From positions 193,069 to 257,068 of the forward strand of contig NW_006889834.1 in the NCBI RefSeq assembly GCF_000231115.1: a stretch of 64,000 nucleotides of DNA, given 5' to 3'. Origin of the DNA: Vittaforma corneae ATCC 50505 (lineage: Eukaryota; Microsporidia; Nosematidae). The notes beneath the pieces were generated by a model. It was given only the letters and a program-made list of their open reading frames with translations. It was not told where the DNA came from and did no database searches. A program made the translations under genes and the position numbers. Position 1 is the first letter of the stretch. Each line of letters starts with the position of its first letter. Shown here one piece after another: positions 1 through 64,000 of the stretch.

Positions 1-124
1 ACAGCATAATTAAATAAACTGGCCACAACCTATCTGGTCCTGGCAAAATCGAGAAATAATTAGAAACTAATTAATGAGATGTTTGACAGGTATTATGTAA
101 AGAAAAATTTTTAAGGAGTGTTCA

Positions 125-1621
125 ATGGGAAAAATCTTGGAAAAAAACAAAAATGAGAAGTTGAAAAGAATAACAAATATGGTGTTCTATACTGAAACAT
201 TGAGGCTAATCAAGTTTTACCTGCACAGCTTTTCTTTTGATACATCGGCTAAATCTCTTCAACACTTTGCGGATTTGCAAAGTAAAAAAGGAGATCAGAA
301 AGATCATGGCGGTTTAGCTGGGGAAACATCAGTATTCAATGCCGGATGTACAGAAAACCGCAGTAGAGGCAGGTCTTCTGGTGACAGCAGCTCTGTGGAG
401 TACAATGACATTAGAACGAGCGGCATTCATGTACGTTGTGATGATCAAAAATGTTTATTTCTTGAGGAAATGCGAATATTAATACTGTCGCTCATACCAA
501 CCGTTGAAAAGAGATCTAGAGAATCTCTGCAAAGGTACCACCTGTTTGTACACTTAATCGAATTGTCGCTGGACTGTCAAAAGTCAAAATATCAAAAGGT
601 TAGCGAGTTTTTAAATGCCAATTTTGCCTTAGATGCAGACGACATTATTGGGCATGCGTGCAGAGGAAACTACGGCACACTCATAAACATAAATCCAGAG
701 CTGGGGCCTGCAGTGGAGGAGTTGAGTATGCATAGAGAAAGGGCTCTGAGCAATAAAGAGATTCAGGAACTGCAGAGCAAGTATAAAATTCCAAAATTTT
801 TAATGAAGATATTAACCGGAAAATTTAGAGATTTTAAAAACAGTTTAGAAGAAGATTGTTATTTTCTGTTGCATGGCCTACGAACGTGTTCTTCCAACGT
901 GTTTTTGAAAATATTTGATGGTGATATGCAGGCTCTATCTTCCCAGGAACATAGTTTTACAAAACTAATGTTTCTGCTGATCTATCCTAATTCTGACTTA
1001 AGAACCTTTGAGAGGTGTTTTGAAGATCTGTTTTTCGAAACATTTGATGACGACTATCTTATTGGATTGGACTTTCTCGCCTTCTCTCGAAAGTGCCAAT
1101 TTTATTTCGATTATTTGATTCAAAATATTCCCTTGAACTGTGTCACTGTCGAGAGTCTAGTCAGGTTTGCCACCAAGAATGGCTTAAGGAAGGAGCCAAT
1201 AATTGAGAAGTTTGGATGCTTGCTGCAGGACCAAAAGGAGTATGATCAGCTGTGTAGATTTATTTTAAATAACAAAATGAAGGGCTTTAAGTATAAAAAG
1301 GACTTTTTGGAGTACTTTATTGATAATTTTGATCGATTCAGATTTTTCATATCAGATGAAATGGCGGAAGACAGGTCCATACAGTTTATATCAAGTATGA
1401 GCAATATTGACTTCGTTGACGAAACGTCTCTACGAGACATGTTTATTTCTGAACACTTCTTTTGGTTTATTGATAAAATTATGAGCTCCCTGTCAGTGCG
1501 AACTGATTTGAGCGAGAAGGTGATATTAGACCTGATAAATACACTTTTTGAGCATGAGAATCGATTTAGAATGCCCTTGAAAGAGTATAAATCCATTTTA
1601 GCCAAGAAGCTCATCAGGTGA
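125..1621 (+). CDS. LisH-like helical protein, function unknown
   Basis: A 498-residue soluble, helix-rich protein that I do not recognise as a named family. Residues about 22-48 (ETLRLIKFYL followed by TSAKSLQ) resemble a LisH dimerisation motif, in which L-x2-LI-x2-YL is followed by TA-x-SL. LisH motifs usually sit near the N-terminus, so the start could equally be the ATG at 179 (residue 19). Neither ATG has the CCC signal seen before most genes here. The rest is a predicted helical repeat with many Phe and Leu residues, perhaps a scaffold of the CTLH/RanBPM or nucleoporin kind, but this is inference only. The end at 1621 is followed by an AT-rich spacer. Confidence 0.75.
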   Translation: MGKILEKNKNEKLKRITNMVFYTETLRLIKFYLHSFSFDTSAKSLQHFADLQSKKGDQKDHGGLAGETSVFNAGCTENRSRGRSSGDSSSVEYNDIRTSGIHVRCDDQKCLFLEEMRILILSLIPTVEKRSRESLQRYHLFVHLIELSLDCQKSKYQKVSEFLNANFALDADDIIGHACRGNYGTLININPELGPAVEELSMHRERALSNKEIQELQSKYKIPKFLMKILTGKFRDFKNSLEEDCYFLLHGLRTCSSNVFLKIFDGDMQALSSQEHSFTKLMFLLIYPNSDLRTFERCFEDLFFETFDDDYLIGLDFLAFSRKCQFYFDYLIQNIPLNCVTVESLVRFATKNGLRKEPIIEKFGCLLQDQKEYDQLCRFILNNKMKGFKYKKDFLEYFIDNFDRFRFFISDEMAEDRSIQFISSMSNIDFVDETSLRDMFISEHFFWFIDKIMSSLSVRTDLSEKVILDLINTLFEHENRFRMPLKEYKSILAKKLIR

Positions 1622-1849
1622 ATGCAAGTTTTAAATATTCTCGAATATGTCGCATTTATTGATACTGCTTACAGTTAATAAATTATCTACAACTGAGAAC
1701 GTGTTGATTTATTTGTAGTGGTGTGTTTTAGACATAGAAACTTCTTATCTCTCCGCCTTTAAGTGCTAGCTATACATATACATTTTATATCTAGTGCAGT
1801 CTATTTTGATTGCTTATTCTATTGTTTCTCAACAAAGATTTCTACCCCA

Positions 1850-2468
1850 ATGATTGACGATCCCGTTTCAACAGGAACAACAATCATGGCTCTGAGGTAC
1901 AGAGATGGGGTGCTGGTGGCTGCCGACAGTAGAACATCAAGTGGAGCATATGTAGTGTCCAGAATAACAAACAAGCTTCACCAGGTTTCCGAAAATATCA
2001 TCTTTTGCGTCAGTGGGTCAGCTGCAGACACACAAAGAATCAAGAGAATAGTGCAAAGCGAAGTTAACAAGCTTAGTCTGATTGAGAATAAACCGCCCTC
2101 GGTAGACAAAGCGGCAAACATGGTCAGCAAGATTATCTATGAGAACAAGGACAACATGACCGCAGCCATAATCATTGCTGGATTTGATACAACATCAAAG
2201 ATAAACAAGGTAGAACATCTGCGGAACCATTGAAACGGATTTAGACATTGTGATTGGAGGTAGTGGATCGGCGTTTATTACAGGATATTGTGAGGCGCAT
2301 TTCAAACCAAACATGGAGCTGAATGAGGCTATTGACTTTGCCAAAACGGCAATTGGGCTGGCTATTAGAGCCGATAGTGCATCAGGTGGTGTTATAAGAC
2401 TTGCAACCATTACGAAAGACAAAATAGCAAAGTATTTTGTTCCGGGGGACAGCATTTTAGCCAAATAA
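1850..2468 (+). CDS. PRE3: 20S proteasome subunit beta1 (Pre3/PSMB6), frame broken
   Basis: Catalytic beta1 (caspase-like) subunit of the 20S proteasome core. The start is set at 1850 because CTACCCCA precedes this ATG. That leaves a 9-residue propeptide ending VSTG, then the nucleophile Thr (TTIMA, Thr10 of the precursor). Seen motifs: DSRTSSGAYV, SGSAADTQ, ENKDNMTA and, after the break, GGSGSAF, GYC and SGGVIRL, all beta1 signatures. The frame runs into TGA at 2231. The rest continues in the +1 frame, and the shift must lie in 2211-2233. Conservation (a Gly-containing CGTI before the GSGS strand) favours a shift before about 2220. There is no A or T run in this zone, and no GT-AG intron restores the frame. 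Either a consensus error or a real frameshift. Confidence 0.9.
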
Positions 2469-2670
2469 ACAAGTGTTATTACTTGTAATTTCGAAATATG
2501 AATACGCATTATTCTTGTAATCTAAACCAACGGTATACTATTTTTGATAATTTAATGTGGATGGCTAAGAAATTGTGCAGATAACGCAAATGCTTAGTTA
2601 ATAAGGATCACATCTAATCTACTTTAATTTTCACTGTGGTGAATTATGCCCGTCTGGGATTTTGCTATCC

Positions 2671-3213
2671 CTAAAGCACCTCTTCGTTTTTATTATTTTC
2701 ATCAGCCAATTCATCCTCTTCGTAGTAATTGTGCTCATAATCATTTCCTGTCTCTAAACTACCGTGCTCAGAGCTATCATTGCAAACGCCATCATTGTTG
2801 TTGTCCTCATCACCCATATCATTAAAAATTACATTTGTATCTATTCCTGGGCATGTTTCGCGACTCCTCTGAAGTTCTGGACTCATGATTTCGATATTTA
2901 TGGTTTTTTGAATATCCTGTCTAGAAATAGCCGAAAGATACTTGTCTGTGTATCTTTCAATCTCTCTCGGTACGAAAGTGTTCAGAGAAAGAGACCTTAG
3001 TTCTTGTTTGATTTTGTTTTCCATTTGTATTTGTGCCTGCGGCTGTATTGGATAGTTGAAGTTTAGAAGATCGTCTTCGGTCATGTCTGTAAAAATTTTC
3101 AGGATTTGAGGAAATGCAAATCTTTTAAGAAGCAATGGGCCCGCAATTTTAAACGGCTTACGCCTGTGAAGCCCTTCAACAAGCACTAGAGATCTGTTAA
3201 TTGAAGTCAGCAT
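2671..3213 (-). CDS. Hypothetical protein with acidic C-terminal tail
   Basis: A 180-residue protein that I cannot assign. The first 100 residues are mixed hydrophobic and basic (HRRKPFKIAGPLLLKRF). The last 60 are strongly acidic and Asn-rich (clusters such as DEDNNND and YYEEDELADE), typical of nuclear or nucleolar chaperone-like tails. No CCC signal precedes the ATG. An upstream ATG, followed by one surplus T in a TTTT run, could extend the N-terminus by about a dozen residues, the same break pattern seen elsewhere, but there is no homology to support this. It lies convergent with PRE3 and divergent from GCN5. Confidence 0.7.
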   Translation of the reverse strand: MLTSINRSLVLVEGLHRRKPFKIAGPLLLKRFAFPQILKIFTDMTEDDLLNFNYPIQPQAQIQMENKIKQELRSLSLNTFVPREIERYTDKYLSAISRQDIQKTINIEIMSPELQRSRETCPGIDTNVIFNDMGDEDNNNDGVCNDSSEHGSLETGNDYEHNYYEEDELADENNKNEEVL

Positions 3214-3391
3214 TAAAGCAATCGGTGAAAATTAGATGGACTTGGTGCATTTTTACCGAAATGTCTATGTGCTAAATGTACTGTGAGAACACCGAGAAAG
3301 TAGCGCAAATGGGCTTTTGCACTTTGAAAACATTGGAGTGATATATTCATGCTTCTTCAATGTTTTTATCTTTCACAAAATTTTTGGCCGA

Positions 3392-4741
3392 ATGGATTTG
3401 TTCGATGAAAAAAATTTAGAAAAGCTCAACAAAGACAATGCAAAGTTCAAGGACTTCTCGAGTGGCAAGCTCAACATCCAAGTATTCAGCTCTGCAGACC
3501 CCGCAACATCCTACGACTCTCTCTTGCATGTTAAGTATCTCTTTCAGAGAATGCTTCCAAAAATGCCAAGAGATTACATTCTACGACAAGTGTTTGATGA
3601 AAACCAGCGCTGCATGACCTTAAACGAGAGAATAGAGGGCAAGGTTAATGTATTCAGAATTATCGGAGCCATTCTATTCAGACCATGCTTTGAGAGATGT
3701 CTAGTGGAAATTGTATTTCTAGCTGTTGATTCAGAATATCACGTAAGTGGATATGGCACATTTCTGTTCAACTGTTTTAAAGAAATTTGCAAGCTACAAT
3801 ATTCAGCATTTTTCAAGCTTGGAAGCCTGTTCCAAAGTAAGAACATAATTGTCACCGATCTGTCAATATTTGATCACTTAGATTCCATCGATATTTCTCA
3901 ACTAGAATTTCAAAATTCAGTTTCTGTTGAAAATAAATATGAAACGCACGAAGAAGTTAAAAGATTGAAGGTTTCCGACGATGCAACTCACCATCAACAT
4001 GATAATACCGACATATTGGCCAATATACAGGCCAATGATAGATACACAAACGATAAAAATCTTTATTTACTAACATATGCTGACAATTCAGCAATTGGGT
4101 TTTTCAAAAAACAGGGCTTCACGCTTCACCCAAGATCCACCCAGTGGGCTGGCTATGTCAAAGATTACGAGGGTGGAACATTAATGGAGTGCAAGGTTCA
4201 CAAAATGGTTAACTATTTGAGAAAAAGAGAGCTAGTAAAGCAAGCAAGAGACATAGTATTTGATAAGATGAGAAAAGTCAATGACTTTCATATTTTAAGA
4301 AAGAGCTCTGAAAGAGAAGAGATTAAAAAGCAAAGAGAAGCACATGCTCCAGATAGAACATGGGCAATGAGAACTAAAGAGGAGTTTCTATCCGACTTTT
4401 TGTATTTCATTGTTTGCTCGTTGCAAAGTCACCCGTCTTCCTGGCCTTTTCTTGAGCCAGTTTCTGAGAAAGATGTGCCCGATTATTTTGAGGTTATCAA
4501 GCATCCCATGGACTTGAGTCTGATTATGAGAAAACTAAAGGGCGGCATGTATTTTACGCTTAAGGATTTCGCACTAGATGTTTGTCTTATGTGCAATAAC
4601 TGCTTTTCATATAACGGGCCTGATACGCAGTATTACAAATGCGCTGAAAATATCAAGAAATACTTTGAAAGTCTAATTAAAAGCTATGCATCAGCCATTT
4701 TACACTGGGGATTTGATGTGGTGTTTGGTGATTTTAAATAA
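3392..4741 (+). CDS. GCN5: Histone acetyltransferase GCN5 with bromodomain
   Basis: Nuclear lysine acetyltransferase, catalytic subunit of SAGA-type complexes. With the start at 3392 it has 449 residues. The HAT domain begins at about residue 54 (LPKMPRDYI). The general base Glu is about E106 in VEIVFLAV. The acetyl-CoA loop is YHVSGYGT (about 116-123), followed by the strand and helix LYLLTYADNSAIGFFKKQGF and then YVKDYEGGTLMEC. A bromodomain occupies about 345-445 (WPFLEPV, VPDYFEVIKHPMDL, CNNCFSYN). Oddity: about 86 polar residues (137-222) are inserted between acetyl-CoA helix and the next strand, where yeast and human GCN5 have almost none. The inserted segment is in frame and not an obvious intron. 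The stop overlaps TAAATAAA. Confidence 0.95.
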   Translation: MDLFDEKNLEKLNKDNAKFKDFSSGKLNIQVFSSADPATSYDSLLHVKYLFQRMLPKMPRDYILRQVFDENQRCMTLNERIEGKVNVFRIIGAILFRPCFERCLVEIVFLAVDSEYHVSGYGTFLFNCFKEICKLQYSAFFKLGSLFQSKNIIVTDLSIFDHLDSIDISQLEFQNSVSVENKYETHEEVKRLKVSDDATHHQHDNTDILANIQANDRYTNDKNLYLLTYADNSAIGFFKKQGFTLHPRSTQWAGYVKDYEGGTLMECKVHKMVNYLRKRELVKQARDIVFDKMRKVNDFHILRKSSEREEIKKQREAHAPDRTWAMRTKEEFLSDFLYFIVCSLQSHPSSWPFLEPVSEKDVPDYFEVIKHPMDLSLIMRKLKGGMYFTLKDFALDVCLMCNNCFSYNGPDTQYYKCAENIKKYFESLIKSYASAILHWGFDVVFGDFK

Positions 4742-4886
4742 ATATTGTATTCTTTGTTTCTTCTGCCATCAGCTCATTAATATTTTGACTTTCTATGTGT
4801 TTGGACCCATCAGCAGACAAGCTTACTTCAGCATTGCTATGCTACCTAGCTAATCTCTTTTGTTGAGCTTCAATTCTACCCTTGCA

Positions 4887-6086
4887 ATGAGTCTGGAGAA
4901 ACTAAGAGAATTAGATCCAAACGTGGACAAAATGAGTTTGGAGGAAATATCAGAGCGAACCAAGATGATCAACAGTGAAATACGATTACTACAGAATGAA
5001 ATTAATAGTATCAAAAATGAGATTCACAACAAGTCTACAATGGTTGCAGAGAATATGTCTAAGATCAAGCTTAACAAAATTTTACCATTTTTGGTTGGGA
5101 ATGTTGTTGAGATTTTCGATAACCACAGTGGTGTTATTTTAACTTCAACCAGGCAGTATTCATATCTGTCAAACCTGGGGTTGGTTCCGACCGAAGATCT
5201 TTCAGCTGGAGACTCTGTTGCGCTTCACAAGGAGACTAACATTGTTTTTGAAAAGCTGCCACCCACATACGATAACAAGGTCTTAGCAATGGAATTGGAT
5301 GTAAAGCCAGATGAAACATATGAGGACATTGGTGGCTTGGACAGGCAAATTGAGGAGTTGAATGAGGCGATTGTGCTTCCGCTTATGTATCCGGAAAGAT
5401 TCAAAAGGCTGAATATTACACCGCCCAAAGGCGTGCTGATGTACGGGCCACCAGGCACAGGAAAGACTTTGATGGCTAGAGCATGTGCTGCGAAGACCAG
5501 TGCTTCTTTCCTCAAGCTGGCCGGGCCACAGCTTGTTCAAATGTACATTGGCGATGGTGCTAGACTTGTGAGGGATGCCTTTGCTCTTGCCAGATCTAAA
5601 AAGCCATGCATAATTTTTATTGACGAAATCGATGCTATCGGTATTAAGAGATCAGCATCAGATAAAACCGGTGACAGAGAAGTTCAGAGGACTATGCTTG
5701 AGTTACTGAATGAACTCGATGGATTCACTGTGCACGATGATATTAAAATTATTGCAGCAACCAATCGAGTAGATATTCTTGATCCAGCATTGCTTAGATC
5801 TGGGCGCTTGGATAGAAAAATAGAGTTTCCACTTCCAAATGTTGAAGGCAGAAAGCGGATTTTACAGATACATGCAAGAAAAATGACGGTGGGTCCCAAT
5901 GTTAATTTTGATGAGCTTGCAAGATCAACCGAGGGATTTAATGGTGCGCAGTGCAAGGCTGTATGCGTTGAGGCAGGTATGGCAGCTATCCGAAAGAGCA
6001 AGAATGAAATTGGGCACAATGAGTTTATCCAGGGAATATCTGAGGTCATGTCTAAGAAGAAGTCTAGTGTTGTATATTTCACTTAA
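4887..6086 (+). CDS. RPT5: 26S proteasome regulatory ATPase Rpt5
   Basis: AAA+ ATPase of the 19S base that unfolds substrates and opens the 20S gate. The start at 4887 (MSLEKL) is preceded by CTACCCTTGCA; an upstream in-frame codon at 4860 is not an ATG. The order is an N-terminal coiled coil (about 15-65), an OB fold, then the AAA domain with Walker A GPPGTGKT, Walker [12 protein letters not shown], sensor AATNRVD and arginine finger region [10 protein letters not shown]. The match to Rpt5 runs throughout ([23 protein letters not shown]-like NGAQCKAV). The C-terminus is VYFT, a variant of the HbYX gate-opening tail with Phe in the penultimate position. PRE3 and RPN7 of the same machine are also in this window. 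Confidence 0.96.
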
Positions 6087-6326
6087 TAAATCCATTTTAG
6101 AGACTGGTATTGTGTTTGTGACTTGTGGCTGCTTTGCATTTTGCAAAATCAGTTCTATACTAATGTTCTGATTCACTTTACTATAAATTCTTTTATGGCT
6201 GGCAAGCATATTGAAGCTGTTTTAGATATTTCAGCATGGTAATATTTGAATCTTTTTTACTGTTTTGAAAAATTGCATTGATCTGTTTCAGTTTTGATAA
6301 AAACAATCTCGACAACAAACAACATT

Positions 6327-7586
6327 ATGGGCAGTAAGACTAGGATACTGGTCTATGCTGGATTGGCACTACTCTCAATATACTTTACCTATGATCTCCC
6401 AGGTTCTTTAAATTTTGCACTCAACTTTGGGGCAGGAACTGATGAAACAAAAATCAGTCTTTTATACTCCTTCTACGCAATCCCAAACATCGTTTTGCCC
6501 TACTTCTTCAGCTATCTTGCGAGCTGCTCAAAACACGGACTACTGTGTTTGCTTTCAGTCTTTGTCCTATTGGGTCAGTTAACCTTCACCCTGGGAATAT
6601 ACCTAAATCAATTTTCAATAATGCTTATCGGACGCATGTTGCTAGGAATCGGAGGCGAGTCGTATTCTGTTGCACAAAATAAGATAATTATGGAGGAGTT
6701 TAAAATCAATGAATTGACAGGCATAATGGCGTTCTATAATTCATGTGGTAAAATTGGAACAATATTGACATTTCTGCTAACTCCTGTTATTGCTAGCTAT
6801 TTTGGTGCCTTGGCGGCTAGTGGGTTTGCATTGGTTTTGGTGTTTTTTGGTTGCTTTTCATCATACAACAGTTATGCCAGTTATAAGAAGATTGGACTGG
6901 TGCCAAGCCCTACTGAGTGTCCATCAATCGACGCAGAAGATGTTGTTGATGAAAATGTTGCTATGGTTCAATGGAGAAGTCCAGGAAGAGGAGCAAGTGG
7001 CTGGGTTTGCTGGCCGTTCAAGCTGTTAGTGTTCATTTGCTTTATTTTTGGATGTGTTTGGTCACCATTCTACAATATTGCACCGATGATGTTCCACAAA
7101 AGATATAAAATGGGTATAAACACTTCAAGCTATACTGTTGGCATTATTGAGGGCATTTCACTTGGGATTCTCTTCGCGGTTAGTCCAGTTGTAGGAAAAA
7201 TAGGAAACAAACTTAACCTTGTAGTCCTAGGCTGCTTAATATTGATTATCGCGCATTTAGACATCGTTCTTTGCAGTGTAAATCCGCTTCGAGCTATTTT
7301 ATTGCTAGGGATTGCCTCACCTCTTATATCATTTTATTGGTCATGTCTGCCCAGGCTCGTTCCTGAGAACAAGCTATCTTCTGCATTTGCCATACTTTTC
7401 TGTGCAACTAACCTTGCCTTTGTTATTTCACCATTGTGCGTGGCATTTCTTTCAATTAAAAACACAACGTACTTGTTGGTTGAAATTTATTTAATTATAC
7501 TTTCGTGCATGTCTTTGATCGCCCTGCTGATATTACTTTTCTTCAACGGTAAATACGATCTGAAATTGAATGATGTAATAGGTTGA
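6327..7586 (+). CDS. Major facilitator transporter, MFSD1-like
   Basis: A polytopic carrier with about 12 predicted membrane helices in 419 residues. The stretch GRMLLGIGGESYSVAQNK resembles the fourth to fifth helix signature of MFSD1, a lysosomal dipeptide exporter family, and the N-terminal YFTYDLPGSLN also fits. A hydrophilic central loop (about 190-230, ECPSIDAEDVVDE) separates the two halves. The substrate is unknown; dipeptide or amino-acid exchange is inferred from family membership only. I set the start at the ATG at 6327, because the frame opens with a non-ATG codon at 6294. No CCC signal is present. Import carriers of this kind suit an obligate intracellular parasite. Confidence 0.85.
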   Translation: MGSKTRILVYAGLALLSIYFTYDLPGSLNFALNFGAGTDETKISLLYSFYAIPNIVLPYFFSYLASCSKHGLLCLLSVFVLLGQLTFTLGIYLNQFSIMLIGRMLLGIGGESYSVAQNKIIMEEFKINELTGIMAFYNSCGKIGTILTFLLTPVIASYFGALAASGFALVLVFFGCFSSYNSYASYKKIGLVPSPTECPSIDAEDVVDENVAMVQWRSPGRGASGWVCWPFKLLVFICFIFGCVWSPFYNIAPMMFHKRYKMGINTSSYTVGIIEGISLGILFAVSPVVGKIGNKLNLVVLGCLILIIAHLDIVLCSVNPLRAILLLGIASPLISFYWSCLPRLVPENKLSSAFAILFCATNLAFVISPLCVAFLSIKNTTYLLVEIYLIILSCMSLIALLILLFFNGKYDLKLNDVIG

Positions 7587-7739
7587 TGTGGGAGCAAAAA
7601 ATTGAAGTTGTTCAATGAAAATGCCAAACATAGTTAAGTTTTAGATACTGGTGCAATCTTACAGTCAACACAGACTTTAAAACTAGGCTCGAAATATCAT
7701 CAGCCAGCTGCATCCAAGGTATAAAATTTTTATTGAAAA

Positions 7740-9506
7740 TTAAAGAGCATTGAATACCCTCCTCATAGAGTCTCTATTCATCACCGTTTTGTACTTCTTC
7801 TTATCTTGGATAGAAAGAACAACATAGATAATTATAAACGCAAACAGAACAACAAATAATGAGACAACGGTCTGATTATAGTATCTATTTGTAAAGAAGC
7901 TTTGAATATTCCAGTCTCTTTGATCAAATGTGAAAACAGCAAATGTATTAGGCACCAGGAATGTTGGAGCATCATATTGGTTTTTGTTTTCATCACTGCC
8001 TGGCACTTTCAGCGTAAAGTGGTTGATAAACAGATTTGTCTGCTCAAGACCAACGAATACCTTGTGTCTTTGTAGAGATGGATATGAAGATTGGAACGAT
8101 AGACTAGTTTTAATGATCTTCTCTTCATTTTCATAAACCAAAACAAAGCAGGCGCCTGGAATGAAGTTGGTCTGGCTGTCTGCAATGCTCAGTGGAAGAA
8201 GATAGATCCCAGTCATTTCTAAATTGTGATCGGAATTAATAAGCTTAAAGGAATATGATCCATCGCCATCAACAGAAATAGTGTTTACCATTAATTGCTC
8301 AATACCCTTGTCTTCACAATCAAAAACTGTTAGTCCAACAACAAATCCAAGCTTTTGATCATTTTCCCACTCCGGATTGTCTATTTTAAAGTTAAACCTC
8401 CCTTCGGCTCTATCAAACTCGATCACTTGAATGATTGAGTTGGCAGGTTTATTTTTCTGTGCATCAATCTCATCTGTGACAATATAGACACTTTTAATGC
8501 CCTTTCCAAATGGATCGTACAGGAACATTCCACGTGGTATTCCATCTTCAGAGAGTATTATCTTGCGAGACTGTACATTGCTCTTTGTATCTGCTAGAAT
8601 CTCTTTGAGGGGATACACAATCTTTGAAGCATTGTGATATACTTCAAGATTCTCTGCTTCCCTATAGAACTCCTTAAGCCGCTGCAGGTCTTTCAGGGCA
8701 TTATCAGGCTCATCTTTGTAACTAATATTCTTGTAAAGATTCAGAGTGTACTCATTGCCTTTCCTAGAAATGAAAAGCATATCAGGCCTCGTTTTGCTAG
8801 CCATTTCTGTGAACATAATTGGACCAATCTCATCTTCGTCTATTTCCATGGTTTGAATTTCTTCGAATTCAAATTTAAAAGACTTTTTGTCGTCAAGACT
8901 TGTTGTGAACTTAAGTTGCAATATCAAAATGGCATTCTTGCCGTCTTTTTTAGTGTGTAGTACCAAGTCTGCATTCATATCACTTGTAACATCTAAATAG
9001 CTGCTTGTATGGACACCAATAGGAACACTGGACGGCTTTAATGAGCCCAGTTCTACAAACTCCGATTCATTCTGGATTTCTCCGTAGACAAGCTTACTAC
9101 CATTAGTGAACAAAATAACTGGTTTGAGATTCTTTGGATTTGTGATTATCATTGGAGTGGAATTTGAGGTAAATACAGGGGTGCTTGGAATATCTTCGCT
9201 TTCAAAATCACACAGATAATTGTCAAAAACTGTGGGCATGTCGTCCCTTTTTACTGTGACGAGTATTGGAAATGGCTTGCTGTTAAATCCCTGAGAAATG
9301 ATGTTCACTATCCGTTCTCCTAATTCTTTTGTGTTGATTTTCTTAACTTCTGCAGCCTTTTGAGACTCTGATGTCTCTATCAGAGCGATATTATTATTTC
9401 TATCCAGTGCAATCAGCTTCTGGTGCTCGTCGTCTGTAGTAAACGCATGTGAAAATAGCCGATATCCCTCAAGTAGTACTTTAACTCCAACATTCTCAAG
9501 TCTCAT
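7740..9506 (-). CDS. TIP/ITFG1-like FG-GAP membrane protein
   Basis: A 588-residue type I membrane protein related to T-cell immunomodulatory protein/ITFG1, a conserved integrin-alpha-like beta-propeller protein of eukaryotes. Degenerate FG-GAP-like units show D-rich strands (DVTSDMNADL, FDCEDKGIEQL). The C-terminal third matches TIP best: a segment with VGLEQTNLFI, the VPNTFAVFTF strand, then one membrane helix (VVSLFVVLFAFIIIYVVL) and a basic cytoplasmic tail. The start has CCCC 4 bases upstream (AGCCCCTAA-ATG), yet the N-terminus (MRLENVGVKV) is not a clear signal peptide, which is odd for a membrane-anchored ectodomain protein. The role in microsporidia is unknown. Confidence 0.8.
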   Translation of the reverse strand: MRLENVGVKVLLEGYRLFSHAFTTDDEHQKLIALDRNNNIALIETSESQKAAEVKKINTKELGERIVNIISQGFNSKPFPILVTVKRDDMPTVFDNYLCDFESEDIPSTPVFTSNSTPMIITNPKNLKPVILFTNGSKLVYGEIQNESEFVELGSLKPSSVPIGVHTSSYLDVTSDMNADLVLHTKKDGKNAILILQLKFTTSLDDKKSFKFEFEEIQTMEIDEDEIGPIMFTEMASKTRPDMLFISRKGNEYTLNLYKNISYKDEPDNALKDLQRLKEFYREAENLEVYHNASKIVYPLKEILADTKSNVQSRKIILSEDGIPRGMFLYDPFGKGIKSVYIVTDEIDAQKNKPANSIIQVIEFDRAEGRFNFKIDNPEWENDQKLGFVVGLTVFDCEDKGIEQLMVNTISVDGDGSYSFKLINSDHNLEMTGIYLLPLSIADSQTNFIPGACFVLVYENEEKIIKTSLSFQSSYPSLQRHKVFVGLEQTNLFINHFTLKVPGSDENKNQYDAPTFLVPNTFAVFTFDQRDWNIQSFFTNRYYNQTVVSLFVVLFAFIIIYVVLSIQDKKKYKTVMNRDSMRRVFNAL

Positions 9507-9834
9507 TTAGGGGCTTGAAACAAGGAGTTAGAAAATGAGATGATTGGAGTAATGCGGAATTCCATTGGCTAATAATGACAATATAAGACAAATAGGAGTA
9601 AACTTGCTGTACTCTGTGGGTACTGCACAGGTAGATGCAGGAGACTATAAGAATTAGTAATAAACAATGCTATTCTAGTAGACTTTCGTTGCTAATTCAC
9701 ATTTGTTTGTATTTTAGAGATACCCATGCTTATATAACAAATAAATAACGTTATAAGTACAATCAAGCATTTAAACAGATTTTGGAAGTGTACATGCTCC
9801 AAACAAACGTGTCGAGTATATTATGTCTTGCGAT

Positions 9835-10575
9835 TTATTTAATGAACCATCCAATAACTAAGCCAATCAAGTATGAAATGCCTGCAATTAGAAGCAGAAA
9901 TCCCTGTACTATAAAACCGTCCTTAATATTTTCAGATTTGAAATCTCCAAATATTGAAGATTCATCACGCCATTTTACTTGAAAGAGCTCTACAAGAAGT
10001 TCATTGGCTTCTGTAGGTAAACCTTCAAAAGCATTGAATGATAATAAGTCATAGGTTAGATTTTGTAAAGCACACAAAAATGTGAAGAAAAACAAAATGG
10101 TAGCTAAACATGCGCAGATCACAGTAATTGCTGCAAAAATACTGCAAAAAGCAAAATGCTTTTGTGCCAAATATGGATTTACCACAGATTCTTTTGCTAG
10201 TGTTGGATCAAGGCCCTGGAATAAAGGCGCCTGCACTTGTAAAGGTTGCTGATATTGTGGCGCTGGGGATGCTGCAGGGGGTGGCGGATAGCTCGGAGGT
10301 TGCATCTGCTGTGGTGGCATTGATGTATCCTGTGCACTTTGGACTGGAGGAGGTGGATAGCTCGGAGGTTGCATCTGTGGTGCAGGTGACACTGCCTGTT
10401 GATAGCTTGGAGGTTGCATCTGTGGTGCTTGTGACACTGCCTGTTGATAGTTCGGAGGTGGATAACTTGGGGGCTGCATCTGTGGTGCAGGTGATACTGC
10501 CTGTTGATATCCAGCAGTGCCCTGGTATCCGGGATTATTTGGTTGCTGGTATGGCTGGTAGTTTGGGTAATTCAT
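9835..10575 (-). CDS. PPSY-repeat two-helix membrane protein
   Basis: A 246-residue protein with a low-complexity N-terminal half of Pro, Gln and Tyr, including tandem copies of a block built around QMQPPSY (four PPSY motifs at roughly residues 34-95). The C-terminal half has two hydrophobic helices (about 140-168 and 220-245) flanking a polar loop. PPxY motifs are ligands of WW domains, as in adaptors of the HECT ubiquitin ligase Rsp5/NEDD4. An adaptor or sorting role is inference. The start is preceded by GCCCCTT. The upstream neighbour at 10772-11086 has a similar MNY start, a Pro/Gln N-terminus and two helices, so the two may be divergent paralogues. Confidence 0.8.
   Translation of the reverse strand: MNYPNYQPYQQPNNPGYQGTAGYQQAVSPAPQMQPPSYPPPNYQQAVSQAPQMQPPSYQQAVSPAPQMQPPSYPPPPVQSAQDTSMPPQQMQPPSYPPPPAASPAPQYQQPLQVQAPLFQGLDPTLAKESVVNPYLAQKHFAFCSIFAAITVICACLATILFFFTFLCALQNLTYDLLSFNAFEGLPTEANELLVELFQVKWRDESSIFGDFKSENIKDGFIVQGFLLLIAGISYLIGLVIGWFIK
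10270..10510 (-). repeat. Tandem repeat encoding PPSY blocks
   Basis: Imperfect tandem DNA repeat inside the preceding gene. A unit containing GATAGCTCGGAGGTTGCATC (or close variants, as read on the plus strand) recurs four times with spacings of about 45-90 bases. Copies keep the reading frame and differ at synonymous and a few nonsynonymous sites, so the array is older than a fresh duplication. Confidence 0.75.
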
Positions 10576-10771
10576 AAGGGGCTAACACTGCAACTGTTTG
10601 ACAATTATAAATAAAAAAGGAGAGTATCAAAACAAAATTATGATTGGGTCTAACGTCTTGTGTATTGCATGCCCATTTAACTTTAAAGTTGAATGGTAAG
10701 TGTAGCAGACCATACTTTAATAAATATTAACACACAACAGCTCCAGTTATGAAACTTTTATAAATCCTAAT

Positions 10772-11086
10772 TTATTGCTTTATAGCACCCATATACCTAC
10801 CGTTAGCATCCAGCACCCATATTACTATAAAAAATACCAACTGTGTGATAGCTCTTGAAATCAAGGCTTTTTTATCATTGTCGTCGTCCGTAACTACATC
10901 AATTACCATGAGTATGCTTCCTATTGTTCTAATTAAAAAGAAAATCCATAGTCCAAATACAAGATATGCAACTATAAAGCAATATACACCCTTGTAAACG
11001 CCATAAAAGGGATTTGGTCTTGGCTCATTTGGCTGCGCTGTGGGGTTTTCACCCTGCGGTTGATATGGAGCGTTACCATAGTTCAT
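10772..11086 (-). CDS. Small two-helix membrane protein
   Basis: A 104-residue protein when started at the ATG at 11086, which has GTCCCTTTAT directly upstream; the alternative at 11098 is four codons longer and lacks that spacing. A Pro/Gln/Asn-rich N-terminus (about residues 1-28) is followed by two hydrophobic segments (about 34-65 and 79-96) separated by a short acidic loop (DVVTDDDNDKK). No family is recognised. Its layout mirrors the N-terminus and two helices of the PPSY-repeat gene immediately downstream on the same strand, but without PPxY motifs. Confidence 0.75.
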   Translation of the reverse strand: MNYGNAPYQPQGENPTAQPNEPRPNPFYGVYKGVYCFIVAYLVFGLWIFFLIRTIGSILMVIDVVTDDDNDKKALISRAITQLVFFIVIWVLDANGRYMGAIKQ

Positions 11087-11365
11087 ATAAAGGGACAAGA
11101 TATTCGTATTTAAATAGCCAAAGGAGTAACTAATTTATTGACCAACTTTACTCCTTATAAATGACACATCTTTCAAAAACATACCAGTTATTTAGTGGAG
11201 TTAATATAGTCTTTGAGACAGGGCATTGTGCTCCAAGATCGCTGGCGCATGCTTGATTCTGTCCTGCTATACTTAATTTCTTTTGTAAGTATTTGTCGTT
11301 TTTTGAATGGGATGCTAATTCGCCGCTAGCATGTCTCAAATTCTCCAATTGGTTTGCATTACCCT

Positions 11366-12856
11366 ATGGAAAATGATGAGGAAAATGAAACAAAGTCCAA
11401 GTTTCTGGGAAAAGCCCTAGAATTTTCAAGAAATATCGAAAATCTGACAGAAGACCTTCTTCAGCTACTCAAATCAAAGGACAGCTCTGTTTTGGATGCA
11501 ATAAGACCCATCATAGAGCCAAAAAGAAAGGCATCAGTAGTATTGGAGTTTTACAACTCATACCTCCAATCAGCTCAAGCATTCAAAGATGTTGAGAGCA
11601 GAATTAAAGAGGCGGGAATTACAACAAAATCTAAGCTGAAAATAGAAGACTTGGAGTCGAGCTCAACCCTTGATTTACTCGATGTGCTCATAAAGAAGAT
11701 TGGCGAGCTAGAAGAGCATCCAGAAATTAAAATTGCACATAAACTTGCTGCAGAACAAAGGCAGAGTCTCAACAAATATCTGGAGATTGTTAAAGACACG
11801 GTCCTTGACTCGCTTAAAAGACTGCCAAAGGTTGTGGATAAACTTGACTTATACTCAAGGTTTATATTGAAACATCATGATTCTGATCAGTACTTAAAAG
11901 AGTACATTGAGGTCTGTCAATCAAGACTCAGCTTTTTTGAAATTGAAAATAAAGAAACAGCTATTCTCCAACAAACAAAAAATCTAACAGAGCATTTCAA
12001 CATGATCAAAGAACTCAACACCAGAATACTGGGCAGGAAATTTTCAAGAGTAATTAACGATGGAATGATCCAGTTTCTGGTTCTAGATTTGAAAACAATT
12101 CTGGGCTCGTATCTATTAAAAATTGAAAAGAGCCAATCTCCTTTTCACATTCCATTTTTAATACAGCTATACGCAAGACTTAGACACAGCGATGGAGACA
12201 TGGTCAGGGAAATTGAGCAACTATTTGAGCTGAAGCCTGAAATAATGAAGCTGATATTCAATTGCTTTATCCAGTTCTTTGGGCAGTTGGATCTTCTTGA
12301 AGCTCCAAACAAGGAGCTGGGATCCGAGAAGATGACTATTCTTCTAGCAAGCATCCTTGAGCAGTTCGCTCTGAATAAAGATGCAAAAAGAGAATGGGTG
12401 TCGTCTTTTGGATCTTCCTTTGGAATTTTCAATATTGACGAACTTAACTTTAACCTGTGTGAAAAATGTCTGTTGAAGATCACCGCTCTGTCAGAGCAGC
12501 TAAATATCCGAGATCAGTCAATATACACTATAAACAACATACACGCTCTTCGGAACTACTTTTTGAAGTTTTCTGGACTCGACATTAAACAGCTCATTTA
12601 CAAAAACTGTGAAACAATCATCGGCGTCTTAAAAATTGAGTTAGAGTCGAGATCCCCAACAGAAGCCTACAAGCTCATACTCAATGAACTATCGTTGGCT
12701 CGTCAATGCTATTTACCTGAGGAAGAAAGAGACTATATTGCACAGAAGATAAAACAAATGGTTGAAGATGGTATATCCAAGAAGACAATACAGGGAAATC
12801 CTCATGCACTACTACAAAGTATTCCTGAAGCATATACAGGCAACAAACCCAAATGA
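11366..12856 (+). CDS. Helical tethering-complex-like protein (exocyst Exo70-like?)
   Basis: A 496-residue all-helical protein started at 11366, with ATTACCCT abutting the ATG. The N-terminal coiled-coil region (about 1-140) and the long helical bundle, with a segment IYTINNIHALRNYF near residue 385, resemble the architecture of CATCHR tethering subunits, and of Exo70 in particular. There is no single diagnostic motif, so I treat the family as a suggestion. Exocyst subunits tether secretory vesicles at the plasma membrane. The shared 280-bp spacer with the minus-strand gene ending at 11086 would serve as a divergent promoter. Confidence 0.75.
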   Translation: MENDEENETKSKFLGKALEFSRNIENLTEDLLQLLKSKDSSVLDAIRPIIEPKRKASVVLEFYNSYLQSAQAFKDVESRIKEAGITTKSKLKIEDLESSSTLDLLDVLIKKIGELEEHPEIKIAHKLAAEQRQSLNKYLEIVKDTVLDSLKRLPKVVDKLDLYSRFILKHHDSDQYLKEYIEVCQSRLSFFEIENKETAILQQTKNLTEHFNMIKELNTRILGRKFSRVINDGMIQFLVLDLKTILGSYLLKIEKSQSPFHIPFLIQLYARLRHSDGDMVREIEQLFELKPEIMKLIFNCFIQFFGQLDLLEAPNKELGSEKMTILLASILEQFALNKDAKREWVSSFGSSFGIFNIDELNFNLCEKCLLKITALSEQLNIRDQSIYTINNIHALRNYFLKFSGLDIKQLIYKNCETIIGVLKIELESRSPTEAYKLILNELSLARQCYLPEEERDYIAQKIKQMVEDGISKKTIQGNPHALLQSIPEAYTGNKPK

Positions 12857-12961
12857 CATAATAAAACTGTTTACTTTAAGTTGTTACCCAAACGGTTATG
12901 TTATATGTTTTTATTATCGATGATATATTCTGTCAGCTATCACTAAATGCATAAATGCTTA

Positions 12962-15629
12962 TTACTCAATATATAGGCTTGGCAAAAATACAATACCCCG
13001 TCGCATGCATGTGCTTGCTTGTGAGAATTTTTCGCTAATTTTGGTGTCACCAATGATATCGCCAACATTAATCATTTCTCTGCAGCACTCATCCAATCGA
13101 AGGAGTAGCCTGACAAATGAGCCTTCTTGAATACAATGCTTAGTAACAATGCTCCCAAGACTTAATCCAGAACACCAGTCATAGACAGCCTGTATATAGC
13201 TCAAATTGAGTTCTTGGAATTTGGGTATGTTCATTTCAGCCAAGTCTTTACCAAGAATGTCGTGATATTTTTGCAATATATTTGCTTTTGCCTCGAGTTC
13301 TGGAGATATTTCATATTCTTCCGGCTGATCTTCGTTTAGCATTGAGCTGAATAGTGCAATAGTCTCGCTCGGCGAAAAAGACTCAAACTCATTGTTGAAT
13401 ATGAGCTCGGTGACAAGAACATCATTTACAGTCCTAATTTCAGCAGCAACTCGGCCTTTGAGTGTTATTGAATCCGACAGGAACGAGTGTTTCTTCAAAA
13501 ATGATATTCTGGCAGTATATTCATTCATCAAAGCCAAGCTTTCCCTGGAATACCTACTCCTTATAGAATTGATCTCATCCCTGGTCTGCTTTGAGCGTAT
13601 AGCTTCAAAGTAATGTGTTTCGGAGTTTCTGCACTCAAGGAATTTGCATTTCAGCATGCTTTCAAAGCGGGATCTTAGCTCAGAAATCTTACAAATATAC
13701 TTTATATCAGTTTCAGTGAAGTCAAAAGAAATAGGCAGTGCCTCTAACATAAAATACAACATCGTCAAATGTCGCCGCACCATTCTTGATGTAGTTTCTG
13801 TACCAGATGGGGTATTTCAGGATAAGGTCTGAACCTGCTGCCTCGGACGACTCAATTATTTCCCTAGTTAAGGGTATTGAGAACAGATTTTTACAATCTA
13901 TATTAATATCTGAATTTGAAAACATAAATTCATGTTTAGACATAGAATTAATGGTCACAACAGCATTGTTTTTAAGAACAACTGTATCTCCGACTTTAAT
14001 AATGTTTTTGAGAACAGAGGGTAGTTCTCTTGATATGATTTCCAGATTAGAGAAATATTCAAGATAATCTCTGCACTGCTCACAATCAACATCTGGAGTA
14101 GATTCAAGAACAGCAAGCCTTGCCATATCGGTTTTTAACGTTCTCTGAGATCCATGCTCTTTGAAACTACTCTTCATCAATTCCTCTACCTCAATGTTTG
14201 TCATAATAGCTGTCAATATTAGCGAAAAACTCAATCTAAATTTCGAGTTTAGATCTGCTGGAATGCCATTAATTACTTTTTTGATTGTAGAAATGTCAGA
14301 CACTCTTTGGTCAGCAATTAAAACAGTCCCAACTTTGTCCATTCCTCTTCTTCCTGCTCGACCACTCATTTGAATGAACTCACCAGCATTTAGATATCTA
14401 AAAACGCCGTTGTCAATTTTTGTGAGGCTTAGAAATGCACAGCATTTGGCAGGCATATTAACACCCATGGCAAATGTCTCTGTTGCAACCAGTATTTTAA
14501 TCAGATTTTCGGAAAACAGTATTTCAACGCATTCTTTAACAAAGGGAAGCAGGGCGCCGTGATGAATTGCAACGCCACGATATACTTGGTCTCTCATGGA
14601 TCTGATCTGAGGAAGATCTCTATCTTCGTCTCTTAGGCTGCCCATTGCATTTTCCAAAAACTTCAATATGCATTCCTTTTCATCTGGAGTTGTCAGATCT
14701 AATAGCTGCAGTGATCTGCCATACCCCACACATGCTTTTTTCGAAAATGTGAAGAAAATGGCAGGGACAAGACCCTTGTTATTTACAAAGTTTCCCAGAT
14801 CGTTGATTCGGAATCTATTTGCTGCTTTTATATTCTTGTTAAACACCGGCAAAGCTGTTTGGAAATTTGAGAGCTGATTCTCGGCCTTCTTGGATTTTGG
14901 GTCATCGATTGAAAAGACACTCGCGTCACAATAGATGGCAAATTCGAGGGGAACGGCTCTCTTGTTAGTTGAAATAACGTAGATACAGCGGTTCTTTGTT
15001 CTTCCTACCCACTCTGCAAACTCCAATGAATTTGGAATGGTTGCACTCAGCATTACGAAGGAAATGTGATGCGGAAGCATTATAATACATTCTTCCCAAA
15101 CAACACCCCTTTCTGCATCATTAATGTAGTGAACCTCGTCAAACACTACATACTCAGTGTTGGCTAGAATCTCGGAGTTTTTGTATACTAGATTTCTGAG
15201 AATTTCTGTCGTCATAATCAGGCAGCTGGCACTCGGATTAACTTGCACGTCCCCCGTAATCAACCCCACATCAGGAAACCTTTGTTTAAAATCAAAAAAT
15301 TTTTGGTTGCTTAAGGCTTTAATAGGCGATGTATATATTACACGATTCGAGCTTTTAAGACTCAGCCCAATAGCATATTCTGCAACTAGCGTTTTTCCAG
15401 AGCTAGTGTGTGCTGACACAAATACAGATTCTTTTTTTGAGAGAAAATAGAATGCTTGTTTTTGGAAAATATCTGGTTTGAAGTTTATATTGAGAACGGA
15501 CTCATCAACAACTGCGTCGTAGTCGCCAGGCTCCCAGTCTTGCCGTGTCCCAAATACATGTCTTTCCAATTTCAAGTTTTTTAGCATTCTGCTTGGTTCC
15601 GAAATTGGCGATTCAAATTTTTGGTCCAT
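12962..15629 (-). CDS. SKI2: SKI2-type RNA helicase, frame broken
   Basis: DExH RNA helicase that feeds RNA to the cytoplasmic exosome. The start at 15629 directly follows GTACCC. The first frame (15629-13722) carries AHTSSGKT (motif I), TSPIKALSNQKF, FDEVHY (motif II), LSATIPN (III), FAMGVNMPA and QMSGRAGRRG (VI). The order and the RQDWEPGD lead-in favour Ski2 over Mtr4. That frame ends at TGA 13722. The second frame (13783-12962) supplies the DSHCT domain (LKGRVAAEI, VYDWCSGLSLGSI, RRGIVFLPSLY), which the helicase needs. The two overlap and join by a +1 shift anywhere in 13722-13816; one surplus T in a TTTT run would do it. The joined length of about 880 residues is short for Ski2. Confidence 0.93.
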
Positions 15630-15779
15630 GGGTACAGAAAGTAAAGTTTATATCTGTAACTGACAGCAATAGAAGTTGCTGGCACAGTCTGGCTCCCACC
15701 GCACGATATTTCTGTAGATAACCACAACATTATATGTAACTGGCCATATAGTTTGCAGAGCTGATTTGCCGAGAGATCC

Positions 15780-15818
15780 TTAATGCAATAAATGGCCTAT
15801 ATAGATAGGCTGCATTAA
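15780..15818. other. Bulged inverted repeat in the SKI2-MscS spacer
   Basis: Within the 357-bp spacer 15630-15986, TTAATGCA (15780-15787) pairs perfectly with TGCATTAA (15811-15818). Inside it GCCTAT (15795-15800) pairs with ATAGGC (15805-15810) around a 4-base loop, leaving a 7-base one-sided bulge. The 14 paired bases could fold as RNA or form a cruciform. The spacer otherwise shows no gene. Confidence 0.55.
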
Positions 15819-15986
15819 TGTTAAGCTAGCCCAGATATGAAATAATTTATATAATAAAGCTTTTTGTGCGCCATAAGTTTATTCATGTCCAAACAAAAGA
15901 CTAGACGCAGCAAAATCCTCATATCAGCTTAGCATAATGGTCTGGTGACATACAGCTATACATATATAATGTCTAGCCCAAGTATG

Positions 15987-17621
15987 TCACGCTTTTATGT
16001 CTGCTGCATCTATTTTGAATATTTCGTCAATTTGTGTATTTAAAAACGAAGTAATGTCAGCTCTAAGTACAAATTTTCTTGATCTACTGTGATTAATTCT
16101 ACATTTCAGTATTAAGGTTGTTTTGAGTGTTTTAATATCGGTATAACTGGAACCTGGGCTGCTCAACACAAAGTTGTCATAAAAATCAATCTGTTGTTGT
16201 TTCAGGTATTCCGAGATTTCCTTCTTAAACTTATTTAGTTTTATCTCTGAGATTACCGATGGCAAATCAAACGTAAATATCAGTAAATTCTCTGGCGCAT
16301 TAGTCACGTTGACGATGGGTTTATTGCACAGTTCGGAGTTGAAAAGTTTAATTATTCCACCGTTTTCAAGAATGAATGAAGACGAGATGATCCCAATATT
16401 GTAAACTGTCATCTCTTCTCCGGCTATTACGACATCATCGCCAATATCGAATCGATGACTTAGAACAAGCATTATTCCTCTCAATATATCCTTCATTGCT
16501 GCACTGCCGAGAAAATGAAGCGCTATTGCCGACGACACAACAACAGCAAACAATTCCTTAATATCAACACCAAAGATTATAAGATAAATAATAGATAGAA
16601 ACGCAAAGACTATGGTGTAAAGCAGGCTTCGTATTATATCTACAAATAAAATCTGCGATTTTATAGACTTAGCCAATGACAATCTGTTGTAGTAGAAGCT
16701 TACAACAACGTCTCTGAATTTTTTGTTTGAGACACTTTTCTTCCTACTAATATCGATATATGATTTTGCTCTTTCAAAAATGTTTGAATCATCAAAAACA
16801 CTTCTTAGATTTTCAATACTCATTTCATTTTCCTCGGACGCCGCTTTCAAGAACACGTCCCTGGAAAGCCTGATTGCGTCTTTGACATTCCATATTTCTG
16901 GTGGCTTTATCTGTGAATGTTGCATGCTACTGCCTTCATCGTAAACTATGCAGTATGAGACTATGGTATTAAAATCAATAGAGAACACGTCAGAGGCTGC
17001 CGATGTATGCCGCTCATGTTCTGGCTGCTGGGATATATCATATGCAAATCTTTTAAATGTCTTCAGTATTTCCTCGGTTTTGTTCGTTCTTTTAATTTTT
17101 GATTTCAGGGTTGAGCTAATTAAGTTTTCTTCAAAAAACATCATCATTAACGACAACAAGCCATAGACAATCGAGGTTATTACAAATGACAGGCATATTG
17201 CCCTAGAGTACACAAACTCGCTTCCAAGATGGAACCAGTAGAATAGCATCCACACAAAAATTGTCAAATAACGGTAGATTGCTTCAAATGCACCATAAAA
17301 GAGTGTAGACTGTAGATACTCAAATGTAAGCAAAATCATGAAGAATACAAAAAGACGCAAATCTAAACGAGCCTGTAAATACCACGACGGAGTAATTAAG
17401 TGGTACGAGGTCAATTCCGTAGATACATTTAGGCTTTTGTGAAGAAATTGTGTGAGAACTATATTCAGGCAGAATGAAATACAAAATATAATGAAAAAAA
17501 CTAGTGAAATGAAGTCGAAGACCTCCTTAAATAGCGATTCTCTTTCGGAATCTTCGTCTATTTTGCCGTCATCCGTGCCGTGATAGTCAAACCAATCAAA
17601 ATACTCCTCGCTTTTCTCCAT
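15987..17621 (-). CDS. MscS-family mechanosensitive ion channel, fungal type
   Basis: A 544-residue membrane protein. Four or more hydrophobic helices occupy the first 190 residues, followed by a cytoplasmic segment with an EF-hand-like helix pair (VFLKAASEENEMSIENLRSVF). The MscS core begins at about 335: pore-helix region IALHFLGSAAMKDILRGIMLVL, then the beta domain HRFDIGDDVVIAG. The layout of long N-terminal helices, EF-hand-like region and MscS core is that of fungal Msy1/Msy2 channels of the ER and contractile membranes, not the short bacterial form. A role in osmotic swelling or Ca2+ release is a family inference. No CCC signal is seen before the ATG. Confidence 0.88.
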   Translation of the reverse strand: MEKSEEYFDWFDYHGTDDGKIDEDSERESLFKEVFDFISLVFFIIFCISFCLNIVLTQFLHKSLNVSTELTSYHLITPSWYLQARLDLRLFVFFMILLTFEYLQSTLFYGAFEAIYRYLTIFVWMLFYWFHLGSEFVYSRAICLSFVITSIVYGLLSLMMMFFEENLISSTLKSKIKRTNKTEEILKTFKRFAYDISQQPEHERHTSAASDVFSIDFNTIVSYCIVYDEGSSMQHSQIKPPEIWNVKDAIRLSRDVFLKAASEENEMSIENLRSVFDDSNIFERAKSYIDISRKKSVSNKKFRDVVVSFYYNRLSLAKSIKSQILFVDIIRSLLYTIVFAFLSIIYLIIFGVDIKELFAVVVSSAIALHFLGSAAMKDILRGIMLVLSHRFDIGDDVVIAGEEMTVYNIGIISSSFILENGGIIKLFNSELCNKPIVNVTNAPENLLIFTFDLPSVISEIKLNKFKKEISEYLKQQQIDFYDNFVLSSPGSSYTDIKTLKTTLILKCRINHSRSRKFVLRADITSFLNTQIDEIFKIDAADIKA

Positions 17622-17846
17622 ATTAGCTTTTAAGGAATTAAATTTAAATTTGTTTCAAACCTGTAACGATTATTCAGCTTGGGCCAAATCAGCGGTTTTA
17701 CATCAAAGTAAAACACAGCCTGTATTATCTGTAAACATAGTACACTTAAATATAAGATATTATCTACCGAAAACACATTTGCGGCTGGCAATGCTAAAAA
17801 AGACAGTATCCACAGCACACACTGCGTTTTTGTTAAATTTGTCAAT

Positions 17847-19388
17847 TCATTGAACTTTGTCTTCAGTCATATTTTTATCTGAGGTATCTACTTGGGCAGT
17901 GGAGTAGCTATCTATAATGTACTTATCGACACTGGTTGCCCACAATTGGCCATCTCTCTTCTCAATATCAACAATCAGGTTGATTGGCTGGCTACTTTTG
18001 GCTGGATCAATGTATTTTCTAAGTACATGCTTATCAAGATATATCTTGACCGTGTCATTAGTAGAGATGCTCAGCACTACGCCGTTGGGCGGCATATAAA
18101 CAGGAATGTGAAATTCATTCCTGATGTTTTTCTGTAGTACTTTCATCCTTGCCTTTTCACCATGCACCAGCATTAGGCTTTTAGGCCTACATTGGTCTAT
18201 GATCTTCATTATCCCGCATGTGTCCGCATGTGCACTGAACGCAATATTCTTCACCTCCAAGTTAATTGCCCTCTCTTCGTTTTCAATCCTCTCTTTCCTC
18301 GATCCATTCAAAACTCTGTCTCCAAGCGTGCCTCTGACACAGTATCCAGGCAAAATAACCAAATTGCGAGGATCTGAGCAAATATTTTTGAAAATCCTTA
18401 GCGAAGTTCCAGAATGCAACATCCCGGGGGATGAAAATATTACACAAGGGCCTTGTAGCTCACTTCCTTTACGATATGGTTTTATATGGCTAAATTCAAA
18501 CACATTTTTTTCTAAAATTTTTTCTCTGACACTTTCATTTGTGTAATTAATAAATCTTTTGTATATTTCATTTGCCTTTTCAGTCATCCCGCCCGCAAAA
18601 TACACGGGTATCTCCAACCCCATCCTTTCCCAATAAGACTCAACAATTAGACAGATCTCCTGTGCTCTCCCAAGAGCGAAAATAGGTATTAATGTCTTGC
18701 CTCCTCTTTCAATGCAGTTGTGAATAGATTGTAAAAACTCTCTCTCCTTTGCCTTTCTACAATCTCTTATGACACTTCCATATGTAGATTCGGTAATCAT
18801 CAGATCGGGTCTAAGTGTGTCAATCCATGCCGTCCCAAGGTGTTGATCTGCTGTGGTGCTGTAATCTCCAGTGTACACAACACTCTGGTCGCCCACTTTT
18901 ACGTAAAACATGGCTGCACCAATCACATGTCCGGCATAGTATGCTGTAATTGTGAAACCTTTTGAAACCTCAACCGTCTCATTCATATTTATCGGAACAA
19001 TTTTCTCCATGCACTTTTTGATGTCTTCAAACGAGTAGATGTTGGAGTCGTGGCTCTTCATTGAGAGTATCTTTTGACAATCCTCCAGCAAGATGGGCAG
19101 AACAGCCTTTGTAGGATATGTCATGTATATTGGCCCCTTGTAGCCTAGAACTTCAGTAAAATAGGGCAAAGCACCACAGTGGTCCAGATGAAAGTGGGAG
19201 ATTAGAATGCAATCTACGATTTTGTCAAAATTTCCGGTTTTGCTAAGAGCTTGGAAGTCTGGAAATTTCCTCGAGTCGCTGTAGCCCATGTGCATACCAC
19301 AGTCAAACATTATTGTTTTATTATTAATGTTGACTACTATGCATGATCTACCTATCTCTTGGCCAGCACCAAGTGCAAGAACATTCAT
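17847..19388 (-). CDS. Metallo-beta-lactamase/beta-CASP RNA endonuclease, INTS11 type
   Basis: A zinc-dependent RNA 3'-end nuclease of the CPSF73/INTS11 group, 513 residues from the ATG at 19388, which has TTCACCCA upstream. Metal ligands are HFHLDH (65-70), the downstream GHV (VIGAAMFYV context), GDYS and the beta-CASP motifs SSPGMLHSG and SFSAHAD-like AFSAHAD. Sequence runs such as LGAGQEIGRSC, MFDCGMHMGY and DSRKFPDF match INTS11 (CPSF3L) much more than Ysh1/CPSF73, which have a different loop after the first strand. INTS11 is the nuclease of Integrator, a complex absent from yeasts. It could act alone here or in snRNA or mRNA 3'-end processing. RRP4 lies divergently 55 bp away. Confidence 0.93.
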   Translation of the reverse strand: MNVLALGAGQEIGRSCIVVNINNKTIMFDCGMHMGYSDSRKFPDFQALSKTGNFDKIVDCILISHFHLDHCGALPYFTEVLGYKGPIYMTYPTKAVLPILLEDCQKILSMKSHDSNIYSFEDIKKCMEKIVPINMNETVEVSKGFTITAYYAGHVIGAAMFYVKVGDQSVVYTGDYSTTADQHLGTAWIDTLRPDLMITESTYGSVIRDCRKAKEREFLQSIHNCIERGGKTLIPIFALGRAQEICLIVESYWERMGLEIPVYFAGGMTEKANEIYKRFINYTNESVREKILEKNVFEFSHIKPYRKGSELQGPCVIFSSPGMLHSGTSLRIFKNICSDPRNLVILPGYCVRGTLGDRVLNGSRKERIENEERAINLEVKNIAFSAHADTCGIMKIIDQCRPKSLMLVHGEKARMKVLQKNIRNEFHIPVYMPPNGVVLSISTNDTVKIYLDKHVLRKYIDPAKSSQPINLIVDIEKRDGQLWATSVDKYIIDSYSTAQVDTSDKNMTEDKVQ

Positions 19389-19443
19389 TGGGTGAAAATT
19401 TTTCAACCAAAATATTTACTTGAGAAATCTCATTCATATTCCC

Positions 19444-20118
19444 ATGCGAAAGTTCTTTTTGCCAGGAGACTGTGTTTGTGAAAATGAAGGATACATTAAA
19501 GGCCATGGCACTGAGCAAATAGGTGACAAAATATATTCCAATTACTTTGGAACAGTTAATCAGATCAACAAACTCATCACAATCGCTCCAGTTTTTTCGG
19601 TTAGATACACGCCAGAAGTGGGGGATGTTGTGGTTGGAAGAGTAATACAAATATACAGCAAAAAATGGAAAGTCGACACAAACTGTAGGAGCGATACAAC
19701 ACTGAGTCTGGGCGCAATAAATCTGCCTGGTGTGATGCAGCGTAGAAAATCAGAAGAAGACGAAATCAACATGTCAAAATACTTTGATATTAATGATGTT
19801 ATCGTCTGTGAGGTCCAAAAAGTAAACAAAAATGGCAGTGCAGCACTACACACGCGAAGTGACAAATACGGTCGATTGTCCAATGGCGTGCTGATAAATG
19901 TGTCTCCCGATCTGCTAGTGGCGACTAAGTCTAGGTTTATTGCGAAAGGCGGAGTAGAAATTACTAGTGGATGCAATGGGCATATTTGGATTTCAAGTAA
20001 AAATGACTCCTCAGAATCGTTCCAGCAGATTGCACAGATTAGATCGATTATTGAATGCGCATATGACCAAAATGAAGCCGTTGATCTTGAAGCTATCATT
20101 AATAAAGTTGTGGAGTAG
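19444..20118 (+). CDS. RRP4: Exosome cap subunit Rrp4
   Basis: S1/KH RNA-binding cap protein of the RNA exosome, 224 residues from 19444, where TATTCCC abuts the ATG. Seen: N-terminal FLPGDCV and GYIKGHGT, the S1 domain EVGDVVVGRVIQIYSKKWKV, then LPGVMQRRKSEEDEINM (the Rrp4 signature), LHTRSDKYGRL and a KH-like end with GCNGHIWIS. The length is shorter than the yeast protein but all domains are present. RRP41 (25889-26506) and SKI2 from the same decay route are nearby but not co-transcribed. It shares a short divergent spacer with the INTS11-like gene. Confidence 0.95.
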   Translation: MRKFFLPGDCVCENEGYIKGHGTEQIGDKIYSNYFGTVNQINKLITIAPVFSVRYTPEVGDVVVGRVIQIYSKKWKVDTNCRSDTTLSLGAINLPGVMQRRKSEEDEINMSKYFDINDVIVCEVQKVNKNGSAALHTRSDKYGRLSNGVLINVSPDLLVATKSRFIAKGGVEITSGCNGHIWISSKNDSSESFQQIAQIRSIIECAYDQNEAVDLEAIINKVVE

Positions 20119-20235
20119 CACATAAAGGTTTTTATTAGTTGATATTTAGACAAGATATTATACCATAGCAAAACTGGGAATGTATTGCAGAGGCTCTCTG
20201 GTTGCAAATTTTCCTTTGAAGCTTTGCCAGCCCTA

Positions 20236-20802
20236 ATGATAAAAATAGCATTATTACAGAGAGGAAACAAGCTGATTGAATATTTAAATGCAGCATCGTG
20301 GCATTTTGATGCATCGTGCTCAGCCGACTATGAAATCAACTTCTCTACTCTTATTTTATTTCTCAGCTTGAAGTTCCATTCCGCAAAGCCCGAGTACATC
20401 TACAAGCGGATAGCCAAGCTAAAAGAAGCAAAACTGAGAATACTATTGATTTTGATAGATGCACCAAACTTCAATACGTCTCTACAGGAGCTGTTCAGAA
20501 CAGTGCCGATCATCATTGTTCTTTGCAGAACCTATGAAGAGTGCTCAAAGTACATCAAAGGATTCGATCTTTGCTCAAAAAGAGGAGTAGAGATATTAAG
20601 AAACAAAGACTCGACTGTAGATACATTTCTCCAAACGTTTAATAAGGTTAATAAGACAGATGCCGCCACTTTAAAAAGAAAATTCAGCACATTGTTGGAG
20701 CTTTTTAATGCAGGTGAAAAAGACTTGGCAAATGCGGTGGGAATAGGAAAGGTCAAGGCACAACAGCTTAAAAAGTATCTGGATAGATCTTTTAAAAGGT
20801 AA
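20236..20802 (+). CDS. RAD10: DNA repair endonuclease subunit ERCC1/Rad10
   Basis: Non-catalytic partner of XPF/Rad1 in nucleotide excision repair and flap cleavage. The start is put at 20236 because CAGCCCTA precedes this ATG; the longer reading from 20185 begins without that signal. The 188-residue product has the central nuclease-like fold (LFLSLKFHSAKPEYIYKRI, then LLILIDAPN) without catalytic residues, followed by a tandem helix-hairpin-helix (VNKTDAATLKRKF and GIGKVKAQQLKKYL) that dimerises with XPF. It lacks the long N-terminal XPA-binding region of human ERCC1. Its partner XPF is encoded at 34458-36713. Confidence 0.93.
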   Translation: MIKIALLQRGNKLIEYLNAASWHFDASCSADYEINFSTLILFLSLKFHSAKPEYIYKRIAKLKEAKLRILLILIDAPNFNTSLQELFRTVPIIIVLCRTYEECSKYIKGFDLCSKRGVEILRNKDSTVDTFLQTFNKVNKTDAATLKRKFSTLLELFNAGEKDLANAVGIGKVKAQQLKKYLDRSFKR

Positions 20803-20954
20803 GCTGTATCACCGGATGCCTCGGGTGAATAGCTGCAGACAGTCGAGTGTTATAGCCGAATTAATCTTTGGAAGTATTAATAAAGCCTTGTTCATACTTT
20901 ATATGCTTTGAGTGATTAGAGATTTAATGTCTCGCACTGTCCAATTTTAATGTG

Positions 20955-21192
20955 TCAAACATGTCTTTGTTTGTTCCAATACGGACAATATGGTGTTGAG
21001 TTTTGCAAATCTAAGACTTCTAAGCCCGGGAATACCACAATCCCATGATTTTTTAGTAACGTGCTGGAACGGCCGAAATTTGGCATTTGGATCTTGTCGA
21101 TGCTTGCAACTTTTGAACCCAGGTGTTGCCTTTCAAAAATACTTGTAAAAATTTTTGAATAGTGGTAATTTGTGTCAAAATTTTGTTTGCAT
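20955..21192 (-). CDS. Probable small gene with a frame break, unknown product
   Basis: The spacer between ERCC1 and ISWI is 554 bp, unusually long here. On the minus strand an ATG at 21192 has CCCC 11 bases upstream, runs six codons to TGA, and continues in the +1 frame for about 70 codons to TGA at 20955. One surplus base in the AAAATTTT run after the ATG would join them into about 78 residues (with IDKIQMPNFGRSS and GIVVFPGLEVLDL). This is the same pattern as the larger broken genes, and the resulting spacers (about 150 bp) become normal. I recognise no family, so it could still be chance. A 9-bp inverted repeat (21132-21140 with 21151-21159) lies inside it. Confidence 0.38.
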
Positions 21193-21356
21193 AGTGATTT
21201 CTTGGGGCACACGGCTCAAAGGTTAAGGTATGCACGAAATATTCTCCACAATATTTGCGCAGCGTCTATCAACCTACTGGTTATTTTCTTTAATTTTCAT
21301 TAGCCAGCAAAAATTTGTATTCTTAATTTGCAAATCAAAAGTTTCGAGTATCCCTA

Positions 21357-23789
21357 ATGTCAAAGAAAACAATGCGCAAATACGCTAAGTTTATCGCTGA
21401 CAACGAATTTTTAAAGGAATTCATGCCGGACGTTGATCTCGAAGATGCGGATTCAGAGCCAGTGGAAGCTTATATATTCACTTATTCGCCAAAATACGTC
21501 CGAGTGACACTACGAGATTATCAGATAGAGGGATTGAACTGGCTCATTAAAATGCACGAGAATGGTATCAACTGCATTCTTGCAGATGAAATGGGCCTGG
21601 GAAAGACATTGCAGACCATTGCATTTCTCGGCTATTTGAAATTTGTAAAAGATGAAAAAAACAAACACTTAATAGCTGTTCCAAAGTCATGTCTGCAGAA
21701 CTGGCACGATGAGTTTAGCAAATTTATTCCTGAAATGAAGGTTAAAATATTTCACACAAGCAAGTCTGAGATCAAAAAAGAGTCTAAGGTGCTGATCGAC
21801 AAAAACTACGATGCTATTCTAACAACATATGAGATGTGTTTGTTTGCCAAATCATATTTAAAAGATGTTAACTGGTCATACATTATCATAGACGAAGCGC
21901 ACAGGCTGAAAAACGAAAATAGCCAGCTAAGTAAAATCGTTAGGCTATTCAATTTCAAGCACAGGCTTCTTCTCACAGGAACGCCTCTACAAAACAATAT
22001 TCATGAGCTTTGGGCACTGCTTAATTTTATTGTTCCTGACTTTTTCAGCAACTCAGAAAAATTTGAAAACTATGTTTTGAATGCCGATAAGGAAGAAAAG
22101 AGTATTGAAAAACTGAGAAATGTGCTTCAGCTGTTCTTCCTGCGCAGGGAAAAGATCGATGTTGAAAAAAACCTAATGGCTAAAAAATATGTCAACATCT
22201 ACTGTCCATTGAGTGGCATGCAAAGAGAATGGTACAAATCCATACTCAAGAAAGATCTATCTGGTATATATCTTGATAGGGGTATTAAAACCACGCTTCT
22301 TAATATTGTAATGCAGTTAAAAAAGTGTTGTAATCATCCTTATTTATTTGAGGGGGCAGAGCCTGAGCCTTTTGAGACAGGCGAGCATCTTATCTACAAT
22401 TCTGGTAAGATGATTATTTTAGATAAGCTCTTGTCTAGACTGAAGTCGAAGGGATCAAGAGTGCTAATATTCTCGCAGATGTCACAGATGCTTGATATAC
22501 TGGAGGACTATGCTGTGTTTAGGGACTACAGCTATTGTAGGATAGACGGAAAGACATCATCAGAAGATAGAACTGCCGCGATTGAAGCATACAATGCATT
22601 GGACTCTGACAAGTTTTTATTTCTTTTGACAACAAGGGCTGGCGGCCTTGGGATTAATCTTTATACTGCAGACACTGTTATAATATTTGATTCTGATTGG
22701 AATCCACAAGCGGACTTGCAGGCCCAGGATCGAGCTCACAGAATTGGGCAGAAGAAGCAAGTTCACGTGTTCAGGTTTATAACCGACAATACCATAGAAG
22801 AAGGGATATATCTCAGAGCTCAACAGAAACTCAAGCTTGATGATATTCTCATCCAAAAGGAGCATAAAATTAACCACTCAGTCACTGAAAATGAGTTGAT
22901 GGATATTCTATCACATGGAATTGATATAAGCCAGAATGTATCAACAGACATGAGCTTAGAAGAAATTCTTAAGAAGGGCGAGGACAAAACCAGGGAGTTT
23001 GAGAGTAGAATTCAGAGCTTCAAGATTGCAGATACAATTGAGAACAAAATCGATCTCTACCAGTGGGAGGGTGAAAACTATTCCAAAAAGAAGCTTGAAG
23101 AGTTTATTGCTGCCAATACCGACGAGTCGAAGCCTAAGCGGATATCATTGTTTTCAAATAAGAAGTTTAAGAGACTTATCTTTCCGGAATACCAGTTTTA
23201 CCCCAAGGAATTCTATGAATTGCAAGACAAGGAAGAGATGTTGTTCAACCAGGACGAAAATCTCTCTGAGGAGGACAAGGCGCGCAAGGAAGAGCTTCTT
23301 CTAGAGGGCTTTGATTGGACAAAGAAGGACTTTAAAACATTCGTATCCGCCGTTGAGCAGTACTACGATGATATTGATAAGATCAAAGCATCGCTGCCGA
23401 ATAAAAGCGATGTAGAAAGGTACTACAAAGTATTCATGGAGAGATATCATGAGATTTCCGATATTTACAGAATCCCTAGTTTATTAGAAAGGGCCAAGCA
23501 GAAGAATGATAGAAAACATAAGCTAAAAGAAGTGCTCAGTAGACCTAGGGACCAGATTGAAAGATACTTGATCTCCAAAAACAGGTTTTACATTGACAAT
23601 ATCCATCTTCTTATGCTCTATCAAGACCACATGGATAGCCCACAATGTTTCGATAAGATTCGTGATAGTATTTTACACGATGATGACCTGGCATTTGACT
23701 ATTTTCTACTGACACGTTCAACTTCAGAGCTATCGAAACACATTAGTAATATGCTTTCTCAACTGTTAAAAGCATTTGATATTAAATAA
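21357..23789 (+). CDS. ISW1: ISWI-type chromatin remodelling ATPase
   Basis: Snf2-family nucleosome-sliding ATPase, 810 residues; ATCCCTA precedes the ATG. The Snf2 N-domain starts near residue 52 (LRDYQIEGLNWL) with Walker A DEMGLGKT, DEAH box IIIDEAHRLKN and LLTGTPLQNN. The C-domain has FSQMSQMLDILEDY, GGLGINLYTADTVI and DRAHRIGQ. After about residue 590 come HAND, SANT (WTKKDFKTFVSAVEQY) and SLIDE (near 690-800) segments, which define ISWI. It is shorter than yeast Isw1 (about 1130), mainly at the N-terminus. The stop overlaps TAAATAAA. Confidence 0.95.
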   Translation: MSKKTMRKYAKFIADNEFLKEFMPDVDLEDADSEPVEAYIFTYSPKYVRVTLRDYQIEGLNWLIKMHENGINCILADEMGLGKTLQTIAFLGYLKFVKDEKNKHLIAVPKSCLQNWHDEFSKFIPEMKVKIFHTSKSEIKKESKVLIDKNYDAILTTYEMCLFAKSYLKDVNWSYIIIDEAHRLKNENSQLSKIVRLFNFKHRLLLTGTPLQNNIHELWALLNFIVPDFFSNSEKFENYVLNADKEEKSIEKLRNVLQLFFLRREKIDVEKNLMAKKYVNIYCPLSGMQREWYKSILKKDLSGIYLDRGIKTTLLNIVMQLKKCCNHPYLFEGAEPEPFETGEHLIYNSGKMIILDKLLSRLKSKGSRVLIFSQMSQMLDILEDYAVFRDYSYCRIDGKTSSEDRTAAIEAYNALDSDKFLFLLTTRAGGLGINLYTADTVIIFDSDWNPQADLQAQDRAHRIGQKKQVHVFRFITDNTIEEGIYLRAQQKLKLDDILIQKEHKINHSVTENELMDILSHGIDISQNVSTDMSLEEILKKGEDKTREFESRIQSFKIADTIENKIDLYQWEGENYSKKKLEEFIAANTDESKPKRISLFSNKKFKRLIFPEYQFYPKEFYELQDKEEMLFNQDENLSEEDKARKEELLLEGFDWTKKDFKTFVSAVEQYYDDIDKIKASLPNKSDVERYYKVFMERYHEISDIYRIPSLLERAKQKNDRKHKLKEVLSRPRDQIERYLISKNRFYIDNIHLLMLYQDHMDSPQCFDKIRDSILHDDDLAFDYFLLTRSTSELSKHISNMLSQLLKAFDIK

Positions 23790-23844
23790 ATTGAGATTTA
23801 TCACGTGTTTGTCTGAAAAGCATTGACAAGAATAAACGGTGGCT

Positions 23845-24687
23845 TCAGTGCTGTAGATTACACACAAAACATGTTGGATCCTTTTCAATCTCTATCGCAT
23901 TTGTAAAAATGCCCGATGATCCATCAAAATAAACAAAGTCGTCTTTTATAGCGTTAAATGCCAAAAGCACTGCAAGATTTGCACATATTGAATTTATTGT
24001 GCACACATTGGGAATTATGTTTTCAAACATGCCTTTAACTTCAAATAATGATGTTTTAAGATCATCTGAGGCATTTAAGTTGAATCTATCGACAATCTCT
24101 TCGTATATCTCTTCATATTTTGGGTCACTGTGATTGTTCTCCACATGGATTTGTTCTTTTTTCTGAAAGATTATAGACTTTAGTACCTGATTTCGATTTT
24201 CAGCCGTTATTTTTTGGTTTAGTTTCTTTAAGCTGCAGATAAATGGAGCATTCTCATCACTGTAAAAATCTCTTATGCAATATAGACAAGAGGTGGCCCT
24301 TGTTACTCTTTTAGCATGCGCTTTTAGTCCCTCAACACCACAATCCACCATCATTTTACATTTCGAGTGAGAAAATGAATAATTCATCTGCATTCTGGAT
24401 GACACACTGTCTAAACAAGAAAAAATAACGTCAAAGGAGCCTAGAAATGAAGAACTAGTGTCTTCTATTTTGCCTATTATGTATTTTGAATTTGTTTTTT
24501 CGGCAACAACCTTTGCTTTGAATTTGCCTGCATCTTCCTTTTGAAAATAAAACTGTCTATTTAGATTACTTGTTTCAATAGTATCGTAGTCTATTACAGT
24601 GACACTGCACTTCAGTATCTTCAGTATTTTTACGACTTCCGATCCCAATCCGCCACTTCCAACTATCAGCACATTTGGATTGGACAT
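23845..24687 (-). CDS. Ubiquitin-like-activating E1 catalytic subunit (Uba3/Uba2 type)
   Basis: Adenylates a ubiquitin-like protein and forms an E1 thioester. The start at 24687 (MSNPNVLIVG) has CCCTGTT upstream, giving 280 residues. Seen: nucleotide loop GSGGLGSE (10-17), DYDTIETSNLNRQF with the ATP-binding Asn/Arg, KAKVVA, zinc ligands CLYC (134-137) and C-terminal CFVC, and a Cys (C151, PFICSL) in the place of the catalytic Cys of Uba3/Uba2 (P-x-CT). The segment before ENIIPNV resembles both Uba3 (NEDD8) and Uba2 (SUMO); I cannot separate them. It lacks the C-terminal ubiquitin-fold domain that recruits E2, so it is a minimal E1. Confidence 0.85.
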   Translation of the reverse strand: MSNPNVLIVGSGGLGSEVVKILKILKCSVTVIDYDTIETSNLNRQFYFQKEDAGKFKAKVVAEKTNSKYIIGKIEDTSSSFLGSFDVIFSCLDSVSSRMQMNYSFSHSKCKMMVDCGVEGLKAHAKRVTRATSCLYCIRDFYSDENAPFICSLKKLNQKITAENRNQVLKSIIFQKKEQIHVENNHSDPKYEEIYEEIVDRFNLNASDDLKTSLFEVKGMFENIIPNVCTINSICANLAVLLAFNAIKDDFVYFDGSSGIFTNAIEIEKDPTCFVCNLQH

Positions 24688-24941
24688 AACAGGGATCTGT
24701 GTTTTCAGGAAACTTTCGCCAGACAGCAATTCACAGCGATAGGTTTTGAACCATCGCAAACAGTCTAAACGGTAAGCAAGCAGCAGCCACCTGCATAGTA
24801 TTTTACAATAAGAAAAGAATAGAGACGGAGACAAGCTCAAATTCATATTTAATACACAGCATCTATCTGTCCATATCCATTTTGGAGAAATCTAAACCAG
24901 CTTCAAGAGAAAGTTCATCCCAGCTTTCCAACCCTGATATG

Positions 24942-25625
24942 CTAATTTGATGTCGAGTACAACTCTAGTAGCTTGTTGGACATAAATTCAATACAGCTAA
25001 AAGATGCAGTCGTGAGTTTGTATTTCTCGCTGAATATTTCATACATTTCCACATCGTCCATCGTTTTTTCATTTTTTAGCTCACTAGCAACATAATTGGT
25101 AAAGATCGTACATGTCAAAAGCTCGTCAATCGTAAAATATATCGACAAGGGAGTTTGCATGATATCATTGAGCATAATCCAGCATCTTCTGCTAAAAACT
25201 GAGTCAAACTGCTTTTCCTTACAAAGCCTTTCAAGTCTTGTATAAATCTCTGAAATCTCAAAGTTGAAATCAAGAACAACCGACAATTCTATTTCCGTTT
25301 TATTTATTGAAGTTGTGTACAGCTCCATAATGGACTGGTCTATTTCAATCGAGTAATGCTTTGATGCCAAATGCATAATTTTTTCTAATGGTCTGAGTGT
25401 CTCACAAATCTTGCATGCTAAATTTATAACCGAGGAAATAAGAACAACATCGTCTGGCTCTATTTTACTCTCTGCCTTTGCGGCAAAGAAAATGTGGTTG
25501 GAAATGGCCAGAGTCTTTTGGGGGAGATGGAGGGCCTTACAGATGTCGGAAATAGCTAACATGTCGTCTTCACAGATACTTGGCTGTAGACTGTTGAAAC
25601 AAGCAATGCTTTCGTCAAGCCACAT
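24942..25625 (-). CDS. Cyclin-box protein (cyclin L/T/C-like)
   Basis: A 227-residue protein started at 25625, which follows AAGCCCTTCACTGGAAG. The cyclin box is visible at about residues 25-110: LHLPQKTLAISNHIFFAAK, then a helix SSVINLACKICETLRPLEKIMHLA that matches the third to fourth helices of transcription-type cyclins (K/L/T/C). ELSVVLDFNFEI marks the last helix of the box, and a second, weaker repeat follows. It probably partners a CDK in transcription or RNA processing. Which CDK cannot be told from the sequence. Confidence 0.75.
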   Translation of the reverse strand: MWLDESIACFNSLQPSICEDDMLAISDICKALHLPQKTLAISNHIFFAAKAESKIEPDDVVLISSVINLACKICETLRPLEKIMHLASKHYSIEIDQSIMELYTTSINKTEIELSVVLDFNFEISEIYTRLERLCKEKQFDSVFSRRCWIMLNDIMQTPLSIYFTIDELLTCTIFTNYVASELKNEKTMDDVEMYEIFSEKYKLTTASFSCIEFMSNKLLELYSTSN

Positions 25626-25888
25626 CTTCCAGTGAAGGGCTTTGTGATGTGTGCAAATTTTGAGAAATTTTCGAAGTGTCCAAGCGAAATAGTATCGAAT
25701 TTTAAGCAAAAGCACAACAATTCATCAACAGATATGTAAATGACATATCACCCTATTGACCAATCCTATGCTAAATCTTGGTAATCGTTGATATCGAACT
25801 TAAAATAGGAAAATTAGAAACTTAGTGTATGCATGCTGCCTTCAATCATAGACTGGTTATAAAAGAACAGAGCCAGCTATATAAATAT

Positions 25889-26506
25889 TTAACTAACAGA
25901 TGATATTACCAGCTCTCGAAACTTCTCATGCTGCTGTCTACACATCTCAATGCCTTTGTTTATCGCTTCCTCAAATTGCATTCTTTGAACCTTTCCAAAG
26001 GACTCTAGATAAAGAATCTTATCGTGGTTGGGACAGTATACAATGCATACTGAGAATGATTTGCTTTCTTCATGGTATGTAAGATCGGCATTTTCATTTA
26101 ATGTAGCCGAGACGCACATATCTGATAGACTAATTCCGCTATATGCACATACTAGTGTGATCGAGTTAACAATAACGGAAAATATACTCCCATCGTCACC
26201 TAAAACATCAACGTTAATTTCTATTTGATTGTCAAAGCCCACCAGTCCAGAAAAGATCGCAAAAACCTTCTGCTTCATTTCGTACACACGTCTTTCATTT
26301 ATAGCTTCGTTTCTGCTTGTTTCTAAGAAGTTGATGCTTATTGCTAATTGCTGCTTCTCTCGGTTCTGTGAAATAGAAGTGTTGGCAATTGAGTTTCCTT
26401 GCCTCCAGTAGACAAATCCCTTGTCTCCTATCTTTTTAAAGGAGCATTCGGTCCTTCTTACTTCATCTGGAAATCGGCCGTCATTTCGAAGCACTGTAGC
26501 ATCCAT
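25889..26506 (-). CDS. RRP41: Exosome ring subunit Rrp41
   Basis: RNase PH-like subunit of the exosome ring, 205 residues. The start at 26506 (MDATVLRNDGRFP) has CACCCCGAA upstream. Motifs: NDGRFPDEVR (the RVDGRR-type opening), QGNSIANTS, then the second half IEINVDVLGDDGSIFSVIVNSITLVCAYSGI, which is the RNase PH/Rrp41 core. Catalytic residues of bacterial RNase PH are not conserved, as in other eukaryotes, so it should be structural. It is more divergent than most proteins in the window. RRP4 is about 6 kb away on the other strand. Confidence 0.9.
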   Translation of the reverse strand: MDATVLRNDGRFPDEVRRTECSFKKIGDKGFVYWRQGNSIANTSISQNREKQQLAISINFLETSRNEAINERRVYEMKQKVFAIFSGLVGFDNQIEINVDVLGDDGSIFSVIVNSITLVCAYSGISLSDMCVSATLNENADLTYHEESKSFSVCIVYCPNHDKILYLESFGKVQRMQFEEAINKGIEMCRQQHEKFRELVISSVS

Positions 26507-26644
26507 TTCGGGGTGCGTAGAAATAAACGATGGTGTCAAACACATAAGGCTGGAAAAGTCTTAAAAGTAAATTGAAAAACTATGCAGAGCCAAAGTGGTG
26601 GCATTGCGGAATGCAGCAGCATGCATGTCCTTTGCATATTAGGT

Positions 26645-28819
26645 TTATTGTTTGCGGAGATTTGTAAGGTGCTGTAGCACATCTCTCTCAAGATTCAACA
26701 CATCAGTTAATCGCAGATCATTTTCAGGACTATTGCTCCTGAATTTTATGCCTTCTTGTGTTAGACATATTCTTTTGCTTTCGTCTAAATATATTTCACC
26801 AGAATCGGATTTTCCAGCCAAGTTCCCAAAGACTTTCTTAAGAAATATGAATCTGTTTGCAAGAAAGAACTTGTGGAGAATGTGAAACACTTTTGAATCA
26901 TTTGCTGTAAAAAGACTTGTCATTTTGGCTATTTGAAGCATTTTTGGGCCTGTGATGAGATACACATCATTTTTGAATGCAACTTCAACTATTTCATCTA
27001 TAAAATCGGAAAAATCAAAGCACAATCGATTTTCAGTAAAGATCGTGGGTATTAGATTGTAGGTATAGAATATGCCAAACTTTTTGATATAGTTGAATCC
27101 ACTGCTGATGTTGAAGTGCTGCAAATCTTCAGTCAAAGTTTTGATGCACGTTTTAATGGAATCCGTAATTTTAACTGTGATGTTCATAAATGAAAACACC
27201 ATCACTTCACCAATTTTGTTTTCTGAAATTTCTATGTTCTGGGGCATGCCATCTTGAACTGCCATGAGGCGGATTTTATCAACGAGGTTTCTGATCAAGG
27301 AATCCTTGTAACTAGTATTGGCATAGTTTGCTGGAATATTTACGCACCCAACATTGCCGATATTCTGATGCACCATATTATTTGCAGTTTTGAGAGTAAA
27401 TCTATCAATATTAATGAGAGTTTTTGAGCCATGATTGTCAAGATGGTATAGATTGAATGATGAATCAACATAGAACGACCTGGCCGATAGACATTGATTG
27501 ATTTTGCATTGGATATTTAGATCTCTCAGCTCATGAAGAATCATAAGAAAGCCAATATTGCACTCTATAAAGTTAGTGAAGTTTTCAATGGCTATGGTAT
27601 CTTGGCCACTAACATCAAAGTTTTCGGTCACTGCAGTGACTTTTGAATCGACAACTATGAAGTGCAACTTTTGAAATGCCAGTCCACAAATGGGAGGCAT
27701 TTTTCCAAAAAAGCAGACACCTTGTGCTTTATTGAGACAAAAGAACATATCTCTGATGAAAATTGCTATGTTTGGGCCAAAAATACCAGGCTTGAATCCC
27801 ATATCTGCATTATCGGTCTGTGATATTACCTCGTCTCTCTTCGGCTCTTTAAGGGCATTAATATCCAGCAAATATCCTTTGATCTCGTCAATGTCGCTGT
27901 TTTTAAATTTCTTATACTGATCCTTGTTGGATATTTTGCAGTAAAAATCATTGTGTTTAAGATATCCCTGACAGTCGATGCCATTGACTGTGCCAGTAAA
28001 ATTTTGATAAAACCCCGTTTTCGTCTCAAGAAGATTAAAGACACTCAAGGCTTTTTTCTTGCTTTCAAAAAACTTCATAAACTTTACAATAGAATCTATA
28101 GTCGCAAGTCTTCTCAAGAGCTGATCATCCACTTTTCTACTATTAGTATAGGACTTAACCTTGAATAGCTGCCACTGCGGCCTTTGATAGAAACCACACA
28201 GCGCCAATTTGAAGGTAAAAAATTTCGATTGAAGGTGCAGTATTCCATTTTCTATTCTGAAATTATCAACACTTTCTCTTAGCAGGTATATTTTCATCAT
28301 TCTATGGATATGTACAAGGTCCTCCTCGAATATTAGATTCTGGTCTGTATTACGGTATAGTTCAGTGAATATACTTTTGTTTCTACCAAGTAGCCTATAT
28401 ATTTCTATCGGCAGTAGTTTACGATAATCCATGAATGCTTGCAGGGCAAGATTGAAGTTTGGACGTGGTATGAAGCTTGTTTTCATATTTTCATAAAGGA
28501 TCGCCAAAAAGTCTGCCATTTCTACAATTTTGTAACCGTAATTGGCACAATCGTCGCCTTTAAACTTCAAATAAAGCAAGTTCTTTAGCAGAAATGCGCC
28601 CTTTACAAATGTCTGTAGCAAATCCAGATCCTTGAGCTTTCTACTAGCGAACTCGATGATTCTGTTTCTCGAAGCATGTTCTTGTATCGAGTGATAGTCT
28701 GAAAGAATAGCATTCAGCTCAAAAAACACATTTTGAAAATAGAGAGTAAAGAACTGATCCAGGCGAGTCGTATTTTGTTGTTGTGCTCTGCTTCTTGTTT
28801 TTATTCGGACTCTCAGCAT
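26645..28819 (-). CDS. MED14: Mediator subunit MED14 (Rgr1)
   Basis: Backbone subunit of Mediator, linking head, middle and tail. 724 residues; TTTACCCTGCC precedes the ATG. The N-terminal 160 residues match the MED14 domain: RLDQFFTLYFQNVFFEL, the helix IIEFASRKLKDLDLLQTFVKGA, FLAILYENM and PNFNLALQAFMDYRKLLPIEIYRLL, which parallels the conserved stretch ending in LP-x-I. The remainder is weakly conserved alpha/beta sequence as in other MED14 proteins. It is shorter than yeast Rgr1 (about 1080), losing C-terminal tail contacts. The neighbours RRP41 and RER1 are unrelated. Confidence 0.85.
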   Translation of the reverse strand: MLRVRIKTRSRAQQQNTTRLDQFFTLYFQNVFFELNAILSDYHSIQEHASRNRIIEFASRKLKDLDLLQTFVKGAFLLKNLLYLKFKGDDCANYGYKIVEMADFLAILYENMKTSFIPRPNFNLALQAFMDYRKLLPIEIYRLLGRNKSIFTELYRNTDQNLIFEEDLVHIHRMMKIYLLRESVDNFRIENGILHLQSKFFTFKLALCGFYQRPQWQLFKVKSYTNSRKVDDQLLRRLATIDSIVKFMKFFESKKKALSVFNLLETKTGFYQNFTGTVNGIDCQGYLKHNDFYCKISNKDQYKKFKNSDIDEIKGYLLDINALKEPKRDEVISQTDNADMGFKPGIFGPNIAIFIRDMFFCLNKAQGVCFFGKMPPICGLAFQKLHFIVVDSKVTAVTENFDVSGQDTIAIENFTNFIECNIGFLMILHELRDLNIQCKINQCLSARSFYVDSSFNLYHLDNHGSKTLINIDRFTLKTANNMVHQNIGNVGCVNIPANYANTSYKDSLIRNLVDKIRLMAVQDGMPQNIEISENKIGEVMVFSFMNITVKITDSIKTCIKTLTEDLQHFNISSGFNYIKKFGIFYTYNLIPTIFTENRLCFDFSDFIDEIVEVAFKNDVYLITGPKMLQIAKMTSLFTANDSKVFHILHKFFLANRFIFLKKVFGNLAGKSDSGEIYLDESKRICLTQEGIKFRSNSPENDLRLTDVLNLERDVLQHLTNLRKQ

Positions 28820-29042
28820 GGCAGGGTAAATTTTGAAAATTGTTTCATAGCAGCTACTCTTCTACAGTGGCATTAGATGTTCGCGCCACTTTTTGTACAC
28901 TAAATAAAGGACATTGGTTTTTATTGTTCCTTTTCAGTCCAAAGTATCACAAACATTTCCAAATTTGTAGCATTTGCAAGCTTCATTCAAAACTAGCTGT
29001 AATTAAAACCATAGCCTTTGTGTAAGGTTAAGACATTTATTG

Positions 29043-29543
29043 TTATTGCTCTAATGATGACTTGCTAATGAAGAAGAGATTGTATCTAAACTTCTTTGAA
29101 TGCATCCACAACTTGTAGCAGGTTATGGACACGATGAATATGAAATACAACACTAAAATTGGAGCATATACTGGCAGGTCCAGGAACGGAAAATATGTTA
29201 TGAAAAACGCCACCGCAATTATTTGTGAACACATTTTCCAGAAATCAAACTCAGGAAGACGTCGGACATATGGTCTAAAGTCATTATCGATATTTCTTGG
29301 ATTGTAGCTCTCATCTTCAGTGTTTTCAAATGGATCCGGGATGTTTTCATCCTTTGGTGTCAGAAATAGAATGGTGGCATGAAGCAAATAGACCCCCACG
29401 AAGTAAGTTACTACGGAGTGGGTTTTGATTCGCAGTATTCTACGTATATACAAAAGCAGAAGAAACCCGGTAAACGTCCATCTTGGATAGATCAGCGGAG
29501 AAAGATTATCTGCAATGTATTGATCTAATGTTCCAAAATCCAT
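29043..29543 (-). CDS. RER1: Rer1-type ER retrieval receptor
   Basis: Golgi membrane protein that returns ER membrane proteins in COPI vesicles. 166 residues, the usual length being about 190. CCGCACCC abuts the ATG. Four hydrophobic segments lie around residues 18-35, 44-62, 105-125 and 126-145. The family block FRPYVRRLPEFDFWKMCSQIIAVAFFITYF is intact, as are IYPRWTFTGFLLLLYIRRI and VGVYLLHATILFLTPK. The Lys-rich C-terminal tail (MHSKKFRYNLFF) fits COPI binding. Confidence 0.94.
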   Translation of the reverse strand: MDFGTLDQYIADNLSPLIYPRWTFTGFLLLLYIRRILRIKTHSVVTYFVGVYLLHATILFLTPKDENIPDPFENTEDESYNPRNIDNDFRPYVRRLPEFDFWKMCSQIIAVAFFITYFPFLDLPVYAPILVLYFIFIVSITCYKLWMHSKKFRYNLFFISKSSLEQ

Positions 29544-29782
29544 GGGTGCGGAAAGACGTTGAAAATTTAAAAAACAGAAACCAAGTAAAAGACAAGATCG
29601 GGACTTGTGTTTAGGTATTTTAATGGTAGGCTTAGGGTATCTTTAGTATAAAGTAAATAATTGCCCAGCTCATTTGATATTGCATGCCGCTGGATAAAAT
29701 AGTGAAATATAGAAAAGTACATGCTACATAGCATACTGGATTACAGACTTGTCATTTTTGATGATATGCATCTTTTTTAGAG

Positions 29783-30685
29783 CTAGCTTGGCCTAATTGC
29801 GAATCCACACTGCGTTTTGAACACATACAACTGCTGAATTCCTGCATATTCGCCGTACTTTTCTGTCCACATCCTTTGGATTCCTGAGTACATCTTATCT
29901 GTTAATGTTTTATGCTTCAGATTAAACTCCTTTATGGAGTATCTGATTATGTGGGTGTCAAGAGGAACCACATGAAAAAACCTCAACGAGGTCAAGCATA
30001 TGCAGTCAGCCACTTTTCGTCCCACTCCCTTTATGTTCATTAGTATGCTTCTTGCAGATTCGAATGAAATTGCAGACCAGTTAACATTGTTATCTTGTAA
30101 AAACCGTGCGGCGTCGATAATAAATGTAGATCTATACCCAAACCTTTGTTCCTGCAAATTTAATAAACTTTTCTCAATGGTCTTCAAGTCAGGAAACTTA
30201 AAAACCTTTAATGCTCTGAAAGCGTCAGAGATTTCATCTATTCCCGGCAGAACACTGCAAACGTGGCTCCCATTTATAGTGCCACTCTGCTTGTATCTGG
30301 AAAGCATGGCCTCTACCTCAAAGGGCGTCCCCAAAGAATATATAAACTTGACCATTTTGCTGATTCGCTTTATATTATTGTTTGAACTGCAAATAAAAGA
30401 AAATATTGCGGAATTAATGTCGTTTGTAAGAAACCTGAGTCCGTCTTCCTTAAGGCTGCTGGGCAGCTGAACATCTAAGTTGAAGAACTTTTCCAAGGCT
30501 TGTTCAATCTGGTCACATGTCTCAACAAAATACACTTTTCTGTTGTACTGTGCGAGAATTGCAAGACAGTTGTGAACATTTCCAAGGAAAAGAGTGTTAT
30601 TTGCATGTTCAAAGTGAAATATCTGCCCGCTAAAAAGAGTCTGTTTCAGATCGATAAAGCAGTGGCTGTTCAGTTCTCTCCACAT
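29783..30685 (-). CDS. OGG1: 8-oxoguanine DNA glycosylase
   Basis: Base-excision repair glycosylase/lyase that removes 8-oxoG. The start is taken at 30685, where the bases CCC sit immediately before the ATG; the ATG at 30691 would put the signal inside the gene. With 300 residues, the helix-hairpin-helix MNIKGVGRKVADC holds the catalytic Lys (K224) and VVPLDTHI the Asp (D243) needed for catalysis. CSSNNNI (about 99-105) matches the DNA-intercalating Asn loop of OGG1. Full length for the family's nuclear form. Confidence 0.93.
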   Translation of the reverse strand: MWRELNSHCFIDLKQTLFSGQIFHFEHANNTLFLGNVHNCLAILAQYNRKVYFVETCDQIEQALEKFFNLDVQLPSSLKEDGLRFLTNDINSAIFSFICSSNNNIKRISKMVKFIYSLGTPFEVEAMLSRYKQSGTINGSHVCSVLPGIDEISDAFRALKVFKFPDLKTIEKSLLNLQEQRFGYRSTFIIDAARFLQDNNVNWSAISFESARSILMNIKGVGRKVADCICLTSLRFFHVVPLDTHIIRYSIKEFNLKHKTLTDKMYSGIQRMWTEKYGEYAGIQQLYVFKTQCGFAIRPS

Positions 30686-30852
30686 GGGCATAGTGCATCC
30701 ATCCTATTAGACCAAGGCTGTGCTGTAAATAAATTAAGCAACAACTCGACCGTAGGGCCGAGTCAAACATGATCTAACGTAGCTGGGCCCAGTCTTGTTA
30801 AACACTTTCAAAGTATAGTGCACAAGTGAAATTTTTTAACAAACAGTACCCA

Positions 30853-31383
30853 ATGGAAACGAAAAGTTGCGAAGAATTTATTGTGGGATTCTGTCCAAAT
30901 GAAGAATTCTATGTAGAGCATGTGACAGCAAAGTGTCCGCATCCACATATAGCATCTGAAAGAAATGAGTATTCCACAGCAAAAGCCGCATATTCGTTTG
31001 AGCATAAAGTTCTCGAGCACTTTAAGGAAATTCTCGACGAAGTAGATAAGAAAGTGGCCATTAACATCCAAGTGACGTCAAAGGAGACAGTAGACGAAAG
31101 CCATTATGATGCGTTGAATGAGTGCGAATCACTCATCGAGCTTAAAAATCCATTCGACTTTGATTTTGAAAAAATTCACAGTTTGCTGGTTTTGCATGGA
31201 AGACTAATAGAACATATTGATCTGAGCAAGACATCAAGGGCACTTGATGTCTGTAAGAATTGTGGCGCCTTCAAGGAGTACTCAAAGCCCTGTATTCATA
31301 AGTTTTGTGAAAAGTATCAAAGGCTAAGAGATATTGTTAGTAAACTTGAAAGAAAACTGCCACAAAAGCCAACACTTAGCTGA
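30853..31383 (+). CDS. LUC7: U1 snRNP-associated protein Luc7
   Basis: Stabilises U1 snRNA pairing with the 5' splice site. The start at 30853 follows AGTACCCA, giving 176 residues. The first zinc finger is seen as CEEFIVGFCPNEEF followed by CPHPH, then a helical spacer (FEHKVLEHFKEILDEVDKKVAI) typical of Luc7. The second finger begins VCKNCGAF, but the usual downstream His of GKxHxGY is replaced by CIHKFCEKY, so its last ligand may be Cys. Retention implies that some spliceosomal introns persist in this genome, although I saw none in the window. Confidence 0.9.
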   Translation: METKSCEEFIVGFCPNEEFYVEHVTAKCPHPHIASERNEYSTAKAAYSFEHKVLEHFKEILDEVDKKVAINIQVTSKETVDESHYDALNECESLIELKNPFDFDFEKIHSLLVLHGRLIEHIDLSKTSRALDVCKNCGAFKEYSKPCIHKFCEKYQRLRDIVSKLERKLPQKPTLS

Positions 31384-31616
31384 TTCACTAGCATTTGTTG
31401 CTGGCAAAGCTTGGCATGGAGTATTTGAGCAACGGTGTGATTATTTATGGGGCAATACAGCCTTTCAGCTAGTATGTGGTGGCTAATAAAATGGTAATGG
31501 TCTGTGTCAAAGACATCACAAATTAAGTGTTGAATAGATAAGGTATTATGCTTGTGTTGCATTGGTCTATAACCTTGAAAAACTATCTAAACTTTTCACA
31601 TCAACGGATATTTACT

Positions 31617-31961
31617 CTAGCCAGCAGCACTGTTTATTTTTTCTATTATTTTACTGATCAGCTTATCCTCCAACCTTGATAAGCTCGGAATACAGATTTT
31701 AGCCTCACTCACTGACTGGGGGAGTAAAGTTATAACCATAGCAACTTCCTCCTGATTTAACCCAAGCTCCGTCAAAAAGAACTTCAAATCGACAAGTGCG
31801 GACTTGTCTTCAATTTTGCAAAACATTTCGGCGTATTCAAGTGTCTTTGTATAAATCCGATAGGACTCTGCCCTTGTATTTTTATAGCGAGTCTTGAGTG
31901 GTGCCAATAAATGATATGCTTCACTGATTGAGATCGGGAGCGGCTCTTGGCTGCTCTTCAT
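31617..31961 (-). CDS. RPB4: RNA polymerase II subunit Rpb4
   Basis: Stalk subunit of RNA polymerase II that pairs with Rpb7. 114 residues; TATCCCAAA precedes the ATG. The order matches Rpb4: a short N-terminus ISEAYHLLAPLK, the helix KTLEYAEMFCKI, then the HRDC-like helices LKFFLTELGLNQEEVAMVITLLPQSVSEAKICIPSL and a C-terminal helix. It lacks the long insert of yeast Rpb4. Divergent promoter with the gene starting at 32194. Confidence 0.9.
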   Translation of the reverse strand: MKSSQEPLPISISEAYHLLAPLKTRYKNTRAESYRIYTKTLEYAEMFCKIEDKSALVDLKFFLTELGLNQEEVAMVITLLPQSVSEAKICIPSLSRLEDKLISKIIEKINSAAG

Positions 31962-32183
31962 TTTGGGATAGAAAGCAAAAAATGTTTTTGGTGGGAAAAT
32001 TTGGAGAAGAAGAATCGCATGCCAGGACCAATCTAAACGATAAAGATGGAAGGATGTACTTAATTTGCAGAGAATGTATTAATGTGCTACTAGTTGATTG
32101 TCTTATCCTTCATTATCTCAAATATGTGTGCCAGCACATTTCATAGTTGCTCTTAATGTGGGCATGAAGCTTCCTAATCTCCA

Positions 32184-32186
32184 CCC
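32184..32186 (+). promoter_or_regulatory. CCC start signal deciding an upstream ATG
   Basis: CCACCCTTAGTGC stands just before the ATG at 32194. It is the only CCC near this gene and points to a start 100 bases upstream of the long open frame at 32294, which itself begins without an ATG. Confidence 0.6.
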
Positions 32187-32193
32187 TTAGTGC

Positions 32194-34294
32194 ATGGCAC
32201 AGCAAATAGAAGAATATTTGGAAATTGAGTCTGAATGTGCTCAGGAACTAAAGATATTATACAAGTATTCGAAAACTTCATGAGAAATATTCGTTGGATG
32301 ATATAGAATGGTTTTACAGATGCTTTGCTTGCCGTTTTGTAGATTTTGGTTTTCAGAAGTGTATGGTGGTTGAGATATTCTACAGATGCGAGGAACTTAT
32401 GAGTTTTGTTGATGATAGACTGTTTCTGGATGTTATTTCCAACTGGTTTGTTCTGAGAAATGGGCTTTTGTTGTGCTTCCAGTCATCAAAATTGGCTTTG
32501 CCGGATTACTTAAGTAGCTTGAATAGAAACTCGACAGTCGAATATACGTTTTTGATTGAAAGAAGCAGACGGGTAGTCGATTTTGTAAACCAGGGCCGGA
32601 TTTTTCCGTTTATGACAGACTGCCGTCTAGACGAAATCAAACTAAGCAAGAGCACGTTTAGGTATCTCATTTGCAGAAGAGTTGATATTCCTTCACTAAT
32701 GGCCTACTGCGATCTTTCAAACGAGGAAGTTCAACTAATTGCTGAAAAAATAGTAAACGATCAAGGGTTTCGGAATGGTTGTAGGAAATTCATCGAGGAT
32801 CAGGGCATATTAAGTAGCACTATGCTGATTATTGCATCCCTATGTAATGCCAAAGCAGAGTTAAGAAATAGCGTCTCCCCTAGCATTCATAAGTACTACT
32901 GTGGGAAGCATTTTGATAGTATCTACATGCCATTTTCTGCTTTTTATCCTATTCTTGAATTATCACAGTTAGAGGTATATTTTCTGTATTTATTTCACAA
33001 ATCTGATATTAAGCATGACCTTGAAGACATTGTCGAGTCGCTCAAGACTAACAATACGATTTGTGAAATGCCAAATTCCAGCACGATACTCGAGCCAAGC
33101 TTTTTTTCAATAGATTGCAGACTACCAGCGACTATAAAAGAGCGATCAACGCAAGCACAGATCTTAGACTTGGTGCTGAGTAAAGGCTATTCGATTGGGT
33201 ATGATCCCGATATTTATAAATATTTGCCTGAGTTACAAAATGAGACGTATTTTCAGAGTGTTTGTAAAAAGTTTGCCAGGGAGATAATTGAGGATGAAAT
33301 TTTTGATCCGTTACCTGTATTTTTGAAGGACATATCCCCTGTGCTTGATTATTTAAGATTAAAAGTGTCTGATGAAAGTAGATATGGGAATACTAACACT
33401 GGTGCGAAGGACACGAGAGCGGATTTCTCCTCTCAGCACAATAGCTTTGTGTGTAGCCTTGATACGTTGCATACGTCTGTCCTTCTATCAAGCTCAGAGT
33501 TCTCATCTGAAAAGCCCAAGTATCATGATGCTCTTGAAAATCGTAGTGAGATTGATGCTGCGCTTCCACTTTTGTACTTCAGAGAATGCGAGTGGTTAGA
33601 CGATGACGAAAGGTTGGTTTTGCTAGAATATTACATGGCTAAGCTTGACATTAATGTTGTTGTAGACAATTTTCTATGCACAAAGAATCCTTCAGCTAAA
33701 ACAGTGCTATATTTTACAAATAATATACAGAACATCGACGATAAACTGCTCAGAGCCAGGGTGTGTTGTAAGCTTTCTATTCCGTTCAATTCACATGATC
33801 TTTCTGAAGCAGATATCAAATTTATTGTTGATATGTCTGACGATGTATTCCAGCTCAGACAGTACATGTACTCCAACAAGATCTCCAAAACATGCATTGC
33901 AAAGTTTATATCGAAGCTTACAGCAGAACAAACAGATGTCATGTTGAGTGAAATAGATTGTGTTGGTGCAAATCCAGATTTTCTTGCTGCTTTTATAACC
34001 CACATTACATCACAGTATGAGTTTTCATATATTTGCAATTTGCTATCAAAACTTCTTGACCTGAAGGTAGCAGAAATAGTTAAGAAAATTCAGAAATACC
34101 TTATTAGGCTATTCAATGGTTTGTTTGTTCAAGAAGATTACATTCCTCTGGCCGAGAGTTTGTATTCAAGGATGCTTGGATTTGAGGATTGTGAAATCAA
34201 AAGCAACAACGACAAAATATTAATTTTAATTGGCAGTGCAGCCAAGATGATGAAAAAGGAGCCATTCATTGGCAATTTAAAAGCAAATGAATAA
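32194..34294 (+). CDS. Large helical protein of unknown function, frame broken near the start
   Basis: About 695 residues if joined. The long frame from 32294 has no ATG near its start, but an ATG at 32194 with CCC 7 bases upstream opens 29 codons (MAQQIEEYLEIESE onward) to TGA at 32281. The +1 frame is open from 32252, so one surplus A in the AAAA run at 32272-32275 would make a continuous helix (KYS then KLHEKYSLDD). The rest is helical and Leu/Ser/Asp-rich with a polar linker near residues 390-440, and has no motif I recognise. It is followed by XPF on the same strand. Confidence 0.75.
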
Positions 34295-34457
34295 AGCCAT
34301 CGGTTGTTTAAACTATTTACTTTCTGATTTCAAAGATGCCAAAGATTCTTTTGGTAACTGATATCCGCTTGCTTGAAGCATTCCAATATTAATTTATTGA
34401 CCCTACTCTCCATAATTTTTGAGCCAGAGCAAACCACAAAAATTCCTTTAGCCCCCG

Positions 34458-36713
34458 ATGCTCTTGGAGTATGAAAAGGAAATCTTAGAAAACATCAATC
34501 ATGAAGCTTGTCTTGCAGTGATGTCAAAGGGGCTGAGATATACTGAGATTGTTCTTGCACTTTTGAAAATGTATTCGAATGAATACTGTCTTTCTTTTGT
34601 CTTGAACATGAATGAGTATGAAAATGAGTATTTTTCAAAGCAGGACATTCCCCTCTTTTGCAATGTAGGCAAGCTTGCTGCTAGTCAGAGATCTGAAAAG
34701 TATAAAAGCGGAGGAGTTTTCTACGGAAGCCCAACGGTCTTGGCTAGTGATTTTGTGAATAAAAGTGTGCAAATAGAAAAAATAAGTACGCTGATGATTT
34801 TAAATGCAGAAAATATTGAACCTGATTCCGCCATTTCTTTTATATGCTATCTATTCAAAGAAAACAACTCCCTTGGGCTAATAAAAGCATTTACATCCGA
34901 TGCCATCAAGATCTACGAAAGTGGTTTGGAGCAGATTGCAAGGTCTCTGTGCTTGAATAAAATTTTATTTTACCCACGGTTCCATGAATTGGTAAAATCA
35001 TCACTATCTGAAATAAATGTGACTCAAGTGCATCTGAGGCAAAATGAGTTCATGGGCGAAGCTACATTGCTGATCGAGGATGTTATTAAGAAAGTATACT
35101 CAAATGCGCATGGAGGCGTTGGAGAATTTGAGTATATGAAAGTACTGATTTACAACCAGCAAAGCCATGACATTGCTAATTTCAAAAAACTGATTTCTCT
35201 TTTGTTTAACACTGATTCGCTAACAACATTTTTGTACTATCAAGCAATGATAGACCAACAAAAGAAAAATAACTCTAGCAGCTCGTGGATCTTTGATGGA
35301 TCAAGCCATGCTCTTTTGGATGTTTTGAGGAAAATGCTACAAAACGACGTTGAGAAATCAAACGAAAATACTGCATCATTTGTGTTTGATATTGTCAGTG
35401 ACACATTTAGATTGGATTTAAATCCAGAGGAGCCGAAGCGTATCAAACTAGACCCAGAGTTGTCGCACGAGTGTCTTTGTAATGAAGTAAATACTATCAA
35501 AACTGCTAAAAACCTAGGCATTGATGAGAACATCAATAAATCCTGCATAGACGAGCATAAACAACAAGATGTAGAGAGCAATGAAAAGGAGGATGTTCTA
35601 TCTGAGATTTTTGAATCCAAGTTGCTATCAGGGTTTTATCTTGCAAATCCTAAAATTAAACAAATTGCTGAAATATTAAACCAAGACCTAAAAGCTAAGA
35701 CAGCCATACTCGTTCAGAACAGAACAGTTAGAAAAGCAGTCAAGCAGGTGCTGGTGAGCATTTTTATGTCTGATATTAATGTTAGTATTTTTACTCACGT
35801 TGAATTTTTGCATTCGGATGATTGTAATTACAAAAGGATTATTCTACTGAATCCAGATCTGTTGTCAATTAGAAATGTTGAATATACAGCAACGAAAGGT
35901 GGAGCTCCTTCTGTTTTTATCCTTCAGTATAAAAATACTGTTGAGGAGCAGCGCTTTTTGGAAGAAATCAGAGAGGAGAAGTATGCTTTTGAGAAGATAA
36001 TTGAAGATCGGGCTCGATTGCCTCTTAAAGTTGGGTTAGACAGAATAGACATGGATGATGGCTCACCAGATTGCAGGTATACGGTTACTGTTGATTCCAG
36101 AGAAATGAGATCCAAACTGCCATTTTTTCTTTACAGAGCGGGCAATGAGATTAACATCAAGGTTTTGGAGATCGGAGATTACTTGCTAGGCACAACCAAG
36201 TGCATCGAGAGAAAATCAATTGAAGACTTCCTTGGATCATTAAACTCAGGCCGTTTATATCAGCAGGCGCAGAGACTAACACACGCGTACACAAATCCAA
36301 TACTTCTTCTCGAATTCAACGAGGGCAAGCCAGTGCTTGGTGACTTTGACGATGTTGAAAACTTTAGAAATTCGTATATTGCCAGGTTTTGTCTTTTTTT
36401 GTACAATTTTCCTAGTTTCCAGGTCATATGGTCGAATTCCCATACCAATACCGTTAGGATTATTAGAGATATGCAAAAGAGAGACGAGGCTGAACAGAAA
36501 AGCGCCGACGAATATGATCCAGAGCTGATTGAGACACTGCTATGCATCCCCGGAATCAATAGCTTCAGTCTAAACAGAGTATGTAAAGAATTCAGAAATC
36601 TGTACGATCTTTCAGCAAGCAAAATGGAAAGACTAGAAAAGGTGCTTGATAGCATATCTGCAACAAAGGTGTATAATTTTTTCAGGCACAAGTTTTATGA
36701 GGATACCAAATAG
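34458..36713 (+). CDS. RAD1: DNA repair endonuclease XPF/Rad1
   Basis: Structure-specific 3'-flap endonuclease, catalytic partner of ERCC1 (20236-20802). 751 residues; AGCCCCCG precedes the ATG. The N-terminal helicase-like part is recognisable (MLLEYEKEILENI, GGVFYGSPTVLASDF, a degenerate helicase without a P-loop as in other XPF). A polar linker at 310-380 is followed by the ERCC4 nuclease near 535-660 with VDSREMRSKLPFFLY, the metal motif GDYLL...ERKSIEDF and GRLYQQAQRL. A C-terminal helix-hairpin-helix (LLCIPGINSFSLNRVC) closes the protein. All catalytic residues are present. Confidence 0.96.
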   Translation: MLLEYEKEILENINHEACLAVMSKGLRYTEIVLALLKMYSNEYCLSFVLNMNEYENEYFSKQDIPLFCNVGKLAASQRSEKYKSGGVFYGSPTVLASDFVNKSVQIEKISTLMILNAENIEPDSAISFICYLFKENNSLGLIKAFTSDAIKIYESGLEQIARSLCLNKILFYPRFHELVKSSLSEINVTQVHLRQNEFMGEATLLIEDVIKKVYSNAHGGVGEFEYMKVLIYNQQSHDIANFKKLISLLFNTDSLTTFLYYQAMIDQQKKNNSSSSWIFDGSSHALLDVLRKMLQNDVEKSNENTASFVFDIVSDTFRLDLNPEEPKRIKLDPELSHECLCNEVNTIKTAKNLGIDENINKSCIDEHKQQDVESNEKEDVLSEIFESKLLSGFYLANPKIKQIAEILNQDLKAKTAILVQNRTVRKAVKQVLVSIFMSDINVSIFTHVEFLHSDDCNYKRIILLNPDLLSIRNVEYTATKGGAPSVFILQYKNTVEEQRFLEEIREEKYAFEKIIEDRARLPLKVGLDRIDMDDGSPDCRYTVTVDSREMRSKLPFFLYRAGNEINIKVLEIGDYLLGTTKCIERKSIEDFLGSLNSGRLYQQAQRLTHAYTNPILLLEFNEGKPVLGDFDDVENFRNSYIARFCLFLYNFPSFQVIWSNSHTNTVRIIRDMQKRDEAEQKSADEYDPELIETLLCIPGINSFSLNRVCKEFRNLYDLSASKMERLEKVLDSISATKVYNFFRHKFYEDTK

Positions 36714-36844
36714 CCATCAGAATAAAAGACCTTATTGATATACTATTGCTAGTATTTTATAATTGCTGAAACCTGCCAGAACTGGTCACTATGTGTGGCA
36801 TGTTGCTATCAATAAGCATCAGTGGTGGCGGGTTCCAATATTTT

Positions 36845-36881
36845 CTGTGAAAACGAATTACGATCATTCAGGTTTTCACAG
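36845..36881. other. 10-bp perfect inverted repeat upstream of the 36940 gene
   Basis: CTGTGAAAAC (36845-36854) pairs perfectly with GTTTTCACAG (36872-36881) across a 17-base loop, 58 bases before the next ATG. It could be an operator, an RNA hairpin or a 3'-end structure of XPF. The surrounding 226-bp spacer holds no gene. Confidence 0.55.
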
Positions 36882-36939
36882 GCCTAATCTTTTGTATCAG
36901 TTTTATCGTTCCTTTTTGAAAATTTTAAATACTTGAGCC

Positions 36940-38224
36940 ATGAAAAACAAAACATCAGATTTGGCAAGTAATGAGGAATGCAGGAAAGTATGGGAAATAT
37001 CTGATGCCCAGGCTACTATAAACCATGGCTATTCCCTAGAATTAATTGATCCAAATTGTATCATGCGAGTTAATAGCTGCTTTGTCGAAGAGCTAACTCT
37101 TGATGATGTTTCCTTGAAATCTCAGCATGAAAACATCTGCAACAAGGATGCTTTGAACTGTAAGAACACGATGAAACTTAGCAACATACAGTCTGTGGAA
37201 CTTGAAAATGCCATAGAAAGTGCAGAGGGCAAGGGGGGCAAATTTGTGATGCCTAGGAGTATGGCAAGTCCATTCAGATCGCCAATAACACCGAATGTTG
37301 CAAATTTAAAAGTAAGAATTGAAGATAGGGTTTCTTCTAAATTGTTAAAAGCTGAAGAAAAGAGCATTAGAATGCTTGATGCAAATGTTGCAGCAGCAAG
37401 TTACATCAAAAACAGCTCTGACATTGATATGGATAACGGCCACATGGCTAGACAAAAAAGACGTTCATCTGTTGCTGCAGAGATTAGGATCAAAAGGCAG
37501 ATCGAAGAAGACACCAAGGCTTCAAAAAACGACGATTTCGTAAAATCTCCATTTGAACTGATGTTTTGTGGAATTTCCAAACCTAAAAAGTTGCCACTTA
37601 AAATACAAAGCGAAGCCTCAATTTTCGATATTTTCAACATTAGAGCATCTATTTTACAAGACAGGACAAATTCCCCAAGAAAATCTGGTGTCTTTAAGCA
37701 CAAGTGCATTTCAGATGAGGATAAGATGCTCAATTCCAGGTTCTTTCTAAACGAAGATCCATCCATAGAAGCTAGCAGGCAAGATTGTGCTGAATCAGTT
37801 GGTGAAAATCAGTCTATACTGGAGCACAATGACACTTTTGAGTGACATTTCGGAATATCTTCCAGACAAAAATTACTATAAATTAAAGGAAACGAACACA
37901 AAACTAAATGAAGGATATACGACTATTGAGCCAAAGCGGAAAGCCATCATTGAAATTTCCAATTGCCCCAAATCGTTTTTTAGAAAAAACAATCGACCAC
38001 GGCGGGTTTGCTTCTGCACTGACGCTTCAAATGTTGTGCATAATCCTGGTGGCACAATCAATCCAATTATTGAAAAATCCGCCACGGTCGAGCCTAGCTT
38101 TGAGTGGAGTGGCGAAAAACAAGTCGTAGAAATTGTCAAAAGAATTGATTTGTGGCCGGAGATGTCCCAAGATGATTATGTTTGCAGACCAATAGACAAA
38201 AAGCTGAATCTTGAAAATTCATAA
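36940..38224 (+). CDS. Polar low-complexity protein of unknown function, frame broken
   Basis: The first frame (301 residues) ends at TGA 37843; the overlapping +1 frame continues to 38224. The second frame has no CCC before any ATG in the overlap, so one gene of about 427 residues is likelier than two. A TTTT run at 37836-37839 or an AAAA run at 37805-37808 could carry the surplus base. The protein is disordered, Ser/Asn/Lys-rich, with SP/TP sites (RSPITP, NSPRK) and basic patches (RQKRRSSVAAEIRIKRQ). The C-terminal part has PRRVCFC, which fits the RVxF docking motif for protein phosphatase 1. It may be a nuclear or cell-cycle regulator; this is inference only. Confidence 0.65.
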
Positions 38225-38406
38225 AAATACAAGTATATAACTAAGGCACTAGGGAAGATCCAGTGATATTGAAAATAGCCAAAGAAGCGCCTCGACTGAA
38301 AAGATCTCCAATGTTGTTATATAAATCTGTGTGAAAAGCATCAACTTTGGGTATTTTCTACTTGCTTTTAAAATGTTTAAAGCCCAATGGATCCTCCATC
38401 CACGAA

Positions 38407-39135
38407 ATGCCAAAAATAATAGCTGTCATGAGCGGGAAAGGCGGTGTTGGCAAATCGAGTGTTTCCATTGCAATAGCGGCTATTGTCTCAGAAAAATACT
38501 CGACTGTTCTTTTGGACTTTGATATCTGTGGGCCAAGTACAACAACAGCACTGAATGCTACTGGCAGTCTTATAAAAGTAGAAAATGGATTTAAGCCAGT
38601 AAGCTGCAGCAGTACTTTGGATGTTCTCTCCTTTGGATCTATTCTCAATCCAAGTGATGCTGTCATATGGAGAGGTCCTAAGAAGCTTATGTTTCTTAAT
38701 CTTTTTTTCAATTCTATTCAAAGCTACGACTATGTGATCATTGATACGCCGCCAGGTATTTCAGAAGAACATGATTTTCTTGCAGACAAAGGCGTAAGTG
38801 TTATTATTGTTACTACTCCCCAAAATATCTCCTTGAATGACACGCAAAGATGCATTGAATTCTGCTTGAGCCGAAACATTAGTATTTTAGGAGTCATTGA
38901 AAACATGTCAAGTTTTAGATGTGAGTGTTGTGGCGAGATAGTCCATCCCTTTGGATCCAAAGGTGGAAAACAGCTGTCCGATGAATATGGGTTGAAATTT
39001 CTGTGTGAGCTACCGATTGAGGCAAGATTTTCAGGACTGATTGATGCAGGCAGGTTCAAGGAAGGATACAAGACACTAGAAACGTGCGAAATTATCAGAA
39101 AGATTCTTGTCGGTGAACTGTGTCTTCTCAAATAA
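38407..39135 (+). CDS. CFD1: Cytosolic Fe-S scaffold P-loop ATPase Cfd1 (NUBP2)
   Basis: Mrp/NBP35-family ATPase that assembles [4Fe-4S] clusters in the cytosol. The start at 38407 (MPKIIAVMSG) leaves 242 residues. Deviant Walker A GKGGVGKSS (10-18), LLDFDICGPS switch, DYVIIDTPPG, and the cluster-bridging Cys pair C172-x2-C175 in RCECCG are all present. The N-terminal four-Cys ferredoxin-like motif of Nbp35 is absent, which favours Cfd1/NUBP2. The YAH1-type ferredoxin (43159) from the mitosomal part of Fe-S biogenesis is in the same window. Confidence 0.9.
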   Translation: MPKIIAVMSGKGGVGKSSVSIAIAAIVSEKYSTVLLDFDICGPSTTTALNATGSLIKVENGFKPVSCSSTLDVLSFGSILNPSDAVIWRGPKKLMFLNLFFNSIQSYDYVIIDTPPGISEEHDFLADKGVSVIIVTTPQNISLNDTQRCIEFCLSRNISILGVIENMSSFRCECCGEIVHPFGSKGGKQLSDEYGLKFLCELPIEARFSGLIDAGRFKEGYKTLETCEIIRKILVGELCLLK

Positions 39136-39350
39136 TTAGTAGATCATGCATTAAATATGTTTTATTAACTATTTTAAACAAATCTCTGTGGCTGACAATA
39201 TGCCACTTCTCTGTCATTGCATTTTGCACAATCTACACTACTACTACATTAACACGAACGAGTGTTGGACGCTTCATAGCATTAACTAAATAGTAGTAGC
39301 CGAGAGTGGATGGTTAAACGCTAATTAATTTAATATATTAACTTGCCGAG

Positions 39351-39938
39351 TCAGCAACAAAAAGTGTTCTTTCTGGGTTTTCTCAATCTTACGCCATCAA
39401 CCGTTTTCCGTATGTCCTTTGGAAGCGCCTCGGCAATATCCGAAAACATTTTTTGAATGTTATGTCCTGTTTTAGCACTAGTCTCGTAGAACATTAAGCC
39501 TTCGTTTTCAGCATAGGCTCTCCCAACTTCGGGGTCTAGCATGGCACTCTCTCTCAGATCCATTTTATTAGCCACCAATACTTTCAAGAATTCCTGGGGC
39601 TTGTCGTATTTTAATTCCTCAACCCATCTTTTGGCACTTTCAAATGATTCTTGTGAGGTAATATCATAGACGATCAAAGCAACCTGGGCACCACGGTAGT
39701 ACATTGGAATTAAAGAGTAGTACCTTTCCTGTCCTGCAGTGTCCCAGATTTCGTATTTTACGGCACATCTATTCTGAAAGATCGTCTTTGTCAGAAACGA
39801 TGCGCCAATTGTGCTTTCTTCTCGCGGGTTGAATTCTCCCTTGACAAAGTTCAACACAATTGATGATTTTCCAACAGAGTAATGGCCCAGCACAACCATT
39901 TTGTACGTAAATGTCTTCATATCTATCGGCGGGTCCAT
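39351..39938 (-). CDS. Rab5-family small GTPase (Vps21-like)
   Basis: Early endosomal Rab GTPase. 195 residues with P-loop GHYSVGKSS, switch I ESTIGASFLTK (the Rab5-type effector loop), switch II WDTAGQERYYSL, NKMD and ETSAK base-recognition motifs, and a C-terminal CC for geranylgeranylation. The sequence is closer to Rab5/Vps21 than to Rab1 or Rab8. Two ATGs are six codons apart (39938 and 39920); GACCCG lies between them, 9 bases before the second, so 39920 may be the true start. Confidence 0.93.
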   Translation of the reverse strand: MDPPIDMKTFTYKMVVLGHYSVGKSSIVLNFVKGEFNPREESTIGASFLTKTIFQNRCAVKYEIWDTAGQERYYSLIPMYYRGAQVALIVYDITSQESFESAKRWVEELKYDKPQEFLKVLVANKMDLRESAMLDPEVGRAYAENEGLMFYETSAKTGHNIQKMFSDIAEALPKDIRKTVDGVRLRKPRKNTFCC

Positions 39939-40100
39939 TTGGTATTGCTAGTTTTGAAATTTTCATCACTTTCTAGTTTGAAACAGTTGTTTGGACTATG
40001 AGACAGCTGCCTATCTGAAACACAACACTGCTCAATGCTCAAGTATTCAAAGTCCTGCTTCTGAAAAATCATATCGTGCCTAAACTTGCTGCCAATCAAA

Positions 40101-40265
40101 TCACATTTTAATATTTATGACAGCAATTATAATTAATATGAAGCCGAGCAGCTGGAACAGCACTGCACAACAGTGTCCTGGGATGTGCCGATCAACTTGT
40201 TGAGAACTAAAACTGTGGCCGTAGAGCCGTGATCTCTCTGAATGCTTGTAATTGCCCTGCCGCAT
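40101..40265 (-). CDS. Tiny tail-anchored protein, possible SERP1/RAMP4-like
   Basis: An open frame of 54 codons from the ATG at 40265, inside the 408-bp divergent spacer between RAB5 and the next plus-strand gene. A basic N-terminal half (MRQGNYKHSERSR) is followed by a single hydrophobic C-terminal helix (CCAVLFQLLGFILIIIAVI) and ends INIKM. The KHS-containing basic head plus C-terminal anchor resembles SERP1/RAMP4/Ysy6, a Sec61-associated ER protein. The match is short and I hold it loosely. CTGGGAAC lies about 15 bases upstream; no close CCC. Confidence 0.4.
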   Translation of the reverse strand: MRQGNYKHSERSRLYGHSFSSQQVDRHIPGHCCAVLFQLLGFILIIIAVINIKM

Positions 40266-40346
40266 TTTATTTATGTTCCCAGTGGATATTATGCATATGT
40301 TTGTTTTTCTCAAAGTTCATCTAAAGTCTTTGTTTATTTGCAAACT

Positions 40347-41411
40347 ATGGGTGGAGGTGAAAATAAGGTTGACATATACAGCAAAATAGCAGCAGTGCCA
40401 TCTTCTATCCAAATACTTGGTGCACCAAACAGCTCGCAGTCTGCAGAATCTCCAAAACTGGACGAAATTGATGCAAATGCGCACGAGACTTTCACACTTG
40501 AGGAGATGAGAGTGCTGATAATGAGCTACAGAAAGAAAAACAAGGATTTTCTAATCGCAAGAGTCACCACCCCTGACCCGGAAAACAATTCGCTGTTCTA
40601 TAATTTCTACTATGCAGCTGCTGAGATCAATAGAATACTTTTCAGGTACGAACCGTCTCGCAGATTACTACACCGTATGAAAGTAAAAAATCCACTGAAC
40701 AACATGTATATTATTGGCCAGGTATTCTACTACAAAATAACTCCACAGGATGTGGACAAAGCAATTGTCAACTTCTTATTCAACCAGGTAAAAGAAAAAG
40801 ACAAATCTAGAAAGGCATTCAGCGCAATATTTAGGCACAAGCATGACTTTTCAAGAGGCAGAAAAACACAGAAGTCCAAAGATTCAATGGACATTCAGGA
40901 GCAGAGACAGATAGTTGAAAACCTCGATGGAAAAAGCTCGAAAGAAATCATTGAGAATATATCCGTGGGAAAGATCCCGATGCCTGAAAAAATAGATTTT
41001 AACAAAAAAATAAAGTATGATGCAAAGTATTTTGCATCTGATGATGATTTTTTGATCAAACAGGATGTTAGGGATTATTTCAAAAGGAATGCCCTTGAGC
41101 CTGAAGATGAATTCTTGTATGATTTAGACAGAACGCAAAATGACTTCATGGCACTCATTGATGATGATTCGGAAGAAGAAGAGGAAGAGGTTAACGATTG
41201 GAGGAGGGTGCTTTCAGCACACATCTCTCTAGCACTGTCGATGCTATTTGTATGTCTTCTGATGGGAGGAGGACCTGGAATTGCAATAATATTTTTACCG
41301 CTGGCTGTAATTATATTTTTTTCTTTTATTTCATCGCTGTGCTATGTTTTGTGCTGCAGAAGAAGTACATTTGACACACTGGCTGTGAATAGCATAGAGG
41401 ATGAACTTTAA
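40347..41411 (+). CDS. Membrane protein with acidic linker, unknown
   Basis: A 354-residue protein from the ATG at 40347 (MGGGENKVD). The N-terminal 270 residues are soluble, with a folded-looking part at 75-170 (FTLEEMRVLIMSYRKKNKDFLIARV and NPLNNMYIIGQVFYYKI). Then comes an acidic cluster (DDDSEEEEEEV, about 272-282) and two close hydrophobic helices (about 292-312 and 315-338) ending CYVLCCRR, with a short acidic tail. No family is recognised. It probably sits in an internal membrane with both ends cytoplasmic. The stop overlaps TAATAAATAAA. Confidence 0.8.
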   Translation: MGGGENKVDIYSKIAAVPSSIQILGAPNSSQSAESPKLDEIDANAHETFTLEEMRVLIMSYRKKNKDFLIARVTTPDPENNSLFYNFYYAAAEINRILFRYEPSRRLLHRMKVKNPLNNMYIIGQVFYYKITPQDVDKAIVNFLFNQVKEKDKSRKAFSAIFRHKHDFSRGRKTQKSKDSMDIQEQRQIVENLDGKSSKEIIENISVGKIPMPEKIDFNKKIKYDAKYFASDDDFLIKQDVRDYFKRNALEPEDEFLYDLDRTQNDFMALIDDDSEEEEEEVNDWRRVLSAHISLALSMLFVCLLMGGGPGIAIIFLPLAVIIFFSFISSLCYVLCCRRSTFDTLAVNSIEDEL

Positions 41412-41648
41412 TAAATAAATGTTATTACAGATGAAAACTGCTTTGTATAAACCTTCACTTCGCGAAAAGTCAGCCGAGATGATTGATGGCGAAGATTTCC
41501 AAAATACGCACATGTACTCATCGTTAGAGGCGTACCCAAGGACACCGAGTGTTTGCTTTTCTCATACATTCTAGCTGGCACAGGGCCTGCTCTCTTATAA
41601 ACATACATTTTAATAAACTTTGCATCTACTTCGGTTGACTAAAATACT

Positions 41649-42941
41649 TTAATCCTTTTTATCTAAACTGCATAATGCAGTTATCAAATACTCTTGAAGT
41701 ATTGAGTATATTCCAAGCCTCCAGTTTGTGGGTCTGAACCGGCTATTGTTTTTATAAACATCCAGTAGGACGATTGACATCAGTGCGGTGATTCCGCCAA
41801 GTGTGTATCTCATGCTTCCGTTCAAAGCTAGATCCATTTTAGGGTTGGCGCTATTCCCTGATACGAAAATATTAAAAATGAAGGCAACCAAATTAATAAC
41901 GTATATATTTGCACAGGGAAAACAGAAAGCAGAATATAAGGTTTGTCTATGGAATCTTCTCTTTATAAAGCTATTCTGAATATACAATGAGGGCATTGAA
42001 ATTAAAGGTGCCGCCAGAAATGTCATAGCCTTATGTATGTCAATTTCTAACTGCTCTGATAAGTTTTTTGTGATTTTTAGCGCTTGGTTGAAAATGAAAT
42101 TTTGAATTGAAAGAGAAACGATTGCACTGTACACGTTCAGGATGTAAGAGTACTGGACCTTTTTGTACACAAATGTAATTACAGCGCTGGAAACCAATGA
42201 AACAGTGGCTGCAGCAAATAGCCAGTTCAGATCTAACAGCTTGCCGTAGTAATATAAAGAAAGTAATGAAAAGGTGGCGGGAGAGAAGAAAATTTTAAAT
42301 GGCAGCGGCAATGAATAGGATTTCAGCTTCGTATCTGGAATAATAATCAAGTTTTCTAAAACTATTTCAAAAGGAAGCAATGTGAGTGTGATGACCTCAG
42401 AAAACATTGTTGAGGATATTTCAACCGAGTTTGGCTCATTTAGTGATGATTCTGGTACGGCAAATAGTCTTTTTAGTATATAACAAATAATTAGTCCGGC
42501 TGCCGTAATGCTTATTGCACCAGCTGTTGCCTGAAAATGCCCAACGAGGCAAGAGGACAGGGCAAACAAATACAGCGCTCCAAATAACGGCAAGCATTCG
42601 CTTTGCACTACAACTTTCATGGTATTTTTCAAAGATAAAATCGTAAACGAGAGCGCAACAACAAGCAAGATGGACTTGTACGACATGGCAAGTGTAGAAA
42701 ATCCATTTCCAGGAAAATGTAGGATGCTTATAAGCGTAAATGGCAAGGTTGATATGAGCGACTGCATAAATCCTGCCATTATGCCATTATGATTTTCGGA
42801 TTTGATTGGGTGTCTCTTTGCCAGCTGAACAATATAGCCATCTGCCAAGAGGGAAGTAGTTAGGAAAAGTAGGACATAGGCCATCAGATTTATAAAGATT
42901 GAGGAGTCAAAAGGATTAAAACTATCGATCCTTGGAGTCAT
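41649..42941 (-). CDS. Polytopic protein, degenerate Na+/Ca2+ exchanger-like
   Basis: A 430-residue protein with about 11 hydrophobic helices, started at 42941 where TTCCACCC abuts the ATG. The layout of two helix bundles around a loop (about 165-205), with LLPFEIVLENLIIIPD after the loop and FFSPATFSLL, resembles NCLX/NCKX exchangers (CaCA superfamily). The paired alpha-repeats should show GN-x-AP-E/D-type motifs. Here the corresponding spots read NGIMAGFMQSLIST and MPSLYIQNSFIKRR, without the cation-binding acidic residues. So it is a diverged relative that may not carry Ca2+, or a different transporter family. Confidence 0.6.
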   Translation of the reverse strand: MTPRIDSFNPFDSSIFINLMAYVLLFLTTSLLADGYIVQLAKRHPIKSENHNGIMAGFMQSLISTLPFTLISILHFPGNGFSTLAMSYKSILLVVALSFTILSLKNTMKVVVQSECLPLFGALYLFALSSCLVGHFQATAGAISITAAGLIICYILKRLFAVPESSLNEPNSVEISSTMFSEVITLTLLPFEIVLENLIIIPDTKLKSYSLPLPFKIFFSPATFSLLSLYYYGKLLDLNWLFAAATVSLVSSAVITFVYKKVQYSYILNVYSAIVSLSIQNFIFNQALKITKNLSEQLEIDIHKAMTFLAAPLISMPSLYIQNSFIKRRFHRQTLYSAFCFPCANIYVINLVAFIFNIFVSGNSANPKMDLALNGSMRYTLGGITALMSIVLLDVYKNNSRFRPTNWRLGIYSILQEYLITALCSLDKKD

Positions 42942-43158
42942 GGGTGGAAAACAAAGAATAAATAAACAATTAGCAATAAAGAAAAGACACACGCAAGGCT
43001 TTATTTAAGTCGGTGGAATAGTCTTTTGTGCTGACATAATAAAAGAAACATTTTGAAACAAGTTATCCTTAGCAGTTTTGAGAACTTTTTAAAATTATCT
43101 CAGCTACTGGCCGCTGCATTGCACTATTATTTGAACTATTTCCGACTGGGTCTCCCTC

Positions 43159-43530
43159 ATGGCACTAGAGAGGGTCAAGAATACCGTAAATATCTTTTTC
43201 AAACATCTTGATAAAATTTTCAAAGTTCAAGCTGAAAAGGGCAAGTCTCTGCTGCACGTTGCCCATGCCAACAATGTGCCATTGGAAGGTGCATGTGAAG
43301 GAAACCTTGCATGCTCAACATGCCATGTGGTTTGCGATAAATCGGTGTTCAGAGAAGAAGAAATTTCAGAGCGAGAAAACGATCTATTGGATCTAGCCTA
43401 CGGCTTGAAACCTACAAGTAGACTTGGATGCCAAGTTGTGGTTGATGATTATATGAAAGACAAGACGTTTGAGATTCCAAGAGCCACGAGAAATCTGGCG
43501 GTGGATGGATATAGGCCGCCGATACACTAA
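43159..43530 (+). CDS. YAH1: Mitosomal-type [2Fe-2S] ferredoxin (adrenodoxin/Yah1)
   Basis: Electron donor for Fe-S cluster assembly in the mitosome. 123 residues; GTCTCCCTC precedes the ATG. The cluster ligands are C46, C52, C55 (CEGNLACSTC) and C91 (RLGCQV), the full vertebrate-type pattern. Only about 20 residues precede the ferredoxin fold (ALERVKNTVNIFFKHLDKI, amphipathic and basic), far shorter than a typical mitochondrial presequence and typical of microsporidian mitosomal proteins. CFD1 is nearby. Confidence 0.95.
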   Translation: MALERVKNTVNIFFKHLDKIFKVQAEKGKSLLHVAHANNVPLEGACEGNLACSTCHVVCDKSVFREEEISERENDLLDLAYGLKPTSRLGCQVVVDDYMKDKTFEIPRATRNLAVDGYRPPIH

Positions 43531-43734
43531 CAAAGAATGGACAAAGGCATGAAGCAAGCCAGAAACTACAAATTGACTTGTATATGTCGGACTGGCTAGG
43601 AAGCAACATCACAAAGTATCCTTATTAACATCATCTGCACTTTGCAAAAGCAAACTAATTAGAATGAGCAAGCATAGCTTTCCATATTTTGATAATCCTA
43701 ACACCAAACTCCAATAAATATACTAATTTTATTT

Positions 43735-44103
43735 CTAGCTTGCCTTCTTCGATTTTTTTCTTGATTTTGGAACTAAGTTCAGCAGATTACTTCCACTTTT
43801 AGTTCTTGCATCAGCCTGTGCTCTTAACTCGCTAATTTTTGGCGCAAGATTGTCTACAATATACTTTCTCGTGTGGGCTTTATCTATTCTGAACCTTCCT
43901 TTCTCTTTGCCCTCTTTTGGATGCATCTTTTCCGGTTCTTCTTCATACTTGACTCCCAGAGAATCAAGCGCATGTTTAATTTCCTTAAAAGTAGGCTTGG
44001 AAACAGAGTTTTTGAGTGAATACTTTCTTCCTCTGCCAAGTGACACACTTGAATTAATATAGATAGGATAAATGATAAAGCATTTTTCTGTGCTGTCTAG
44101 CAT
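43735..44103 (-). CDS. SRP19: Signal recognition particle 19 kDa protein
   Basis: Binds the tips of SRP RNA helices 6 and 8 and lets SRP54 load. 122 residues; CCTACCCTGGA precedes the ATG. Core strand FIIYPIYINSSVSLGRGRKYSL and helix PTFKEIKHALDSLGV match SRP19, followed by GRFRID and a Lys/Ser-rich tail (PKSRKKSKKAS). Compact but complete. Confidence 0.92.
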   Translation of the reverse strand: MLDSTEKCFIIYPIYINSSVSLGRGRKYSLKNSVSKPTFKEIKHALDSLGVKYEEEPEKMHPKEGKEKGRFRIDKAHTRKYIVDNLAPKISELRAQADARTKSGSNLLNLVPKSRKKSKKAS

Positions 44104-44235
44104 TCCAGGGTAGGATCAGAAATTCTGCAAAAGGACTATTGGAAGCGTCATTTCGCATGTGAAATAGAAACAGTTCAGCGTAAATCATCAAAACAAAAGA
44201 CTATCACACAAACTGAATAGTAAAATAAAGAATAT

Positions 44236-45231
44236 TTAATTGGCTACGATTTTCTCATACATTCCAATAAACTCCTTGGCCTGTGCAATATCTGCATCAG
44301 TCTTCACTGTATCCTCAGACGGCAGCATATTGGGGCATTTAATAAGACTTTGAATTTCACTGGAGTAGAAATATTCGTCAAGATTATCGGAGGTAACAAG
44401 AGGAAGAGGAAGTGAATAGCCCTTCTTAATCTCGGACTCAGTAGCAAATGTACCAAAAAGGGAGGACAGTTTGTTGAATGCAGACTCCGTCCACATGACA
44501 AGTCTTCCCATCTTTCCGCCCGGCGAAAGCTCAAGTAAGTCCAAAGAATTCACATCCATCTGATCGACACCCACAATTCCTCTAAATGCCGACAACTGCG
44601 AGCCATCATGAATTATAAGAAGACCCTTTCTCCTAATAAATCTTCTATTTCTGAACTTACCCTTGCCTCTTCTCAGCGACTTCGAGTCCTTAACCTTTTG
44701 GCACTCTTCTCCAAGTCCAAGATTGCCTAAGAGTTCAACTGCCTGCTTAGTCTTTTCAAGGCTGCTGATGTTGTCGGAAACTACAAGCGGAAGCATCGGA
44801 ACATTAGAGCACCTGTGGCCTCTTGCTTCGACAATGGCCGGATTGGCAGTGGCGGCGACAGACATGGCAGTAACAGTTCTCCTCAGACAGAGTGGTGTCT
44901 TCCTGTGCCATCTTCTATGGGTTTTTGTAGGATGTGCCATTCTGCCTTTTCTACAAAAAGGCGCAAAGGCTGCCTGTCCTGCCCTTCTGGTGCCACTTCC
45001 TTTCACTCTTGGCACTCTGGCTACTGCCCTACCTGTTCCCCACGAGACTGCCGAATGCTGCATGCCAGCAAGCGGACTAACGGCATATGGCTGTCTGGAG
45101 TTCTGCGAAACTAGTGAATGCACTTTCTGCACAAGATCATCTCTCAATTCAATATCGAACACTGCAGGCCTCTCAACTTTTTTGGCGACTGTCTTTCCAT
45201 CCACGTCATAGACATTGACTTTTGAGCTCAT
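44236..45231 (-). CDS. RPL4: Large subunit ribosomal protein uL4
   Basis: 60S protein lining the exit tunnel. 331 residues, near the eukaryotic length of about 360. The N-terminal block (PAVFDIELRDDLVQKVHSLV), the tunnel loop (SWGTGRAVARVPRVKGSGT and GRMAHPTKTHRRWHRK) and the C-terminal LAPGG-type segment (LELSPGGKMGRLVMWT) are intact. Unlike most genes here the ATG is preceded by ACAGGGGCA, a GGGG rather than CCCC. No intron is evident. It shares a 409-bp divergent spacer with TFC4. Confidence 0.96.
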   Translation of the reverse strand: MSSKVNVYDVDGKTVAKKVERPAVFDIELRDDLVQKVHSLVSQNSRQPYAVSPLAGMQHSAVSWGTGRAVARVPRVKGSGTRRAGQAAFAPFCRKGRMAHPTKTHRRWHRKTPLCLRRTVTAMSVAATANPAIVEARGHRCSNVPMLPLVVSDNISSLEKTKQAVELLGNLGLGEECQKVKDSKSLRRGKGKFRNRRFIRRKGLLIIHDGSQLSAFRGIVGVDQMDVNSLDLLELSPGGKMGRLVMWTESAFNKLSSLFGTFATESEIKKGYSLPLPLVTSDNLDEYFYSSEIQSLIKCPNMLPSEDTVKTDADIAQAKEFIGMYEKIVAN

Positions 45232-45239
45232 TGCCCCTG

Positions 45240-45630
45240 TGGTAAAATTTTTTTAGAAAAGACAAAAATTTTAAAACAAGAGGAAAATGGGAGGAGATGC
45301 AGCAAAGAGAGTTTAAGATAATGGAGCATAGAACAGATGTGGCAATACAGCATGTGCAAATTAGATAGACATTCTGAACATCAAGGAATTAGGTGTTGGA
45401 GTATCAATGCTAAAAATGAATCAAATATGTATACTAAAGCAGAAGCGAAAGCTTTTGATGAAGATTTCCTAATTAGTATCGCCGAGACATTAGTCCCTTC
45501 AGTTTAATTGATTCACCTGCACTTAGCAGATTATACGGGTGTACTATGCTGTTTGATACCGCCTGCTAGTTATAGTGAAATGGCCCATATTATTTGATTA
45601 GTTCGAATCAAAAATCCATTTGACGGTGCC
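45240..45630. other. Long divergent spacer between uL4 and TFC4 without a visible gene
   Basis: About 400 bases with no ATG-led frame of note on either strand, no tRNA-like T-arm with pairing stems, and no strong inverted repeat. Probably two promoters; the TFC4-proximal end carries the CCACCCCTTTAC start signal. Confidence 0.5.
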
Positions 45631-45640
45631 ACCCCTTTAC

Positions 45641-47968
45641 ATGGCTTTTATTGAGAAATACTACGGCATTGAGGAATCCAGAAAACTTGTCGAGAAGAAG
45701 CTGCAGCACCGGTCAAATAAGTATTTGGCTAAATTAGAAGAAAGCCAGCTCCTGAAAGAAGCCAATTCGCTATTTGCCAGAGGAAATACTGGCCAATGCT
45801 TTGGAATTTTACAGAAGGCCGTAACTTTAGTTCCGAACGATTTCAGGCCGTATTATCTTTTGGGCCTGATCCATGAGGAGAATGGAAAGCACGAAAAGGC
45901 ACTGGTTTCGTACATCGCAGCTGCAATACTCAAGAATAACGACATCTCCCTTTGGAAAAAGGCACTAAATATTTCATTAAGGACAAGCAGCTACAGGAAC
46001 CAAATACTAGCGCTTGAAAGAATATTCAGGAAAGAGCCGTCTGAGTCGATTTTAGTGAAAAAGCTTGAGATATTAAAGCAAATGAAGAAGAAATATGCAG
46101 TTGTGGCCTGTCAAATTGAGCTGTTCGACTATCAAGGAGTCGATCCAAGAATTTTTGAAAAGTTTGAGCACACGAATCATATAAACTCACTTAGAAAGAT
46201 TTGCAGCTGTCTTTATAAGTGTATAAAACATAATAAGCAAGCCAGAACAGAGGTTTTCCTTAGAAAAACAGTTTTTACGCTATTCAAAATCAAGGATTGG
46301 AGGAGAATCCTAAGGATTTTAGATGAGTACTACTTCAAAGAAAACGATAAAATACATCCCGACATTAGATTCATCTACATGACTGCAGCCTTATATTCAA
46401 AGGAATGTCGTTTTGACAACCTACTTGACTTTAGTGGTTTACTAAACGATGCTTATACTTGGAGAGAAATGGAAAATCCCGAGTATATTTATAGTCTTGC
46501 AATATGTCTGAAAGAGTGTGGAGAAGCCAAGAAATCAATACTTCTGTTGGAAAAATACCTATCGGTTTCTCAAACAACCAAATCGCTTCATATACTTGGC
46601 GATATCAACCAAGAAGTAGGAAATGTCCAGAGTGCTATCCAGAACTTCAGCCAAGTTCTGGCCTTGGATCCTGTTGATGAGCTGGCCAAGACAAGGCTTC
46701 ATCAAATCTATGAGAGTCTTGGATATAACAGTCTGGCTGAAAAATTTGAAACACCAACAAGAGTAGTAGAGTACATTAAGGAAATTGAAGCAACAAAGAA
46801 GCACGAATTCAGATACTCTGCCGAAAAATGCAGGGAAATGAGAAAGTTGTATGAATGTATTTTGTCAATCAGCCCATCCGACTATGCAGAATTCCTGGAG
46901 TTGTCAAGGCCTTTAGTTTCAGATTTTTTCGCCAATCCGTTTGTTATAGTCAAAAATAAGAATTTCAAGAAATTTAATAGCAAAAATGAAAGACTGGAGT
47001 TCGACGACTCCAACATGCTTGTGGCCTATGATGCCAATATCTCCAAGAAGCAGCTTTCTGACATGTTGGTGAGAATCAGCTCTCTCCATGGTCTTGACAT
47101 TGATGAATGGTTTTTTGTAGTAAAAAATACAGTTACTTCACTGATGGTGCTGGAAAAATACGAAGATGCAGTTGAAATTGTACGAAAATGCTTCGACGTT
47201 CATATTTTCACACATAACGATCAGATAATCCAGATATTGCTTTTGGGCATTCGGCTATATCTGATGTCTGGCGATTTTGATGGCATACACGACATTATTA
47301 GGGAAATGATTGGGCATTTTGGATATACGTCTGTGTACTTTCTATACTTTTTGTCATACTTCTTCCCGGACTTTTATCTTTGCAAAAATTTTAGCGATCT
47401 TCAAAAAAACATTCAAAAAATTACTAGGCGAAGCAGCAGGGAGCAATGCGAAGTATATGAGGAATCCAAAAACTGGGCCGATAGCTTCAATGGCAAGGAA
47501 TGCATCTGCGATGCATCTGATCACAGCGCCGATTTTTGTAATAAAACAACCGAAATTCCTCCATTTTTGAGTGTAATGTCATTTATCCCAAGATTTCTTC
47601 AGACAGAAACGGTAGATTTTGTGCTGGGCAATGTTGCATCTCTAAAGTCTGAAATTAGTATTATAAAGGCGGTTATATCAATCTCTCACACCAAATCAAG
47701 AACATTGGTAGACAAGAAAAAGTATGCTTCGCAGGGAATTGCCTGTCTAAAGGCAATGGAAAGCGACCCAGTGGCTACATACAACCTTGCCAAGGCATAT
47801 CATTTTTTTGGATACTATACACACGCTGAGCTTTTATATTTAAGGGTTATTGAGGCTGGCCCAGAAGAGCTAAAAAGAATGAGTGTATTTAATCTTTCTT
47901 TGATTTTTAAAGATAACAAAAGCAGGAAGGTCATAGAGAATCTGCTATCAAAATGTAAACAGTGGTGA
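45641..47968 (+). CDS. TFC4: TFIIIC subunit Tfc4 (TPR, tau131/GTF3C3)
   Basis: TPR scaffold of the RNA polymerase III factor TFIIIC that recruits TFIIIB. The start at 45641 follows GCCACCCCTTTAC, giving 775 residues against about 1025 in yeast. The N-terminal TPR array is clear (EANSLFARGNTGQCFGILQKAV, YYLLGLIHEENGKHEKALVSYIAAAIL). A second array lies near 290-350 (YSLAICLKECGEAKKSILLLEKY, LHILGDINQEVGNVQSAIQNF). The end ATYNLAKAYHFFGYYTHAELLYLRVI matches the last Tfc4 repeat. The family call rests on this arrangement rather than on a catalytic motif. Confidence 0.82.
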   Translation: MAFIEKYYGIEESRKLVEKKLQHRSNKYLAKLEESQLLKEANSLFARGNTGQCFGILQKAVTLVPNDFRPYYLLGLIHEENGKHEKALVSYIAAAILKNNDISLWKKALNISLRTSSYRNQILALERIFRKEPSESILVKKLEILKQMKKKYAVVACQIELFDYQGVDPRIFEKFEHTNHINSLRKICSCLYKCIKHNKQARTEVFLRKTVFTLFKIKDWRRILRILDEYYFKENDKIHPDIRFIYMTAALYSKECRFDNLLDFSGLLNDAYTWREMENPEYIYSLAICLKECGEAKKSILLLEKYLSVSQTTKSLHILGDINQEVGNVQSAIQNFSQVLALDPVDELAKTRLHQIYESLGYNSLAEKFETPTRVVEYIKEIEATKKHEFRYSAEKCREMRKLYECILSISPSDYAEFLELSRPLVSDFFANPFVIVKNKNFKKFNSKNERLEFDDSNMLVAYDANISKKQLSDMLVRISSLHGLDIDEWFFVVKNTVTSLMVLEKYEDAVEIVRKCFDVHIFTHNDQIIQILLLGIRLYLMSGDFDGIHDIIREMIGHFGYTSVYFLYFLSYFFPDFYLCKNFSDLQKNIQKITRRSSREQCEVYEESKNWADSFNGKECICDASDHSADFCNKTTEIPPFLSVMSFIPRFLQTETVDFVLGNVASLKSEISIIKAVISISHTKSRTLVDKKKYASQGIACLKAMESDPVATYNLAKAYHFFGYYTHAELLYLRVIEAGPEELKRMSVFNLSLIFKDNKSRKVIENLLSKCKQW

Positions 47969-48249
47969 GTTTCAAGCCCCAGGTAAATGTCATACATTGA
48001 GCGTCGATTACAATTGTGGCTTATTTTGCCAATAAAGCTTGAATTTGTTCATTTGGCCTCTTTTTCTCATGTGTGACGAACAAAATCCGATACCAAGCGA
48101 GGACGAAATTTGTAGCTCTCTGAAGAAGCAGCTGAAGGACGATGTAGAGTTCTGGAAGAGTGGCAGCGGACACAGCATTTACAATACTGGAAGGGGCTTC
48201 TTTACTTTTGAATAAATCGTTTGTTTTAATTGCATTTGTCTTGCCGCCC

Positions 48250-49041
48250 ATGGCTAAGGCTGATACGATAAAAAATGTATGGAGAGACAATTTGGAGGAG
48301 GAAATGGCAAACATAAGACATCTGATTGAGAAGTACAACTATGTGGCCATGGACACTGAATTTCCCGGTGTTGTGGCCAAGCCGTTAGGCAGTTTCAAGA
48401 GCCAATCGTCATTTGCATACCAGCAATTAAGATTCAACGTTGACATGCTGAGCATAATTCAACTGGGAATATCCCTGAGTGACGAGAATGGAAAGAGGCC
48501 TGAACCAACACACACTTGGCAGTTCAACTTTAATTTTAATCTGGATACAGACATGTACTCACAGGAATCAATCGAACTACTGATACAAGCAAAGATCAAT
48601 TTCAAAGACCATTCAAGAAACGGCATTGATGTCAAAGAGTTTGGGTCTTTACTAACAACCAGTGGACTAGTGATGTCGGACCACATTATTTGGGTATCGT
48701 TTCATTCCGCATATGATTTTGCATACTTGATCAAGATTTTGACAGGAAACGCAATGTCAGAGAAAGAAGAGGACTTTCACAAGTACATGGGCGTGCTGTT
48801 TCCAAACTTCTACGATTTTAAGTTTCTGCTATCGTCTACTGAGCATTCAAGAAAGGGACTGCAGGAAATAGCAAATGACCTAGGTGTTTCGAGAGAAGGA
48901 ACAGCACACCAGGCAGGAAGTGATGCGCTGCTGACATCGATGGCATTTTTCAAGTCCTTCGAAACAGTCCTGCTCCGAGACAGCCTAAAAAGTTCAATCT
49001 CCAAGCTTTTTGGAATCGAGTATGTCACAGATAGCATATAA
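48250..49041 (+). CDS. POP2: CCR4-NOT deadenylase Caf1/Pop2
   Basis: DEDD 3'-5' exoribonuclease that shortens mRNA poly(A) tails. TGCCGCCC abuts the ATG at 48250. 263 residues with the four catalytic positions seen as VAMDTEFPGV (Asp, Glu), SFHSAYDFAYL (Asp) and HQAGSDALLT (His, Asp). The N-terminal IKNVWRDNLEEEMANIRHLIEKY and LQEIANDLGVSR are family blocks. Full length for the core domain without the yeast Gln-rich extension. Confidence 0.96.
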   Translation: MAKADTIKNVWRDNLEEEMANIRHLIEKYNYVAMDTEFPGVVAKPLGSFKSQSSFAYQQLRFNVDMLSIIQLGISLSDENGKRPEPTHTWQFNFNFNLDTDMYSQESIELLIQAKINFKDHSRNGIDVKEFGSLLTTSGLVMSDHIIWVSFHSAYDFAYLIKILTGNAMSEKEEDFHKYMGVLFPNFYDFKFLLSSTEHSRKGLQEIANDLGVSREGTAHQAGSDALLTSMAFFKSFETVLLRDSLKSSISKLFGIEYVTDSI

Positions 49042-49241
49042 AATTAGCATGCTCTTGGCTAGTCAAAACCGTCGAATAAATTATGTTTGTTATCTGTAGG
49101 CGCTCCTAGCCATCGCTGCTTAGAGTTCCGGAAAAGCTTGCAGTTGTTTGCAAGCGGCACTTCGTCTTGATCTTCTGAGTAATGAAAATAGCACTTCTCT
49201 AAAACCATCCACCAATATGCAAAATAAATACCAATTAAAAT

Positions 49242-50043
49242 TTAATTATCTTCAACCTCTACCTGCTGATTGGCAGCATACTTGTTGTTACTGATCTCAA
49301 ATGCATTCAAGCGGATGCCATCGTTCTCATCCATTGAGATCAGAAGGCTGTTGCTCTCTCCAATTACCATGACCTTATCCATGGACACACTGAAGGGTTT
49401 CTCTCTAGGGTCCTGGAGGAATGCAATCTCTTTTCCATCTGGTGAACGGTCGATATACTTGATGGTTCCAATTCTGCCAGCATTAGGCCCAGAAAAAACA
49501 TAGCCTATCTTTCCAGCCTCGAATGGAAGATGCCCAACAATCCTATTGGTGGCAATGTCAATCTTGACGGTATCATTAATCTTGATAGAAGGATCAGCAA
49601 ACTTAAAGTTGTATCCATCTTTTGTATGAGTCATGGGAATTGAATCGTTAGTATATTTAGAAACAACCTTAGATATTCTAACCTTTGCCTCGTCAGAGCT
49701 GATTTTGTGAAGCTTAAACTTCCTGTTGGCATTGAAGTAGAGTCTGAAGTGCTGGTTAGTCTTCAGAATTGTCACAACATCGAAAAGACCAACCGGAAAC
49801 TTAATAGAAGTAATCTCCTTTCCATTGACAGCTATCATCCTTGAGGATGCGATATAATCAACCTCTTTAGCCGTATTGGCTACTCTGAGAAAACGAGCAA
49901 TCACATATTTCAAAGGAATCGAAAGCTCTTTGCTGTGTGGCCCTGGAAGTGGCCTAATTGCATACTTTTCCACTTTTTTTGTCCAAACCCCACTGGGTCG
50001 GTGCTGCAAGTCTTTTTAAATGATGGTGTGCTCCACAGGGCAT
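49242..50043 (-). CDS. RPS4: Small subunit ribosomal protein eS4, frame broken near the N-terminus
   Basis: 40S protein eS4. The long frame (50009-49242) has no ATG start and lacks the family N-terminus. That N-terminus is found in the -1 frame: ATG at 50043, with CCCTCAGAGC before it, reads MPCGAHHHLKRLAAPTQWGLDKK and matches the eS4 opening HLKRL-x-AP-x-xW-x-LDK. The two frames join by one surplus base in the T7 run (49974-49980) or the T4 run (49966-49969) of the plus strand. The join must precede KYAIRPLPGPH, because the aromatic-Ala pair there is conserved. KOW (GKIGYVFSGPNAGRIGTIK) and S4 domain follow. An essential gene, so either a consensus error or a tolerated frameshift. Confidence 0.95.
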
Positions 50044-50053
50044 GCTCTGAGGG
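50044..50053 (-). promoter_or_regulatory. CCC start signal of eS4
   Basis: Reading on the minus strand, CCCTCAGAGC directly precedes the ATG at 50043. It supports this upstream ATG over the ATG-less start of the long frame at 50009. Confidence 0.65.
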
Positions 50054-50364
50054 ATAAGCTGAGGCAAAAATTTTCAGTAAAATTTTTCACATCAACAAAG
50101 CAAGTGAATATATTGAAGTATGGGCATTTACTAATCGATATAAGGGTGTTGTGAGAATGCTTGTGCCGTTCCACCATTCGTCTTCTGCAGATGCTAAGTA
50201 CTCGTCTGTCTGTCTCGTACTTTATTTTTATCTAATCAGTGCAGCCATTTCAAGCCAAGTGCAATAGCTATCCCACTTGGAGCTTTAATAGATTGCATCG
50301 GTGTCTCTGTTTTCTATCTTTCTATGTCTCTATTTGGAATCTCAAATACGCTTTCCCTTGTCAA

Positions 50365-51621
50365 ATGAACGAAAACATTTTAACCTGCTTGAGAATTAAA
50401 GAAACAAGCGCAAAGCCTGTCTTCACTCCAAATCACATAAATGTACAGAATAAGTCGTTTGCTGTTGACAGCATTTTCTACGGGCCCGATCAGAATGAGA
50501 TATTTCAATACGTTTCAAAAACTATTCTCTCAAAATGTGTCCAAGGATACAACTGTTCTGTGTTTGCCTACGGACAGACAGGCAGTGGCAAGACATACAC
50601 CATACAGGGAACAGACAGCAGTCCGGGACTTGCTCAACGCTCGCTATCATTCTTCCATAACAACTACGATGAAGTCAAGCTCTCGTTTATTGAGATATAC
50701 AATGAAAACATGCTAGACTTGTCCGTGCCAGAAAATGAAATAAGCATAAGAGAAGATCCGGTGCTGGGAGTAACAGTTGATAGCTTAAACGTCTTTATTT
50801 CACACTCCCTGATGGAAAGCTTAGAGTTCTACAAAAGAGGAATTGCAAACAGAAAAACAGCAGCTACACAGATGAATGAAAACAGTAGCAGAAGTCATTC
50901 AATATTCACAATCAGCCTTGAGATGAAGAATAAGAATATAGTCAAGAAATCTAAGCTGTGCTTTGTGGATTTGGCAGGATCCGAGAAAATCGGGGATAAT
51001 GAAATTGAAAGGGTCAAAGAAACCTGCAACATCAACACGTCGCTACTATGTCTGGGTAAGATTGTCCATAAGCTAAGTTCAAATGACAGATGGCATATCT
51101 CCTACAGAGACTCAAAACTCACATTTCTTCTGAAAGACTCGTTGGGCGGAAATAGCAAATTGGCAATTATTGGAACAGTAAACATTGATTTTCCATCTGA
51201 CACAGTAAACACGCTGAATTTTCTGAGTAGGTCCAAAAAGATCACCAACAGTCCCTCAATTAACTATGATACAGGCAGGTCGACTGTTGCGGAGCTTACA
51301 GAGAATATTAAGCAGTTGGACGAGGAAAACAACACGCTCAAGGCCGAGATAGCTGAGCTTCGTTCACAGAAGGAAAATAACATCAAAAGTTCAATAATCT
51401 ACGACGTGAAGAAGCTGAAAAGAGATTTCAATCTTCTTATGGACGAATTCAATGTTTTATGTGCCAGTTCTAAGGCTATCATTGGAAACTACTATGATAC
51501 TAATCGATCTGCGATTTTGGAAATTAGTGAGAATTTAAGAATGCTAGCCGAAAGAAACAAAGAGAACATCCGAAATATATTTACAAAGAAGAGAAGGATA
51601 GATGAAGAAAATGATGAATAA
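50365..51621 (+). CDS. Kinesin with N-terminal motor
   Basis: Microtubule motor, 418 residues from the ATG at 50365 (CTTTCCCTTGTCAA before it). P-loop GQTGSGKT (70-77), switch I NENSSRSHS, switch II DLAGSE and the microtubule-binding helix SLLCLGKIVHKL with YRDSKLTFLLKDSLGGNSK are all present. The motor begins only a few residues from the start, and after the neck a short coiled coil (ELTENIKQLDEENNTLKAEIAELRSQ) leads to a basic tail. The subfamily (kinesin-7 or other mitotic class) cannot be decided by eye. It precedes KNL1 on the same strand. Confidence 0.93.
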   Translation: MNENILTCLRIKETSAKPVFTPNHINVQNKSFAVDSIFYGPDQNEIFQYVSKTILSKCVQGYNCSVFAYGQTGSGKTYTIQGTDSSPGLAQRSLSFFHNNYDEVKLSFIEIYNENMLDLSVPENEISIREDPVLGVTVDSLNVFISHSLMESLEFYKRGIANRKTAATQMNENSSRSHSIFTISLEMKNKNIVKKSKLCFVDLAGSEKIGDNEIERVKETCNINTSLLCLGKIVHKLSSNDRWHISYRDSKLTFLLKDSLGGNSKLAIIGTVNIDFPSDTVNTLNFLSRSKKITNSPSINYDTGRSTVAELTENIKQLDEENNTLKAEIAELRSQKENNIKSSIIYDVKKLKRDFNLLMDEFNVLCASSKAIIGNYYDTNRSAILEISENLRMLAERNKENIRNIFTKKRRIDEENDE

Positions 51622-51838
51622 ATTTGTTGAGATAGAGCCGTCTTTTTGATTACAGATATGGCACTGTCCGTTGTCTTCGTCAGGCAATGGTGGGATTGTG
51701 CAGTCGCCCATAACAGCGAGTATATAAATTATCCATGCAGATGTGAGACTAGTGATAGAAGAAGGCTACTTTATCTCGGCATTTATGAATAAACACCGGC
51801 GTGTTTGGTCTTATTTATTGAACATTATTGTGCCCTCA

Positions 51839-53662
51839 ATGGATCAGGACAAACAAGAATCCAGAAGAAGAGTTTCCTTTGCCGCTGAGCCTCAGATAAA
51901 TTACATATATCAGAAAGAAAACAACACGTCTATGACTAGTTCATGCAGTATGGATATGGCCATGGATATTACTACAGAGCTGGCAGAGTTCAAGAACTTG
52001 AATTTGTTTTCAAAGGACTATAGTGCGAATGCAGAAGATGTGTGTGATGTGGAAAACATGCTTGAAATAAAGGAAAATGAAAGCAATGGTCTATCAAAGA
52101 GAGTGAGCTTGGATCCTTTAAAGGCTATCGAGCACGAATCGTTTTCTGAAAGTAGCACCACTGCTGCTAACCTGGGAAATAGCAGCACAGCTATACAAAA
52201 TGTGCAGGATAAGATCGACGATGCCGAGCATCCAACAAAAGAAGTCGAAGCAAAGAGTCCAGATGCCAAATCAAAAGATCAGACACAGTCTATTTTCTGG
52301 AGATCTTCCATCAAAGATGAACACAGAAAAAGTCTGAATGTTTCTTTTGATGATACAGGCGCGATTAACAGTTCATTTGGTGTTGAAGAATTGGTCAACA
52401 CGATTGATTTGAGGAAAATTATCCCGCAGGAATGGCAAGCGAAGACGAGCATTGGTGAGTTTCTTGCTTCACAGGGAATCAGGTTTCTTGATGAAACCGT
52501 TATGGGGGCCATGAAAAGAGACACGCTTTCTAAGTCCAGGAATGTCGTCGATCCCTCGCTAGTGCTCTACTACAAATACTCATTATCCGAGAGAATTGAG
52601 TTTTTGTATCAGTTCTCAGGCTTCTTAATTGATAAAATGAAAGATCTTCAAAAGGAAATTGAGGAGGTTGAATCCGGCATTGATGTGAGCGGCATAAACA
52701 AAGACAATTTGAAGAGAATACGAAATGAAGCACGAAATAAATCTAAGATTGACTGGTACAGCTTAAGAAAGATCTACGAGATTCAGTTTAATAAGAAAAT
52801 GATTGAAAACAAAAGTAAGATTGTGGATCTATTAAACGATGTAAAGAGGCAGAACATGAAGACTGTGGAGACTATTTATTTGAAGGAGCAGAGTGTCAAT
52901 AGCTTAAGATCAAAGATATCCGAGTTGAAAGAAAAGGTTTCAAGGTTCGAGAAGGAGAATGTTCAAAAAACCGAGAAATTGCAGGCGATGATTGAGGAGA
53001 AAAAGAAGGTATATGAATCGGCCCAAAACGATTTTGAAACAATTCTACAGTCGTATGAGACACAGAAAAAGGAGGAATGCATGATCCAGAAGAGGATCGA
53101 TAGGCTACACCAAGAAATATCAAGCCTGAAAAAGAACATTGCTATTAAGAATGTGGGCGAAAGCCAGCTGGACGAAGTCAAACGGCAGTTGGAGAGGTAC
53201 GGCTCTATATATCATTTTAAGATTATAAAAATTAGCAAGCATGCAGTACTATTTGAAGTTGCCGGTAACGTCGTTTCTGTCGAAGTTAACAGTCTGTCTG
53301 AGGTAGTTGAATTTTCATTTGTAAAAAGCGATGGAGATCCGTTTAGTGAGTTTTCAAGATCGCTCATTCAAAATTCATGCTGCAGAAAGCTCGTTGACTT
53401 TATAAGAACGTGTCTTGAAAATTTCTATCTCTGCTTTTCACTAAGAAAGGAAGTCAATGCCATAAAAGAAAAAGCTAAGGTAGAATGCTTCTATTTAAAT
53501 TCCTGTTTGTACTTTAGAATTTACCCACCAGACTCGAAGGTGCTACTTGACATGTCAATCACAGACGAATTTGATTTGATTTACAACGAGAGAATATGTC
53601 ACAACCTTAAACTATCACCAGGATCTCTGAGCTTGTTTATATCAGAAAAATTGATTAAATAA
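51839..53662 (+). CDS. SPC105: Kinetochore scaffold KNL1/Spc105/Spc7
   Basis: Outer-kinetochore scaffold linking microtubule attachment to the spindle checkpoint. The start at 51839 follows TGTGCCCTCA, giving 607 residues. RRRVSFA places the protein phosphatase 1 docking RVSF at 11-14, and MAMDIT (40-45) is a single MELT-like Bub-recruiting motif. The Spc7-type block IGEFLASQGIRFLDETVMGAMKRDTL follows at about 210-235. A long coiled coil (about 290-470) leads to a C-terminal tandem RWD-like region (YHFKIIKISKHAVLFEVAGNVVSVEV onward). Family members in yeast and animals are much longer and have many MELT repeats, so this is a reduced form. Confidence 0.88.
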   Translation: MDQDKQESRRRVSFAAEPQINYIYQKENNTSMTSSCSMDMAMDITTELAEFKNLNLFSKDYSANAEDVCDVENMLEIKENESNGLSKRVSLDPLKAIEHESFSESSTTAANLGNSSTAIQNVQDKIDDAEHPTKEVEAKSPDAKSKDQTQSIFWRSSIKDEHRKSLNVSFDDTGAINSSFGVEELVNTIDLRKIIPQEWQAKTSIGEFLASQGIRFLDETVMGAMKRDTLSKSRNVVDPSLVLYYKYSLSERIEFLYQFSGFLIDKMKDLQKEIEEVESGIDVSGINKDNLKRIRNEARNKSKIDWYSLRKIYEIQFNKKMIENKSKIVDLLNDVKRQNMKTVETIYLKEQSVNSLRSKISELKEKVSRFEKENVQKTEKLQAMIEEKKKVYESAQNDFETILQSYETQKKEECMIQKRIDRLHQEISSLKKNIAIKNVGESQLDEVKRQLERYGSIYHFKIIKISKHAVLFEVAGNVVSVEVNSLSEVVEFSFVKSDGDPFSEFSRSLIQNSCCRKLVDFIRTCLENFYLCFSLRKEVNAIKEKAKVECFYLNSCLYFRIYPPDSKVLLDMSITDEFDLIYNERICHNLKLSPGSLSLFISEKLIK

Positions 53663-53798
53663 TGTCCTTCATCTAAGTTAAAGTATGTTGACAGTCACGG
53701 CATTGCGTAATTTTAGTAGAATGCACATGCCTTATAATGCTAGTAAGCATGGACAGGCCTTACTCGACACAATTTCACGGCATAATCGGGCATGCCGT

Positions 53799-55505
53799 TT
53801 ATTGGCACTTCTCGTTCATAAATTCTCTAAAAGCCTTACTTTTTCTATAAATTTCATCGAACCTTCCATACTCTTCTACCTTTCCATCCTTTAAAAAAGC
53901 CACCTTTTCAAAGTATTTGACAAGTTCTTTCTGGTGAATGATCATCAGAATGGTTTTGTTTGTAATCTCTTTTAGCACATGCTTGATGAAGTAATCTTCG
54001 TACTTTTTGTCGACTGTTGACGTGGCCTCATCAAGTACCAAGATTGGTGAATTTTTGACAAAGGCTCTGAGTATGCAGATTTTCTTCTTTTGGCCTGCAC
54101 TTAGGTTGGATCCATTAAATCCAGAATGCGTATTATATCCATTCTTCAGACTCACAATCTCCGAATGAATTCCGAGCAAAGTTGCCATGCAAGTAATCTC
54201 GTCAATTCTTGAATGCTTGCTGCCCATTCTAACATTGTCCAAAATAGTTGCATCAGAGATATAGTCATCTTGCGAAACATAGGCAATAAGATCAAATAGT
54301 GAGCTGTTAGAAATACTGTTGATGGATTGGCCGTCGATGGTAATTTCTCCATCATAGCTTGAAAATCGCAAAAGAGTTTTGAGGAAGGTGCTTTTTCCTG
54401 TTCCATTTCTTCCCACCACTGCAATCTTATCATTCTTCTGAATTTTCAGATTAATGTTTTCTAATATTAACGTTTTGTCTTGGTAAATGTTGATGGACTT
54501 AAAGCATATACAGTTGCTAAAGACAAGCGTCTTTCTTGTTTTCGTTTCAACTGGAACATCGAATATTTCCTCAATGCCGTTCAAGGATATGGCAAGACTT
54601 GATATTAAATCAGACGCTTGTTTTAGAAGTGCATTTAAACTTTTAAAAACCATGAAAATGACTGACAAGTTCACAGCTTCGGTTGAGAAAGCAAGACTTA
54701 CTAGCAAAATGGCGGCAACGAATGGAAGCTCTGAGAAGCTCTCAACCAAGAGGTTTCTCTTCTCTCCCTCAAGCTTCATTCTAAAATAATCCTTTCGTTG
54801 CTTGGATGTTTTTACGTAAAGCTCACCAGACTGCTTCTCTTCAATCCCGTATGCTTTGATCAATTCAAAATTCTGTATTTTGTCGTACAAAATCGACGAA
54901 TTTCCCACTTTTTCATTTAAATATGATGTATGAAATTTAAGAATTGGCTTTAGCTTTATGATGCTTATCAGCAGATACGCCACAGGATATATGAGGGTAA
55001 GAAAGTACAGCAATGGTTGATTGCTGCTGCGGATCTTAATGAATGAAAAGACAATAAACATCATAATTGAAACTAACTTAAATGCGAGCATTTCAAAAAG
55101 TGATTTGTAAACTACAAGCTTCGCATGTATGTTTGTAATTATTTCGCCAGAGTCTGACCTGACGATATCCTTATATTCTACGCTCATTGCATCTTTCAGA
55201 AACCTGACCATTAAATCTCTTATTGACTTTTCGGAAAAATACCCAAAAAACATCTTGCATAGACATCTGAAAAGGATGCCCACTGCCGCATGGGCTATAT
55301 ACCGATAAATCAACGATGGTCTATTGGTTGCATCACCTATTTTTATGATATTTCTCAGCAATTCAAGTGATGTAAGGTAGAATAGCGTGGAGAGAACATT
55401 GAATATAAAGCTGAGAGCCATTCCAACAGATTTATAGTATCTGTTTTCACAAACAAATGCTGCAAGCACCTCCTTCAATAGGTCTTTAACATTTGCCAAT
55501 TTCAT
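53799..55505 (-). CDS. ABC half-transporter, ATM1/ABCB-like
   Basis: A 568-residue exporter half with one membrane domain (five to six helices, about 25-290) and one nucleotide-binding domain. Walker A is VGRNGTGKST, the signature is NLSAGQKKK (LSAGQ instead of LSGGQ), Walker B ILVLDEATS, followed by the H-loop IIHQ. It must dimerise. Atm1 of mitosomes, which exports a sulfur compound for cytosolic Fe-S assembly, has this half-size layout, but there is no obvious targeting presequence and several related copies occur in microsporidia, so the substrate is open. Confidence 0.85.
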   Translation of the reverse strand: MKLANVKDLLKEVLAAFVCENRYYKSVGMALSFIFNVLSTLFYLTSLELLRNIIKIGDATNRPSLIYRYIAHAAVGILFRCLCKMFFGYFSEKSIRDLMVRFLKDAMSVEYKDIVRSDSGEIITNIHAKLVVYKSLFEMLAFKLVSIMMFIVFSFIKIRSSNQPLLYFLTLIYPVAYLLISIIKLKPILKFHTSYLNEKVGNSSILYDKIQNFELIKAYGIEEKQSGELYVKTSKQRKDYFRMKLEGEKRNLLVESFSELPFVAAILLVSLAFSTEAVNLSVIFMVFKSLNALLKQASDLISSLAISLNGIEEIFDVPVETKTRKTLVFSNCICFKSINIYQDKTLILENINLKIQKNDKIAVVGRNGTGKSTFLKTLLRFSSYDGEITIDGQSINSISNSSLFDLIAYVSQDDYISDATILDNVRMGSKHSRIDEITCMATLLGIHSEIVSLKNGYNTHSGFNGSNLSAGQKKKICILRAFVKNSPILVLDEATSTVDKKYEDYFIKHVLKEITNKTILMIIHQKELVKYFEKVAFLKDGKVEEYGRFDEIYRKSKAFREFMNEKCQ

Positions 55506-55631
55506 TTAAGGAGTCTGTCTCAGAATTATCAAAAACCACATGGGCCAATCAAATATTGTCTAAACATATAGTAGTGCGCAAATGCTAATACCACGAGCCT
55601 AACACTTTAAAAGTACGTTGAAACTTCGCAT

Positions 55632-57582
55632 TTATTCCCGTCGCACAATCTGATAATCGTCGGTGACAACATAGTCGTTTTCATTTATTACCAATCTTAA
55701 CTGTGACCTGTCACATTTCTCAAACCATATTCCCATAATGGACTTCACAAGATCATTATTAACATAAATAGAACAATCCCGTAGTGTACTTGGAAGCCTA
55801 AATGATTCTTTTAGTTGCACGCAATCTGGCTCTTCAGATTCTGAAGTATACTTGCCGACATCAACCGAATCGAGCTGCTTCAAATCGAGGTGTAATACTT
55901 CCAGGCCGCTGATTTCGGAAATCTCATAAGGCAGTTTCATGAATCCCGTGCATTCATCAATCACCAAGCATTTCAATGATTTTGTAGTTTTCAAACCCAT
56001 ACAAATAGAATGCATATTAAGAAGATCACATTTGAAAAAGCCCAAGTTCTCGATACTTTGAACTTCTTGCAGATCAATAGATTCGAATGATGACATGATC
56101 AGGTTCAGATTTTTTAAAGCATGGACAGTTTGCAAGCTTAATGATTTCAAATGACAACTCTCCAAGAAAACATCAAGCAGGCTGGATACGTCTTGCAGAG
56201 TTGCCGATGTTAGCAAACAATCCTTTAAAAGAAGTTTATGAAGCATCGACATCTTTCGAAAAGCCAGCGACTCCAACACAGAACTATACAGCTCGAAATT
56301 CTGCAATGCGGCCATTTCGCATAGATCAATTGATTTTGACCAACCAGAATTCTCTGCTGTGGGAAATCCTGTATTAGATGCCTGTGCCAGTGCGATGGTC
56401 TTTTCATCAAGAAGAATAGTCATTTTCTCTCAAACTTCTCAGTTGACTTAGTTTCTTGAAATCTTCTGTGTCAAATAGTAACTTTTTAGATTGTATTTTG
56501 AGTACCTCAATATTTTTGTGATCAAGGATCCAGTTCATATTATGCCCTCCAAGATCAACTATGTTTTCGTTTGAGATTTCAACCCAAACAAGCTTTTCAG
56601 GATTGGAGAATTTCAACTCAATGTCTCCCGACAGTTCAGCCATTTTCAAATACTTTATGTTTTTCATAAAACCTGCCCTTCTCTTCAACGCGCCCAGCAC
56701 GTCATTTGTCAAGATTGCAAGAAGAATCCCGGTGTTGTCAATTATATGCTCCTTGTTTGGAGCACCACATCTAATAGAAAACTGCTGTAGAATGGCGATA
56801 AACCTGAAAAACCGTACCATCATAACAACCCTTTTATTAACTTCATAGCTAGTTAAAAACGCCACACAGTTTATCCACTGGGCAGAAGGATTCCTTGTGA
56901 TATCCGAATCGTCAAACTCAAAGACCACTCTTTGGAAATAGTTTGTATTTTTTAGTACTATCTTTGCAAAGAGAATCGAAGGTGACTGTGGATCGCTTTG
57001 AAATGCAAGATCCATCAACATGATTAAATGCAAGGATGATTGAGCAGCGTTTCTCCTAGATTTCTCAATCTCAAACAGATAGTTTCTACACATGCTAAAG
57101 ACAAAGCCATCGTAAATACCTAGCTTTTCAAAAAAACTCTTGAGGTTCAAAACTGAGCTGGGAAAATATGACTGTTGCATGCAGAAATCAAAGAACTGCT
57201 GATCATCAAGCCTCAAAAGAATCTCATTTAGCTTCAAAATGTCGGCTGCAAACTCATGAATATTTTGAGTTTCATTGATGGTTTTGAACACGTCACAGTA
57301 CTGGACTCCATTGAAAAGCAACATGCCTGTAATCTCAGACACGGCACTGTCAGGTAGCTTAGGAAATTCAGTATTCAGTTCTGTTTGTTCTTCAATATCA
57401 GAGTCCTCAATAGTGGTATATTGAGTGTTTTCATCACTATCTGCATCATGGCTTTGAATGCACTGTTCTGTATCTGGATTTGCTTCATTGATGGGATCAA
57501 GAAGCATGACTTCCATAGATATGATTAGCCTGTAGATTATTTTGCATATCTTTCTCTCTCGTGCAATATTCATTAACATCAT
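55632..57582 (-). CDS. Leucine-rich repeat protein, frame broken
   Basis: The first frame (57582-56407, 391 residues) has an acidic disordered N-terminus (about 25-75), a helical body, then the start of an LRR region (IKYLKMAEL, IEVLKIQSKKL, LSQLRSLRE). It ends at TGA 56407. The second frame (56423-55632) continues with more repeats (LHKLLLKDCLL, LKSLSLQTV, LKNLNLIMS, LEVLHLDLK) and has no CCC before its ATG. Both join by a +1 shift; the run AAAA (TTTT at 56423-56426 on plus) sits in the overlap. The joined protein has about 650 residues. LRR proteins of this kind are abundant in microsporidia; function unknown. Confidence 0.78.
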
Positions 57583-57808
57583 AGATATGGTTAAAAATTT
57601 TTGAGCTTCGTCAGTAAACCTGCCAATGATTTTAACAATAAGCCTATTTAGACTTGATACCTAAATATGCCACTAGGGCCTTGGCCCATATAGTTTAGAG
57701 CTTTGCTAAAAGATTGAAAGCGACAGATCTTGAAGGCTTATTTGCATGGCAAAGTCCAACAAATTTACTTTAATGCATATTGATCCATGTTGCACGTTTC
57801 TCATGCAA

Positions 57809-59098
57809 TCAGACCACTGCACTGTCTCGCAGTTGCTGTACGTTACTTCTATAATATTGCCCCTTACATATTAAAAACATGCCAATGGGCTGTCCAACTG
57901 CACAGAAGCAGATCCAGAAGAACGAATTTGCTATTGATGGTGCCTTTTCCTTCATCATGTTTGTAATATAATACAGCGGTATCTGGACTACCATTCCGAG
58001 TAAAAACCAACCGTTGAAAAATTTAAGGGTCATCGAAACAACATATTCATGGATAAACCCGCTGAACAAAAAGCATACAAAAGTAGCGCCAGACCTGTTA
58101 ACTCCCCTTTTTATCAGAGGGGTGTAAATGTGCTCCTTCATAAAGTTATGTACTGGCAAATTCCAGTTTTTCCAGAAATCAGCAGTTGATCGTGAATTCC
58201 ACCACTCCCCAAAGATTTTTTCATCAAACAGTGTGAGCTCACTCAAAATTGTCATTCCACAATCGAAGAATATTCTGAAAAATAGATTAAAAAGTATAAT
58301 TGACGATATGCTCAAATGCATGAAGCCTTCTATAAAGCTGTTTGAGGAGCTACTCGTGATCAGCTTAATAATGGCAGGCACAGCGTGCTGGTCAAGAAAA
58401 AAGCATAGCAGCAAAAGAAAGGCCACAAGTTTGAAAGCGGATGTCCAAATCAAGCCCCAGTTTCTCTTTGATTTCATTTGGTACTCTTCCTTGTAGACAA
58501 GAGTGGGATATGATAAAAACTTGAGAAATCTTAGCATGGTGCTTGGCTCTCTGCCATTTATCAGAAACGAATACATCTTCATGTCATAGGATAGTGACAG
58601 GATGTATAGCCAGCAAGCCAAAAATACATGTTTGATCTTAAGATAAACCATGATGGAACTCAGACATTCGGATACTGGAATATAAGCTACTACAACTGAA
58701 AGATCGGCATTTGATAGATTCAGAAAATAGCAGAAACAGCACCGAAGGAAAATAACGAAAAGACAGGCAAAGAACCACACTGCATCGTGACATGAAATGT
58801 TTGAGAGTGGTATTTTCATTCTAAAGCCGCTTTCCATAAAACTCATCAAAATAAACCGGCTAATAAATAAAAACGCCAATAGGCGTGTTAGATTGTTCCA
58901 TCCGTTGTTCTCAGGACTTATTTCCTGGTTTGCAGTTTTACTTTGTGCCAGCAAACGAGCTCTTCGTGGTTTTTTTCTGTTTCTGACAAGAATGTCCTCT
59001 GCTATTTGACAGGATGAGCCATTTGATTGCATTACTGAAGACTTGCCAGGTCCTAGTTTGGTATTATCAACAAGATTACCGGAAATTCCACCACCCAT
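57809..59098 (-). CDS. MBOAT acyltransferase, DGAT1-like
   Basis: ER enzyme making triacylglycerol from diacylglycerol and acyl-CoA. The start is taken at 59098 (MGGGISGNL), which has AAGCCCCTGCTG upstream; a longer reading to 59173 lacks the signal. 429 residues with about nine helices. Seen: EWWNSRSTADFWKNWNLPVHNF (the FYxDWWN-type block followed by FW-x-NWN-x-PVH, diagnostic of DGAT1/ACAT) and the active-site His in GFIHEYVVSM. The end GQPIGMFLICKGQYYRSN also fits DGAT1. A sterol acyltransferase is the alternative. Confidence 0.9.
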   Translation of the reverse strand: MGGGISGNLVDNTKLGPGKSSVMQSNGSSCQIAEDILVRNRKKPRRARLLAQSKTANQEISPENNGWNNLTRLLAFLFISRFILMSFMESGFRMKIPLSNISCHDAVWFFACLFVIFLRCCFCYFLNLSNADLSVVVAYIPVSECLSSIMVYLKIKHVFLACWLYILSLSYDMKMYSFLINGREPSTMLRFLKFLSYPTLVYKEEYQMKSKRNWGLIWTSAFKLVAFLLLLCFFLDQHAVPAIIKLITSSSSNSFIEGFMHLSISSIILFNLFFRIFFDCGMTILSELTLFDEKIFGEWWNSRSTADFWKNWNLPVHNFMKEHIYTPLIKRGVNRSGATFVCFLFSGFIHEYVVSMTLKFFNGWFLLGMVVQIPLYYITNMMKEKAPSIANSFFWICFCAVGQPIGMFLICKGQYYRSNVQQLRDSAVV

Positions 59099-59446
59099 CA
59101 GCAGGGGCTTATTATTATTTTCAAAAACATTACATTTCATTGAATAAATAAACAGAAAAGAATGTTGAAGCATGCTTAGTATTTCAATGCTTGATTGAAG
59201 TTTGAATTAGCCATATGATATTCTACAGTGCTTTGCTGGTAATCCTGCGTGCTTGTATGAATGAATGTCGCTTAAAATATATTATAAACGTTTCAGTGAA
59301 CAGACGACATGAAATATTGTGCCATGATTTCATTGCTAAATGTCGAAAACACAATAGTCATGAGGCTGTTTATAGTCTGTTTTCAATATTAAAATTTTTT
59401 GACCGATAGAATTTAAAGCCAAAGGCATAATGCCTGTAACTGAAAA
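59099..59446. other. Spacer between RPN7 and the DGAT1-like gene
   Basis: Almost 350 AT-rich bases with no CCC or GGG start signal, no long frame from an ATG and no clear inverted repeat. I see nothing in it beyond the upstream region of the minus-strand gene at 59098. Confidence 0.5.
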
Positions 59447-60535
59447 TCAATTTATTGATTTTTTAATATCCCTTAAAACCTTCTCACCAGTTTTTATCAG
59501 GTGTCGCAGGTCTTCTCCCTTTCCGCCCATTCTCATTCTCACAACGCCGTCAATCCTATCAATAATACACTTTAACTTTCCCTCCACTATAAAGTTTCTC
59601 AAGTCCTCTTCGACATGCTCACTCTCAACATCGAAGTACTGTGCCATTTTGTCAAGATGCAGAGACTGATAGCACAGCAGAAGCTGGCAATATCCCTTTA
59701 CCTTCATCTCTTTGCAGAAATATTCTTTGAATGGTCTTAAAAAACAGTCATTTTCGCAGTATTCAATAAATTTAAGAAGTTTTCTGAATAGCAGCGAGTA
59801 CTCACAGTTGAATAAGCACTCAGGCAATTCTAGAAACTCCTTGCATTTTCTCACCTCTGGGTTGTCTATCACGTCCCTTTTCAACTTATTTCTCTCAAAT
59901 GAAATCAAAGAAGAGAAAGCAAGATAAAGGATTAATTTTTCAAACGAAAGAAGCTCGTATGCACCAAAGGAGGCCAGAGAGCTACAGAAGCATTCAGCAG
60001 CCCTGTCAAACTCGGCTCTTAAAAGATGGAATAGCCCGAAGTACACTTTGAATCTATTTTTGCATTCCCAGTCACTGGAGCTTTCAAAAGCATAGTTTGC
60101 ATCCTCAATATATCTTTCGAGAGAACGAGTGTCCTCCAAAATAATGGCCATTCTTATTTTACACATCAAGATGTTCATTTTAAGTGATGCTGAATTGTCC
60201 TGCTCAAGCAATTCCTTTGCAAGCACCTCGAAGCTTTTAACATCAAAAATTTGCGCATAAAATTCGCATACTTTCTTATCCATTTCAATAATGTACGGCT
60301 CGTTCTCTGCATTTTCACTTTTTTCCTGCTCAAACTCTTTAATTTTCTTTGAAATTTCCGAATTCATATAGTCCAAGTCTTGTTTGCTGTATTCCAGAAT
60401 GCCTTTCTCCATGTATCTTTTATAGAGATTGATGTTAAGCCTCTGTACAAGAAACTGCCGGATTGTTTCCGATGATCTGCCAGAGTCTACAAGATGGACT
60501 ATTTCTAATGTTGGTTCTCGAAAGGATGACTCCAT
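59447..60535 (-). CDS. RPN7: 26S proteasome lid subunit Rpn7 (PSMD6)
   Basis: PCI subunit of the 19S lid. The start at 60535 follows TTTGCACCCACAA, giving 362 residues. The helical repeat has SSDWECKNRFKVYFGLFHLLRAEFDRAAECFCSSLASFGAYELLSFE broken into two family blocks (WD/E-x-x-NR-x-KVY-x-GL and SYEL). The PCI winged helix is seen as YCQLLLCYQSLHLDKMAQYFDV and LRNFIVEGKLKCIIDRIDGVV. Only slightly shorter than yeast Rpn7. RPT5 and PRE3 are the other proteasome genes here. Confidence 0.93.
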   Translation of the reverse strand: MESSFREPTLEIVHLVDSGRSSETIRQFLVQRLNINLYKRYMEKGILEYSKQDLDYMNSEISKKIKEFEQEKSENAENEPYIIEMDKKVCEFYAQIFDVKSFEVLAKELLEQDNSASLKMNILMCKIRMAIILEDTRSLERYIEDANYAFESSSDWECKNRFKVYFGLFHLLRAEFDRAAECFCSSLASFGAYELLSFEKLILYLAFSSLISFERNKLKRDVIDNPEVRKCKEFLELPECLFNCEYSLLFRKLLKFIEYCENDCFLRPFKEYFCKEMKVKGYCQLLLCYQSLHLDKMAQYFDVESEHVEEDLRNFIVEGKLKCIIDRIDGVVRMRMGGKGEDLRHLIKTGEKVLRDIKKSIN

Positions 60536-60850
60536 TTGTGGGTGCAAATCCCAAACTTTAAAGGCCCTAGGTTCATTATTTCAATCAGCTGCGATATTGA
60601 AAACACATGCTTCTAGCACATTTCTGTATTTTAGCATAGCTGTTTGTTGCCAAATTCACACTTGACTTTTGATTATAGTACAGCCATCATATTTGTATTT
60701 TGCCACAAAGTACCTGGTGCTTAACTAGCATAAATCATGCCGTAGATCAGCCAGAAATAGCATCGCCGTTTGATTATGAGCATCTCCTTGATAGCACGCG
60801 TGTTTTTTAACTTTCCTTCCACATAAAATTTTTATGTTCTTGTACCATTC

Positions 60851-61846
60851 ATGAAAATAGTTAAGTTAGATGAAATAGATAAAGTTGACATTCAGTCATA
60901 CTTCGAGGATGTCGTTGTAATTCCAACCGAAACAGTGTACGGTCTGGCTGCTAGAATAGATAACGAAAAGGCTCTTAACAATATATTCAAAATCAAAGGA
61001 AGACCATCTGACAATCCACTGATTGTTCATATTTCAGATCGGGATATGCTAGATAATTTGGTAGATGGAGATGTTCCTGCGGAGTATTCAATCCTCATGG
61101 ATAGATTCTGGCCAGGCCCACTCACTCTTCTTTTCAAGTGCAAAGATTCAGTTTCAAGAACACTCACAGGAAAGGATATAAGCACAATTGCAGTGCGAAT
61201 GCCAAAAGGTGAAAAGATCAGAGATTTAATCAAGAGAATAGGAGTTCCGCTTGCAGCACCGTCTGCAAACACAAGTGGAAAGCCATCACCCACAAGAGTA
61301 GCGCATGTGATGGATGATTTAGGTGAAAGGGTTTCATTGTACATCGATGGTGGGCCGTGTGAAATTGGTATAGAATCAACTGTTTTTGGCATTATTGATA
61401 ACAGCTATATGATTTTAAGACCGGGTGGTGTAACAAAAGAAAGTATTGAGAAGGCAATTAATAAGAAGGTATTGGTCAAAAACAAAGTGGAAAATAGTGA
61501 CATATTGATATGTCCTGGCCAGAAATACAAACACTATTCTCCCGAACATCCTGTCTATTTATTTACTGGTTCGACTTGGCGCCAAAATATATCAAAGTAT
61601 AGTCAAGTATTTGAGAATATGAAAATTGGAATACTCAAGAGAAGGGGATTGGAATATCCAATCGAGTTTTACAAAGAATACGATCTAGGCGAATGCCTAC
61701 AAGATTGCACACGAAACATCTTTGCAGGTCTTAGAGTTTTAGATAGATCCTGCGACGTAATATTTGTTGTAGGATTTGAACTTGAGAAGGAGGGACTGGC
61801 CATTATGGATAGACTGGAAAAGGCGGCGAGCCACATTATCGACTAA
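60851..61846 (+). CDS. SUA5: Threonylcarbamoyl-AMP synthase Sua5
   Basis: Makes threonylcarbamoyl-AMP from Thr, bicarbonate and ATP for the t6A37 modification of ANN-decoding tRNAs. 331 residues, the two-domain form. The YrdC domain (1-200) shows IPTETVYGLAAR, IFKIKGRPSDNPLIVHI, FWPGPLTLLF, AVRMP, PLAAPSANTSGKPSPT and the end RPGGVT. A linker with CPGQKYKHYSPEHPV leads to the smaller Sua5 C-terminal domain (about 235-331). The ATG has only TGTACCATTC upstream, a weak version of the start signal. Confidence 0.95.
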   Translation: MKIVKLDEIDKVDIQSYFEDVVVIPTETVYGLAARIDNEKALNNIFKIKGRPSDNPLIVHISDRDMLDNLVDGDVPAEYSILMDRFWPGPLTLLFKCKDSVSRTLTGKDISTIAVRMPKGEKIRDLIKRIGVPLAAPSANTSGKPSPTRVAHVMDDLGERVSLYIDGGPCEIGIESTVFGIIDNSYMILRPGGVTKESIEKAINKKVLVKNKVENSDILICPGQKYKHYSPEHPVYLFTGSTWRQNISKYSQVFENMKIGILKRRGLEYPIEFYKEYDLGECLQDCTRNIFAGLRVLDRSCDVIFVVGFELEKEGLAIMDRLEKAASHIID

Positions 61847-61890
61847 GCATTGCATTCTAACAATAAGCTGATTTTAGAAATGCATGGTAG

Positions 61891-62574
61891 NNNNNNNNNN
61901 NNNNNNNNNNNNNNNNNNNNNNNNNNNNNNNNNNNNNNNNNNNNNNNNNNNNNNNNNNNNNNNNNNNNNNNNNNNNNNNNNNNNNNNNNNNNNNNNNNNN
62001 NNNNNNNNNNNNNNNNNNNNNNNNNNNNNNNNNNNNNNNNNNNNNNNNNNNNNNNNNNNNNNNNNNNNNNNNNNNNNNNNNNNNNNNNNNNNNNNNNNNN
62101 NNNNNNNNNNNNNNNNNNNNNNNNNNNNNNNNNNNNNNNNNNNNNNNNNNNNNNNNNNNNNNNNNNNNNNNNNNNNNNNNNNNNNNNNNNNNNNNNNNNN
62201 NNNNNNNNNNNNNNNNNNNNNNNNNNNNNNNNNNNNNNNNNNNNNNNNNNNNNNNNNNNNNNNNNNNNNNNNNNNNNNNNNNNNNNNNNNNNNNNNNNNN
62301 NNNNNNNNNNNNNNNNNNNNNNNNNNNNNNNNNNNNNNNNNNNNNNNNNNNNNNNNNNNNNNNNNNNNNNNNNNNNNNNNNNNNNNNNNNNNNNNNNNNN
62401 NNNNNNNNNNNNNNNNNNNNNNNNNNNNNNNNNNNNNNNNNNNNNNNNNNNNNNNNNNNNNNNNNNNNNNNNNNNNNNNNNNNNNNNNNNNNNNNNNNNN
62501 NNNNNNNNNNNNNNNNNNNNNNNNNNNNNNNNNNNNNNNNNNNNNNNNNNNNNNNNNNNNNNNNNNNNNNNNNN
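61891..62574. other. Assembly gap (684 N)
   Basis: A run of undetermined bases. Open frames through it are artefacts of N translation. The flanks allow a gene inside: an ATG lies at 61880 just before the gap, and after it a frame reads WVKVERDVFN to TAA at 62606. Whether these belong together is unknown. Confidence 0.95.
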
Positions 62575-62608
62575 CTGGGTAAAGGTTGAGAGGGATGTAT
62601 TTAATTAA
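62575..62608 (+). CDS. Possible 3' end of a gene hidden in the gap
   Basis: Ten codons (WVKVERDVFN) ending in TAA directly after the N run. The spacer to RPC19's end is 114 bp, normal here, so a plus-strand gene convergent with RPC19 is plausible. Too short to identify. Confidence 0.25.
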
Positions 62609-62722
62609 AAGGATGACTATTTCAGCATTTTATATTGCCATTCCAATTTATATTCATGGATAATATAACGTCTCGCTTGGTATTTAAAATATAAGCTGCC
62701 ATTTTTACCAATATTGACATCT

Positions 62723-63034
62723 TTATATGCTACCTTCGACTTCTTTTATGGACTCAAGCAGCTTGGCTGCTATGACTTCGATACATTCTAGTCCTTCATA
62801 GACCTTCTTTAGTACATTCTTTGGAGATTGTGCGTTCCTGTCTTCAAGTTGGACATTAAGATGCGAGATTCTTTCTGATGGGTGAGGAATGGTGTATCCG
62901 CAAAACTCAACGGCATCTCCAACCCAGTTATTAGATATCACCCAACGAAGTGGATTTAGCATTGTGTGGTCCTCGTCGTAAATCTGGATAGAAAGCTCGT
63001 CAATTACTGCAATTTTTTTGCTTGCATCTTCCAT
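62723..63034 (-). CDS. RPC19: RNA polymerase I/III shared subunit AC19 (Rpc19)
   Basis: Rpb11-like assembly subunit of RNA polymerases I and III. The start at 63034 follows ACACCCCCACCAA, giving 103 residues. The diagnostic block is DEDHTMLNPLRWVI followed by VEFCGYTIPHPSERISHLNVQL; the CGY-x-IPHPSE element separates AC19 from Rpb11. The C-terminal helix (LKKVYEGLECIEVIAAKLLESI) is the dimerisation helix. Confidence 0.93.
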   Translation of the reverse strand: MEDASKKIAVIDELSIQIYDEDHTMLNPLRWVISNNWVGDAVEFCGYTIPHPSERISHLNVQLEDRNAQSPKNVLKKVYEGLECIEVIAAKLLESIKEVEGSI

Positions 63035-63176
63035 TTGGTGGGGGTGTACAGTGAAATTTTTTGCGTTCAAATACCACAGACCAATATGTGCTGGCCATGC
63101 ATATTGGCTGTAGTAGTTTGGCTCAAAAGCTAGTTGGCCGAGAAAGCATGGGATAACTTTTAATTCTCAGACACCC

Positions 63177-63563
63177 ATGAAAATTTTATTTGTTTTGCTT
63201 GCTTTTATACTCTGTGATAATATTGAAATATCAACAAATGATTTCAAAGAACTACATGTACAAGGCACGGTATTGAGATCCAGTGAAATTTCATGGGGAA
63301 ATAGTGTGAAGCTGTCACATCTTGGCAATTCAATCTACCAGCTAGAAGAAATGTCACCAAAAATATTCAAGGTAGTTGATAAGACTGAATACTTCAAAGA
63401 TACCAAGCCTGCTGAAATACGAATTGATGTTGAGAAGAAAATATGCGGTCTTCCTGGTTTTGTTTGGAGCTTTATACTTTTCAATGTTACATTCAATCTT
63501 TCTCTAGGGTATTTAATTTCAAAGACAATACGGAGCCTATGCCAAAAATACCTCGACAATTAA
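63177..63563 (+). CDS. Small type I membrane protein with signal peptide
   Basis: 128 residues; CAGACACCC abuts the ATG. An N-terminal signal peptide (MKILFVLLAFILC), a small beta-rich domain (LHVQGTVLRSSEISWGNSVKL, PKIFKVVD) and one C-terminal membrane helix (FVWSFILFNVTFNLSLGYLI). Signal peptide, one beta domain and a single anchor is the plan of EMC7, a subunit of the ER membrane protein complex, but sequence support is weak. Divergent from RPC19. Confidence 0.75.
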   Translation: MKILFVLLAFILCDNIEISTNDFKELHVQGTVLRSSEISWGNSVKLSHLGNSIYQLEEMSPKIFKVVDKTEYFKDTKPAEIRIDVEKKICGLPGFVWSFILFNVTFNLSLGYLISKTIRSLCQKYLDN

Positions 63564-63587
63564 TAAAAGCATTGCAATTTAGCATAT

Positions 63588-63794
63588 CTAAATATTATAT
63601 ACAGCATATCGGCGATTTGCATTTTTAATACGGGGTACAAACTGAAGATTCCATAAAATACTTAATAGCGAGGCAAGTGTCCAAAGAAAGCTGCATTTAA
63701 TTATAAAGAGCATGGATCCTATTCCACCTAGCCTTTCTATTGAAGGATCTACTGCTCTGCTTTTGTTTTGCAGACCGACACTGTAGGCCATCAT
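63588..63794 (-). CDS. Possible small membrane protein
   Basis: A 68-codon frame whose ATG follows the TAA of the next gene upstream immediately and in the same frame. It has a polar start (residues 1-25, SIERLGGIG) and a hydrophobic helix (MLFIIKCSFLWTLASLLSILW). No start signal precedes it. Either a real small gene, a readthrough extension of the upstream frame, or chance. Confidence 0.3.
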   Translation of the reverse strand: MMAYSVGLQNKSRAVDPSIERLGGIGSMLFIIKCSFLWTLASLLSILWNLQFVPRIKNANRRYAVYNI

Positions 63795-63965
63795 TTAAAG
63801 ACTGTATTTTTTATTTTCAATGGCTCTTCTAAACCTTAAAACCTCATTAACTATTTCATCGACTTCTTCTTTTATCTTTTGGTTGTCTCCCTTTTTGATG
63901 TTCTGCTCCAAGTTCTTCAATAAGCATCCGTATTTTTCTTTCACACTCTCCAATTCATCCGCCAT
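63795..63965 (-). CDS. Small coiled-coil protein
   Basis: 56 codons from the ATG at 63965, which has AACCCCAAAGTT upstream, a strong start signal. The whole product is a charged amphipathic helix (ELESVKEKYGCLLKNLEQNI, KEEVDEIVNEVLRFRRAIENKK), like small kinetochore, prefoldin or SNARE-associated coiled coils. Not identifiable. The same frame is open again right after its TAA (63588-63794). Confidence 0.55.
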   Translation of the reverse strand: MADELESVKEKYGCLLKNLEQNIKKGDNQKIKEEVDEIVNEVLRFRRAIENKKYSL

Positions 63966-64000
63966 AACTTTGGGGTTAAGAAGCAATAGTCAAGACAAGG

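What the first reader, a model, noticed from the sequence alone, without database searches (positions are those of the whole stretch)
1850..57582. Six genes share a +1 frame break, five with A/T runs in the break zone
PRE3, SKI2, the 32194 gene, the 36940 gene, eS4 and the LRR gene each read in one frame to a stop and continue in the next frame. In all six the second frame is +1, meaning one surplus base; none needs -1. In five the overlap zone contains a 4-base or longer A or T run where dropping one base restores continuity (SKI2, 32194, 36940, eS4, LRR). Three cases (PRE3, SKI2, eS4) are proven by family homology on both sides. The plain explanation is one-sided homopolymer over-calling in the consensus. 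The alternative is programmed +1 frameshifting or transcript slippage in a eukaryote, which would be new.
Basis: partly seen in the sequence, partly recalled or inferred. Interest (0 to 1): 0.8.

Follow-up and report, generated by a model that had tools for sequence, protein, structure and literature searches.

The report
Assembly indel errors, not programmed frameshifting
Several genes in this draft genome of a microsporidian parasite look broken by one extra base, but similar breaks, some with a base too many and some with a base too few, turn up in essential genes elsewhere in the assembly, so these are almost certainly sequence errors and not a new way of reading genes.

Summary
The window is from the microsporidian Vittaforma corneae ATCC 50505 (a named protein of that strain matches contig C9 of the same genome at 100%). 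Five of the six breaks are real features of the deposited sequence: homology covers both sides in PRE3, SKI2, eS4, the 32194 gene and the LRR gene. The sixth (36940) has no homologue and may be two overlapping genes. All five are +1, as reported. That none needs -1 holds only inside the window: of 13 homology-backed breaks found elsewhere, 5 are +1 and 8 are -1 type, so the total is 10 versus 8. One HSP70 gene holds a -1 and, 215 bases on, a +1 that cancels it. Eight of 77 conserved genes scanned by family are broken, including proteasome, CCT and HSP70 genes. Homologues of 32194 and an intact same-genome paralogue of LRR read straight through. In the four narrowly placed window breaks there is no stop codon or shared codon pair at the junction, and PRE3 has no run. 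Random consensus indel errors explain this best; programmed +1 frameshifting and transcript slippage are not supported. Raw reads could not be checked.

The parts
1850..2233 (+). PRE3 (proteasome beta-1) first frame, to its stop
   Evidence: PF00227 positions 1-117, E 4.5e-27; best PDB hits are beta-1 chains
2214..2468 (+). PRE3 second frame (+1), C-terminal part; overlap zone 2214-2233
   Evidence: PF00227 positions 134-189, E 3.6e-11
13722..15629 (-). SKI2 helicase first frame
   Evidence: DEAD and Helicase_C; best PDB hit yeast SKI2
12962..13816 (-). SKI2 second frame (+1), DSHCT domain; overlap zone 13722-13816
   Evidence: DSHCT E 3.5e-42
32194..32283 (+). 32194 gene, N-terminal piece
   Evidence: matches the start of homologues P0002-P0005 (by eye)
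32252..34294 (+). 32194 gene, main part in the +1 frame; overlap zone 32252-32283
   Evidence: 35-45% identity over 98-99% of the query to P0002-P0005, incl. Glugoides intestinalis GINT2_001025
36940..37845 (+). 36940 gene, first ORF (break not proven)
   Evidence: no homologue except itself
37769..38224 (+). ORF in the +1 frame after 36940; ATG 14 bases before the first ORF's stop
   Evidence: no Pfam hit; the coding model prefers a join but cannot represent overlapping genes
49954..50073 (-). eS4 N-terminal piece
   Evidence: aligns near the N-terminus of the 53 PDB sequences listed at E <= 10, all of them S4e proteins, best E 0.0037
49242..50015 (-). eS4 second frame (+1); overlap zone 49954-50015
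   Evidence: eS4 chain of 6rm3, E 2.7e-57
56407..57582 (-). LRR gene first frame
   Evidence: 52% identity to P0008 residues 1-380
55632..56429 (-). LRR gene second frame (+1); overlap zone 56407-56429
   Evidence: 39% identity to P0008 residues 379-695, with 68 gap positions

Best explanation
The breaks are single-base insertion and deletion errors in the draft consensus of Vittaforma corneae ATCC 50505. In the organism the genes are most likely continuous. Shown: both sides of five breaks belong to one gene; homologues of 32194 and LRR, one of them a paralogue in the same genome, are unbroken at the site; homology-backed breaks of both signs occur elsewhere in the assembly. Inferred: that the reads or the consensus caller, not the cell, produced them. 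The all-plus pattern in this window is taken as a small-sample fluctuation that was noticed because it looked one-sided.
For: (1) Both signs: 13 homology-backed breaks outside the window, 5 '+' and 8 '-'; for the seven found by family search on freshly fetched loci the coding model gave the same signs. (2) One HSP70 gene (C1:311422-313212) carries a '-' and, 215 bases on, a '+'. (3) Breaks do not spare core genes: 8 of 77 conserved genes scanned (proteasome 2/14, CCT 1/6, class I synthetases 1/4, class II 0/3, HSP70 2/4, kinases 2/27, AAA 0/19). (4) The parts behind the break keep strong homology (LRR; 32194; SKI2 and PRE3; eS4). (5) Homologues read through the same site for 32194 (P0002-P0005) and LRR (P0008, P0009). 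(6) The coding model makes 23 calls of breaks, 10 '+' and 13 '-', in 208.8 kb of coding sequence, most of them without homology on both sides; on synthetic sequence it finds 146/150 insertions, 147/150 deletions and calls nothing in 150 intact genes. (7) 207 of 2,034 hypothetical proteins of this strain's NCBI set are labelled fragmented or partial; the passage gives no reason (PMC9960886, passages). (8) Precedent: in the 454 draft of Nosema ceranae 58 cases of adjacent ORFs were joined by assuming a single-base assembly error (PMC2685015, passages).
Against: The window alone is 5 '+' and 0 '-', against 5 and 8 outside (Fisher P = 0.036, looked at after the fact). Many breaks sit at short runs or none, which is not what I would expect of classical pyrosequencing run errors. 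I found no document giving the sequencing platform of this assembly, and raw reads were not available. The model missed 2 of the 5 proven window breaks (32194 and eS4, whose upstream pieces are short), so its counts are rough.
Confidence: 0.93

Rival explanations
1. Programmed +1 ribosomal frameshifting (Euplotes-like or antizyme/Ty-like) used by many genes.
For: All five proven breaks in the window are +1; core genes are affected; the parts behind the break stay conserved. By eye, two breaks outside the window, MLH1 ('+') and the C2 kinase ('-'), may lie directly at a stop codon of the first frame.
Against: 8 of 18 homology-backed breaks are -1 type; in the four narrowed window cases there is no stop codon at the junction and no shared codon pair; homologues of 32194 and LRR are unbroken.
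Confidence: 0.01
2. Transcript slippage at homopolymers restores the frame in mRNA, so the genomic breaks are real but harmless.
For: 3 of 4 narrowed window breaks touch an A4 run, against 0.123 for a random coding point; eS4 also has an A7 nearby, and the CCT and MLH1 zones hold an A6; slippage could correct either sign.
Against: PRE3 has no run, and several '-' breaks lie, by eye, at runs of 1-4 bases. Slippage known to rescue frames needs longer runs (recalled). A/T runs of exactly 4 are very common in long open frames: 2,654 in the census (which included frames over N blocks).
Confidence: 0.02
3. True recent indel mutations in a mutator strain; a MutS-like gene and MLH1 themselves carry breaks.
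For: Breaks in a MutS-like gene (C1:11062, '-') and MLH1 (C1:25662, '+').
Against: Core genes (proteasome, CCT, eS4, HSP70) are hit too, 8 of 77 conserved genes scanned, which selection should prevent; two repair genes among the broken ones is not surprising at a rate near 10%.
Confidence: 0.03
4. Small introns at the breaks.
For: Microsporidian introns often lie near the 5' end of ribosomal protein genes (recalled), and eS4 breaks near its start.
Against: The two pieces abut with no spare residues in eS4 (alignments overlap at residues 22-27 of chain 6zu5), LRR (380/379) and 32194 (by eye), so no intron fits there. Not checked for SKI2 and 36940.
Confidence: 0.005

Closest known systems
Single-base frameshift errors in draft microsporidian assemblies (Nosema ceranae 454 draft, PMC2685015, passages)
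   Same: adjacent ORFs match two parts of one conserved protein and differ by one base; many cases over the genome
   Different: there the authors marked 58 such joins as errors; for V. corneae I saw no such list in the search listings (one search returned nothing on Vittaforma among its 15 rows)
Programmed +1 frameshifting in Euplotes (review PMC5009743, passages)
   Same: a +1 frame change in many genes of one eukaryote
   Different: [quoted passage not shown] here both signs occur, and none of the four narrowed window junctions is at a stop
Transcriptional slippage rescue of broken genes (recalled; slippage in general in PMC5009743, passages)
   Same: several breaks lie at A runs
   Different: most runs here are short, and PRE3 has none

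Membership tests
Programmed +1 ribosomal frameshifting | all shifts in the same (+1) direction | tested here: not met
   10 '+' and 8 '-' among 18 homology-backed breaks
Programmed +1 ribosomal frameshifting | stop or shared slow codon at the shift site | tested here: not met
   in PRE3, 32194, eS4 and LRR the junction codons differ and none is a stop; outside the window MLH1 and the C2 kinase may lie at a stop, by eye, the rest were not placed to the codon
Programmed +1 ribosomal frameshifting | site conserved in relatives | tested here: not met
   homologues of 32194 (P0002-P0005) and LRR (P0008, P0009) read through the site; close relatives were not compared for the other genes
Transcriptional slippage | long homopolymer at the break | tested here: not met
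   A4 in 32194 and LRR, A4 or A7 in eS4, none in PRE3
Transcriptional slippage | mixed run lengths in mRNA | not testable with these tools
   no RNA reads available
Draft-assembly indel errors | both insertions and deletions | tested here: met
   10 '+' and 8 '-' (as above); one gene with both
Draft-assembly indel errors | blind to gene importance | tested here: met
   8 of 77 conserved genes scanned are broken, core genes among them
Draft-assembly indel errors | raw reads disagree with the consensus | not testable with these tools
   reads not available

The most novel reading that the evidence does not exclude
The genomic breaks are real in this strain and the cell tolerates them: either frame-restoring slippage of both signs at very short runs, or a mismatch-repair-deficient lineage (MutS-like and MLH1 genes both broken) living with fresh indels in about a tenth of its genes.
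Probability: 0.03. Interest if true: 0.85.

Novelty: not a real feature. Interest (0 to 1): 0.08.

Why it matters
It is not new biology, but it is a practical warning. About one in ten of the conserved genes scanned in the V. corneae ATCC 50505 assembly (8 of 77) is split by a one-base break that is most likely an error. Presence/absence studies of glycolysis, mismatch repair, proteasome or chaperone genes that use its predicted proteins may read errors as gene loss or truncation. If the breaks were real, widespread frame correction in a microsporidian would be new as far as I know (recall; one search was the only literature search aimed at it, and of 89 papers holding two of its three terms 20 were listed).

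Tried and rejected
Direction bias as a genome feature: rejected, both signs are found outside the window. A/T-run enrichment at zone level: not better than chance (P = 0.19); only the narrowed breaks show it. Introns: no room in the three genes checked. LRR as two genes: rejected by P0008 and P0009. The coding-model call at 48214 (upstream of a CAF1/POP2-like gene, name by eye) was not counted, for lack of homology. In the window the model called 5 breaks at penalty -14: 3 of the 5 proven ones (PRE3, SKI2, LRR), 36940 and 48214; it missed 32194 and eS4. Of 18 model calls outside the window (penalty -14), 6 have Pfam hits of one gene on both sides (two of them, the MutS-like gene and CPSF100, by different domains that I know to share one protein). 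The other 12 were not counted: one-sided, without hits, or not fully tested; 30 of 34 distinct pieces were sent to Pfam. A glycerol-3-phosphate dehydrogenase-like break ('-', C1:99759) looks real by eye but has a hit on one side only. A second '-' call on L036, at locus base 2051 of the reversed strand and well past the first, was also not counted. The model cannot represent overlapping genes, which tends to add false '-' calls; for that reason only homology-backed cases enter the tallies. The model's counts depend on the penalty: '+','-' in the window and outside are 5,0 and 7,14 at -10; 5,0 and 5,13 at -14; 4,0 and 1,9 at -18; 2,0 and 0,4 at -22. The run and zone figures and the run census included frames over N blocks; zone and point figures were recomputed without N. 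In the kinase search several matches cover only part of the domain, so further breaks may have been missed. Literature: of the 5 papers holding both 'Vittaforma corneae' and 'frameshift' I saw passages of three (PMC10815200, PMC3749934, PMC2685015) and did not open the other two. Searches were seen as listings apart from the papers named here. The Broad/Nematocida paper that I tried is not held.

Full report
WHERE IT IS. The window is bases 193069-257068 of contig C1 (361,874 bases) of a genome held as 2.90 Mb in 35 contigs. The protein VICG_01197 of Vittaforma corneae ATCC 50505 (P0008) matches C9:108798-110882 of this genome at 100% identity over its whole length, so the genome is that strain, a microsporidian that infects people (PMC9960886, passages).

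THE SIX BREAKS. All six ORF pairs exist and the second frame is +1 in each. PRE3: PF00227 positions 1-117, then 134-189. SKI2: DEAD and Helicase_C, then DSHCT, best PDB match yeast SKI2. eS4: the short N-terminal piece aligns to residues 3-26/27 of eS4 chains (weak, best E 0.0037; all 53 sequences listed at E <= 10 are S4e proteins, matched near their N-terminus), and the second piece from chain residue 20-22 on (E 2.7e-57). 32194: the upstream piece matches the beginning of four homologues (P0002-P0005) and the main ORF continues them (read by eye), so this fourth case now has homology too. LRR: the first piece covers P0008 residues 1-380 and the second 379-695, with the same picture in P0009; this is the fifth. 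P0008 is an unbroken paralogue in the same genome. 36940: no hit but itself and none in Pfam. Its second ORF has an ATG 14 bases before the first stop, so it remains unproven.

RUNS. The reported A/T runs of 4 or more in five of six zones are near chance: drawing zones of the same lengths from N-free long ORFs gives P = 0.19 for five or more of six. Where homology narrows the break to a few bases (PRE3, 32194, eS4, LRR; placed by eye), 3 of 4 touch an A4 run, while a random coding point lies in or at the edge of a run of 4 or more with frequency 0.123, so some link to short runs is likely. PRE3 has no run of even three at the junction.

DIRECTION. A period-3 coding model with symmetric frameshift transitions was run on the window plus 200 kb fetched from ten contigs. 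On synthetic sequence it found 146 of 150 insertions, 147 of 150 deletions and nothing in 150 intact genes; all test breaks lay at least 300 bases from the gene ends. In the window it called 5 '+' and 0 '-', 3 of the 5 proven breaks among them, and outside 5 '+' and 13 '-' (penalty -14). Because real overlapping genes can mimic '-' breaks, only cases with homology on both sides were counted. From the model list these are a MutS-like gene '-', a TLC nucleotide transporter '-', MLH1 '+', CPSF100 '+', a proteasome alpha subunit '-' and enolase '-'. From whole-genome family searches, with the sign taken from the frames of the matches, come CCT on C3 '+', a class I tRNA synthetase on C21 '+', kinases on C4 '-' and C2 '-', HSP70 on C21 '-' and HSP70 on C1 with a '-' and then a '+'. 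On the fetched loci the model gave the same sign for each of these seven breaks. Outside the window this makes 5 '+' and 8 '-'; with the window's five proven cases, 10 and 8 (binomial P = 0.81). The contrast between window and outside (P = 0.036) was looked for after the fact and does not outweigh the total.

RATE. Seven family searches cover 77 genes by my count of the listed matches, after joining matches of one gene and leaving out a partial TCP1-like match on C18 and a synthetase match under the cut-off on C13. Eight are broken, PRE3 among them: proteasome 2/14, CCT 1/6, class I synthetases 1/4, class II 0/3, HSP70 2/4 (three breaks), kinases 2/27, AAA 0/19. The AAA search has little power (131-residue domain; 20 of 35 candidates scored). 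The model makes 23 calls in 208.8 kb of coding sequence, about one per 9 kb, most of them without homology on both sides. A published count is of similar size, though its cause is not stated in the passage: 207 of the 2,034 hypothetical proteins of this strain are labelled fragmented or partial in the NCBI set (PMC9960886, passages).

MECHANISM. Purifying selection should not permit lasting breaks in a tenth of core genes, and a programmed +1 mechanism does not explain eight -1 breaks. In the four narrowed window cases there is no stop and no common codon at the junction; by eye, MLH1 and the C2 kinase may break directly at a stop codon, which some out-of-frame readings will do by chance. Introns do not fit where the pieces abut (eS4, LRR, 32194). 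Slippage would need longer runs than most of these; the longest seen near a junction are A7 (eS4), and A6 (CCT, MLH1). Random indel errors in a draft consensus, somewhat favoured at short runs, explain the observations best. The same was assumed for 58 cases in the 454 draft of Nosema ceranae (PMC2685015, passages). I found no document that names the sequencing method used for V. corneae (listings; passages of PMC3879972 and PMC9960886), so the technical cause is inferred.

VERDICT. The breaks are present in the deposited sequence and backed by homology in five of six genes. The one-sided direction is a property of this window only. The interpretation as programmed frameshifting or slippage is not supported, and the finding is most likely an assembly artefact.

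Noticed in passing
window 61891-62574; G000:C8:10001-13605; C1:23783-23802: Blocks of N (684, 3605 and 20 bases) and single N at C1:47666 and C9:6793: assembly gaps or withheld stretches, I cannot tell which.
   Followed up: no
G000:C1:11062 and C1:25662: Two mismatch-repair genes (MutS-like and MLH1) both carry frame breaks in this assembly; most likely errors, but worth resequencing before calling the strain repair-deficient.
   Followed up: partly
G000:C17:43312-44543 (L021): Enolase is split by a '-' break, with a further unproven model call at its N-terminus; studies of glycolysis loss should not take this as decay.
   Followed up: partly
window 55632-57582; G000:C9:108798-110882; C1:325503-327338; C1:329044-329739: The LRR gene belongs to a small family with an unbroken copy on C9 and further copies or pieces on C1; P0008 is named F-box domain-containing by one source.
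   Followed up: partly
window 48035-49041: The coding model joins a 59-aa ORF to the extension upstream of a CAF1/POP2-like gene (name by eye); probably a chance join or a small separate gene.
   Followed up: no
contig C1: Proteins of the window are listed on a contig of 368,097 bases, while C1 here has 361,874: another version or a differently trimmed record.
   Followed up: no
L026:8605-9998: A reverse-transcriptase-like ORF pair (by eye) with a '-' model call, on C8; not tested with Pfam and left out of the homology tallies.
   Followed up: no
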